A stretch of 52,500 nt of DNA. Source: Neocallimastix lanati (nom. inval.) (Eukaryota > Neocallimastigomycota > Neocallimastigomycetes > Neocallimastigales > Neocallimastigaceae). This document shows positions 1 through 52,500 of this stretch, piece after piece. A program made the position numbers and the translations under genes. Position 1 is the first letter of the stretch; each line of letters begins with the position of its first letter. The stretch is taken from contig JACVTC010000254.1 in NCBI GenBank assembly GCA_016946835.1, forward strand, positions 1 to 52,500, written 5' to 3'. Under the pieces are notes generated by a model. The model had not been told where the DNA came from and searched no databases. It worked only from the letters and a program-made list of their open reading frames with translations.

Positions 1-1
1 C

Positions 2-335
2 TGTAAAATCTTTTTAAATTTTGTTTGTTTCTTTTCGTATATATTAAATAATTTAGTTTTAGTATATGAAAAATAATATAAAATTATATAAACAAAATTT
101 ATTAAAATAAAATATTATGAATTAATTAATTTAAATTAATATAAAATTGAAGTAATTAGTCATAGTAGATTATTTTTTTTTTAAATATGATAACAAAATG
201 TAGAAAGGCTTTACATATTTATTTTTTTTTCAAAAAGTATAAATAAGTGAAGTTTTTCAATAATTAAAATGTAGACAGAAAAAATATTAAAAATAAATAA
301 TTAAATAAAATTCTAATAAAACCCGAACCATAACA
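2..335 (+). repeat. LTR-like repeat D, copy 1
   Basis: A block of about 330 bp that recurs almost unchanged at 3407-3723. It begins TGTAAAAT and ends ...CCATAACA, so it has TG...CA ends like an LTR. It contains a TATA-like sequence (aaaaagtataaataag, near 235-250), and the bases before it (CTTTACATATTTAT) are nearly complementary to the TATA region and its 3' side. Both copies are followed by tatttg. No internal coding region is associated with it, so calling it an LTR is inference. The left edge touches the window start and may be cut. Confidence 0.5.
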
Positions 336-339
336 TATT

Positions 340-832
340 TGATACGGTTACCACCATAAATACCATAATTTAGTGAAATTTAGGTTACTGAAATCTTATT
401 GGTTAATAATAATTTAGTAATAATATATATAGTTAGTAAATAATAATAGTTTAAGGAATGGTTCTTTATTAATATTAATTTAGTTTATTAATTTAACCTA
501 TAAACATGTTTATTAGTATAGTTTAGTGTAGTTTTTATATTTAGTTTACATTAATAATATGAGAGATTTTAGTAATTAATTATATTTTATTGAATGATTT
601 AATTATATTTTAACTAATTAACAATTATTTATATTGATGATGTATTTTTACTTATGAATGATAATAAATAAATAAACTAAATAAACTAAATATTAAAGTG
701 TGAATATTATTATTGTGTGTATTATTCTATATAATATTAGAATATATTATTTTGTCAATTATTCCCTACTGTTATCATCCAAATAAAATAAAATAAATAT
801 TGATATTGATGTTTAATAAAAATATCGTATCA
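340..832 (-). repeat. Solo LTR, family C
   Basis: The 493-bp segment starts TGATACGGTTACCACC and ends ATCGTATCA. Its start is the reverse complement of the end of the family-C copy at 6199-6732 (GTGGTACCGTATCA). It is flanked by a perfect 4-bp duplication, tatt, at 336-339 and 833-836. The insertion lies between repeat D and the family-A LTR that follows. No coding region is present, so it is a solo LTR or a short non-autonomous element. Confidence 0.7.
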
Positions 833-838
833 TATTTG

Positions 839-1675
839 TGTAAAGAATTATAATTATTTTTCAAAATAATTATTATTCTTTATTAAAAAATTAATATTTA
901 AAGTTTATTATTTTATAAAATTTTATGAATAATTTTATTAACTATGTCACATAGTAATTATTAATTAATGTTATTGTTTTAAAATTTATTTACATTAAAT
1001 TAATTTATCAATAATTAATATATTAAATTATAATAATGTATTATTGTATTAAAATAATGATAAATTCTATTTAATTAAGAAAAATTAAATTGTATTAAAA
1101 TGATAATGTTATTTAATCAAGAAATAATTAAATTATATTATTTCTTGGACTTTTAATTAAGATAATTAAAAGAATTAAGTATTTAATTATACTTGTGATT
1201 AAATATTAATAAAATTAATATATAATTAGTTAATAAGTTTTCTCCCTTATTCGGGTTTTCTTATTAACTAAAGATTGATGTAATTAAACACCAATCGAGA
1301 TCTATCTAGTTTTTTCTTCTAATCTTTTTCTAGATAGAAATAATTTTCCAAGATTAGAAATCAAATTAATATAAATAGGACTCTTGATTCTTCTAAAAAT
1401 AATCAAGAGTTATTATTATAAGAAATTATAATAATTAACACAAATATTTTAAAATTACTTTTAATAAAAAATTTTTATAATAAAATAACTTCTAAAATAC
1501 TTTTAACCTACTTTTAGTGTTGTTTATTATAATCTTATAATAAACTCTAAGTTTTTAAATTTTCGTTTTCAATTTTTATATTATATTTTTTAATTTTATC
1601 TCAATTAATAATATTTTTTATTATTAAAAGAATTAATTATTAATATAATTATATATTATTAATTAATTCTTTACA
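839..1675 (+). repeat. Solo LTR, family A (copy Z)
   Basis: An 837-bp diverged relative of the element 1 LTR in the same orientation. It starts TGTAAAGAATTATAATTATT and ends TTCTTTACA. It keeps the order of landmarks: a start hairpin, the TCTATCTAG/CTAGATAGA hairpin, a TATA box (atataaatagg), the ACTCTTGATT/AATCAAGAGT palindrome with the self-primer string AAGAGTTATTAT, and an end hairpin of about 20 bp. The 5-bp duplication atttg lies at 834-838 and 1676-1680. Confidence 0.85.
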
Positions 1676-1680
1676 ATTTG

Positions 1681-2557
1681 TGTAATAATTCTATTAAGAA
1701 CTAACTCAAAATAGAATTATTAACTACAACTTAACGACTAATTCATTAAGTTGAGAAAATAAAATAAAATAAATTTTTTTACCTTTAGAGTAGAGTTTAT
1801 TATAAAATTAATTATAATAATAACACAAAAAGTAAGAGAAGAATTGTTTGTATAAATTGATTTTAAAAATATGTTTTTGAATAAAATATTTTTATTAATT
1901 TATTAAAGTTAAAAATATAAAATTGTTACTATTATAACTATGTTTTTTATAATAATAACTCTTGATTTCTCAAAGAGAACTCAAGAGCCTTATTTATATT
2001 TTTTTATGAAAATAAGGTTAAATAAGAAAGGGTTTTCTAATCTTAACAAATCTCTTATCTAGGAAAAGATTAGATAGAAAAACCTAGATAAGTTTTCGAT
2101 CGATATTCTATCCATATCGATCATCGCATTAATTAAGTAAAACCGATTACTTCTAAAAAGTAATTGGAAAAAATCTTAATTAACCGATTTTCCAATCTAA
2201 TGATCGAAAATAAAAGAATAAAATAATAAAAGATATTTCGACCATATAATTTATCCTTATATTAAAAATATAAAATTAAATAGTTAATAAAATACAGAAT
2301 ACATTATAAAATACAGAATACATTATAAAATACAGAATAAAATACAATACAAAATATATTAGTTACAGTAGGGAATTTAACATATTGTAAATATATTATT
2401 TAAAATTAATTAAATAAATTTTGTTAAATTAATGAATATTTAAAATTAAATTAAATAAATTTAATAAATATTATATGTAATTAAATAAAGTTATAGTTAT
2501 AATAACTTAACTAAGAAAATATAATTATTTGTTAGCAAATAATTATAGATTCTTACA
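1681..2557 (-). repeat. Solo LTR, family A (copy X)
   Basis: An 877-bp segment that, read on the minus strand, is close to the element 1 LTR, for example through the TTATCTAGG hairpin, the TATA box and the terminal hairpins. It differs mainly by an expansion of a short 'acagaatacattataaaat' repeat near 2291-2350. It starts TGTAATAATTC and ends TTCTTACA. The duplication atttg lies at 1676-1680 and 2558-2562. This is the youngest-looking solo LTR of family A in the window. Confidence 0.92.
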
Positions 2558-2562
2558 ATTTG

Positions 2563-3265
2563 TGTAATAATCATACTAAGTTCATTACTAAATATGATTA
2601 TTAACTTCAACTTAATGACGAAATCAAGAGCCCTTTTTATATTTTTTTATTGAATTAAGGTTAAATAAAAAGTTTTTCTAATCTTAAAAATTATCTTATC
2701 TAGAAAAAGATTAGAAGAAAAAACTAGATAAGTTTTGATCGATATTCTATTCATATCGATCATCGTATATATTAAGTAAAACCAAATATATTATTTTATA
2801 TTTGGATAAAACCTTAATATATCGATTTTCTAAATTTTAATTTAGATCATCAAAAATAAATAATAACCGGAATGATCTAAATTATTCTATTTTTCTAAAT
2901 ATTATTTTTAAAATCTAATCTAAACATATTAACATAAAACTATCTTTAAAAAATACAGAAACTTATTAATTGTTCTTTTAAATGTACAATGTACAAAATA
3001 AATAAAACTAATGTTTACATTAACTTAATAATTAAATGAATAATTAAATAAAATTAATAATATTAATAAAAGTATATATAATAATTATTTAAATAAATTT
3101 TTAATATTATTTTAGTGTATGAATAATTATATTTTTAATAAATTTGATAATAATATTTCAATGTATGAATTAATTATAATTTAAATAAATTTATAATTAT
3201 TATCAATAATTATAAAGACTAAGAAATAGTAATTATTTATTAATAAATAATTATTATTTCTTACA
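2563..3265 (-). repeat. Solo LTR, family A (copy Y)
   Basis: A 703-bp diverged family-A LTR on the minus strand that starts TGTAATAATCATA and ends TTTCTTACA. It is flanked by atttg at 2558-2562 and 3266-3270. It keeps the CTTATCTAG/CTAGATAAG hairpin and the end hairpins but has lost part of the TATA and self-primer region: sequence jumps from the end hairpin directly to 'gaaatcaagagccc'. It is probably an older copy with an internal deletion. Confidence 0.85.
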
Positions 3266-3268
3266 ATT

Positions 3269-3400
3269 TGGTAAAGAACGAACATATAATGGATTATTAA
3301 TTAGAATTTCAACTTACTTTAGAATCCATTATATTATTCTTTACTTAATATTACTTTACTATATTTTCTATACTAAAATATTTTATAAATATAATTTTTT
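3269..3400 (-). repeat. Family A LTR fragment (copy W)
   Basis: Directly right of the last atttg the sequence again looks like a minus-strand family-A LTR start (TGGTAAAGAACGAAC). It contains a 12-bp inverted repeat, ATATAATGGATT/AATCCATTATAT, enclosed by GTAAAGAA/TTCTTTAC. It stops where repeat D copy 2 begins, so it is a truncated remnant. The assignment rests on the layout of hairpins more than on base identity. Confidence 0.45.
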
Positions 3401-3406
3401 TTCCAT

Positions 3407-3723
3407 AAATTTTGTTTGTTTCTTTTTGTATATATTAAATAATTTAGTTTGAGTATATGAAAAATAATATAAAATTATATAAACAAAATTTATTAAAATA
3501 AAAATACTTATGAATTAGTTAATTTAAATTAATATAAAATTTGAAGTAATTAGTAATAGTAAATTATTTTTTTTTTAAAATATGATAATAAAATGTAGAA
3601 AGGCTTTACATATTTATTTTTTTCAAAAAGTATAAATAAGTGAAGTTTTTCAATAATTAAAATGTGGACAGAAAAATATTCAAAATAAATAATAAAATTT
3701 CTAATAAAACCCGAACCATAACA
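3407..3723 (+). repeat. LTR-like repeat D, copy 2
   Basis: Second copy of the block at 2-335, about 95% alike by eye, in the same orientation and ending ...CCATAACA followed by tatttg. It includes the same TATA-like stretch near 3632-3645. The left end is unclear because the first 15 bp of copy 1 are not matched. With copy 1 it brackets the stack of solo LTRs at 340-3400. Confidence 0.55.
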
Positions 3724-4586
3724 TATTTGATACAATACAGCTAGAAATACGCAAGAAAATTAACAAAAGAGAAAATCCTGTTAAGATAAAATAAAGGTTA
3801 TTAATTCATTCTTTACCAAAAAATGATACAGATTGGAATTCTTAAACATAAAATTATTATAAAAGCTTGAATAATATCTAACCTATTCAGCAACAAGCTA
3901 ATAAATTAAAATTTGAAATTAAAATCATAATAAAAAAAAAAATTTATTTTAATTAAATTCTAAAACTCGAAATTATACTTTAATTCTATTAAATTTTTAA
4001 AATAATAAAATACTAATGATAATTAATTTCTCTTTTTAATTAAAAGTAAATAGTTCGTAAACAATTTTCTCTTTTTTTTTATTATTTTGAATTCTTTGTT
4101 TATAATAATTCATATATTAATTGTTTATTTGTTTATTTTATTGTTTATTTTTATAAATATAATTATTCTTAATTGTTTTATTATTAAAAATTGTAAATAC
4201 TTTAAATTATTGTAAAAATATAAATACTTGTAAATATTTTATAAAATTAATTTTTCGTTGTTATTAGGAATGTAATAAAAAAAAACTAATAACCAAATAT
4301 TATATTAATAAATAATAATAAAAATTAATAAATAATAATAAAAAAATAATAAATAATAATAAAAATTAATAAATAATAATAAAAATTAATACTAAACACA
4401 AAAGAAATGTATAATTTTGAAAAATTAATAACAATTCAGTGTTAAGCTAGAATAATAATAACTTAATTATTAATAATAATAAAACAAATTCATTTATATT
4501 AAATATTATATTAAATCAAACTTGATACATCTATTATCACTTTTGAAGTAATAACTTCAAATTAAGATAATTGAATCGTTTGTCAA
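3724..4586. other. AT-rich spacer without gene
   Basis: No reading frame of interest and no RNA gene is visible. The segment holds a simple repeat of 'ataataataaaaattaata' type near 4305-4395 and long A and T runs. A few bases of higher complexity at 3735-3790 do not resemble a tRNA or any element here. Confidence 0.6.
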
Positions 4587-5283
4587 TGTAATAACACAAA
4601 ATTAATACTTAACTTTTATAAAAATAACAATAATTGTTAAAAATATTTCGAGTTTATTAAGAAATTTTATTATATATTATTTTCTAAATAATAACTCTTG
4701 ATTTTTATTTTATAGAAAAATCAAGGTTATTTATAATTTTTTTGTTCATAATCTTAAAAGTTATTCTTTCAGGAAAAAAATTATGAGAAAAAACCTGAAA
4801 GATAAAATAAATTAATTATTTATTATTTAATATAATTTAATATTATTTAATATTGGCAATTAACCAATATTTTATGAAATTATTTATTATGATGTTTTAA
4901 GTTTATAATTATTAATTAATTTTATATTAATTTAATATTAATTATATTAATATTAAATGTTTTAATATAATTAATCACGTATTATTGTTAATGATAAATC
5001 AAATGATTAATTATTTATATTAAATAGAAATTGGTTATTAATTAAAGATATTGTTTATATTTCATAATAATTAATTATTAATTAGTTAAAAAATTAATTT
5101 TATCAATTAATAATTATTTTTATTTTATTATTTAATAACAATTATTAAAATTATAGTATATTAAATAATATTAAGTGTTAATTTTATTGTAAAATTATTC
5201 AAATCTTAATTAATAATAAAAATAAATATAATATTTATATTATATTTGATAAAGTGTGACTAATTAATTAGTCAGCACTTACA
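4587..5283 (-). repeat. Solo LTR, family A (diverged copy)
   Basis: A 697-bp minus-strand LTR that starts TGTAATAACAC and ends CACTTACA, with a perfect 5-bp duplication, gtcaa, at 4582-4586 and 5284-5288. It retains the TATA box, the self-primer string (plus-strand ataataactctt) and the purine-rich hairpin loop. The stem of that hairpin is now CTTTCAGG/CCTGAAAG instead of the family's TATCTAGG/CCTAGATA, so both arms have changed together. Confidence 0.85.
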
Positions 5284-6198
5284 GTCAAATGTTGAGGTTC
5301 GGGACAGAATAATAATAAATATAGAATTAAACACTAAAATAATAAAAAAAAAATTAAAAATTAAAATATATCTTTTTTTAAAATATTTTATTTATTTATC
5401 TAATAAAAATTATTCAATTAAAAACTAAAAATAATTTTATTTCTTCAATAAGATTATATTTTTCAAGATTATTTTTCTCAAATACAATTTTCTCATCTAT
5501 TTATATTTTTTTTTATCGTTAGAAATGGTCAAGCCATTTCTTTAGAATATCTTAGAGTTTCATGTTTGAATTGTATTTAAATTATAAATTCATAATCTAT
5601 TCTATTATAATAAATAATTATTATATATTATTAAATTCTAAACTATTTATTATTAATTGTAGTAATAATATATTTTAAAAATAATTTTATTACTTTTACA
5701 GAACTATTAGTAATAGAGTATTATTTAATTTTATACTATTTTTAAATAAAAGTATTTTAGATTATTATCTATTATTAATCTTATTATAAATAGGGTGTAT
5801 TTTGGAAGGAAGTATTACTAATTTTAATGACAAGGATCATGGATTTAAGTAAAATATTTTTAAATCATTATTAATTATATTAATTTTTATTAATAATAAA
5901 TAATCTGTATTAGTAATATTTGTAAAATAAAATTTTCTTTAATAATAAAATATTGATAGAATAAATCATATTAATAATACTAGATATTGATAATATAGTA
6001 TTAATTTTAATAATAAAGTATTGATATTGATAAAGAATTTATATTAATAATAATAAATTTAATATTAGTAATAATTTGGCAGTAATAGAACATAAGAAAG
6101 TTCCCCAAGTAAGGAAATAAATAATTTAATTTTAGTGGTTAAGTTATTTTTATGAAAAATAATAAAATTAACATTATTTGTTCATTCCTTAACAAATT
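5284..6198. other. AT-rich spacer, possible old LTR debris
   Basis: No gene is seen. The start (tgttgaggttcgggacagaat, 5291-5311) loosely resembles the LTR-like start at 17751, and the stretch 5340-5530 resembles AT-rich LTR interiors of this window. No matching end or target duplication was found, so no element is called. Degenerate 'ttaataataatatt' repeats fill 5860-6080. Confidence 0.45.
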
Positions 6199-6732
6199 TG
6201 ATACGTATCTTTTATATTTAAAGATGTATCTAAATAATTTTATTTGTTTGGACGTTGTCAGAAGGGAATTATTAAAAAAATAATATATTCTAATAAAAAT
6301 AATAACGCATAATGTATAAATATAAATATATAATTTAAATGTAAAGATTTGTCTTTATTTATTTATTCTTATTTCTTTATTTATTTTTATTACATTATTC
6401 TCAATGTTTACAAAAATATAAAAATACAAGTTATATATTTATTGTTATCTTTCTCACTAGCTATCTAATTATACACTTAATAATTAATATTTATTACTCT
6501 ATAAACTATTATATTTTCTACTAATAAACCTGTTATTTTGAAGTATCTTTATTATATATTTCCTATATTATAACAAAGAACTCCTCGTTTAATTATTAAT
6601 GAATTATCAAAATATGTATCTAACTATTTAGTTTTATTTAATTATCTACCAATCATTATTAATTTTTAATTTATTACTTTAACTAATTTCTAAAACTATT
6701 CCTAACAATGTTTTTAGTGTGGTACCGTATCA
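6199..6732 (+). repeat. Solo LTR, family C
   Basis: A 534-bp segment that starts TGATACGTATC and ends GTACCGTATCA. Related copies lie at 340-832 (reverse) and 17317-17746. The 4 bp before it are aatt. The matching right-hand aatt is found only after skipping element 1, at 13820-13823. Element 1 therefore inserted at the right edge of this older LTR. Confidence 0.7.
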
Positions 6733-6735
6733 AAA

Positions 6736-7597
6736 TGTAAGAATCTATAATTATTTGCTAACAAATAATTATATTTTCTTAGTTAAGTTATTATAACTAT
6801 AACTTTATTTAATTACATATAATATTTATTAAATTTATTTAATTTAATTTTAAATATTCATTAATTTAACAAAATTTATTTAATTAATTTTAAATAATAT
6901 ATTTACAATATGATTAAATTCTCTACTGTAACTAATGTATTTTGTATTGTATTTTATTCTGTATTTTATAATGTATTCTGTATTTTATTAACTATTTAAT
7001 TTTATATTTTTAATATAAGGATAAATTATATGATCGAAATATCTTTTATTATTTTATTCTTTTATTTTCGATCATTAGATTGGAAAATCGGTTAATTAAG
7101 ATTTTTTCCAATTACTTTTTAGAAGTAATCGGTTTTACTTAATTAATGCGATGATCGATATGGATAGAATATCGATCGAAAACTTATCTAGGTTTTTCTA
7201 TCTAATCTTTTCCTAGATAAGAGATTTGTTAAGATTAGAAAACCCTTTCTTATTTAACCTTATTTTCATAAAAAAATATAAATAAGGCTCTTGAGTTCTC
7301 TTTGAGAAATCAAGAGTTATTATTATAAAAAACATAGTTATAATAGTAACATTTTTATATTTTTAACTTTAATAAATTAATAAAAATATTTTATTCAAAA
7401 ACATATTTTTAAAATCAATTTATACAAACAATTCTTCTCTTACATTTTGTGTTATTATTATAATTAATTTTATAATAAACTCTACATTAAAGGTAAAAAA
7501 AAAATTTATTTTATTTTATTTTCTCAACTTAATGAATTAGTTGTTAAGTTGTAGTTAATAATTCTATTTTGAGTTAGTTCTTAATAGAATTATTACA
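6736..7597 (+). repeat. Element 1 5' LTR
   Basis: The 862-bp direct repeat of 12956-13817, TGTAAGAATC...GAATTATTACA. It contains eight inverted repeats: 6747-6757/6762-6772, 7031-7039/7066-7074, 7153-7161/7169-7177, 7184-7192/7212-7220, 7258-7265/7280-7287 (holding the TATA box), 7288-7294/7310-7316, 7525-7532/7544-7551 and 7556-7568/7583-7595. Confidence 0.97.
7277..7323 (+). promoter_or_regulatory. Element 1 TATA box, predicted start site and self-primer
   Basis: TATAAATAAGG lies at 7277. The string AAGAGTTATTAT (7312-7323) begins 35 bp downstream, the normal distance from a TATA box to a Pol II start. It is exactly complementary to the 12 nt that follow the LTR. The start site is predicted from this coincidence and from the Tf1 self-priming model. 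No transcript data are available. Confidence 0.7.
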
Positions 7598-7609
7598 ATA
7601 ATAACTCTT
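7598..7609 (+). other. Element 1 primer-binding site (self-primed type)
   Basis: ATAATAACTCTT abuts the 5' LTR with no spacer. It does not begin TGG, as a tRNA-primed site would. It is the perfect reverse complement of 7312-7323 inside the LTR. In Tf1-type elements the first 11 nt of the mRNA anneal to the site next to the LTR and are cleaved to prime minus-strand synthesis. The layout here is the same, with a 12-nt match. Confidence 0.75.
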
Positions 7610-7740
7610 CTTAGATTAGCTTAGGGTTAGATAAAATGTGAAAAATTTTTAGAATAGTGTAACGTTGGAAATTTTATTAGTGAATTAGCCTATTGAAATT
7701 ATATATATTAGAATACAATAATAATATATAGCTAGAGTGG

Positions 7741-7790
7741 CACAAAAAAAATTATATTAAAAAAAAAAAATTATATTAAAAAAAAAAATT

Positions 7791-7822
<32 letters not shown>

Positions 7823-8023
7823 TTTTTTTTAATAGTTAATAATAGAATAATAAATTAATATTATAGAATAGTTTTAGATTATAATAATTTAATTAAAATA
7901 ATTTTAGAATAAATATAATAATATATAATAGATTAGAATTATTTTAATAATTTAGAATTAATAGTATAGAATAATAAATAATTTTAGATAATATAATTAA
8001 GAATAGAAAGAATAATTTAAAAT

Positions 8024-8079
<56 letters not shown>
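7741..8079 (+). repeat. Poly(A)-rich part of element 1 leader
   Basis: Several A-runs, including about 27 A at 7797-7821 and about 50 A at 8030-8079, lie between the primer site and the structured leader motifs. They give spurious phenylalanine-rich frames on the minus strand, which are not genes. Confidence 0.8.
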
Positions 8080-8081
<2 letters not shown>

Positions 8082-8241
8082 ATAATAATAATAAATAAAT
8101 AAAGAAATAAATAAAAACATTAAAAAATAAATTAAAAATAACAAACTGAGAAGGTAATAATACCTTCATATATAGAGTTAGCCATCTAATTGGGGATGGT
8201 GAGTACATTTTTAGGTAGTAATAAAGGAAAGGTCTCCTTTT

Positions 8242-8358
8242 CCTATACCGTAGCGTTTTGTACCGTACGGAAATGCAGTATTTCACGTGAAAGTATAGGT
8301 TATCCGAATGTAGCTCTAGCGAATAAGGAACTCTTGGTCACCGAAGGCCTCGAGGTTC
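8242..8358 (+). ncRNA. Structured leader RNA motif (element 1 version)
   Basis: Predicted fold by eye: an outer helix CCTATAC/GTATAGG (8242-8248/8293-8299) encloses two hairpins (CGTA/TACG at 8249-8252/8266-8269 and the palindrome TTTCACGTGAAA at 8281-8292). A linker with GCGAATAAGGA (8319-8329) follows, and then a hairpin with the 10-nt loop TCACCGAAGG (8338-8347) on a stem running from GAAC to GTTC (8328-8337/8348-8358). The same order, linker and loop occur in element 3 at 39872-40003 on different stem sequences. The role is unknown; packaging, dimerization or translation control are possible for a retrotransposon leader. Confidence 0.6.
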
Positions 8359-8445
8359 TTCAATATTATGTATTGAAGTAAAATTATATAGTTTTAATTT
8401 TAATAATGGGTTTTAACAGTTTGTTTATCCCAAACAAAATTGGTT

Positions 8446-8489
8446 ATAGCAGTTATGTTTTTTTATGCTTGATTATATAAAACTGCTAT
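8446..8489 (+). other. Leader stem-loop with 9-bp stem
   Basis: ATAGCAGTT (8446-8454) and AACTGCTAT (8481-8489) form a perfect 9-bp stem around a U-rich loop. Element 3 has a comparable stem with a U-rich loop at 40066-40137, also after the branched motif. Confidence 0.55.
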
Positions 8490-8689
8490 GGAAAACATAA
8501 AATATTTTTTTTTATGTTTTAATGGATCACTTTTGCCGGTTTTTGAATGTTGTAAGGCATAAGAAGGTGATATTGAATTTTAATTAAAATAATACTAAAT
8601 ATTGTATTTATGCAGAAGTTTATAATAAAGGATAAGTTTATAATAATATTTTGTTAATCATTTTAACTTAATTTCCAAGTACGTAGTTG

Positions 8690-8758
8690 ACCGTTACTGG
8701 TAGGCTGTAACATTAGACCTACACCTCAGCCCTTTGGTTGATAAACCAAATGAACGGT
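8690..8758 (+). other. Predicted three-way RNA junction before gag
   Basis: An outer stem ACCGTT/AACGGT (8690-8695/8753-8758) encloses GTAGG/CCTAC (8700-8704/8718-8722) and TTTGGTT/AACCAAA (8733-8739/8744-8750). It lies about 140 nt before the gag start codon, in a patch with clearly more G and C than the rest of the leader. Confidence 0.55.
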
Positions 8759-8898
8759 AACACGGAAAGGAAGAAATTAAAGTGTATTCTATAAAATATT
8801 TATTAATCAAAATCCTTATTATAATTCTTAATTTTGTGTAATAAAAATGTCCATTTTGTTAACTCTATCCTATTTTTATCTATACTAAAGGCACAAAA

Positions 8899-11800
8899 AT
8901 GGATTTCAATAGTAATAAACAAGCAATTTCCTCAAGTGAAGTTAATAATTCCTATCTCCATGATGAAAATGCATCCAAACTTATTACTGCAATTGCTGAC
9001 TTCATTCCTGCTTTCTTTTCTCCTAATGGTGTCCTCCAAAAGGAAAATGAAAGCAATAAACTAAATATCTTAGAAATTTTAATTCAAAGTGAAGATTTCT
9101 TTAAGGAGCATCCAAATTCTTTTCAAAAGGATGAACTAAAAAGTTCTTTTGTTATTAATAAACTTACTGGTACCGCCAGAAAATGGGGTCTTTCTCTTTT
9201 AACTGATGGTACTCTAAAGAACCTTGAATTTAGTAAGTTTAAGAAGCTCTTACTGGATAACTTTGATATTGGGAATGAAAGGAAGCAAAAATATGTCATC
9301 ATGGAAAAGTTATGGAAATTGAAACAACTTCAACTAGGAAATGTTGCTGAATATACTATTGAATTTCGGAGATTGGCTGGACGTTTAGGATGGCCCGACG
9401 AAGTTTTAATCGATATAATCGGTAAGGGTCTACTTGACAAAGTCCGCGAAGAGTTTGATAAACTCGAAAAGCCATCTACTCTTCTTGAAGCTACCAATAT
9501 TATTATTGGAATTGATAAGAAGTGTTTTTTGGAAAGACGTCTACGCCACAATCAAAAAAATAAATTTAATGGAAAAATGTCGTTTCATAGGAAGAGAAAC
9601 GATTTATTAAAATCAGAAAAGAATTCTAAACATTCTCATTTCAGAAAAAATAAGTCTAAAAACGACATACTTTCAGCAAATTACACCCCGAATATTAAAA
9701 CAACAATCACAACTACCTTCTACCTTGATATTAATGGAAGAAATATTAAGGCAAATCTATTAATTGATTCGGGTTCTGCCAGAAGTTTTATTTGTAAAAA
9801 CTTCGCAAATTCTAATAAATTACCTGTGTTAGGACTCAATTCCCAAATCAACATCCAACTTCCTAATGGGAAAAGTATGAATATCAGACAAACTACTAAG
9901 CCCCTTAAATTAAAATTTATGGATCATAAGGAAACTTTTGAATTCTGCATTGCTAATCTATCTCTTCAGGGCATTAATGGTATTCTTGGAAGGGATTGGT
10001 TATCCATTCACAATCCTTTCATCGATTATAAAAATAATAGAATCTACTTCCTTGGTAGATACTGTGGCTCACATTGCCCATCCTCCAAAAGTAATAAGTT
10101 TTTTAATCAAAATAAAAATATTACTGCTTCAATGTTGGAGAATTCAGAAGAAGATTCAGTATTACCAAATTCGGCTTTTGATACAGATATCTCAGATTAT
10201 GATTTATGTGCTGCAATGATTGATTCAGAAGAAGTAAACACTGACGTTCAGGGAAAAGAAGAGATTATTAATAAATACTATTCGGATCTTAAAATAGTAT
10301 TTGAAAAGAAACAAGCTGAGAACTTACCACCTCATCGTGACTATGATATTGCTATTGAGCTTTTTCCTGGTGGACAACTTTATTTTGGTCCAATATACTC
10401 TCTTACTGTACAAGAACTGAAAGCTTTAAAGGATTATATTAAGGAAAACTTAAAAAAGAAATTCATTAGGAAGTCAAAATCACCAGCAGGTGCTCCTATA
10501 TTATTTGTAATGAAACGCGATGGTACCCTTAGAGTCTGTGTAGATTATCACCGGTTAAATGCTATCACAATCCGTAATAGCTACCCAATTCCAAGAATAA
10601 ATGACTTGATTGAATCCTTTCAAGGAGCTAAGATATTTACTCGTCTTGACCTTAGATCTGCTTATAACCTAATCAGAGATAAAGAAGGTCACGAATATCT
10701 TACTGCTTTTAGAACCCCTTTAGGACATTTCGAATATCTCGTTATGCCTTTTGGTCTTCGAAATGCCCCTTCGGTTTTTCAACGTTTTGTACAAGATATC
10801 TTCAGTGATATCATTGGTTCTTTCATGCAAGTCTATCTGGACGACATCATTATTTACTCTAACAACGAAGAAGAACATATTAAACATGTTAGGATCGTTC
10901 TTCAACTTCTCATCAACAATGGATTATATGCTAAATTAGAGAAATGTGACTTCCATGTTACTAAAACCACTTTCTTAGGCTTCACTGTTTCTGTAGATGG
11001 TCTCACTATGGATAAGGATAAGGTAAAATCTGTTCTGGATTGGCCTATTCCGAAGAATCAAAAGGAATTACAAAGTTTTCTAGGCTTATGTAATTTCTAT
11101 AGAAAGTTTATCAATAATTTTGCCAAAAATATGGAACCTCTTCGTCGACTTTTAAGGAAAAATACTACATTTAATTGGGATGAATCAGCAAATGAAGCTT
11201 TTAGTAAATTGAAAGAATCTTTTAAAGCTGATGAAGTGCTCATTTTTCCTAATCCAGAGAAAGAATTCATCGTTGAAACAGATGCTAGCGACTTTGCTGT
11301 CGGTTGCATACTTTCTCAGGTTAGTGACACTGATAACTTATTGCATCCCGTAGCCTTCCATTCTAGATCCCTTAATAAAGCAGAAGTCAATTATACTATA
11401 TATGATAAAGAACTTCTTGCTATAATTACTGCGTTTGAAACTTGGAGGCATCATTTAGAAGGCGCAAAATTTCCTGTTCAAGTAATAACAGACCACAAGA
11501 ACTTATTGTATTTTAAGAAACCCCAACATTTAAATCAAAGACAAATTCGTTGGAGTCTCTTTTTATCAAAGTTTGACTATAGGATTGCATTCAGATCAGG
11601 CGCTAAAAGTGGCAAACCAGATGCTCTTTCAAGACGCCCAGATTTTAAATCTGACTCTTCATCTGAATCACAACCTGTAATTAACAATAATGCTTTCTGT
11701 TGTGCTATAAATGACAATATTAGTAGTCTTATTGAAGCACAGAAAGCTGATAATTATTGTAAAAATATCCTCTTAAAAATAAGGGATAAGTCAAACAACA

Positions 11801-12942
11801 TCAAAAGTTCTTTATTTTCCTTCGTCGATGGCGTACTTCACTTTCAAAAGCGTATTATTATTCCTTCCAGTCTCAGGGCTAGACTTTTAAAGTCTTTCCA
11901 TGATGCACCCACTAGTGGCCATCAGGGGGTAGATAGAACCTTTGAAAAACTCAGAAGGAACTACTGGTGGCCTAATATGAAAAAAGATATTTCAAATTAT
12001 GTGGCTTCTTGTGATGTTTGTTGTAGAAATAAAATCCGTCCTCATAAACCTTATGGTAAACTAATACCACTTCCTACTCCTACAAAACCCTGGGAAGTTA
12101 TTGGCGTCGATTTTATTGTTTCATTGCCTTCTTCACAAGATTGCACTTGTATCATGGTTGTTTCTGATCATTTAACCAAAATGATTCATTTAGTACCCTG
12201 CTCCGATGTTCCCTCTTCCGACTTAACTGCCAAGCTCTTACTTTTCCAAGTCTTTAAGTATCATGGTTTTCCTAAAGTGATTGTGTCTGATCATGGTTCC
12301 CAATTCTCTTCTCAATTTTGGACTTCGTTGTGCGATGCTATTCGTGCTAAACCAAGACTTGCTACTGCTCACCACCAACAATCCAATGGTCAGGTTGAAC
12401 GGGCTAATGCTGTAATAGAACAATATCTTCGCTGCTATTGTTCTTCTGCTCAAAACGAATGGTGTTTCTACCTCCCTTTATGTGAAATGTCCTACAACAA
12501 CTCCATTCACAAATCAATAGCTCAAACTCCTTTTCATGCTAACTATGGATTTGACCCAAATTGTGTTATTGATTCACCACCGATTCTGCTAAAAGATAGT
12601 GCTTCTGTTCTTACAAGGGATTGGTCTTCACATTTCAATGCCCTTCGTCAACATTTAGTTAAAGCCAAAGAAGATTTTAAGAAATATGCTGACAATAAAA
12701 AATCTGTAGGACCTGACTTTAAGGTAAATGATTTGGTTATGCTTAGAAGATACTACTTTACGAATGAACCCTCTAGAAAATTATCCACTCAATATCTTGG
12801 ACCTTTTAAAATCATCGAGAAAAGGGAAAGAATGAATTACCGTTTGGAACTTCCAGAGAACTTATATCTCCATCCGGTATTTCATATCTCACAATTGGAA
12901 CCATATACTAAAAGAAATGAAGACTTAATGGAAACATCATAA
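8899..12942 (+). CDS. Gag-Pol polyprotein of element 1
   Basis: A single frame of 1347 residues that starts at an ATG after 'gcacaaaa'. It encodes a gag domain (about residues 50-215), a retropepsin-like protease with IDSGSA (catalytic D290), a reverse transcriptase with YLDD (D648, D649), RNase H (D795 region) and an integrase. The integrase has an HHCC zinc finger (H1001, H1008, C1038, C1041), a DD35E core (D1071, D1131, E1167) and a C-terminal GPF-type motif near residues 1290-1330. There is no chromodomain. The gag part has no CCHC knuckle; a strongly basic K/R/H stretch at about residues 213-258 sits where a knuckle would be. Gag and Pol share one frame, as in Tf1-type elements, so their ratio must be set after translation. 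All catalytic residues seen are intact. Confidence 0.96.
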   Translation: MDFNSNKQAISSSEVNNSYLHDENASKLITAIADFIPAFFSPNGVLQKENESNKLNILEILIQSEDFFKEHPNSFQKDELKSSFVINKLTGTARKWGLSLLTDGTLKNLEFSKFKKLLLDNFDIGNERKQKYVIMEKLWKLKQLQLGNVAEYTIEFRRLAGRLGWPDEVLIDIIGKGLLDKVREEFDKLEKPSTLLEATNIIIGIDKKCFLERRLRHNQKNKFNGKMSFHRKRNDLLKSEKNSKHSHFRKNKSKNDILSANYTPNIKTTITTTFYLDINGRNIKANLLIDSGSARSFICKNFANSNKLPVLGLNSQINIQLPNGKSMNIRQTTKPLKLKFMDHKETFEFCIANLSLQGINGILGRDWLSIHNPFIDYKNNRIYFLGRYCGSHCPSSKSNKFFNQNKNITASMLENSEEDSVLPNSAFDTDISDYDLCAAMIDSEEVNTDVQGKEEIINKYYSDLKIVFEKKQAENLPPHRDYDIAIELFPGGQLYFGPIYSLTVQELKALKDYIKENLKKKFIRKSKSPAGAPILFVMKRDGTLRVCVDYHRLNAITIRNSYPIPRINDLIESFQGAKIFTRLDLRSAYNLIRDKEGHEYLTAFRTPLGHFEYLVMPFGLRNAPSVFQRFVQDIFSDIIGSFMQVYLDDIIIYSNNEEEHIKHVRIVLQLLINNGLYAKLEKCDFHVTKTTFLGFTVSVDGLTMDKDKVKSVLDWPIPKNQKELQSFLGLCNFYRKFINNFAKNMEPLRRLLRKNTTFNWDESANEAFSKLKESFKADEVLIFPNPEKEFIVETDASDFAVGCILSQVSDTDNLLHPVAFHSRSLNKAEVNYTIYDKELLAIITAFETWRHHLEGAKFPVQVITDHKNLLYFKKPQHLNQRQIRWSLFLSKFDYRIAFRSGAKSGKPDALSRRPDFKSDSSSESQPVINNNAFCCAINDNISSLIEAQKADNYCKNILLKIRDKSNNIKSSLFSFVDGVLHFQKRIIIPSSLRARLLKSFHDAPTSGHQGVDRTFEKLRRNYWWPNMKKDISNYVASCDVCCRNKIRPHKPYGKLIPLPTPTKPWEVIGVDFIVSLPSSQDCTCIMVVSDHLTKMIHLVPCSDVPSSDLTAKLLLFQVFKYHGFPKVIVSDHGSQFSSQFWTSLCDAIRAKPRLATAHHQQSNGQVERANAVIEQYLRCYCSSAQNEWCFYLPLCEMSYNNSIHKSIAQTPFHANYGFDPNCVIDSPPILLKDSASVLTRDWSSHFNALRQHLVKAKEDFKKYADNKKSVGPDFKVNDLVMLRRYYFTNEPSRKLSTQYLGPFKIIEKRERMNYRLELPENLYLHPVFHISQLEPYTKRNEDLMETS

Positions 12943-12955
12943 TTAAACAGAGCAA

Positions 12956-13817
12956 TGTAAGAATCTATAATTATTTGCTAACAAATAATTATATTTTCTT
13001 AGTTAAGTTATTATAACTATAACTTTATTTAATTACATATAATATTTATTAAATTTATTTAATTTAATTTTAAATATTCATTAATTTAACAAAATTTATT
13101 TAATTAATTTTAAATAATATATTTACAATATGATTAAATTCTCTACTGTAACTAATGTATTTTGTATTGTATTTTATTCTGTATTTTATAATGTATTCTG
13201 TATTTTATTAACTATTTAATTTTATATTTTTAATATAAGGATAAATTATATGATCGAAATATCTTTTATTATTTTATTCTTTTATTTTCGATCATTAGAT
13301 TGGAAAATCGGTTAATTAAGATTTTTTCCAATTACTTTTTAGAAGTAATCGGTTTTACTTAATTAATGCGATGATCGATATGGATAGAATATCGATCGAA
13401 AACTTATCTAGGTTTTTCTATCTAATCTTTTCCTAGATAAGAGATTTGTTAAGATTAGAAAACCCTTTCTTATTTAACCTTATTTTCATAAAAAAATATA
13501 AATAAGGCTCTTGAGTTCTCTTTGAGAAATCAAGAGTTATTATTATAAAAAACATAGTTATAATAGTAACATTTTTATATTTTTAACTTTAATAAATTAA
13601 TAAAAATATTTTATTCAAAAACATATTTTTAAAATCAATTTATACAAACAATTCTTCTCTTACATTTTGTGTTATTATTATAATTAATTTTATAATAAAC
13701 TCTACATTAAAGGTAAAAAAAAAATTTATTTTATTTTATTTTCTCAACTTAATGAATTAGTTGTTAAGTTGTAGTTAATAATTCTATTTTGAGTTAGTTC
13801 TTAATAGAATTATTACA
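12956..13817 (+). repeat. Element 1 3' LTR
   Basis: Repeat of 6736-7597 with the same length and no difference noticed. The polypurine tract is the short AAACAGAGCAA directly before it (12945-12955), similar to the AAACAGAGGGGCA of element 2. The coding frame stops 13 bp upstream. Confidence 0.97.
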
Positions 13818-14540
13818 CAAATTTTATTGTAACAGATACATGGTAACTTCAAGCCTATCCAATGATAGTTCTTTGGTTACGTAACGTATCTCTAAACAGC
13901 TAGCAATTTCGGCTAATCAAATAAAATCTTTTATTACTTTCGTACATTAAATTTTATTATTTTATAAATAATTATACAGTTAAATATTTATTTAAATATA
14001 TTTTATTTAGTGATTAGTAAACTAAGTTAAATTAAATTATTTACCAATCATAATATTATTGACATGTATAAATAATAATTGAACTGTAACTGTAACGCAC
14101 TAGCGTTACTATTAACGTAAATTGTTATTATAAATATTAATATTATTAAATAAAAATATAATTATTAAATAAAAAATATTACTCAATGTAAGCCCAGTAA
14201 CTAATAACAAATAAAGCTATAAAGTGCTGCGCTATATTCTCGTGTAATAAGAAATAATAATTATAGGATTAATTAAATTTAGTGTTTATTATTAACAACT
14301 CGAATAGAGAGGTGTTAAGTTATCTTAGCCTTTAATGTTAAAATTAAGGTATAAATAGTTTTATGATTAATAACGTTACTAGGTTAATATGTTGAATTAT
14401 ATATTAATAATCCAACAATAATTAATTAATAATAATATAAAAATAATATAAGATAAATAGTTAAGTTATTTAAACGCTTAATATCTAAGAATATTTTAAA
14501 TAATAATTTCTTTGAAGGATTTATGAAAATATTTATTTAT
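13818..14540. other. Spacer with short inverted repeats, no gene
   Basis: No coding or RNA gene is recognised. Small palindromes such as GTAACGC/GCGTTAC (near 14093-14110) and a 'ggttacgtaacgtatc' stretch (13874-13889), similar to family C ends, suggest decayed element sequence. Part of it may be old LTR, but no pair of ends was found. Confidence 0.5.
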
Positions 14541-15118
14541 TGAATTATTAGTATATAATTATTGTAAGTACAATAACCTTACAAAGAACATAAAAGATAG
14601 ATTTTTACATTTTTCTTTTATACTTTGTAAGTTACATAATAATAATATTTAATTATAAGATATTAATAATATAGTAATATGAATATTAATAAAATATTAA
14701 GATAATAACAATATCGATATGTTTAAAATATTTAATATAATTAAATAAATTTAATTTGTATAATTAATTTGAATAATTAAAAATAGTAGTTAATATATAT
14801 GATGTAAACATATATATAAACATAATATAAATAAATACATGTGACGTCATATGTAGATAATTGAAATTATTAATATAAATCTTATTTATTAATATTCTCA
14901 GAATTATTAGGCCTAAGATAATTCTTTAAATATTAAATAAGAATTTATATTAATTATTAATTATTTAAATATATATATTATTTATAATTAAATAAATAAT
15001 ATTTTTTAACTATTGAAATGTAAATAACTGAAATTGAGATTTCAATTCAGTTATAATTTCAACATTTAAATTTAGTTATTATTCGTTATTTTAGTTAATA
15101 ATAAACTTACCTTTTACA
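14541..15118 (-). repeat. Solo LTR, family B, just upstream of tRNA-Ala
   Basis: A 578-bp segment: on the plus strand it begins TGAATTATTAG and ends CCTTTTACA. The 5-bp duplication tttat lies at 14536-14540 and 15119-15123. On the minus strand it has a TATA-like box (tataaaaga) inside CTTACAAAG...CTTTGTAAG. It ends 11 bp before the tRNA-Ala 5' end and points away from it. A related sequence lies near 19660-20320. Confidence 0.75.
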
Positions 15119-15129
15119 TTTATGTGACT

Positions 15130-15201
15130 GGGGATATAACTCAGTGGTAGAGTGCTTGCTTTGCATGCAAGAAGCCTCGGGTTCGATCCCCGATATCTCC
15201 A
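15130..15201 (+). tRNA. tRNA-Ala (TGC anticodon)
   Basis: A 72-nt cloverleaf. The acceptor GGGGATA/TATCTCC contains the G3:U70 wobble pair that marks alanine tRNAs. The D arm is ACTC/GAGT, the anticodon stem CTTGC/GCAAG with loop TTTGCAT (anticodon TGC), and the T arm TCGGG/CCCGA with loop TTCGATC. There is no intron and no encoded CCA, as expected for a nuclear gene. Its 3' end plus CCA is complementary to the element 3 primer site at 17 of 18 positions, so this isoacceptor is the likely primer of element 3. Confidence 0.97.
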
Positions 15202-15216
15202 GTATAAAAATATTTA

Positions 15217-15223
15217 TTTTTTT
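15217..15223 (+). terminator. Pol III terminator of tRNA-Ala
   Basis: Seven T starting 16 bp after the tRNA gene, the usual Pol III stop signal. Confidence 0.8.
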
Positions 15224-15229
15224 CTTTTA

Positions 15230-15354
15230 CCAAAAAATAAGAACTGTTTTTCTTAGTCCATTGAAGGTTGAAGAACTAATTACAGTTTTTTGTAATCCTG
15301 ATGATAATAGATAGCAAACCCTTTTAAAGGGGCTACTAGTACGAAGAAAAAAAA
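15230..15354. other. Short unassigned segment with mixed composition
   Basis: About 125 bp with more G and C than its surroundings, including an inverted repeat CCCTTTTAAAGGGG (15319-15332). It does not fold into a tRNA and has no convincing snoRNA box pair. It could be a remnant of a gene or element linked to the tRNA locus. Confidence 0.35.
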
Positions 15355-15359
15355 AGATT

Positions 15360-16326
15360 CTTATATTAATAAAAGATTTATTTTAAAAAAAAAAATAAAA
15401 TATATTAATAAAAGATATATTATAAAAAAATAAAATATATTAATAAAAGATTTATTATAAAAAAAAAAAAAAATAAAATATATTAATAAAAGATTTATTA
15501 TAAAAAAAAAAATAAAATATATTAATAAAAGATTTATTATAAAAAAAATAAAATATATTAATAAAAGATTTATTATAAAAAAAAATAAAATATATTAATA
15601 AAAGATTTATTATAAAAAAAATAAAATATATTAATAAAAGATTTATTATAAAAAAAATAAAATATATTAATAAAAGATTTATTATAAAAAAAATAAACTC
15701 TATAATAAAAGATTTATTATAAAAAATAATCTATATCAATAAAAGATTTATTATAAAAAATAAACTATATCAATAAAAGATTTATTATAAAAAAAAATAA
15801 ACTATATAATAAAAGATTTATTATAAAAAATAAACTATATCAATAAAAGATTTATTATAAAAAATATAAAATACATTAATAAAAGATTTATTATAAAAAA
15901 TATAAAATACATTAATAAAAGATTTATTATAAAAAAATAAACTATATAATAAAAGATTTATTATAAAAAAAATAAACTATATAATAAAAGATTTATTATA
16001 AAAAATAAACTATATCAATAAAAGATTTATTATAAAAAATATAAAATACATTAATAAAAGATTTATTATAAAAAATATAAAATACATTAATAAAAGATTT
16101 ATTATAAAAAATATAAAATACATTAATAAAAGATTTATTATAAAAAAATAAACTATATAATAAAAGATTTATTATAAAAAAATAAACTATATCAATAAAA
16201 GATTTAATATAAAAAATATAAACTATATTAATAAAAGATTTATTATAAAAAAATAAACTATATCAATAAAAGATTTATTATAAAAAATATAAACTATATT
16301 AATAAAAGATTTATTATAAAAAATAT
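15360..16326. repeat. AT satellite, 31-40 bp units (about 27 copies)
   Basis: Tandem units around ATAAAAGATTTATTATAAAAA followed by a variable linker (aaaatatatt, aactatatca, aaatacatta). Linker types recur in short blocks, for example three 'aaatacatta' units in a row near 16030-16130, as expected from unequal exchange. The array starts about 160 bp after tRNA-Ala. No coding potential. Confidence 0.9.
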
Positions 16327-17316
16327 TTGTAAGAGGTTAATAATATTTAGTATAAATAAAATATTAATAAAATATTGATAAAATACTAACATAATGCATC
16401 AATTGATACAGAGCATTTAAAATATTCATTATTGAGTTATTTATTTTATTGGTCGTTTCTCTAATGAATTATGACACAATAATATATTTTAATAGATTAT
16501 AAGAAAATAACTTATAATAATAATGTTTTATAATAATATTATATTCTTTATTTATTTTTACTACTTTATTTTTACATATAAAACTATTTATTATTACAAT
16601 CTCATAATTTTATATAATTGTTAAAATAATTATTTAATATCATATTGTTTTTAAAAATTACAATATTTTTATTAAACGTATCCCTTAAATTATTAATATT
16701 TTGTAATAATATTTTATTCTTTATTTATTTTTATTACTTTATTTTTACATATAAAACTATTTATTATTACAATCTTAAAATTTTATATAGTTGTATGTAT
16801 ATGTGTATTAACTATAATTATATATTAATAATTCATAACTTATTCTTATTTAATAATTATTATTATAAATTCTTTAAAAGAAAATTATCAAATATAATAT
16901 AATTTATATATAAAGTAAATTTTATTTTATTTATTTATATTAAAACTAGTATTAAGTGTTTTATTCCTCTGAATAATTTACACTTTATTTTCTGTATGAC
17001 TATTTTTATATCTAAAACTATCCTTTTACCTAAAATATTTATATTTATTTTCTAATCTATCCCTGATTATTTCCTAATTATTTCCTAATTATTTCCTATC
17101 TAATTCCTAAATTAACTATTTTTTTATTTTTATTTTCTTTACAGTTTTATATTATTTTACTATTTTATCTATTTAATTGCATTGGTGGATTATACATTAA
17201 TAATTTATTACTGATTTCCTTTCATGATAATTAATATAATTTATTCAGCTATTCTATATAATTATTTAATTATATTTTTGTTATTTAGCTAATTTAGTTG
17301 GAACCTTTATCAAAAA
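16327..17316. other. AT-rich spacer with a 95-bp direct duplication
   Basis: No gene. A sequence of about 95 bp, running from 'tattctttatttattttta' to 'attttatat', occurs at about 16538-16617 and again at 16715-16794. The phrase 'ctaattatttcctaattatttcc' shows a small tandem repeat near 17060-17100. Confidence 0.6.
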
Positions 17317-17746
17317 CGATACGTGATATTTATTAAACGTTAATATCAATATTTATTTATGGGCAATGACAATAAGGAATGATGACAAAATAATATATTC
17401 TAATATTAAATAGAATTAACACATACAATAATACAAAATAAAGTAATAAATATATCTTTTTAGTATTCTCTTTATTTATTATTATTTATTAATTATTACA
17501 TATAATTAATTATCTCAAAAATATATAATCTCTCTCTTTTAATATACTAAACAAAATATAAAAATAGCTATTTATGTGAACTAACTTACTATAAGTATAA
17601 ACTTATAAATAAAAGAATTCTCCGTTTAATAATTATTATTATAAAATTATATATTATTATAAAATTATTGCTGACTAATAATATTTAAGTATTTCTTTAA
17701 CCTAAAGAATCTACCTAAATACCATTTTTATAGTGGTTACGTATCA
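17317..17746 (+). repeat. Diverged family C LTR
   Basis: Begins CGATACGTGATA and ends GTGGTTACGTATCA. It shares the interior order of the copy at 6199-6732 ('aataatatattctaat', then 'attctccgtttaat' matching 'actcctcgtttaat'). The first T of TGATACG appears mutated to C, and no clear left-hand target duplication remains. Confidence 0.55.
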
Positions 17747-17750
17747 CGAA

Positions 17751-17971
17751 TGATACGGGCTGGGGTTGAAACACTAAGATATTCAAAACAAAAAAAATAA
17801 ATATTAACACACAAAAATGAATTTGGAAACAAAAAAAAGTTAATTTTTAAAATATTCTTTTATTTAAAATTAAAATTAAAATTATTTGTTCCAAGTATTA
17901 AAAAGAAAGAACTTTATTCTTCTTTTTATACTTTTATTTTAATACATTTTATTAATCATTAATATATTCTT

Positions 17972-18029
<58 letters not shown>

Positions 18030-18125
18030 TTTATTTTAATTTTTAACTATTATTTTAAATTATTTTAATAAAAAAAATAACATTTATTAAATTAAAATAT
18101 AAAAATTAATTTAGAGATTGTATCA
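17751..18125 (+). repeat. Short insertion with family C-like ends
   Basis: A 375-bp segment from TGATACGGGC to GATTGTATCA, flanked by cgaa at 17747-17750 and 18126-18129. Its ends form a short inverted repeat (TGATAC/GTATCA), and a long poly(A) and (TA)n run sits inside (17980-18028). It inserted exactly at the right edge of the family-C LTR before it. Confidence 0.55.
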
Positions 18126-18747
18126 CGAAGGGCATTCCGGGCGATAGCTTCTTCTTGATATTGTTTTCAGAGAGAATTATACAGAATTGATATTTTCTGT
18201 ATTTTAGATCATTTTTGTTATTGAAATTCTTCTGTATTTTAGTTCATTTTTATTTTAATAAAGATTTAATTTATTTTTGATTTTTGTTTTATTTTTAGTT
18301 TATTTCAAAGGTTTAGAAAATATTATACTGAAACTTATAATTCTGTATTTTATATCAAATATTTATTGAAATAGGTTTTTATTATTCTTAATATAAAAAT
18401 AAGAATTAGTAATAATTTAAATTATATATAATTTTTAATAAGAATATTTAGTAATAATTTTTATTATTTTTAATATTAATAAAAGTAATTTATAAGTATA
18501 TTTAATAATAATTTTTTTATATTTGATATTAATAAAAGATTTAAATTAATAGGAATATTTAATAATAATTTTTATTATATTAAATATTGATAAAAGAAAT
18601 TAATAAGAATATTTAATAGTAATTTTTATTATATTTGATATTAATAAAAGATTTTAATAATAAGATTTAATAATAGTTTTTATTTTATTATTATTATTAG
18701 TATTTAATAGGAAATACAAGGTATTTAGTGATACCCCGTACCGTGAA
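18126..18747. other. AT-rich spacer with degenerate 50-bp repeats
   Basis: No gene. Units like 'aatatttaataataatttttattatatttgatattaataaaag' repeat imperfectly between 18400 and 18680. A GC-richer patch (gggcattccgggcgatagc, 18130-18148) is unassigned. Confidence 0.5.
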
Positions 18748-19660
18748 TGTAAGAATCTATAATTATTTTTAACAAAATAATTATATTTTCTTAGTTAGGT
18801 TATAATTAATATAACTTTTATTTAACTCATATTTCATTTATACACTTAATTATAATTAATAATTTATTTAATTATATATTAAAATTTTATTTAGTTTAAT
18901 ATTAAAAATTTATTTAATTAAATAATTTTAAACATTTAAAATAATATTAAATTTATTTAATTATTCACTTAATTATTAAATTTATTAGTTTTAGTTTTCT
19001 CTCACTTATTAAATCATAAACTAAAACACTATTCTGTATTTTATCATGTATTCTGTATTCTATCATGTATTCTGTATTCTATCATGTATTCTGTATTGTA
19101 TTAATCATGTATTTTATTATTAATGTATTGTTTTATATTTTTTATGTAAAGTTCTATAAAATAGAACTAAATAGATTAAATTTTAAATTTTATGATCGAA
19201 ATAATTTTCATTATTTTATTCTTTTATTTTCGATCATTATATTAGATTAAGTAATCGGTTAATTAAGGTTTTTCCAATTACTTCTTAAAAGTAATCGGTT
19301 TTACTTAATTAACGCGATGATCGATATGGATAGAATATCGATCAAAAAACTTATCTAGGTTTTTCTTCTAGTCTTTTCCTAGATAAGAGATTTGTTAAGA
19401 TTAGAACCCCTTTTGACTTTAACCTTATTTTGACAAAAAAGTATAAATAATGCTCTTGAGTTCTCTTTGAGAAATCAAGAGTTATTATTATAGCAATTAT
19501 AATATAATAATAATAACAATAGTTTTAACATTTAAAATTTCTAATAAATAATAAAACAAATTATTTTAATAAAACAGATTTTATAATTAAAACTTTTCTT
19601 TATCAATTTTAGTGTTTCGTCTATTATAATTCGTTATAATAAACTCGAAAATTAGAAAGA
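18748..19660 (+). repeat. Solo LTR, family A (3' end unclear)
   Basis: Starts TGTAAGAATCTATAATTATT and follows the element 1 LTR through the TGATCGAAA hairpin, GATCGATAT hairpin, a TTATCTAGG/CCTAGATAA hairpin, TATA box (gtataaataatg) and self-primer string (AAGAGTTATTAT at 19477). Its first hairpin is TTATTTT/AAAATAA where element 1 has TTATTTG/CAAATAA. The right end merges with a family-B-like sequence; 19731 is another possible end. No target duplication was found. Confidence 0.75.
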
Positions 19661-20320
19661 ACCATAGGTAAGTATGATTCTTTTCTAAACCTTTAATATT
19701 AGCAGTTAGAGCTAATATTGTCGAAATTACAACTGAATTAAATTTCAATTTCAATTAATTTCAATTAAAATTATTAAAAACAAAATAATTAATAAAAATT
19801 TATAATTCATTAATTATTCTTTAAATTTTATTTATTTTATAATATTATAAGTTATTTGATCATCTTAGGACCAGCTTAGGCCTACTGATTCTAATGATAT
19901 CATATTAAACTTAAATATTATTAATAAATAAAATATTTATTAACATGAATCATTTGGTCATGTCATCCTTGATTCATAAATTAATGTTTATGTATTAATT
20001 TATGTTATATTGATTTAATTAATTATTAATTATTAATTACTATATTAAATATTTAAATTTAATATTATATTATATATATTAGCTAATATATTAGATTAAA
20101 AAATATAATTTATTTATATTAAACATATTCTTATACTAAATATTATTATTATCAACTTTATATTATTATTATCAATATTCTCAAACCTACAAAGTATAAA
20201 AAGAAAATTCAAATTTATCTTTTTGTCCTTTGTAAGGTTATAGTTAACCTATTATAATATAACTATATATTTTTATTAATAAATAAAAATTTTTATCATA
20301 TCAAACCAATTATTAGTTTT
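19660..20320 (+). repeat. Diverged family B-like LTR
   Basis: Matches the reverse complement of the LTR at 14541-15118 in patches: 'gtcgaaattacaactgaatt', 'cttaggcctactgattct', and the TATA region 'cctacaaagtataaaaag' paired with 'ctttttgtcctttgtaagg'. Both ends are uncertain. Confidence 0.5.
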
Positions 20321-20492
20321 AATTAAGTGTTAAATTAACAAATTTAACTTTATAACTCTTTTATTTTAGTAATTTACTTATATCTATATAGTTATATTAT
20401 ATAGATATATCAACCTGATTCCTCGTTAAATTCAACCTGTTTACTTTTTAACAAATATTAATGATTAATAATTTAATTATAATTTTTTAATT

Positions 20493-21419
20493 TGTAAAAT
20501 AAAATAATAGCTTAGGTCGGTGTGGACAGACTATTTTATTTTACACAATTTATTTTATATTAACACTATAATTAATTATTAACTAAAACACTAAAACTAA
20601 AAAACTAATTTAATTTTTTGTTTCATAAAAAAAATCCTTTTATTGATATTTCTTATTTGTTGAATTTAACTGTTCTAAAATCAACAATCACTTAACTGGG
20701 TACCGTAGGGTCCTTTACCGGAAAGCCTACTAGCAGTTAAGATTTTAAAATAAAATTTAAAATAAAATTTGTTTTATAAAAAAATAACTATTCTAATAAT
20801 AGTTATAATACTAATTATTAAAATATAAAATTTATACTATTCTAAACTATACTAAACTATACTATTTTAAAACTATACTATTTTCTATACTATTTTCCAA
20901 CTATCGTTCAATAGTTGAAAATTAACTCTTTTTATATTTTTTGAAAATTAAAATTTAAATTGAATAGATTGTAATAAACTAGCTAAAATATTATTATATA
21001 TTTGTAATTACATTTAATAATAAATTACATGAATTTTTATGAGTTATTTTAATATAAAAACTATTTAAAACTATCTAATATTTCTAAAAATAAATAAACA
21101 AAACGGCAAGTTTTTGTAAACAAACGGAAAAGGCAATTTTTCTTTGATTATTTTAATTTAACTAATTTATGACTAATTATTTTTAATTTACAAGTTTCAT
21201 GACTAATTATTTTTAATTTACAAAGTTTCATGATTCAAAGTGAGTAATAATGATGTAAATTCTCCAAATAATTTAGTCATACATTTTTGAGAAAATTAAT
21301 TAAATTAATAATTTGGAATACATTTAAATTTATATTAAAAATTTGGAAAACATTTTTATCCACAATATTTTACATTACATTACATTTAAATACGTATTCA
21401 AATTATTAAATATTTTACA
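20493..21419 (-). repeat. Element 2 LTR a (3' LTR of the array)
   Basis: A 927-bp LTR, TGTAAAATAAAATA...TATTTTACA on the plus strand. The polypurine tract AAACAGAGGGGCA (element strand) abuts its right edge at 21420-21432. Inside are a 14-bp inverted repeat at its left end (20493-20506/20532-20545), CTTAACTG/CAGTTAAG near 20692-20742, and a direct repeat of 'atgactaattatttttaat' near 21168-21235. Confidence 0.97.
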
Positions 21420-21452
21420 TGCCCCTCTGTTTAAGTCGAGCCCCTGAGCGAC

Positions 21453-24400
21453 TTATAATCTCGAAGGAACTCTATTAGTTCTATTGAACTCTTGAACTAA
21501 TTGAGGATCGGAGATTTCTTCTTCAGACAACCAAGTACATTCAGTAGCTGGAAGTCCTTTCCATAATATAAAGTAAAAAGGTTTATTGTTAACAACTTTA
21601 GCGGCAACAATCTTCAAAGGTTCCTTTCCTTCAGTATCAGTAGCGATCGAAGTAATTCGAGTATTAGTACTTGCACTTGATTCATCAAATTCTCTTTCAT
21701 TGTAAGGTTCTAGGTTTGAAATATGGAAAACATTATGACATTTAATAGTATCAGGCAATTCTAATTTATAAGAAACAGGGCCTGTTTTTTCAATAATTTT
21801 AAAAGGACCGAGTTTTCTGTTAGTCAATTTAGAAGGACCTTTTGGAAGTAAGTCTGGACGCTTTAACCAAACTTTATCACCTACTTTTAATTTTGGTCCT
21901 ACAAGTCTTAAGTGATCTGCATATCTCTTATATCTTTCCTTAGCTTTTTCTAAATTTTTCTTGAGGAATTGCATGTTTTTCCTTATTTGTTCAACATGGT
22001 CAATGGTACTTGTTCTTCTGCTATCAGCAGGTATAACTGGGTTAAACTTAGGATTAAAACCAAAATTAGCAAAAAATGGGCTTTGATTAATTGATTGATG
22101 TAACGTGTTGTTATAAGCAAATTCAGCATAAGGTAAAATATCTATCCAATTATTTTTTCTTTTGTTGATATAACATCTTAAGAATTGTTCTAAGATTCCA
22201 TTTACTCTTTCAGTTTGTCCATCGGTTTGGGGGTGATGTGCACTTGATAAGTTATGATTAATATCTAATAAACTACAAAGTCTTTGCCAGAATTCAGAGG
22301 TGAATTGAGATCCTCTATCAGAAGTAATATCTTCTGGTAATCCGTGTAGACGAAAAACTTCTCTAAAAAATACATCAGCAGCGATTTGAGCAGTAGGTAT
22401 ACTTCTAAATGGAATAAAGTGAGCCATCTTTGTTAATCTATCAACTACGACCATTATAACTGTTTTGTCTCTTGACTTAGGTAAATCAGTTATAAAATCC
22501 ATTGAGACTGAGGACCATGGTCTTTTTGGAGTAGGAAGAGGTTGAAGTAATCCATAAGGACGGTGGCGATCATCTTTTACTTGAGCACATGTTTTGCATG
22601 ATGCGATATATTTAACAATATCGGAAGTCATCTTAAACCAAACAAAATTTCTACTTATAATTTCTTTGGTTTTGAGAATACCAAAATGACCTTGAACTGG
22701 ATTATCATGATGAATAGCAATGATAATATTTCTCATCTTCTTTGGAACGAAAATTAAACCTTTATATAATAATAAACCTTCTTCGTCAATAGTAAAGTCT
22801 TTCATTTTATTTTTATATTTATTATTAGAAGTAGATTCTCCTTTTTTGATCTTGATTAATTCTTGTATGACTTCATCATCTTTAATTTCTTTTATCAATT
22901 CATCTTTTAAGTTCCCTTGAATTGCAACTAAACATAAATCTTCTGTAGCTTCTTGTATTGTAAGACAAGCTGAAGTTTCTTTTTCATCTTCTATTTCTTG
23001 ATTTTCATAATCTGGTCTTCTCGAAAAAGCATCTGGTTTTCCACCTTCTTTTCCTGGTCTATATTGTATTTTGTAATCAAATCGAGATAAGAATAAGTTC
23101 CATCTTATTTGACGTTGAGATAACAACTCAGGTTTACGTGGAAAAGTTAAATTTTTATGATCGGTATAAATTGTAAATTGATGCTTAGCCCCTTCTAAGT
23201 AATGTCTCCATTCTTGTAACGCACACTTGACAGCTAATAATTCCTTGTCATATATTGGATAATTCTTTTCAGATTTTGTTAAACCTCTTGAATAATAACA
23301 AATTGGATGTAATGCGTTTGTATATTTTTGTCTTTGAGATAACACAGCACCGATTGCAAAGTTACTAGCATCTGTTTCTACTATAAATGGTAAATCCGGA
23401 TCTGCATGAACAAGTATTGGTTCTTTTGTAAAGAGTTTCTTTAAAGTTTCGAATGCGACAGAACATTCTTCAGTCCATTCATATTTAACATCTTTTCTTG
23501 TTAAGTTGTGTAACGGCTTAGCAATTTTAGCAAAGTTTGGGATGAATCTTCTGTAATAATTACATAAGCCTACGAAAGATTGTACTTCCTTCACGGTAGT
23601 TGGTACTGGCCATTCTAAAATCGATTTAACTTTGTCTGGATCCATAGAAATTCCTTTATCCGAAATAATATGTCCTAAAAAAGTTGTTTTTTGAACTTCA
23701 AATTCACATTTACTTAATTTTGCATAAAGACCACTTTCTTGTAATTTCTTAAGTATTTTCTTAACATGTGTACGGTGTTCTTCTAATGTCTCAGAATAAA
23801 TAAGTATATCATCGATATAGGCAAAAGCAAATTCATCTAAGTATTCTCCTAAAACGTCATTAATAAAGTGTTGGAAAGTTGCTGGAGCATTCTTCAAACC
23901 AAATGGCATAACAAGATATTCGAAATGACCATATCTTGTTCGAAATGCTGTTTTATATTCATCACCTTCACGTATTCTTACCAGGTTATAAGCTGATTTT
24001 AAATCTAACTTAGTAAAATACTTAGCTTCTCTCAATCTGTCAAAAAGCTCGGTGATTAAAGGGAGTGGATAGGAATCCCTTATAGTATTTTCATTAAGTC
24101 TTCGATAATCGACACAAAGTCTTAAACTTCCATCCTTTTTTCTAACGAATAGAATTGGAGCACCAGCAGGAGATGTTGAAGGTCTAATGAAGCCTTTTTC
24201 TAAATTTTCTTTGATATATTCTTTTAAAGCTTCACGTTCTTCTTCCGTTAATGGATATAATGGTCCATAAAATAAGTCTACATCATCCTTTAATCTAATT
24301 TTACAGTCGTATGGACGATGTGGTGGTAATTCGTTACACTCTTGTTCATCAAACACATTTTTAAATTTCTCATATTGTTTTGGTATTCTTTCCAAACTTT

Positions 24401-26021
24401 TATTTTCTTTAACACTTTCATTATTATAATCACATTTAATAACACTTTTATCTTTATTTTCATTTTTTAAAACATAACAGAAAGCATAATTTTCAAATTT
24501 TCCTTTATTTAATTCTTTTCTTTTAATACATTTTTCTTTTTTAACTAAAGCTTTTTTCATAATAGCCTTTATATTACGTGATTTTTTACTACATAATTTA
24601 TTTTTAATATCGACTAATTTTTTAACATCATTATTATCTAAACTATCTAATACATTATTATAATTATTAATAATTTCTCTAGCTAATTGTATCTTACTTC
24701 GGCGGATTTCATCTTTTTTCTTCTTTTCTTCAGTTGTTCTTCTCATAATATCTTCAGCGGTGGCACAACAATTTCTCTTGCAGTATTGGGAACTGAATCT
24801 GATATTACCTTTATCAAATTCAATTGTTGGGCAATGCTTCTTCAACCATGGATTTCCTAAAATAACCGAAATTCCTTTTGGTAAACTATAAATGTAAAAT
24901 TGAATGGTTTCGATATGTTGACCCATGACCATAGTTAATGGAATGGTTTCATAACGAATTGTTCCATTTCCGTTAAATCCGATAACGTTTTTCTCATGGC
25001 GGATTCGTTGTACTGGGATCTGGTATTTATCGGCGGTAGCTCTATCCATAATATTAAGATCTGAGCCAGTATCTAGAATTGCGGACATAATAAAACCATT
25101 TTTGTACTTAAAAACAACATTGTAAGTGTGGGCTAAACTTTTCTCACTCAATTTAATCTGTAAGATCTTTTCTCTTCTTCTAATTTTGTCCTTTTGCTTG
25201 GGACAGTTTTCCTTTAAGTGGCTTGTGCTCTTACATATAAAACACTTCTTCGGTTTGTTTGACCTCTTTGGTGAAGACTCCCTGTAATTTTGGCTACTTC
25301 GGTAATTATTTTGGTAACGACTTGATCCTAAATCCCTACGAAAAGGTCTAATTCTTCTTTGATCTATATCCATTGGGTCATTTCCGTTAACACGACGATC
25401 TTCTTCAGCATTAGCAGCTACAACATTAATTAGTTCATTAATTCTTCTAATTCTAGGATAAATTAGTTTGGTTCTTTCTTTTTCTCTTGTTGGTAAACCC
25501 TCAATGAAAAAATGGATTTTAGCTTCGTCATTAAATGATGAATCTCTGGCTATTTTCTCGAACTGATTGCAGTATTCGGCTATTGTTCTAAATTGTTGGC
25601 TACGTATCTTGGTAAGTCGGCTGTTCGCGACATCTGAACTCGCACAGGATTTGTAACGTTGTTGCAAAGCGTCAATAAAATTCTCGTAATTTTCCAATAG
25701 TGGACTTTCTTCTTTAACTAGATCAGCAAACCATTCAGCAGCGTTTCCCTCCAAATAACTACTTATAATATCAATCTTGAATTCGTCATCAGCAGCAGCT
25801 TCTTCGTCTAAATTGTACTTAAAATATCGGTTGATTTGACCAAGGAAGGCTGGTAGTTCGTTTCTTCTTCCGGAGAATGCTTTTGGTTTCGGAATGAGGC
25901 GTGCCCTGGTATTGACGTTATTACCAACCTCATTTTCTATTTCCATGGAGCTGGCTTCAGAGGCTGCGTCAAAGTCTCCCCTAGCTCCTGGATGTTGATT
26001 GTTGACATTTATGTAATTCAT
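21453..26021 (-). CDS. Gag-Pol with chromodomain, element 2 copy 1
   Basis: A single frame of 1522 residues from the first ATG (26021). The frame stays open upstream, but only a GTG is available there, so the ATG is preferred for a eukaryote. Domains in order: gag; one CCHC knuckle (C260, C263, H268, C273); protease with LDTGS (D317); a lysine-rich linker; reverse transcriptase with YIDD (D737, D738); RNase H; integrase with HHCC finger and DD35E core (D1175, D1235, E1271); GPF-type motif; and a C-terminal chromodomain (about 1468-1518) with the aromatic and tryptophan positions of the family (FYFILWKG, CTWLSEEE). The chromodomain would bind histone marks and steer integration. Gag and Pol are fused in frame. 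No damage was seen. Confidence 0.96.
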   Translation of the reverse strand: MNYINVNNQHPGARGDFDAASEASSMEIENEVGNNVNTRARLIPKPKAFSGRRNELPAFLGQINRYFKYNLDEEAAADDEFKIDIISSYLEGNAAEWFADLVKEESPLLENYENFIDALQQRYKSCASSDVANSRLTKIRSQQFRTIAEYCNQFEKIARDSSFNDEAKIHFFIEGLPTREKERTKLIYPRIRRINELINVVAANAEEDRRVNGNDPMDIDQRRIRPFRRDLGSSRYQNNYRSSQNYRESSPKRSNKPKKCFICKSTSHLKENCPKQKDKIRRREKILQIKLSEKSLAHTYNVVFKYKNGFIMSAILDTGSDLNIMDRATADKYQIPVQRIRHEKNVIGFNGNGTIRYETIPLTMVMGQHIETIQFYIYSLPKGISVILGNPWLKKHCPTIEFDKGNIRFSSQYCKRNCCATAEDIMRRTTEEKKKKDEIRRSKIQLAREIINNYNNVLDSLDNNDVKKLVDIKNKLCSKKSRNIKAIMKKALVKKEKCIKRKELNKGKFENYAFCYVLKNENKDKSVIKCDYNNESVKENKSLERIPKQYEKFKNVFDEQECNELPPHRPYDCKIRLKDDVDLFYGPLYPLTEEEREALKEYIKENLEKGFIRPSTSPAGAPILFVRKKDGSLRLCVDYRRLNENTIRDSYPLPLITELFDRLREAKYFTKLDLKSAYNLVRIREGDEYKTAFRTRYGHFEYLVMPFGLKNAPATFQHFINDVLGEYLDEFAFAYIDDILIYSETLEEHRTHVKKILKKLQESGLYAKLSKCEFEVQKTTFLGHIISDKGISMDPDKVKSILEWPVPTTVKEVQSFVGLCNYYRRFIPNFAKIAKPLHNLTRKDVKYEWTEECSVAFETLKKLFTKEPILVHADPDLPFIVETDASNFAIGAVLSQRQKYTNALHPICYYSRGLTKSEKNYPIYDKELLAVKCALQEWRHYLEGAKHQFTIYTDHKNLTFPRKPELLSQRQIRWNLFLSRFDYKIQYRPGKEGGKPDAFSRRPDYENQEIEDEKETSACLTIQEATEDLCLVAIQGNLKDELIKEIKDDEVIQELIKIKKGESTSNNKYKNKMKDFTIDEEGLLLYKGLIFVPKKMRNIIIAIHHDNPVQGHFGILKTKEIISRNFVWFKMTSDIVKYIASCKTCAQVKDDRHRPYGLLQPLPTPKRPWSSVSMDFITDLPKSRDKTVIMVVVDRLTKMAHFIPFRSIPTAQIAADVFFREVFRLHGLPEDITSDRGSQFTSEFWQRLCSLLDINHNLSSAHHPQTDGQTERVNGILEQFLRCYINKRKNNWIDILPYAEFAYNNTLHQSINQSPFFANFGFNPKFNPVIPADSRRTSTIDHVEQIRKNMQFLKKNLEKAKERYKRYADHLRLVGPKLKVGDKVWLKRPDLLPKGPSKLTNRKLGPFKIIEKTGPVSYKLELPDTIKCHNVFHISNLEPYNEREFDESSASTNTRITSIATDTEGKEPLKIVAAKVVNNKPFYFILWKGLPATECTWLSEEEISDPQLVQEFNRTNRVPSRL

Positions 26022-26158
26022 CTTATTATTATTATTTATTAAACTATAAATTAAACTATAAAGTATTACTAAATCCACTTTTTAATTATTATTTCAAAAA
26101 AAATTTTTATACTATTACTAGTCTATCCTACACAAAGGTAAACTATACTAATCTAACG

Positions 26159-26169
26159 AGTTGGAAAAT
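26159..26169 (-). other. Element 2 copy 1 primer-binding site (self-primed type)
   Basis: On the element strand ATTTTCCAACT directly follows the LTR. It is the exact reverse complement of AGTTGGAAAAT in the LTR (26579 to 26569 on the minus strand), which lies 34 bp downstream of TATAAAAA. The 11-nt match equals the length known for Tf1. Confidence 0.75.
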
Positions 26170-27096
26170 TGTAAAATAAAATAATAGCTTAGGTCGGTGT
26201 GGACAGACTATTTTATTTTACACAATTTATTTTATATTAACACTATAATTAATTATTAACTAAAACACTAAAACTAAAAAACTAATTTAATTTTTTGTTT
26301 CATAAAAAAAATCCTTTTATTGATATTTCTTATTTGTTGAATTTAACTGTTCTAAAATCAACAATCACTTAACTGGGTACCGTAGGGTCCTTTACCGGAA
26401 AGCCTACTAGCAGTTAAGATTTTAAAATAAAATTTAAAATAAAATTTGTTTTATAAAAAAATAACTATTCTAATAATAGTTATAATACTAATTATTAAAA
26501 TATAAAATTTATACTATTCTAAACTATACTAAACTATACTATTTTAAAACTATACTATTTTCTATACTATTTTCCAACTATCGTTCAATAGTTGAAAATT
26601 AACTCTTTTTATATTTTTTGAAAATTAAAATTTAAATTGAATAGATTGTAATAAACTAGCTAAAATATTATTATATATTTGTAATTACATTTAATAATAA
26701 ATTACATGAATTTTTATGAGTTATTTTAATATAAAAACTATTTAAAACTATCTAATATTTCTAAAAATAAATAAACAAAACGGCAAGTTTTTGTAAACAA
26801 ACGGAAAAGGCAATTTTTCTTTGATTATTTTAATTTAACTAATTTATGACTAATTATTTTTAATTTACAAGTTTCATGACTAATTATTTTTAATTTACAA
26901 AGTTTCATGATTCAAAGTGAGTAATAATGATGTAAATTCTCCAAATAATTTAGTCATACATTTTTGAGAAAATTAATTAAATTAATAATTTGGAATACAT
27001 TTAAATTTATATTAAAAATTTGGAAAACATTTTTATCCACAATATTTTACATTACATTACATTTAAATACGTATTCAAATTATTAAATATTTTACA
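26170..27096 (-). repeat. Element 2 LTR b (shared by copies 1 and 2)
   Basis: Serves as 5' LTR for copy 1 and 3' LTR for copy 2. Same 927 bp as LTR a, exactly 5677 bp later. Confidence 0.97.
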
Positions 27097-27129
27097 TGCC
27101 CCTCTGTTTAAGTCGAGCCCCTGAGCGAC

Positions 27130-30100
27130 TTATAATCTCGAAGGAACTCTATTAGTTCTATTGAACTCTTGAACTAATTGAGGATCGGAGATTTCTTCTT
27201 CAGACAACCAAGTACATTCAGTAGCTGGAAGTCCTTTCCATAATATAAAGTAAAAAGGTTTATTGTTAACAACTTTAGCGGCAACAATCTTCAAAGGTTC
27301 CTTTCCTTCAGTATCAGTAGCGATCGAAGTAATTCGAGTATTAGTACTTGCACTTGATTCATCAAATTCTCTTTCATTGTAAGGTTCTAGGTTTGAAATA
27401 TGGAAAACATTATGACATTTAATAGTATCAGGCAATTCTAATTTATAAGAAACAGGGCCTGTTTTTTCAATAATTTTAAAAGGACCGAGTTTTCTGTTAG
27501 TCAATTTAGAAGGACCTTTTGGAAGTAAGTCTGGACGCTTTAACCAAACTTTATCACCTACTTTTAATTTTGGTCCTACAAGTCTTAAGTGATCTGCATA
27601 TCTCTTATATCTTTCCTTAGCTTTTTCTAAATTTTTCTTGAGGAATTGCATGTTTTTCCTTATTTGTTCAACATGGTCAATGGTACTTGTTCTTCTGCTA
27701 TCAGCAGGTATAACTGGGTTAAACTTAGGATTAAAACCAAAATTAGCAAAAAATGGGCTTTGATTAATTGATTGATGTAACGTGTTGTTATAAGCAAATT
27801 CAGCATAAGGTAAAATATCTATCCAATTATTTTTTCTTTTGTTGATATAACATCTTAAGAATTGTTCTAAGATTCCATTTACTCTTTCAGTTTGTCCATC
27901 GGTTTGGGGGTGATGTGCACTTGATAAGTTATGATTAATATCTAATAAACTACAAAGTCTTTGCCAGAATTCAGAGGTGAATTGAGATCCTCTATCAGAA
28001 GTAATATCTTCTGGTAATCCGTGTAGACGAAAAACTTCTCTAAAAAATACATCAGCAGCGATTTGAGCAGTAGGTATACTTCTAAATGGAATAAAGTGAG
28101 CCATCTTTGTTAATCTATCAACTACGACCATTATAACTGTTTTGTCTCTTGACTTAGGTAAATCAGTTATAAAATCCATTGAGACTGAGGACCATGGTCT
28201 TTTTGGAGTAGGAAGAGGTTGAAGTAATCCATAAGGACGGTGGCGATCATCTTTTACTTGAGCACATGTTTTGCATGATGCGATATATTTAACAATATCG
28301 GAAGTCATCTTAAACCAAACAAAATTTCTACTTATAATTTCTTTGGTTTTGAGAATACCAAAATGACCTTGAACTGGATTATCATGATGAATAGCAATGA
28401 TAATATTTCTCATCTTCTTTGGAACGAAAATTAAACCTTTATATAATAATAAACCTTCTTCGTCAATAGTAAAGTCTTTCATTTTATTTTTATATTTATT
28501 ATTAGAAGTAGATTCTCCTTTTTTGATCTTGATTAATTCTTGTATGACTTCATCATCTTTAATTTCTTTTATCAATTCATCTTTTAAGTTCCCTTGAATT
28601 GCAACTAAACATAAATCTTCTGTAGCTTCTTGTATTGTAAGACAAGCTGAAGTTTCTTTTTCATCTTCTATTTCTTGATTTTCATAATCTGGTCTTCTCG
28701 AAAAAGCATCTGGTTTTCCACCTTCTTTTCCTGGTCTATATTGTATTTTGTAATCAAATCGAGATAAGAATAAGTTCCATCTTATTTGACGTTGAGATAA
28801 CAACTCAGGTTTACGTGGAAAAGTTAAATTTTTATGATCGGTATAAATTGTAAATTGATGCTTAGCCCCTTCTAAGTAATGTCTCCATTCTTGTAACGCA
28901 CACTTGACAGCTAATAATTCCTTGTCATATATTGGATAATTCTTTTCAGATTTTGTTAAACCTCTTGAATAATAACAAATTGGATGTAATGCGTTTGTAT
29001 ATTTTTGTCTTTGAGATAACACAGCACCGATTGCAAAGTTACTAGCATCTGTTTCTACTATAAATGGTAAATCCGGATCTGCATGAACAAGTATTGGTTC
29101 TTTTGTAAAGAGTTTCTTTAAAGTTTCGAATGCGACAGAACATTCTTCAGTCCATTCATATTTAACATCTTTTCTTGTTAAGTTGTGTAACGGCTTAGCA
29201 ATTTTAGCAAAGTTTGGGATGAATCTTCTGTAATAATTACATAAGCCTACGAAAGATTGTACTTCCTTCACGGTAGTTGGTACTGGCCATTCTAAAATCG
29301 ATTTAACTTTGTCTGGATCCATAGAAATTCCTTTATCCGAAATAATATGTCCTAAAAAAGTTGTTTTTTGAACTTCAAATTCACATTTACTTAATTTTGC
29401 ATAAAGACCACTTTCTTGTAATTTCTTAAGTATTTTCTTAACATGTGTACGGTGTTCTTCTAATGTCTCAGAATAAATAAGTATATCATCGATATAGGCA
29501 AAAGCAAATTCATCTAAGTATTCTCCTAAAACGTCATTAATAAAGTGTTGGAAAGTTGCTGGAGCATTCTTCAAACCAAATGGCATAACAAGATATTCGA
29601 AATGACCATATCTTGTTCGAAATGCTGTTTTATATTCATCACCTTCACGTATTCTTACCAGGTTATAAGCTGATTTTAAATCTAACTTAGTAAAATACTT
29701 AGCTTCTCTCAATCTGTCAAAAAGCTCGGTGATTAAAGGGAGTGGATAGGAATCCCTTATAGTATTTTCATTAAGTCTTCGATAATCGACACAAAGTCTT
29801 AAACTTCCATCCTTTTTTCTAACGAATAGAATTGGAGCACCAGCAGGAGATGTTGAAGGTCTAATGAAGCCTTTTTCTAAATTTTCTTTGATATATTCTT
29901 TTAAAGCTTCACGTTCTTCTTCCGTTAATGGATATAATGGTCCATAAAATAAGTCTACATCATCCTTTAATCTAATTTTACAGTCGTATGGACGATGTGG
30001 TGGTAATTCGTTACACTCTTGTTCATCAAACACATTTTTAAATTTCTCATATTGTTTTGGTATTCTTTCCAAACTTTTATTTTCTTTAACACTTTCATTA

Positions 30101-31698
30101 TTATAATCACATTTAATAACACTTTTATCTTTATTTTCATTTTTTAAAACATAACAGAAAGCATAATTTTCAAATTTTCCTTTATTTAATTCTTTTCTTT
30201 TAATACATTTTTCTTTTTTAACTAAAGCTTTTTTCATAATAGCCTTTATATTACGTGATTTTTTACTACATAATTTATTTTTAATATCGACTAATTTTTT
30301 AACATCATTATTATCTAAACTATCTAATACATTATTATAATTATTAATAATTTCTCTAGCTAATTGTATCTTACTTCGGCGGATTTCATCTTTTTTCTTC
30401 TTTTCTTCAGTTGTTCTTCTCATAATATCTTCAGCGGTGGCACAACAATTTCTCTTGCAGTATTGGGAACTGAATCTGATATTACCTTTATCAAATTCAA
30501 TTGTTGGGCAATGCTTCTTCAACCATGGATTTCCTAAAATAACCGAAATTCCTTTTGGTAAACTATAAATGTAAAATTGAATGGTTTCGATATGTTGACC
30601 CATGACCATAGTTAATGGAATGGTTTCATAACGAATTGTTCCATTTCCGTTAAATCCGATAACGTTTTTCTCATGGCGGATTCGTTGTACTGGGATCTGG
30701 TATTTATCGGCGGTAGCTCTATCCATAATATTAAGATCTGAGCCAGTATCTAGAATTGCGGACATAATAAAACCATTTTTGTACTTAAAAACAACATTGT
30801 AAGTGTGGGCTAAACTTTTCTCACTCAATTTAATCTGTAAGATCTTTTCTCTTCTTCTAATTTTGTCCTTTTGCTTGGGACAGTTTTCCTTTAAGTGGCT
30901 TGTGCTCTTACATATAAAACACTTCTTCGGTTTGTTTGACCTCTTTGGTGAAGACTCCCTGTAATTTTGGCTACTTCGGTAATTATTTTGGTAACGACTT
31001 GATCCTAAATCCCTACGAAAAGGTCTAATTCTTCTTTGATCTATATCCATTGGGTCATTTCCGTTAACACGACGATCTTCTTCAGCATTAGCAGCTACAA
31101 CATTAATTAGTTCATTAATTCTTCTAATTCTAGGATAAATTAGTTTGGTTCTTTCTTTTTCTCTTGTTGGTAAACCCTCAATGAAAAAATGGATTTTAGC
31201 TTCGTCATTAAATGATGAATCTCTGGCTATTTTCTCGAACTGATTGCAGTATTCGGCTATTGTTCTAAATTGTTGGCTACGTATCTTGGTAAGTCGGCTG
31301 TTCGCGACATCTGAACTCGCACAGGATTTGTAACGTTGTTGCAAAGCGTCAATAAAATTCTCGTAATTTTCCAATAGTGGACTTTCTTCTTTAACTAGAT
31401 CAGCAAACCATTCAGCAGCGTTTCCCTCCAAATAACTACTTATAATATCAATCTTGAATTCGTCATCAGCAGCAGCTTCTTCGTCTAAATTGTACTTAAA
31501 ATATCGGTTGATTTGACCAAGGAAGGCTGGTAGTTCGTTTCTTCTTCCGGAGAATGCTTTTGGTTTCGGAATGAGGCGTGCCCTGGTATTGACGTTATTA
31601 CCAACCTCATTTTCTATTTCCATGGAGCTGGCTTCAGAGGCTGCGTCAAAGTCTCCCCTAGCTCCTGGATGTTGATTGTTGACATTTATGTAATTCAT
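27130..31698 (-). CDS. Gag-Pol with chromodomain, element 2 copy 2
   Basis: Encodes the same 1522-residue protein as copy 1, with no residue difference seen, including all catalytic residues of protease, reverse transcriptase and integrase and the chromodomain. It lies between LTR b and LTR c. Transcription from LTR c would stop in LTR b, so this inner copy could be expressed as a normal unit-length RNA; read-through would give multi-unit RNA. Perfect identity between neighbours points to a recent duplication or to an assembly artefact. Confidence 0.95.
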   Translation of the reverse strand: MNYINVNNQHPGARGDFDAASEASSMEIENEVGNNVNTRARLIPKPKAFSGRRNELPAFLGQINRYFKYNLDEEAAADDEFKIDIISSYLEGNAAEWFADLVKEESPLLENYENFIDALQQRYKSCASSDVANSRLTKIRSQQFRTIAEYCNQFEKIARDSSFNDEAKIHFFIEGLPTREKERTKLIYPRIRRINELINVVAANAEEDRRVNGNDPMDIDQRRIRPFRRDLGSSRYQNNYRSSQNYRESSPKRSNKPKKCFICKSTSHLKENCPKQKDKIRRREKILQIKLSEKSLAHTYNVVFKYKNGFIMSAILDTGSDLNIMDRATADKYQIPVQRIRHEKNVIGFNGNGTIRYETIPLTMVMGQHIETIQFYIYSLPKGISVILGNPWLKKHCPTIEFDKGNIRFSSQYCKRNCCATAEDIMRRTTEEKKKKDEIRRSKIQLAREIINNYNNVLDSLDNNDVKKLVDIKNKLCSKKSRNIKAIMKKALVKKEKCIKRKELNKGKFENYAFCYVLKNENKDKSVIKCDYNNESVKENKSLERIPKQYEKFKNVFDEQECNELPPHRPYDCKIRLKDDVDLFYGPLYPLTEEEREALKEYIKENLEKGFIRPSTSPAGAPILFVRKKDGSLRLCVDYRRLNENTIRDSYPLPLITELFDRLREAKYFTKLDLKSAYNLVRIREGDEYKTAFRTRYGHFEYLVMPFGLKNAPATFQHFINDVLGEYLDEFAFAYIDDILIYSETLEEHRTHVKKILKKLQESGLYAKLSKCEFEVQKTTFLGHIISDKGISMDPDKVKSILEWPVPTTVKEVQSFVGLCNYYRRFIPNFAKIAKPLHNLTRKDVKYEWTEECSVAFETLKKLFTKEPILVHADPDLPFIVETDASNFAIGAVLSQRQKYTNALHPICYYSRGLTKSEKNYPIYDKELLAVKCALQEWRHYLEGAKHQFTIYTDHKNLTFPRKPELLSQRQIRWNLFLSRFDYKIQYRPGKEGGKPDAFSRRPDYENQEIEDEKETSACLTIQEATEDLCLVAIQGNLKDELIKEIKDDEVIQELIKIKKGESTSNNKYKNKMKDFTIDEEGLLLYKGLIFVPKKMRNIIIAIHHDNPVQGHFGILKTKEIISRNFVWFKMTSDIVKYIASCKTCAQVKDDRHRPYGLLQPLPTPKRPWSSVSMDFITDLPKSRDKTVIMVVVDRLTKMAHFIPFRSIPTAQIAADVFFREVFRLHGLPEDITSDRGSQFTSEFWQRLCSLLDINHNLSSAHHPQTDGQTERVNGILEQFLRCYINKRKNNWIDILPYAEFAYNNTLHQSINQSPFFANFGFNPKFNPVIPADSRRTSTIDHVEQIRKNMQFLKKNLEKAKERYKRYADHLRLVGPKLKVGDKVWLKRPDLLPKGPSKLTNRKLGPFKIIEKTGPVSYKLELPDTIKCHNVFHISNLEPYNEREFDESSASTNTRITSIATDTEGKEPLKIVAAKVVNNKPFYFILWKGLPATECTWLSEEEISDPQLVQEFNRTNRVPSRL

Positions 31699-31835
31699 CT
31701 TATTATTATTATTTATTAAACTATAAATTAAACTATAAAGTATTACTAAATCCACTTTTTAATTATTATTTCAAAAAAAATTTTTATACTATTACTAGTC
31801 TATCCTACACAAAGGTAAACTATACTAATCTAACG

Positions 31836-31846
31836 AGTTGGAAAAT
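31836..31846 (-). other. Element 2 copy 2 primer-binding site (self-primed type)
   Basis: Same 11-nt site as in copy 1, adjacent to LTR c and complementary to 32246-32256 in that LTR. Confidence 0.72.
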
Positions 31847-32773
31847 TGTAAAATAAAATAATAGCTTAGGTCGGTGTGGACAGACTATTTTATTTTACAC
31901 AATTTATTTTATATTAACACTATAATTAATTATTAACTAAAACACTAAAACTAAAAAACTAATTTAATTTTTTGTTTCATAAAAAAAATCCTTTTATTGA
32001 TATTTCTTATTTGTTGAATTTAACTGTTCTAAAATCAACAATCACTTAACTGGGTACCGTAGGGTCCTTTACCGGAAAGCCTACTAGCAGTTAAGATTTT
32101 AAAATAAAATTTAAAATAAAATTTGTTTTATAAAAAAATAACTATTCTAATAATAGTTATAATACTAATTATTAAAATATAAAATTTATACTATTCTAAA
32201 CTATACTAAACTATACTATTTTAAAACTATACTATTTTCTATACTATTTTCCAACTATCGTTCAATAGTTGAAAATTAACTCTTTTTATATTTTTTGAAA
32301 ATTAAAATTTAAATTGAATAGATTGTAATAAACTAGCTAAAATATTATTATATATTTGTAATTACATTTAATAATAAATTACATGAATTTTTATGAGTTA
32401 TTTTAATATAAAAACTATTTAAAACTATCTAATATTTCTAAAAATAAATAAACAAAACGGCAAGTTTTTGTAAACAAACGGAAAAGGCAATTTTTCTTTG
32501 ATTATTTTAATTTAACTAATTTATGACTAATTATTTTTAATTTACAAGTTTCATGACTAATTATTTTTAATTTACAAAGTTTCATGATTCAAAGTGAGTA
32601 ATAATGATGTAAATTCTCCAAATAATTTAGTCATACATTTTTGAGAAAATTAATTAAATTAATAATTTGGAATACATTTAAATTTATATTAAAAATTTGG
32701 AAAACATTTTTATCCACAATATTTTACATTACATTACATTTAAATACGTATTCAAATTATTAAATATTTTACA
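31847..32773 (-). repeat. Element 2 LTR c (shared by copies 2 and 3)
   Basis: 927 bp, identical in sequence and spacing to the other LTRs of the array. Confidence 0.97.
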
Positions 32774-32806
32774 TGCCCCTCTGTTTAAGTCGAGCCCCTG
32801 AGCGAC

Positions 32807-35800
32807 TTATAATCTCGAAGGAACTCTATTAGTTCTATTGAACTCTTGAACTAATTGAGGATCGGAGATTTCTTCTTCAGACAACCAAGTACATTCAGTA
32901 GCTGGAAGTCCTTTCCATAATATAAAGTAAAAAGGTTTATTGTTAACAACTTTAGCGGCAACAATCTTCAAAGGTTCCTTTCCTTCAGTATCAGTAGCGA
33001 TCGAAGTAATTCGAGTATTAGTACTTGCACTTGATTCATCAAATTCTCTTTCATTGTAAGGTTCTAGGTTTGAAATATGGAAAACATTATGACATTTAAT
33101 AGTATCAGGCAATTCTAATTTATAAGAAACAGGGCCTGTTTTTTCAATAATTTTAAAAGGACCGAGTTTTCTGTTAGTCAATTTAGAAGGACCTTTTGGA
33201 AGTAAGTCTGGACGCTTTAACCAAACTTTATCACCTACTTTTAATTTTGGTCCTACAAGTCTTAAGTGATCTGCATATCTCTTATATCTTTCCTTAGCTT
33301 TTTCTAAATTTTTCTTGAGGAATTGCATGTTTTTCCTTATTTGTTCAACATGGTCAATGGTACTTGTTCTTCTGCTATCAGCAGGTATAACTGGGTTAAA
33401 CTTAGGATTAAAACCAAAATTAGCAAAAAATGGGCTTTGATTAATTGATTGATGTAACGTGTTGTTATAAGCAAATTCAGCATAAGGTAAAATATCTATC
33501 CAATTATTTTTTCTTTTGTTGATATAACATCTTAAGAATTGTTCTAAGATTCCATTTACTCTTTCAGTTTGTCCATCGGTTTGGGGGTGATGTGCACTTG
33601 ATAAGTTATGATTAATATCTAATAAACTACAAAGTCTTTGCCAGAATTCAGAGGTGAATTGAGATCCTCTATCAGAAGTAATATCTTCTGGTAATCCGTG
33701 TAGACGAAAAACTTCTCTAAAAAATACATCAGCAGCGATTTGAGCAGTAGGTATACTTCTAAATGGAATAAAGTGAGCCATCTTTGTTAATCTATCAACT
33801 ACGACCATTATAACTGTTTTGTCTCTTGACTTAGGTAAATCAGTTATAAAATCCATTGAGACTGAGGACCATGGTCTTTTTGGAGTAGGAAGAGGTTGAA
33901 GTAATCCATAAGGACGGTGGCGATCATCTTTTACTTGAGCACATGTTTTGCATGATGCGATATATTTAACAATATCGGAAGTCATCTTAAACCAAACAAA
34001 ATTTCTACTTATAATTTCTTTGGTTTTGAGAATACCAAAATGACCTTGAACTGGATTATCATGATGAATAGCAATGATAATATTTCTCATCTTCTTTGGA
34101 ACGAAAATTAAACCTTTATATAATAATAAACCTTCTTCGTCAATAGTAAAGTCTTTCATTTTATTTTTATATTTATTATTAGAAGTAGATTCTCCTTTTT
34201 TGATCTTGATTAATTCTTGTATGACTTCATCATCTTTAATTTCTTTTATCAATTCATCTTTTAAGTTCCCTTGAATTGCAACTAAACATAAATCTTCTGT
34301 AGCTTCTTGTATTGTAAGACAAGCTGAAGTTTCTTTTTCATCTTCTATTTCTTGATTTTCATAATCTGGTCTTCTCGAAAAAGCATCTGGTTTTCCACCT
34401 TCTTTTCCTGGTCTATATTGTATTTTGTAATCAAATCGAGATAAGAATAAGTTCCATCTTATTTGACGTTGAGATAACAACTCAGGTTTACGTGGAAAAG
34501 TTAAATTTTTATGATCGGTATAAATTGTAAATTGATGCTTAGCCCCTTCTAAGTAATGTCTCCATTCTTGTAACGCACACTTGACAGCTAATAATTCCTT
34601 GTCATATATTGGATAATTCTTTTCAGATTTTGTTAAACCTCTTGAATAATAACAAATTGGATGTAATGCGTTTGTATATTTTTGTCTTTGAGATAACACA
34701 GCACCGATTGCAAAGTTACTAGCATCTGTTTCTACTATAAATGGTAAATCCGGATCTGCATGAACAAGTATTGGTTCTTTTGTAAAGAGTTTCTTTAAAG
34801 TTTCGAATGCGACAGAACATTCTTCAGTCCATTCATATTTAACATCTTTTCTTGTTAAGTTGTGTAACGGCTTAGCAATTTTAGCAAAGTTTGGGATGAA
34901 TCTTCTGTAATAATTACATAAGCCTACGAAAGATTGTACTTCCTTCACGGTAGTTGGTACTGGCCATTCTAAAATCGATTTAACTTTGTCTGGATCCATA
35001 GAAATTCCTTTATCCGAAATAATATGTCCTAAAAAAGTTGTTTTTTGAACTTCAAATTCACATTTACTTAATTTTGCATAAAGACCACTTTCTTGTAATT
35101 TCTTAAGTATTTTCTTAACATGTGTACGGTGTTCTTCTAATGTCTCAGAATAAATAAGTATATCATCGATATAGGCAAAAGCAAATTCATCTAAGTATTC
35201 TCCTAAAACGTCATTAATAAAGTGTTGGAAAGTTGCTGGAGCATTCTTCAAACCAAATGGCATAACAAGATATTCGAAATGACCATATCTTGTTCGAAAT
35301 GCTGTTTTATATTCATCACCTTCACGTATTCTTACCAGGTTATAAGCTGATTTTAAATCTAACTTAGTAAAATACTTAGCTTCTCTCAATCTGTCAAAAA
35401 GCTCGGTGATTAAAGGGAGTGGATAGGAATCCCTTATAGTATTTTCATTAAGTCTTCGATAATCGACACAAAGTCTTAAACTTCCATCCTTTTTTCTAAC
35501 GAATAGAATTGGAGCACCAGCAGGAGATGTTGAAGGTCTAATGAAGCCTTTTTCTAAATTTTCTTTGATATATTCTTTTAAAGCTTCACGTTCTTCTTCC
35601 GTTAATGGATATAATGGTCCATAAAATAAGTCTACATCATCCTTTAATCTAATTTTACAGTCGTATGGACGATGTGGTGGTAATTCGTTACACTCTTGTT
35701 CATCAAACACATTTTTAAATTTCTCATATTGTTTTGGTATTCTTTCCAAACTTTTATTTTCTTTAACACTTTCATTATTATAATCACATTTAATAACACT

Positions 35801-37375
35801 TTTATCTTTATTTTCATTTTTTAAAACATAACAGAAAGCATAATTTTCAAATTTTCCTTTATTTAATTCTTTTCTTTTAATACATTTTTCTTTTTTAACT
35901 AAAGCTTTTTTCATAATAGCCTTTATATTACGTGATTTTTTACTACATAATTTATTTTTAATATCGACTAATTTTTTAACATCATTATTATCTAAACTAT
36001 CTAATACATTATTATAATTATTAATAATTTCTCTAGCTAATTGTATCTTACTTCGGCGGATTTCATCTTTTTTCTTCTTTTCTTCAGTTGTTCTTCTCAT
36101 AATATCTTCAGCGGTGGCACAACAATTTCTCTTGCAGTATTGGGAACTGAATCTGATATTACCTTTATCAAATTCAATTGTTGGGCAATGCTTCTTCAAC
36201 CATGGATTTCCTAAAATAACCGAAATTCCTTTTGGTAAACTATAAATGTAAAATTGAATGGTTTCGATATGTTGACCCATGACCATAGTTAATGGAATGG
36301 TTTCATAACGAATTGTTCCATTTCCGTTAAATCCGATAACGTTTTTCTCATGGCGGATTCGTTGTACTGGGATCTGGTATTTATCGGCGGTAGCTCTATC
36401 CATAATATTAAGATCTGAGCCAGTATCTAGAATTGCGGACATAATAAAACCATTTTTGTACTTAAAAACAACATTGTAAGTGTGGGCTAAACTTTTCTCA
36501 CTCAATTTAATCTGTAAGATCTTTTCTCTTCTTCTAATTTTGTCCTTTTGCTTGGGACAGTTTTCCTTTAAGTGGCTTGTGCTCTTACATATAAAACACT
36601 TCTTCGGTTTGTTTGACCTCTTTGGTGAAGACTCCCTGTAATTTTGGCTACTTCGGTAATTATTTTGGTAACGACTTGATCCTAAATCCCTACGAAAAGG
36701 TCTAATTCTTCTTTGATCTATATCCATTGGGTCATTTCCGTTAACACGACGATCTTCTTCAGCATTAGCAGCTACAACATTAATTAGTTCATTAATTCTT
36801 CTAATTCTAGGATAAATTAGTTTGGTTCTTTCTTTTTCTCTTGTTGGTAAACCCTCAATGAAAAAATGGATTTTAGCTTCGTCATTAAATGATGAATCTC
36901 TGGCTATTTTCTCGAACTGATTGCAGTATTCGGCTATTGTTCTAAATTGTTGGCTACGTATCTTGGTAAGTCGGCTGTTCGCGACATCTGAACTCGCACA
37001 GGATTTGTAACGTTGTTGCAAAGCGTCAATAAAATTCTCGTAATTTTCCAATAGTGGACTTTCTTCTTTAACTAGATCAGCAAACCATTCAGCAGCGTTT
37101 CCCTCCAAATAACTACTTATAATATCAATCTTGAATTCGTCATCAGCAGCAGCTTCTTCGTCTAAATTGTACTTAAAATATCGGTTGATTTGACCAAGGA
37201 AGGCTGGTAGTTCGTTTCTTCTTCCGGAGAATGCTTTTGGTTTCGGAATGAGGCGTGCCCTGGTATTGACGTTATTACCAACCTCATTTTCTATTTCCAT
37301 GGAGCTGGCTTCAGAGGCTGCGTCAAAGTCTCCCCTAGCTCCTGGATGTTGATTGTTGACATTTATGTAATTCAT
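32807..37375 (-). CDS. Gag-Pol with chromodomain, element 2 copy 3
   Basis: Third identical 1522-residue frame, nearest the outer 5' LTR and the tRNA locus. It has the same domain order: gag, CCHC knuckle, protease, reverse transcriptase, RNase H, integrase, chromodomain. About 560 nt separate the predicted start of transcription from the ATG, most of it LTR sequence with predicted stems, so the leader is far shorter and differently built than those of elements 1 and 3. Confidence 0.95.
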   Translation of the reverse strand: MNYINVNNQHPGARGDFDAASEASSMEIENEVGNNVNTRARLIPKPKAFSGRRNELPAFLGQINRYFKYNLDEEAAADDEFKIDIISSYLEGNAAEWFADLVKEESPLLENYENFIDALQQRYKSCASSDVANSRLTKIRSQQFRTIAEYCNQFEKIARDSSFNDEAKIHFFIEGLPTREKERTKLIYPRIRRINELINVVAANAEEDRRVNGNDPMDIDQRRIRPFRRDLGSSRYQNNYRSSQNYRESSPKRSNKPKKCFICKSTSHLKENCPKQKDKIRRREKILQIKLSEKSLAHTYNVVFKYKNGFIMSAILDTGSDLNIMDRATADKYQIPVQRIRHEKNVIGFNGNGTIRYETIPLTMVMGQHIETIQFYIYSLPKGISVILGNPWLKKHCPTIEFDKGNIRFSSQYCKRNCCATAEDIMRRTTEEKKKKDEIRRSKIQLAREIINNYNNVLDSLDNNDVKKLVDIKNKLCSKKSRNIKAIMKKALVKKEKCIKRKELNKGKFENYAFCYVLKNENKDKSVIKCDYNNESVKENKSLERIPKQYEKFKNVFDEQECNELPPHRPYDCKIRLKDDVDLFYGPLYPLTEEEREALKEYIKENLEKGFIRPSTSPAGAPILFVRKKDGSLRLCVDYRRLNENTIRDSYPLPLITELFDRLREAKYFTKLDLKSAYNLVRIREGDEYKTAFRTRYGHFEYLVMPFGLKNAPATFQHFINDVLGEYLDEFAFAYIDDILIYSETLEEHRTHVKKILKKLQESGLYAKLSKCEFEVQKTTFLGHIISDKGISMDPDKVKSILEWPVPTTVKEVQSFVGLCNYYRRFIPNFAKIAKPLHNLTRKDVKYEWTEECSVAFETLKKLFTKEPILVHADPDLPFIVETDASNFAIGAVLSQRQKYTNALHPICYYSRGLTKSEKNYPIYDKELLAVKCALQEWRHYLEGAKHQFTIYTDHKNLTFPRKPELLSQRQIRWNLFLSRFDYKIQYRPGKEGGKPDAFSRRPDYENQEIEDEKETSACLTIQEATEDLCLVAIQGNLKDELIKEIKDDEVIQELIKIKKGESTSNNKYKNKMKDFTIDEEGLLLYKGLIFVPKKMRNIIIAIHHDNPVQGHFGILKTKEIISRNFVWFKMTSDIVKYIASCKTCAQVKDDRHRPYGLLQPLPTPKRPWSSVSMDFITDLPKSRDKTVIMVVVDRLTKMAHFIPFRSIPTAQIAADVFFREVFRLHGLPEDITSDRGSQFTSEFWQRLCSLLDINHNLSSAHHPQTDGQTERVNGILEQFLRCYINKRKNNWIDILPYAEFAYNNTLHQSINQSPFFANFGFNPKFNPVIPADSRRTSTIDHVEQIRKNMQFLKKNLEKAKERYKRYADHLRLVGPKLKVGDKVWLKRPDLLPKGPSKLTNRKLGPFKIIEKTGPVSYKLELPDTIKCHNVFHISNLEPYNEREFDESSASTNTRITSIATDTEGKEPLKIVAAKVVNNKPFYFILWKGLPATECTWLSEEEISDPQLVQEFNRTNRVPSRL

Positions 37376-37512
37376 CTTATTATTATTATTTATTAAACTA
37401 TAAATTAAACTATAAAGTATTACTAAATCCACTTTTTAATTATTATTTCAAAAAAAATTTTTATACTATTACTAGTCTATCCTACACAAAGGTAAACTAT
37501 ACTAATCTAACG

Positions 37513-37523
37513 AGTTGGAAAAT
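37513..37523 (-). other. Element 2 copy 3 primer-binding site (self-primed type)
   Basis: Same 11-nt site adjacent to LTR d, complementary to 37923-37933 of that LTR. Confidence 0.72.
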
Positions 37524-38450
37524 TGTAAAATAAAATAATAGCTTAGGTCGGTGTGGACAGACTATTTTATTTTACACAATTTATTTTATATTAACACTAT
37601 AATTAATTATTAACTAAAACACTAAAACTAAAAAACTAATTTAATTTTTTGTTTCATAAAAAAAATCCTTTTATTGATATTTCTTATTTGTTGAATTTAA
37701 CTGTTCTAAAATCAACAATCACTTAACTGGGTACCGTAGGGTCCTTTACCGGAAAGCCTACTAGCAGTTAAGATTTTAAAATAAAATTTAAAATAAAATT
37801 TGTTTTATAAAAAAATAACTATTCTAATAATAGTTATAATACTAATTATTAAAATATAAAATTTATACTATTCTAAACTATACTAAACTATACTATTTTA
37901 AAACTATACTATTTTCTATACTATTTTCCAACTATCGTTCAATAGTTGAAAATTAACTCTTTTTATATTTTTTGAAAATTAAAATTTAAATTGAATAGAT
38001 TGTAATAAACTAGCTAAAATATTATTATATATTTGTAATTACATTTAATAATAAATTACATGAATTTTTATGAGTTATTTTAATATAAAAACTATTTAAA
38101 ACTATCTAATATTTCTAAAAATAAATAAACAAAACGGCAAGTTTTTGTAAACAAACGGAAAAGGCAATTTTTCTTTGATTATTTTAATTTAACTAATTTA
38201 TGACTAATTATTTTTAATTTACAAGTTTCATGACTAATTATTTTTAATTTACAAAGTTTCATGATTCAAAGTGAGTAATAATGATGTAAATTCTCCAAAT
38301 AATTTAGTCATACATTTTTGAGAAAATTAATTAAATTAATAATTTGGAATACATTTAAATTTATATTAAAAATTTGGAAAACATTTTTATCCACAATATT
38401 TTACATTACATTACATTTAAATACGTATTCAAATTATTAAATATTTTACA
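37524..38450 (-). repeat. Element 2 LTR d (outer 5' LTR of the array)
   Basis: The 927-bp LTR that drives copy 3. Its right edge meets the taatt target duplication (38451-38455). Confidence 0.97.
37923..37967 (-). promoter_or_regulatory. Element 2 TATA box and predicted start/self-primer (outer LTR)
   Basis: On the minus strand TATAAAAA starts at 37967. The self-primer AGTTGGAAAAT starts at 37933, 34 bp downstream. The primer is the 3' arm of an imperfect palindrome (ATTTTCAACTAT/ATAGTTGGAAAAT, one extra G). The same arrangement repeats 5677 bp apart in the other three LTRs. Confidence 0.7.
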
Positions 38451-38479
38451 TAATTAAATTATTACAAAAAAATGTAGAA

Positions 38480-38518
38480 GCTCGCGTAGCCTAATCGGAT
38501 AGGGCGTCAGACTTATAA
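38480..38518 (+). pseudogene. tRNA 5' half, Ile(TAT)-like
   Basis: GCTCGCG, TA, a D arm (GCCT/GGGC) with a perfect A-box (TAGCCTAATCGG), an anticodon stem 5' arm TCAGA and loop CTTATAA. No TCTGA arm, T arm or matching acceptor follows before the tRNA-Leu gene. It stops at the place where tRNA introns begin, but no 3' exon is found, so it is probably a truncated gene. Two copies of 'ataagagaataaaaatata' follow. A fungal tRNA-Ile(UAU) with a long intron was considered. Confidence 0.65.
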
Positions 38519-38583
38519 GAGAATAAAAATATATAAGAGAATAAAAATATAATCATGATACAAACCTTTTATATTAAATATAG

Positions 38584-38594
38584 AAAAAGAAAAA
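38584..38594 (-). terminator. Pol III terminator of tRNA-Leu
   Basis: On the minus strand TTTTT C TTTTT directly follows the discriminator base of tRNA-Leu. Confidence 0.8.
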
Positions 38595-38677
38595 TGCCGG
38601 AAGCGAGATTCGAACTCGCGCTTCTTTCGAAACCGCATCTTGAGTGCGGCGCCTTAGACCAACTCGGCCATCCCGGC
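38595..38677 (-). tRNA. tRNA-Leu (CAA anticodon)
   Basis: An 83-nt type II tRNA. The acceptor is GCCGGGA/TTCCGGC with one G:U pair. The anticodon stem is CCGCA/TGCGG with loop CTCAAGA (anticodon CAA). It has a long variable arm (from TTTCGAAAGAAGC) and a T loop TTCGAAT. No intron, no encoded CCA, discriminator A. Element 3 begins 16 bp upstream of its mature 5' end, which is about where Pol III starts. Confidence 0.96.
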
Positions 38678-38692
38678 TTCTTGTTACGAAAA

Positions 38693-39179
38693 TGATAAGA
38701 ATGTACTAAATAATGCATTCTTAATTAAATCTACGATTTATTTCTAATACATTATGTGTACATTATTATTTTTGTACTTTAATAAATTTTTAAATTCAAA
38801 GATTAAAAATTAGATCAAAAATTATATTAAACTTTATAATTTTTATATTAAATCTTATATTAATAGTAATATTTTTATATATTTAAAACTTATATTAACA
38901 ATATTAATAATAAATCTTATTTTTTTATTTTTATATTAATAATGAAAATTTGTATTAATAATATTTTTATATATTGATAATTAAAAATTTATATATTATA
39001 TTTTAACTTTTATTATAAAATTTTATATCGAAATGTTTTATTTTATATTGAAAAATATTTTATTTTATTAAAAACCTTTATATTAGAATAGTATTTTTAT
39101 TTTTATTTGAATATTTTAACAGATTGTAATAAAAATTTTAGCCAATTAAATAAATTCTTATTAGTAATATTTTAGATAG

Positions 39180-39224
<45 letters not shown>

Positions 39225-39563
39225 TATTAATATTATAAATGTATTTTATTTATATTGTTATAATTAAATTTTATATAATTGATTATAAAAATCAATTTAA
39301 ATTTAATAGTTTTTATATATAAAAAGAAAAATAATAATAAAATGTAATTTAGTGGCAAGAACAACTTTTATGCCTTGAAAAAAAAGTATAAATAGTTGTA
39401 AATTTTGCTACTAATTTTTAAATATCATCAAATAAAATAAAATAAAATAAAATAAAATAAAATAAAATAAAATAAAATAAATTTATAAATAAAAATAATA
39501 AATAAAAAAAATAAAATTTGTGTTTCTTACTTTATTTTTATTTAATTCTCTAAAACCTTAACA
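38693..39563 (+). repeat. Element 3 5' LTR
   Basis: TGATAAGAATG...CCTTAACA, repeated at 45998-46866. It contains a poly(A) run (39185-39220) and an AAAAT microsatellite (39430-39481). A long hairpin runs from TTAGTGGCAA to TTGCTACTAA (one G:U pair) around ACAACTTTTAT/ATAAATAGTTGT, which includes the TATA box. Confidence 0.96.
39387..39393 (+). promoter_or_regulatory. Element 3 TATA box
   Basis: TATAAAT in the 5' LTR, 170 bp before the LTR end. The 3' LTR has the same box at 46690. It lies in one arm of the long inverted repeat of this LTR. Confidence 0.65.
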
Positions 39564-39569
39564 TTTATA

Positions 39570-39587
39570 TGGTGAAGATATCGGGGA
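39570..39587 (+). other. Element 3 primer-binding site for tRNA-Ala
   Basis: TGGTGAAGATATCGGGGA starts 6 bp after the LTR. The reverse complement of the 3' end of tRNA-Ala(TGC) at 15130-15201 plus CCA is TGGTGGAGATATCGGGGA, giving 17 of 18 matches with one difference at the sixth base. A second alanine isoacceptor could match fully. Confidence 0.85.
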
Positions 39588-39818
39588 ATTAAATAGAAAT
39601 AATAGTAAATAACATAGATTTTTTTTTAATTTTTTTTATTTTATATTGATAAACAAGTAAGTCGTTAATCCTTTGATTAACCTATGGCGCTTGTTTGATA
39701 TATATATAAAAAAAATTTTTTTTAAATAAGTAAAATTAAGATTCTAAAAAAACAAATTTTGTAAAATTATAACAAGGAGCGGATAGAGCTCATACACAGT
39801 GTATTCTCAGATAGCAAC

Positions 39819-39862
39819 AAATTAACTCTATTCATAGTAGGTTATTGAATAGTAGTTAATTT
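39819..39862 (+). other. Leader stem-loop, 16 bp with one bulge
   Basis: AAATTAACT then CTATTCA (39819-39834) pairs with TGAATAG, a bulged T, and AGTTAATTT (39846-39862). It lies 10 nt before the branched motif of this leader. Confidence 0.55.
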
Positions 39863-39871
39863 GGAGATTAA

Positions 39872-40003
39872 TTGGAAAGTAGACGAAGGTATTTGGTTAC
39901 CGACCCGGTAATAATAGTTCAGCCTTCAACGTTTCAACACACGAAGGTGCGGGTACTTTCCAAGCACTGGCGAATAAGGAGCTTACGTCACCGAAGGCGT
40001 AAG
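39872..40003 (+). ncRNA. Structured leader RNA motif (element 3 version)
   Basis: A perfect 10-bp outer helix TTGGAAAGTA/TACTTTCCAA (39872-39881/39954-39963) encloses two hairpins: TTACCG/CGGTAA (39897-39902/39906-39911) and CCTTC/GAAGG (39923-39927/39943-39947). The linker GCGAATAAGGA (39970-39980) and a hairpin CTTACG/CGTAAG (39982-39987/39998-40003) with loop TCACCGAAGG follow. Only the linker and loop are conserved in sequence with element 1 (8242-8358); all stems differ but pair. Confidence 0.62.
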
Positions 40004-40065
40004 ATTGTTTTTTTTATATATATTTTTTTACTTTTCTTTGTGCTAGTTATAAGGCACTTTATTAT

Positions 40066-40137
40066 ATAAAGTATCAGACTTTGGCTAACTTCGCCATTTA
40101 AATTTTTTTTTTATTTTTTTTATTACTGATACTTTAT
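40066..40137 (+). other. Leader stem-loop with perfect 12-bp stem
   Basis: ATAAAGTATCAG (40066-40077) and CTGATACTTTAT (40126-40137) pair perfectly around a U-rich loop. Confidence 0.6.
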
Positions 40138-40253
40138 TTGTTTAATAATTCCTGTAAAAGAATCTTAATTTACTTTGAAAATATTGTGTTTTTAGTTAAT
40201 TTTTATTAATTAATAAAAATATTATTGAATACTTTTAAAATTTTTTTTTATTC

Positions 40254-40413
40254 CGTACATAGATTATCGGATTAAGTTTATCCTACATAGTAATTGGGCT
40301 AGTGGGCTCTGAACTGCTATATTTTATATTGAATATAGTAATCGTGGCACACGCGTGGCATGACACCATTAGGTAAGCTGCACGTCAGACAGTGTGTACT
40401 ATCAGATTGTACG
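40254..40413 (+). other. Second structured leader domain, element 3
   Basis: A GC-richer stretch closed by CGTACA/TGTACG (40254-40259/40408-40413), with an inner hairpin CTATATT/AATATAG (40317-40323/40332-40338) and further short self-complementary words (cacacgcgtgg). It contains AACTGCTAT (40312-40320), also found in the element 1 leader stem at 8481-8489. Confidence 0.45.
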
Positions 40414-40582
40414 ACAATAAAGATTATTTTTTTTGTATTTAATAATTATAATTAATTAATAATTTTATTAGCTATAACAATACAATATTTATCGTTTAAA
40501 AAGAAAATTTTTGAAAGGTGAAAATAATAAATAAAACTTTGCTTCTAAATTTATTACTACAAATATACTAAATTAAAAAATT

Positions 40583-40895
40583 CAAGTGGTCGATAAAGAT
40601 TTCGAGCTTGAAAAATATTCTATTAAGTTGTCGATAAAGATTTCGAACTTAAAATTATTCTATTAAGTTGTCGATAAAGATTTCGAACTTAAAAATTATT
40701 CTATTGAGTTGTCGATAAAGATTTCGAACTTAAAATTATTCTATTAAGTTGTCGATAAAGATTTCGAACTTAAAAATTATTCTATTGAGTTGTCGATAAA
40801 GATTTCGAACTTAAAAATTATTCTTAATAAAGTAGTCGAAAAGAACCTCGTGCTTTATAATTTCTACTAAGTTGTCGATAAAGATTTCGAGCTTA
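40583..40895 (+). repeat. Array of eight tandem hairpins in element 3 leader
   Basis: Eight units at 40-42 nt spacing: 40583-40610, 40624-40651, 40664-40691, 40705-40732, 40745-40772, 40786-40813, 40828-40857 and 40868-40895. The standard unit is TAAGTT GT CGA TAAAGATT TCG AACTTA, a stem with a GU bulge. Variants keep pairing: TGAGTT/AACTTA and TAAGTT/AGCTTA use G:U pairs, CAAG/CTTG changes both arms of the outer stem, and unit 7 has TAAAG/CTTTA and a different loop. Confidence 0.85.
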
Positions 40896-41069
40896 TATCT
40901 ACTAAAGAAAGCAAATAAAATTATTATTTTCAAAAGTTACTAAAATATATTGTTTTAAAAATTGATTCGATATTAAATTACCTATTAAATTATATTTTTA
41001 AAGTTGTATTTCCAAATTTATTCTTATTTAATCACCTCATTAATATACAACAAGAAATATTTAAACAAA

Positions 41070-41981
41070 ATGTCCAAGGAAACAACTTTGAGCTTTAAAG
41101 AATTGAAAAAAGAATTAAGAGATATTGTGAAACTTAGCAAGGACAATTTAGATATTAAGTCCTGGGCTACTGAATTAAAACTTTGGATCAAGATACAAGG
41201 TATTACAGATCCAGAAACAATATTTAATGCTTGTTTACTTACCAGCTCTGGTGAAGTACAACGCGTTATTGAAGATTTGGGAGAAGATAGTGATGATGAA
41301 AGTGATGATTCATCAGATGAAGAAGAAGATGATGATGAAGAAGAAAATGTTGATGATGATATTAAATTTCCTTCTTTTGGAAAAATTATTTCAAGTCTTG
41401 AAAATTTTTACGGTATTAAAGAAGACCAAAATTTACTTCTTAAAGAACTTCGTGCAATGCGAATTAAAAGAAACGAAAAGATTAAAGACTTTAATGTAAG
41501 ATATAGAATTTTGTACACTAAACTTGATAAAAAGAGAAGAAAGCGCATTGGTGTACTAGATTATATTGATTCTATTCAAAATAATTATGAAGCCTGGAAG
41601 AAATTATCCCTTAAAGATGATATAAGTATGGAGAAAGCTTTCAAAATTGCCGAGAAAGTAGATAGACTTTCTGTAAGGAACAATAATATTAATACCTATA
41701 ATGTTAATAATTCCCAGCATAATCAAAATAATCAAAACGGTACTACTTCAAGACTTTATCCTAAAAGAAGAAACGAAACTTTCCAAACAAGTCAAACAAA
41801 TAATAAACTGAAACCTCAAGATATTATAGAAGAATCAACCCAGAAAATGAGAAATTTATCTGTTAAAACTTGCTTCTTCTGTAAGGAAGAAGGTCATTAC
41901 TCATACTATTGCCCTCAATTAAATAAGATTATGGAAAAAAATAAAAAAGAAATATATTCCAAAAAGTCTTTAAACTTCTAA
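41070..41981 (+). CDS. Gag protein of element 3
   Basis: 303 residues from the ATG in 'acaaaatgtcc'. The frame is open further upstream, but only a TTG is available there. It has a retrotransposon gag core, an inserted acidic stretch of almost only D, E and S (about residues 71-98), and one CCHC knuckle near the C-terminus (C268, C271, H276, C281). Gag would form the virus-like particle, and the knuckle would bind the RNA. The frame ends at TAA 41979-41981, 4 nt after a slippery heptamer, so most ribosomes make Gag and a fraction shift into pol. Confidence 0.93.
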   Translation: MSKETTLSFKELKKELRDIVKLSKDNLDIKSWATELKLWIKIQGITDPETIFNACLLTSSGEVQRVIEDLGEDSDDESDDSSDEEEDDDEEENVDDDIKFPSFGKIISSLENFYGIKEDQNLLLKELRAMRIKRNEKIKDFNVRYRILYTKLDKKRRKRIGVLDYIDSIQNNYEAWKKLSLKDDISMEKAFKIAEKVDRLSVRNNNINTYNVNNSQHNQNNQNGTTSRLYPKRRNETFQTSQTNNKLKPQDIIEESTQKMRNLSVKTCFFCKEEGHYSYYCPQLNKIMEKNKKEIYSKKSLNF

Positions 41982-42021
41982 ATGGGAGCAGAAGCACTCC
42001 CAATGACAAAACAATAGCTTC
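41969..42021 (+). promoter_or_regulatory. -1 ribosomal frameshift signal with pseudoknot
   Basis: The heptamer T TTA AAC (41969-41975, gag frame codons shown) is a classical -1 slippery site. A 7-nt spacer follows, then stem 1 TGGGAG/CTCCCA (41983-41988/41997-42002). Stem 2 is GAAGC/GCTTC (41991-41995/42017-42021), so an H-type pseudoknot with loops of 2, 1 and 14 nt (A-rich) is predicted. The gag stop lies within the spacer. The shifted frame continues as pol without a stop. Confidence 0.88.
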
Positions 42022-45000
42022 ATTAAATAATTTACAAAATAATACTTTTACTAAGAATACTCCAATTGATAATAATTCCTTTAATGAAGAATCTGAAGAA
42101 TCTGATTTTAGTGACACAACTGAAAGTGAGGATGATATCATTATAAATGCTATAAAAAGAAAAATGAATGATAATAACAGCGAAAAAGAAGAAAATAATT
42201 CCAAGAAAGTACATAAAAGTTTAAAAGATAATCCACGTCCTTTCGCAACTCCTGCTTTAAGAAAGAAGAAAGAAAATGAGCTACATAATAAACCAAATAA
42301 AGTTTATAAAAATCAAATACTTCCTTCAATTTTAACTCAACCAAATATTAACAAAGAAAAACAAAAAGAAAAGGAATTAAGAAAAATAACAAGAGTAAGA
42401 GAAAGTAAAGAAGAAAACAACAATTATTCATCAAAAGGAAAGGAAAAAGTTGAATCTGAAGATATACTCGTAATCGATAATGAAATAGAAGATCTAGAAA
42501 TGAATAAAGATAATCAACAAAATAAAACTAATACTTTGGAAAAATTAATTTCAACAAAAACTAAAGAAACTAATAATGGAAATACTCAGTTAGTAAAAAG
42601 GAATATTAAAATGATGAATAATAAAGAACCTTACAATATTATGGATGATTTAAATAATCTTAAATCCAGTATTACGATAGGTCAACTCTTGAATGCATGT
42701 CCGAAAATTCGTTCACAACTAACTCAAGGTTTAAAGTTAGAAAAATCTAAAATAATTGGAACTGTAGACAATGTAATAGCACGAACTTTATTAGTAAATA
42801 ACTATGATCATAGCTACATAAGTAAAAGTAATGAAGTAGCCGAAGAAGACTTAGCAATGGTTGATGCAAGTGTTGACGGAGTACTAGGAAAACTTTTAAT
42901 TGATTCTTGTAGTAACCTAAGCATCGTTACTAAGCAGTATTTTGATAAATTACCTGGTGAATATGAAACAGTTGGAAAAAGTCGTGGAAGAATCCAACTA
43001 GCAACACAAGATGAAGAATACTCGGAAGGAATTATTGTTCGATTACCAGTAAAAATTAATAATTATGAATTTAATGCGGACTTTAGAATTATTGAGAAAG
43101 AAGACTCTTTTTATGATATGTTAATAAACTTTAAAACTCAAATTGATCATTGTTTATTTATTCATCCGACCTTAAACAGTTTATGTAAACTTTTGTCAGA
43201 AAGTGAATACGAAGAAATAGCTAAAATAAATAATCAATATTATGATGAAGAAAGTATAATTTGCACTATTAGAAAAGTTAAAGAAACGAATAATGAAAAG
43301 GAAATTATAAAGGAATTAACTCCAATGGAATTTATTGAGAGTGATGAATTTTTAAGTACCTTAAATAAAGATTATAAAGAACAAATTATTAAAATTCTCA
43401 AAGAAATGATTGACATAGTTGCCACTTCAACAGAAGAACTAACTCCTTCTAAACTTTCACCACATAAGATCCGTTTAAAAGCAAATTCAAAGCCAGTAAA
43501 ATTAAGAAGTTATAGGTTAACTAAATTAAAATCAGATATCTTAAAAGAAGAACTTACAAAACTTATTAAGAAAGGATTGATAGAACCATCCTGTTCAGAA
43601 TGGTCATCTCCAGTAGTACTTATTCTAAAACACAATGGAAAGTGGCGCTTGTGCATTGACTACCGAAAAGTCAATGATATGACAGAAAAAGATTCTTATT
43701 CAGTTCCATATATAGATGAAATTTTTGATAGTCTCGGAGGAGCTAAAATATTTACAACTCTTGATTTATTTTCTGGTTTTCACCAAATCTTAATGGATGA
43801 AGAAAGCGTTGAAGTAACCACTTTCACTACTAAGTTTGGAAATTATCAATTTAGGGTTATGCCTTTTGGACTTACTGGAGCTCCCTCAACCTTCCAAAGA
43901 GAAATGAATAAAATTTTATTCCCTTTTATTGGTGAATTTGTTTATGTATTTATTGATGATGTTTTGATCTATTCAAAAAGTATCGAAGAACATTTAATTC
44001 ATATTAAACAAGTATTAGAAGTATTTAAAGAAAACAAGTTAAAAATTAATATTGAAAAGTGCCATTTTCTTCAAACTGAAGTTGATGTATTAGGTCACAA
44101 ACTTACTACTAAAGGATTAAGTCCCATGGAAAGTAAGATAACAGCTATTAAGAAGTGGGAAGCCCCTTCATCACTTCATGAATTAAGATCATTTTTAGGA
44201 GCAGTGGGATATTATCGTGATTTTATTCCTAAATATGCTCAAATTACCTCACCTTTATGTAAATTATTGAAAAAGAATACCAAATATGAATGGAATAAAG
44301 AACAACAAGAAAGCTTTGAACTCCTAAAAGAAAAATTAATCAATGCACCTATTCTAAAATTTCCGTCATTTGACAAACCTTTTATCATTAGAACTGATGC
44401 TTCGTATAATGGAATTGGTGGAGTTCTTTTACAAAAAGAAGAAGAAACCGGTAAGGAGCATCCAATACACTTTATAAGTAGAAGTTTAAAGAAAGCTGAA
44501 AAGAATTATGGTATTACCGATTTAGAAGGAACCGCTTTGTTTTACTGTATGACTAAATTTAAATCTTATATTGAAGGAAATCCATTACCTACAACTATTT
44601 ACACAGATCATAAACCATTAGTTGGTTTATTTAAGAATAAAGAACCTTTGAATGCAAGGCAAACAAGATGGTGTCTAACCGCTAGTATGCTCGGAATTAA
44701 TATAAAATATGAATCAGGCAAAAAGAATGTGTTAGCTGATGCTCTTTCAAGAATGAAAAGTAAGGAAGAGAGAAAGATATTATTAACAAAAATTACTAAT
44801 GGAAATAATGAAGAATTATTATCTAAAGTTATAAAGGAATTTATTAATGAAAAGTTTACTGTTATTGATGGTGAAGATTATTTTATCGACAATGGAAATT
44901 ATAGAAAATTAATAACGGACGAAAATGAAAGGTTTAAATTAATTTTAGAAGCTCATAATATTGGCCACGAAGGATATTACAAAACATATCAAAGACTTAA

Positions 45001-45979
45001 GAAAAACTTTTATTGGAATCATATGATTAAAGATATCAAAAGAATTGTTAGTAATTGTGAAAAATGCCAGTTAAATCGTCCTCAACCATATCCAGAACCA
45101 ACCGAAAACCATCCAACTAAAGTGGAGGGTCCCTTTGTGCATTTAGGATTAGATATTATAGGACCGTTACCAAAAACAAGAAATAATAATCAATATATTA
45201 TAGTAACTGTTGATTACTTTACCAAATGGGTTGAAGCCGAACCCACTGAAAACATAACTTCCTCTGATATAATTAAATTTTTAATAAACGTTTTTGCAAG
45301 ACATGGTGTGCCTCAAGTTATTACTACAGATAATGGAGTCCAATTCACTTCTGATATGACTAAAATCTTTCTTGATCTTTATGATGTTTATGTAAAATTC
45401 ATAGCTACCTATCACCCTGAATCCAATGGTCTCACTGAAAACCGAAATAAAGAAATTGGAAAATTACTTCGTTTATTAGGAAGGAAAAATCAAGATTGGG
45501 ATGAAGTTTTACCTTCTGCTTTATGGGCACTTCGAACTACCAAAAACACAGCTACCGGACATTCTAGTTTTGAATTAGTATATGGAAGAGAAGACCAACA
45601 GCCTTATGATATAGCCATAAGAACAATTGAAAATGCAGGTAAATCGTATGATGAAATTTTAATGGAAAAATTTGTTCGTCATTATCAATGGACTAGAGAA
45701 GCATGCGAAAATGTGAAGAATGCTAACAAGTATTGGGCAACAAGACGAGAAGAACAAATAAGTATGAAAAAAGGAAAAGAATTAAAAGCTGGTGATCTTG
45801 TTCTTGTTAGAAACTTTAGCCGCACTAAGCTAGAACCATATTACAATGGACCATTTAAAATTTTAAAAATTCAATTCAACACGGCAACCTTAATCGATCA
45901 GAAAACTGGGAAACAACTCGATAGGAATGTTCATTTTAAAAATTTAGTAAAGTTTAACTCCGCTTACAGAGAAGCTTGA
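41969..45979 (+). CDS. Pol polyprotein of element 3 (expressed by -1 frameshift)
   Basis: The frame is open from 41945 and is entered at the slippery site; its first ATG is at 42164, and residues are numbered from there. About 240 residues of K/E/N-rich linker precede the protease, whose active site reads IDSCS (D247) where families have D[TS]G. Reverse transcriptase has FIDD (D598, D599), followed by RNase H. The integrase has an HHCC finger and a DD35E core (D997, D1056, E1092) and ends with a GPF-type motif at about 1230-1270. There is no chromodomain, so targeting to the tRNA-Leu start must depend on something else, as with Ty3. It differs clearly from elements 1 and 2 (for example, integrase core HPESNG versus HHPQTDG). 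Confidence 0.95.
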   Translation, partial: FKLLNGSRSTPNDKTIASLNNLQNNTFTKNTPIDNNSFNEESEESDFSDTTESEDDIIINAIKRKMNDNNSEKEENNSKKVHKSLKDNPRPFATPALRKKKENELHNKPNKVYKNQILPSILTQPNINKEKQKEKELRKITRVRESKEENNNYSSKGKEKVESEDILVIDNEIEDLEMNKDNQQNKTNTLEKLISTKTKETNNGNTQLVKRNIKMMNNKEPYNIMDDLNNLKSSITIGQLLNACPKIRSQLTQGLKLEKSKIIGTVDNVIARTLLVNNYDHSYISKSNEVAEEDLAMVDASVDGVLGKLLIDSCSNLSIVTKQYFDKLPGEYETVGKSRGRIQLATQDEEYSEGIIVRLPVKINNYEFNADFRIIEKEDSFYDMLINFKTQIDHCLFIHPTLNSLCKLLSESEYEEIAKINNQYYDEESIICTIRKVKETNNEKEIIKELTPMEFIESDEFLSTLNKDYKEQIIKILKEMIDIVATSTEELTPSKLSPHKIRLKANSKPVKLRSYRLTKLKSDILKEELTKLIKKGLIEPSCSEWSSPVVLILKHNGKWRLCIDYRKVNDMTEKDSYSVPYIDEIFDSLGGAKIFTTLDLFSGFHQILMDEESVEVTTFTTKFGNYQFRVMPFGLTGAPSTFQREMNKILFPFIGEFVYVFIDDVLIYSKSIEEHLIHIKQVLEVFKENKLKINIEKCHFLQTEVDVLGHKLTTKGLSPMESKITAIKKWEAPSSLHELRSFLGAVGYYRDFIPKYAQITSPLCKLLKKNTKYEWNKEQQESFELLKEKLINAPILKFPSFDKPFIIRTDASYNGIGGVLLQKEEETGKEHPIHFISRSLKKAEKNYGITDLEGTALFYCMTKFKSYIEGNPLPTTIYTDHKPLVGLFKNKEPLNARQTRWCLTASMLGINIKYESGKKNVLADALSRMKSKEERKILLTKITNGNNEELLSKVIKEFINEKFTVIDGEDYFIDNGNYRKLITDENERFKLILEAHNIGHEGYYKTYQRLKKNFYWNHMIKDIKRIVSNCEKCQLNRPQPYPEPTENHPTKVEGPFVHLGLDIIGPLPKTRNNNQYIIVTVDYFTKWVEAEPTENITSSDIIKFLINVFARHGVPQVITTDNGVQFTSDMTKIFLDLYDVYVKFIATYHPESNGLTENRNKEIGKLLRLLGRKNQDWDEVLPSALWALRTTKNTATGHSSFELVYGREDQQPYDIAIRTIENAGKSYDEILMEKFVRHYQWTREACENVKNANKYWATRREEQISMKKGKELKAGDLVLVRNFSRTKLEPYYNGPFKILKIQFNTATLIDQKTGKQLDRNVHFKNLVKFNSAYREA

Positions 45980-45997
45980 GTCTTCGTCGGGGCATCT

Positions 45998-46484
45998 TGA
46001 TAAGAATGTACTAAATAATGCATTCTTAATTAAATCTACGATTTATTTCTAATACATTATGTGTACATTATTATTTTTGTACTTTAATAAATTTTTAAAT
46101 TCAAAGATTAAAAATTAGATCAAAAATTATATTAAACTTTATAATTTTTATATTAAATCTTATATTAATAGTAATATTTTTATATATTTAAAACTTATAT
46201 TAACAATATTAATAATAAATCTTATTTTTTTATTTTTATATTAATAATGAAAATTTGTATTAATAATATTTTTATATATTGATAATTAAAAATTTATATA
46301 TTATATTTTAACTTTTATTATAAAATTTTATATCGAAATGTTTTATTTTATATTGAAAAATATTTTATTTTATTAAAAACCTTTATATTAGAATAGTATT
46401 TTTATTTTTATTTGAATATTTTAACAGATTGTAATAAAAATTTTAGCCAATTAAATAAATTCTTATTAGTAATATTTTAGATAG

Positions 46485-46527
<43 letters not shown>

Positions 46528-46866
46528 TATTAATATTATAAATGTATTTTATTTATATTGTTATAATTAAATTTTATATAATTGATTATAAAAATCAATT
46601 TAAATTTAATAGTTTTTATATATAAAAAGAAAAATAATAATAAAATGTAATTTAGTGGCAAGAACAACTTTTATGCCTTGAAAAAAAAGTATAAATAGTT
46701 GTAAATTTTGCTACTAATTTTTAAATATCATCAAATAAAATAAAATAAAATAAAATAAAATAAAATAAAATAAAATAAAATAAATTTATAAATAAAAATA
46801 ATAAATAAAAAAAATAAAATTTGTGTTTCTTACTTTATTTTTATTTAATTCTCTAAAACCTTAACA
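45998..46866 (+). repeat. Element 3 3' LTR
   Basis: 869-bp repeat of the 5' LTR, starting 18 bp after the pol stop codon. The likely plus-strand primer is the short G-rich 'gtcggggcatct' just before it (45987-45997). It ends CCTTAACA and is followed by aaaaa. Confidence 0.96.
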
Positions 46867-47204
46867 AAAAAGTTAATAGTGTATATTTTATAAATTTTAA
46901 AGGATATATGATAACTATTAACGTAAATACTATTAATATGATGGTTATAACTATATTAATATAAATTATGTTAAGTCTATACAATATTTAATATTATTTA
47001 GTTCTTATTTTATAAACATTTAAGTTAATTATATAAAACAATATATTAAATAGCATTAAATTATCATATTATGTAAAATTTATGTATATTAATGTTTTTA
47101 AGTAATATTAAATAGCATTAAATTATCATATTATGTAAAATTTATGTATATTAATGTTTTTAAGTAAAAAATTGACATTAAAAGAAAACAACTGATATTA
47201 CAAA
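46867..47204. other. AT-rich spacer with a 62-bp tandem duplication
   Basis: No gene. A 62-bp sequence containing 'tagcattaaattatcatat' occurs twice in tandem (about 47044-47105 and 47106-47167). This is the sequence that lay upstream of tRNA-Leu before element 3 inserted. Confidence 0.7.
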
Positions 47205-48243
47205 GACTTTAAAATATGCTTTATAAAAAAAAAATTAAAATATGATATATAAAAAAAAAAAAATTAAAATATGATACAAAAAAAAAAAATTAAAATATGA
47301 TATTAAAAAAAAAAAAAAAATTAAAATATGATATTAAAAAAAAAAAAAAATTAAAATATGATATATAAGAAAAAAAAAATTAAAATATGATATATATAAA
47401 AAAAAAAAAAATTAAAATATGATATATATAAAAAAAAAAAAATTAAAATATGATATATAAAAAAAAAAAAAATTAAAATATGATATATAAGAAAAAAAAA
47501 AATTAAAATATGATATATATAAAAAAAATTAAAATATGATATATATAAAAAAAAAAAATTAAAATATGATATATAAAAAAAAAAAAATTAAAATATGATA
47601 TATAAGAAAAAAAAAAAAAATTAAAATATGATATATATAAAAAAAAAAAAATTAAAATATGATATATAAAAAAAAAAAAATTAAAATATGATATATAAGA
47701 AAAAAAAAAAAAATTAAAATATGATATATATAAAAAAAAAAAATTAAAATATGATATATAAAAAAAAAAAAAAATTAAAATATGATATATAAAAAAAAAA
47801 AAAATTAAAATATGATATATATAAAAAAAAAAAATTAAAATATGATATATAAAAAAAAAAAATTAAAATATGATATATAAAAAAAAAAAATTAAAATATG
47901 ATATATAAAAAAAAAAAATTAAAATATGATATATAAAAAAAAAAAATTAAAATATGATATATAAAAAAAAAAAATTAAAATATGATATATAAGAAAAAAA
48001 AAAAATTAAAATATGATATATAAAAAAAAAAAAATTAAAATATGATATAAAAAAAAAATTAAAATATGATATATAAAAAAAAAAAAATTAAAATATGATA
48101 TAAAAAAAAAAATTAAAATATGATATATAAAAAAAAATTAAAATATGATATATAAAAAAAAAAAATTAAAATATGATATAAAAAAAAAAAAAAAATTAAA
48201 ATATGATATATAAGAAAAAAAAAAAAAATTAAAATATAAATAT
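47205..48243. repeat. AT satellite, 25-29 bp units (about 35-40 copies)
   Basis: Units of TTAAAATATGATATATA plus an A-run of 7-15 bases, some with a G in the run (taagaaaaa). The core is almost invariant; only the A-run and the number of TA steps vary. Confidence 0.93.
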
Positions 48244-48370
48244 ATATATATAGTGTATATGTATAAATTTTTTTTTAAATACATAGTATATAAATAGTTT
48301 ATAAATTATTATTTTTAAATAAAAAATATATTAAAATTTATTTATAATAAAAATATTTACTACTTATTTT

Positions 48371-49476
48371 ATTTGGTATTTATGATGGCTTGCAAATAAT
48401 TTTTTTAATTTAATTTATATAATTTATTTTGTATTTATGATGGCTTGTAAATAATTTTTTTAATTTAATTTATATAATTTATTTTGTATTTATGATGGCT
48501 TGTAAATAATTTTTTTAATTTAATTTATATAATTTATTTTGTATTTATGATGGCTTGTAAATAATTTTTTTAATTTAATTTATATAATTTATTTTGTATT
48601 TATGATGGCTTGCAAATAATTTTTTTAATTTAATTTATATAATTTATTTTGTATTTATGATGGCTTGCAAATAATTTTTTTAATTTAATTTATATAATTT
48701 ATTTTGTATTTATGATGGCTTGCAAATAATTTTTTTAATTTAATTTATATAATTTATTTTGTATTTATGATGGCTTGTAAATAATTTTTTTAATTTAATT
48801 TATATAATTTATTTTGTATTTATGATGGCTTGTAAATAATTTTTTTAATTTAATTTATATAATTTATTTTGTATTTATGATGGCTTGTAAATAATTTTTT
48901 TAATTTAATTTATATAATTTATTTTGTATTTATGATGGCTTGCAAATAATTTTTTTAATTTAATTTATATAATTTATTTTGTATTTATGATGGCTTGCAA
49001 ATAATTTTTTTAATTTAATTTATATAATTTATTTTGTATTTATGATGGCTTGCAAATAATTTTTTTAATTTATATAATTTATTTTGTATTTATGATGGCT
49101 TGTAAATAATTTTTTAATTTAATTTATATAATTTATTTTGTATTTATGATGGCTTGTAAATAATTTTTAATGTAATTTATATAATTTATTTTGTATTTAT
49201 GATGGCTTGTAAATAATTTTTAATATAATTTATATAATTTATTTTGTATTTATGATGGCTTGTAAATAATTTTTAATATAATTTATATAATTTATTTTGT
49301 ATTTATGATGGCTTGTAAATAATTTTTTATTTAATTTATATAATTTATTTTGTATTAATGACGGCTTGTAAATAATTTTTTTAATTTAATTTATATATTT
49401 AATTTGGTATTTATGATGGCTTGTAAATAATTTTTTTAATTTAATTTTTATATTTTATTTTGTATTTATGATGGCT
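48371..49476. repeat. 55-bp minisatellite (about 20 copies)
   Basis: Unit of 55 bp centred on ATTTATGATGGCTTGYAAATAA followed by T-rich sequence. C or T at the variable base occurs in blocks. The right-hand units shorten and diverge (from about 49065 on). The GATGGCTTG core is the only GC-bearing part. Confidence 0.93.
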
Positions 49477-49514
49477 TGTATATAGTAATTTAATTTTTAA
49501 ATTTAATTTTTATT

Positions 49515-49587
49515 TATTATGGCTTGCTATTTTTTTCTTAAATATTAAAATAAAATTAAATTTAAAAATAATGCGCAAGCCATAATA
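49515..49587. repeat. Inverted pair of the minisatellite core
   Basis: TATTATGGCTTGC (49515-49527) and GCAAGCCATAATA (49575-49587) form a 13-bp inverted repeat that extends imperfectly into the flanking AT sequence. Another single core (ttatggcttg) lies near 49692. Confidence 0.75.
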
Positions 49588-49785
49588 GATATAAAAATGA
49601 AATATAAATATGAAATTTATGTCAGTATTTATTAATCCTTGAATATTATAATATCATTTTAATTCAATTTAATTTTACATTTTTGCTTATATTATGGCTT
49701 GTATTAATTAATTTTATTTTTTTTTTTTTTAATTTATTTTTCTTAATTATTTCTTCATTTTATTTTTAATTCTTAAAAATTCTTA

Positions 49786-49985
49786 TTATTTATTATTTAT
49801 TTTTATTATTTATTTTTATTATTTATTTTTATTATTTATTTTTATTATTTATTTTTATTATTTATTTTTATTATTTATTTTTATTATTTATTTTTATTAT
49901 TTATTTTTATTATTTATTTTTATTATTTATTTTTATTATTTATTTTAATTGATTATTTTAATTATTTATTTTTATTATTTATTTA
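49786..49985. repeat. 13-bp AT repeat
   Basis: About a dozen tandem copies of TTTTTATTATTTA, ending with degenerate units. Confidence 0.9.
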
Positions 49986-50640
49986 GTTTTATTGTAGAAC
50001 ACTTTAATAATTTTTCAAAGTATTTCTGTACTTCATAATTAAAAAATTTTCTTCATTAACATATAGCTAAATAATATTTGTAAATAAAACTTATTTTGGT
50101 TTAATAATTTTAAAACAAGTAAATAAATATTTAAATAATAAATTTTAATATTATCTATTATCATTAAATCTATTGAAATAGATTTAAATACTTAAATACT
50201 TATTATAAAATAAATACAGTGTTTTTTTTTTGTTTATCAATTTTACATTTATATCAAAAAAAATATAAATACTATAAATAAATAGTTTTAATTTTTAAAA
50301 AATATACAATAACTTTTTAATATATATTAAGTCTAAAAAAAATATATATATATTAATTTTTTTTAAAAAAAATATTTTATATATAAATAAAAGCTTTATT
50401 ATAAAAAATAAAAATAAAAGTGGACTTTTTGATTTTAAGGGTTATGTAAAATTTAATTTATTTTTTATTTTTTTTTAATTTTTTTTTTATTTTTTTTAAA
50501 TTATTATATAATTAATTATATAAATTAAACTGTTAGGTTAGGTTTTTTATAATTAAAATAAAATTTTTTATTCAAATTGTAATATATTATTACAAATTCG
50601 ATATTATCTAACCCTCATGTCCATTATTATATTAATAAAT
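49986..50640. other. AT-rich spacer without gene
   Basis: No gene or element was recognised. Long T-runs lie near 50460-50500, and a short patch 'ttaggttaggttttttat' (50534-50551) repeats the word ttaggt twice. Confidence 0.6.
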
Positions 50641-52500
50641 TTAAATAAATATTAAATAAATATTAAATAAATACAATAAGTAAATAATAAATAATAAATA
50701 AATACAATAAATAATTAATAAATAATAAATAAATACAATAAATAATTAATAAATACAATAAATAAATACAATAAATAATTAATAAATACAATAAATAAAT
50801 ACAATAAATAATTAATAAATACAATAAATAATTATTAAATACAATAAATAAATACAATAAATAATTAATAAATAATAAATAAATACAATAAATAATTAAT
50901 AAATACAATAAATAAATACAATAAATAAATACAATAAATAAATACAATAAATAAATACAATAAATAATTAATAAATACAATAAATAAATACAATAAATAA
51001 ATACAATAAATAAATACAATAAATAATTAATAAATACAATAAATAAATACAATAAATAAATACAATAAATAATTAATAAATACAATAAATAAATACAATA
51101 AATAATTAATAAATACAATAAATAATTAATAAATACAATAAATAAATACAATAAATAATTAATAAATAATTAATAAATACAATAAATAAATACAATAAAT
51201 AATTAATAAATACAATAAATAAATACAATAAATAAATACAATAAATAATAAATAAATACAATAAATAAATACAATAAATAATTAATAAATACAATAAATA
51301 AATACAATAAATAATAAATAAATACAATAAATAATTAATAAATAATAAATAAATACAATAAATAATTAATAAATACAATAAATAAATACAATAAATAATT
51401 AATAAATACAATAAATAAATACAATAAATAAATACAATAAATAATTAATAAATACAATAAATAAATACAATAAATAATTAATAAATACAATAAATAAATA
51501 CAATAAATAAATACAATAAATAATTAATAAATACAATAAATAAATACAATAAATAATTAATAAATACAATAAATAAATACAATAAATAAATACAATAAAT
51601 AAATACAATAAATAAATACAATAAATAATTAATAAATACAATAAATAAATACAATAAATAAATACAATAAATAAATACAATAAATAATTAATAAATACAA
51701 TAAATAAATACAATAAATAATTAATAAATACAATAAATAAATACAATAAATAATTAATAAATACAATAAATAATTAATAAATACAATAAATAAATACAAT
51801 AAATAATTAATAAATAATTAATAAATACAATAAATAAATACAATAAATAATTAATAAATACAATAAATAAATACAATAAATAAATACAATAAATAATAAA
51901 TAAATACAATAAATAAATACAATAAATAATTAATAAATACAATAAATAAATACAATAAATAATAAATAAATACAATAAATAATAAATACAATAAATAATT
52001 AATATATAATTAATAAATACAATAAATAATAAATAAATACAATAAATAATAAATAAATACAATAAATAAATACAATAAATAATTAATAAATACAATAAAT
52101 AAATACAATAAATAATAAATAAATACAATAAATAATTAATAAATACAATAAATAAATACAATAAATAATAAATAAATACAATAAGTAAATACAATAAATA
52201 ATAAATAAATACAATAAATAATTAATAAATAATAAATAAATACAATATATAATTAATAAATAATAAATACAATAAATAATAAATACAATAAATAAATACA
52301 ATAAATAAATACAATAAATAATAAATACAATAAATAATTAATATATAATTAATAAATACAATAAATAATAAATAAATACAATAAATAATAAATAAATACA
52401 ATAAATAAAAATAATAAATAATTAATAAATACAATAAATAAAAACAATAAATAATAAATACAATAAATAATAAAATTAAAATAATAATATTATTATATAA
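50641..52500. repeat. Low-complexity satellite of AATAAATAC/AATAATT words
   Basis: At least 1.86 kb, running off the window end, built from 'aataaataca' and 'aataattaataaata' words in a shuffled order with longer repeats above them. It yields minus-strand frames of Y, L, F, I, V and C only, which are not proteins. Confidence 0.92.

Follow-up and report, generated by a model that had tools for sequence, protein, structure and literature searches.

Two LTR retrotransposons in a 52,500-nucleotide stretch of the genome of the anaerobic gut fungus Neocallimastix lanati (contig JACVTC010000254.1, positions 1 to 52,500; the window) carry a similar branched RNA motif in their leaders. The locus raises the question of whether this motif is an RNA maintained by selection and, if so, what it does. 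The fold appears, from comparison of copies across the 199-Mb genome, to be under selection in the leaders of several distantly related retrotransposon families.

The two elements and their module

Elements 1 and 3 have LTRs and encode reverse transcriptase (RT), RNase H and integrase in Ty3 order, which makes them Ty3/gypsy LTR retrotransposons; they represent families D and C, respectively. An earlier note on this DNA called the two elements unrelated. This is too strong for two Ty3/gypsy elements, but their Pol proteins are only 32% identical over 830 aa, and the carriers of the module as a whole fall into two Ty3/gypsy groups whose Pol proteins share about 30% identity. The claim that they prime differently holds: priming is tRNA-Ala-like in element 3 and of the self-complementary Tf1 type in element 1. 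Element 2 has a Pol closer to that of element 1 (48%) than element 3 Pol is, and its leader of about 90 nt lacks the motif; the module is thus not needed by every relative.

Element 1 (family D):
6734-7597, + strand: 5' LTR (3' copy 12954-13817, 100%)
7597-7609, + strand: self-priming site, complementary to LTR positions 7312-7324
8150-8358, + strand: RNA module
8150-8167, + strand: HP1, GAAGGTA-ATAA-TACCTTC, in minimum-energy and centroid folds
8173-8179, + strand: P1 5' arm, TAGAGTT
8181-8200, + strand: hairpin Pa
8205-8210, + strand: P2 5' arm, ACATTT, in the centroid fold only, absent from the minimum-energy fold
8306-8311, + strand: P2 3' arm, GAATGT, adjoining the P1 3' arm, centroid fold only
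8312-8318, + strand: P1 3' arm, AGCTCTA
8319-8329, + strand: linker GCGAATAAGGA
8330-8358, + strand: HP3, loop TCACCGAAGG at 8338-8347
8899-12942, + strand: gag-pol, single open reading frame (ORF)

Element 3 (family C):
38693-39563, + strand: 5' LTR (3' copy 45998-46866, 99.8%)
39570-39587, + strand: primer-binding site, 12 nt complementary without mismatch to the tRNA-Ala at 15129-15202
39777-40003, + strand: RNA module
39777-39791, + strand: HP1, GAGC-GGATAGA-GCTC
39797-39802, + strand: P1 5' arm, CAGTGT
39805-39867, + strand: hairpin Pa, where subtypes C1 and C2 differ by four double changes
39872-39881, + strand: P2 5' arm, the outer helix of the earlier note
39954-39963, + strand: P2 3' arm, abutting the P1 3' arm
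39964-39969, + strand: P1 3' arm, GCACTG
39970-39980, + strand: linker GCGAATAAGGA
39982-40003, + strand: HP3, CTTACG-TCACCGAAGG-CGTAAG, loop at 39988-39997
41070-41981, + strand: ORF1, from the first ATG
42164-45979, + strand: pol

The module is about 190-240 nt long. Helix P1 closes a three-way junction, which is followed by the linker and the loop hairpin HP3; the 5' hairpin HP1 usually precedes the rest. Linker GCGAATAAGGA and the hairpin with loop TCACCGAAGG make up the 3' part. This combination, rightly described as common to both leaders, has two matches in the window, and 100 shuffled sequences gave none. The HP3 stems differ in sequence and still pair, as had also been observed: element 3 has CTTACG/CGTAAG, and element 1 has GAAC-TC..GG / CC..GA-GTTC with mismatches and a bulge; HP3 of family D has only four of six pairs next to the loop.

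Other parts of the first description had to be corrected. Its outer helix around two hairpins exists in element 3 (10 bp, 39872-39881/39954-39963), but in element 1 the 7-bp helix 8242-8248/8293-8299 encloses a single interrupted hairpin. The closing helix common to both is P1, which lies further out (8173-8179/8312-8318 and 39797-39802/39964-39969). The module begins near 8150 and 39777, earlier than the extents proposed (8242-8358 and 39872-40003). Folding energy at approximately those coordinates is weak (z -0.85 for 8242-8358; z -2.09 for 39872-40005); the case for structure rests on comparison.

Copies, families and compensatory change

Copies of the module exceed the chance expectation. 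The linker with the TCACCGAAGG-loop hairpin occurs at 560 places in the 199-Mb genome (none for the reversed pattern), and another pattern gave 568 matches against 1 in its control. Families A to E were found through a pattern requiring linker and loop, and family G through one requiring the loop, so the constancy of these parts is partly built in. Family F was found through motif 3 (below), which requires neither; the loop is nevertheless present. The loop is kept, as first thought, but the linker is replaced, by GTTAATGCG in family F and by GAACAATAATGAA in family G, and both families retain P1, P2 and HP3 with altered helices. A search with HTCACCGAAGGD gave 99 matches (control, 33). Among 20 of these loci that were examined, seven belong to family G, four to family F and nine are unrelated; seven of the nine sit within open frames of about 266 codons.

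The loop is altered in three of 96 B/E-type matches. Single copies break pairs in HP3 (L053, L054) or P1 (L115), and L128, L131, L132 and L133 have changes in loop, linker or P1. Family G has no GC-rich HP1 (G1 has only an AU-rich hairpin further upstream), hence HP1 is not universal. P1 is absent from both minimum-energy and centroid folds of G2 (L146, L151, L154), is present only in the minimum-energy fold of G3 (L150) and of two family F copies (L147, L152), and only in the centroid fold of family B.

The helices change on both sides. In seven sequences from six families (alignment A7, whose rows were cut and joined according to the assumed structure), 95.2% of cells in P1 and HP3 pair, compared with 27.6-47.1% when slid; both sides have changed in 8 of 15 pairs, a number equalled by 0 of 500 shuffles. 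Between subtypes C1 and C2, whose alignment stands without structural help, 4 of 75 pairs have changed on both sides, and all four belong to hairpin Pa. The further copies with compensatory changes that the earlier note proposed to look for thus exist, and its interpretation as a selected RNA is supported. Arms of P1 taken from different families also pair well with one another (mean 5.59 of 7), since several P1 positions are constant. P2 and motif 3 arms were picked from folds or by eye, and their own pairing is partly a matter of this choice; the 6-bp P2 by itself would not reach significance.

Downstream of the module, a second covarying hairpin (motif 3) is found in five of the seven families. 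In element 1 it is followed by motif 2:
8526-8571, + strand: motif 3, outer helix ATCACTT/AAGGTGAT, inner helix GCC/GGC, loop GGUUUUU..GUUGUAA
8690-8758, + strand: motif 2, CTGGTAGG..CCTACACCTCAG within an outer helix (structure by eye)

Motif 3 has five distinct versions of its outer helix, each with 6/6 paired, and their cross-family mean is 3.15. The motif has 257 matches in the genome (control, 0); it did not turn up in the leader of C or in those parts of G that were read. Mutual pairing among five other constant pieces reached at most 7 bases, in two cases, both with the U-rich loop of motif 3. Taken together, the comparisons support maintenance by compensatory change of P1, HP3, Pa (in family C) and the motif 3 outer helix. 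Both leaders would thus contain one selected RNA module, itself one of several structured elements lined up between primer site and gag.

That the leaders are simply homologous and spread by recombination, with no selection on structure, is hardly credible: the independent families are few, linker and HP3 are identical between families A and C, a leader was exchanged between B and E, and the B/E alignment has no double change in 75 pairs (RNAalifold favours an alternative there, HP1 with the P1 3' arm), but against this stand the double changes in P1, HP3 and Pa and the helices of F and D, which are mostly unlike those of the other families. For the two window leaders, none of the blastn alignments with E up to 1e-3 covers the module; simple homology by recent recombination does apply to the B/E leader.

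Leader exchange and probably non-autonomous families

The module lies between primer site and gag in elements 1 and 3 and in family B, and also in family A, where the primer site was assigned by eye; in families E, F and G it was placed upstream of gag or ORF1. All loci read with a coding part (A, B, D, E, F and G), a small part of the 560-odd copies, have the module upstream of gag or ORF1 and retrotransposon genes downstream. In the A and B loci, a tRNA search with ARAGORN was negative.

The B and E leaders are 86% identical over 459 nt, beginning 12 nt before HP1, and the Gag-protease regions are 33% identical. On these identities, the common leader is the result of exchange between lineages with different Gags. 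Family E matches the Pol of elements 1 and 2 over the RT region, and its Gag shares 25-34% identity with the Gags of families A, B and D. In A and B the main ORFs are open (dN/dS 0.20 and 0.26, between two copies each) and have no RVT match; these families probably depend on the RT of another element. Among six query proteins, C ORF1 alone (29%) matches the G ORF1 region, and none matches the F ORF1 region.

Possible roles and known systems

The likeliest single role, though short of an even chance, is that of a cis-acting packaging signal. Acting in cis, the module would mark full-length RNA for entry into virus-like particles, and possibly for dimerization; loop and linker would be read by a partner, and the replaceable stems would hold them. 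Non-autonomous families that retain the same signal could use the particles of autonomous elements, and the passage of a leader from one lineage to another would be explained by template switching within mixed particles. Points counted for packaging include the double changes, the motif 3 helices, the loop in family F, the position before gag, the families without an RT match, the B/E swap and the AUG depletion in five families (below). Counted against it are the strong divergence of Gag among carriers, the lack of AUG depletion in element 1, the absence of the motif from a Pol relative of element 1 (element 2), and family B, which has a gag-like ORF of its own and whose need for the signal of E is unexplained.

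Because the Gags differ strongly and the loop is near-constant, a host partner fits at least as well. A binding site for a conserved host factor (in translation, nuclear export or RNA stability), exploited by all elements, is a possibility of lower standing. A shared host partner explains the same loop, despite very different Gag and Pol, better than diverging Gags do, and the module stands at very different distances from gag, about 200 nt in B and about 1070 nt in C. We know of no such host element, and all loci read with coding parts, few of the 560-odd copies, carry retrotransposon genes downstream. The module may, equally tentatively, be an undescribed RNA family, exchangeable between two deep Ty3/gypsy groups, with motif 3 as partner; a single loop among elements whose Gags are so dissimilar would then point to recognition by a host component that all have come to use. 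Literature searches and Rfam revealed no earlier description of the RNA.

An internal ribosome entry site or ribosome shunt element for gag is improbable. Between the module start and gag, five of the six families tested are depleted of upstream AUGs: A, B and E have none (9.3, 3.5 and 4.9 in shuffles), and C and G have one each (14.8 and 4.4 in shuffles). In the stretch before the module, family B has 4 against 11.9. This is consistent with scanning through the leader, although landing at or before the module and scanning from there is also compatible. For family A, the start of the pre-module stretch (1285) is an assumed position, not a mapped LTR end. In favour of internal entry, leaders are long (about 1.6 kb in D and 1.9 kb in B, counted from where the RNA is inferred to begin), and family F has two AUGs ahead of ORF1 (the linker and motif 3 each contain one). 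Element 1 (family D) shows no depletion past the module start (14 vs 12.4), and ribosomes must bypass those AUGs somehow.

A new self-cleaving ribozyme or other catalytic RNA is very improbable. Constant unpaired bases within freely changing helices have the general look of a catalytic core, and linker GCGAATAAGGA is reminiscent of the J4/2 strand of HDV. An HDV-like fold was considered because of this linker; the nested pseudoknot was not seen, in a search by eye, and no Rfam ribozyme matches. The linker is altered in F and G, and cleavage between primer site and gag would sever the genomic RNA. The earlier note did not recognise a known ribozyme or riboswitch, and no known family was identified: with 4227 Rfam models the window yields two tRNA genes only, and neither the module nor six loci match at gathering threshold. 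Permissive scans of the two window leaders gave 3 and 7 matches (E 1.7 to 9.3), all below gathering.

Matches outside this genome, in 44 viral-contig and 6 genome-contig stretches, were taken as chance. The flanks of the 10-nt loop have six of six bases paired in 0 of the 50 and five of six in 6 (L015, L028, L045, L120, L123, L124); the remainder of the module is absent, by eye, from all 50.

The module of about 200 nt, with its near-constant loop, replaceable stems and natural swap between lineages, is a defined target for probing, and families with the same signal and no RT match are natural donor-helper pairs.

Among retroelement ribozymes, the hammerhead occurs in Penelope-like elements and retrozymes and HDV-like ribozymes occur in R2. 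The module resembles these as a structured RNA with constant unpaired bases in the untranslated region of a mobile element; it differs in secondary structure, variable linker, Ty3-type LTR carriers and lack of an Rfam match. It shares with retroviral and retrotransposon internal ribosome entry sites a place in a long structured leader before gag, whereas its own leaders are AUG-depleted in five of the six families tested. Packaging requires the UTRs or POL in Ty3 and maps to the RNA 5' end in Ty1 (PMC4974528), and the cis-acting signals for Ty3 RNA localisation and packaging are imprecisely defined even in yeast (PMC11381356). Like the Psi and DIS regions of retroviruses and the corresponding regions of Ty1 and Ty3 (PMC4974528 and PMC11381356 for Ty1 and Ty3), the module lies in a structured 5' leader between primer site and gag, is cis-acting by hypothesis and is common to non-autonomous relatives. 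Unlike them, it has the same loop across deep lineages, a defined branched form and covarying helices, and is known here from sequence.

Carrier elements and architecture of the module

The assembly searched holds 199,045,447 bases in 762 contigs and has a GC content of 22%. For a host gene on another contig, the best named matches are from Piromyces, and the organism was accordingly taken as an anaerobic gut fungus (Neocallimastigomycota). ORF, domain and LTR analysis places three Ty3/gypsy elements within the window:

6734-7597 and 12954-13817: LTRs of element 1; gag-pol is one ORF
20489-38451, minus strand: element 2; three tandem units with a period of 5,677 bases, at least 99.9% identical, adjoining units having LTRs in common
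38693-39563 and 45998-46866: LTRs of element 3; two ORFs

In Pol, element 1 shares 48% identity with element 2 and 32% with element 3. The element 3 5' LTR starts some 15 nt upstream of where a tRNA-Leu gene has its 5' end (window 38595-38693); insertion just upstream of a tRNA gene is the type of site known for yeast Ty3.

The module is found in the leaders of elements 1 and 3. Its linker and loop pattern, GCGAATAAGGANCT-N0-8-TCACCGAAGG, has two matches in the window (0 of 100 shuffles) and none in element 2, where the distance from LTR to ORF is only about 90 nt. Genome-wide there are 560 matches (287 forward, 273 reverse) versus 0 for the reversed pattern; a looser version gives 568 versus 1 in the control. 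The carriers were grouped into retrotransposon families, element 1 belonging to D and element 3 to C (subtypes C1 and C2). The 77 occurrences in the loci classified, which include some places counted twice or more, comprise 13 of A, 17 of B/E, 36 of C (with element 3) and 11 of D (with element 1). On several contigs, copies also occur as oppositely oriented pairs with a spacing of about 3 kb (L086; G000 C24, C26, C46, C47 and C50); the pair read, L086, consists of a head-to-head A copy and C copy. In a Lachnospiraceae MAG (SIG296), three contigs (L120, L123, L124) have a common repeat that contains GCGAATAAGG and TCACCGAAGG; next to the loop five of six bases pair, the rest of the module is absent, and the likeness was taken as chance.

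The predicted folds of A, B, C, D and E have the same order of parts. From 5' to 3' these are hairpin HP1, a run of five unpaired bases (AUAUA, AUAAA or AUACA), the 5' arm of helix P1, hairpin Pa, the long helix P2, the 3' arm of P1 (adjoining that of P2), the linker, and hairpin HP3 with the loop TCACCGAAGG. P1 in B and P2 in D are present in the centroid fold and absent from the minimum-energy fold. Folding-energy z-scores, with the shuffles out of 300 that fold as well or better, are -2.1 for A (11), -1.6 for B (17), -2.6 for E (3), -4.6 for C1 (0), -4.2 for C2 (0) and -2.0 for D (12); by itself, predicted folding energy is suggestive. The Pa loop AGTAGGTTA is common to B/E and C despite different Pa stems (window 39836; L063:2602).

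Further families and leader motifs

A second hairpin, motif 3 (G-N-C GGUUUUU..GUUGURAG-N-C), lies downstream of the module in A, B, E and D, and its pattern has 257 matches genome-wide versus 0 in the control. Ten loci were taken from the first hundred matches for their unusual spelling: five belong to a new family, F, and the other five are of A, B or E type. The loop with other neighbouring sequence has 99 matches (control 33), and of 20 fetched, seven form another new family, G, four are F and nine are unrelated. In one element of each, F and G have two ORFs and a Pol nearest that of element 3 (41-55%, versus 27-31% to element 1).

F retains HP1, P1 (CGTTGTT/AACAACG), P2 (AACTCGTTTA/TAAACGAGTT), HP3 and motif 3, with the linker GTTAATGCG. 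G retains P1, Pa, P2 and HP3, with the linker GAACAATAATGAA; it has no clear HP1, no motif 3 in the stretches read, and no predicted P1 in its G2 subtype. All seven families thus have just one long stretch in common, the loop. The earlier note held that sequence is conserved only in linker and loop; this stands for the loop and fails for the linker in F and G. It should be noted that loop constancy is partly built in, as A-E and G were found by loop-containing patterns; F was found without requiring the loop. In a search requiring the linker and only the last loop bases, the loop is changed in 3 of 96 B/E-type matches.

Motif 2 (CTGGTAGG..CCTACA..TCAG) has 82 matches (control 1), of B and D sequence types. 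It is upstream of the module in B (L063:2366-2452) and downstream in D (window 8690-8758).

Covariation in the paired regions

The inner domain was cut out, and P1 and HP3 were aligned for seven sequences, one each from A, B, C, D and F and two from G; E was excluded as a near copy of B, leaving six families represented. Paired cells make up 95.2% of 105 (shuffled mean 80.2%), 8 of 15 pairs are changed on both sides (3.4), double changes occupy 16 cells (4.8), and covariation scores 0.511 (0.197). Not one of 500 shuffles equalled or exceeded any of these four values, with arms placed by structure and shuffles that ignore relatedness. The number of further pair types was equalled or exceeded in 17 of 500. 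Sliding the arms by 1 to 3 columns leaves at most one pair with a double change. Between C1 and C2, whose alignment needs no structural help, 4 of 75 predicted pairs are changed on both sides, all in Pa; the B/E alignment has 0 of 75. Further copies with compensatory changes, whose absence the earlier note named as a refuting result, do exist. The motif 3 outer helix has five versions, each 6/6 paired (cross-family mean 3.15), with two double changes between B and E. P2 has seven versions pairing 6/6 (cross-family 2.55), the arms having been picked from folds.

Leader exchange and possible function

The primer site of element 3 includes a 12 nt exact complement to the 3' part of the window tRNA-Ala; those of element 1 and B are of the Tf1 type, complementary to their own LTRs over 13 and 11 nt. 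Elements 1 and 3 do prime differently, as had been claimed, and since the primer sites are located elsewhere the module is not one. Stretches resembling tRNA boxes A and B were seen by eye in the B LTR (L063:745-815) and upstream of the A leader (L061:383-455); ARAGORN found no tRNA in the A and B loci.

AUGs in leaders, observed (shuffled mean)
A: module start to gag 0 (9.3); before module 1 (5.5), stretch start assumed
B: module start to gag 0 (3.5); before module 4 (11.9)
C: module start to gag 1 (14.8); before module 2 (2.9)
D: module start to gag 14 (12.4); before module 1 (3.8)
E: module start to gag 0 (4.9)
G: module start to gag 1 (4.4)

By plain count, the corresponding stretch of F has two AUGs, of which the linker and motif 3 contain one each. 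The linker AUG of F (L126) and G (L143) would start a short upstream reading frame that runs through HP3. The simple reading of the counts is that ribosomes would scan along the leader in A, B, C, E and G; the D leader is one that would behave otherwise.

B (L063) and E (L087) have leaders with 86% identity over 459 nt, from 12 nt upstream of HP1, versus 33% for their Gag-protease and 51% for their integrase regions. The Gag-protease-integrase/chromodomain frames of A (L061:2862-5303) and B (L063:2985-5882) are open, with Gags about 64% identical and dN/dS of 0.20 and 0.26 (two copies each; element 1 family 0.23). No reverse-transcriptase domain match was found in their main ORFs; E matches the Pol of elements 1 and 2 across the RT region. 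In E (L087:1425-5740), Gag and Pol lie in overlapping frames, unlike element 1, which suggests a possible frameshift.

That one leader occurs both in an element without an RT match and in one with such a match is as expected of a packaging signal. This, with the structure under selection, its position and its presence in families without the match, leads us to read the module tentatively, at somewhat under even chances, as a cis-acting packaging signal; it would be recognised and the RNA that carries it would be packaged. The main rival, a binding site for a host factor, accounts better for one loop among elements with very different Gags, and we consider it possible but rather unlikely. That the module is an IRES or shunt element, set beside the AUG counts, appears improbable, and that it is a ribozyme very improbable. 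At gathering score, Rfam gives two tRNAs and nothing else in the window, and no match in six loci spanning A, B, E, F and G. Scanned permissively, the two window leaders give 3 and 7 matches, none near its gathering score. No description of the module was recognised, judged by titles, in a literature search that included the loop and linker strings. For the packaging reading, the relevant known systems are Ty1 and Ty3, for which two papers provide the background (PMC4974528, PMC11381356).
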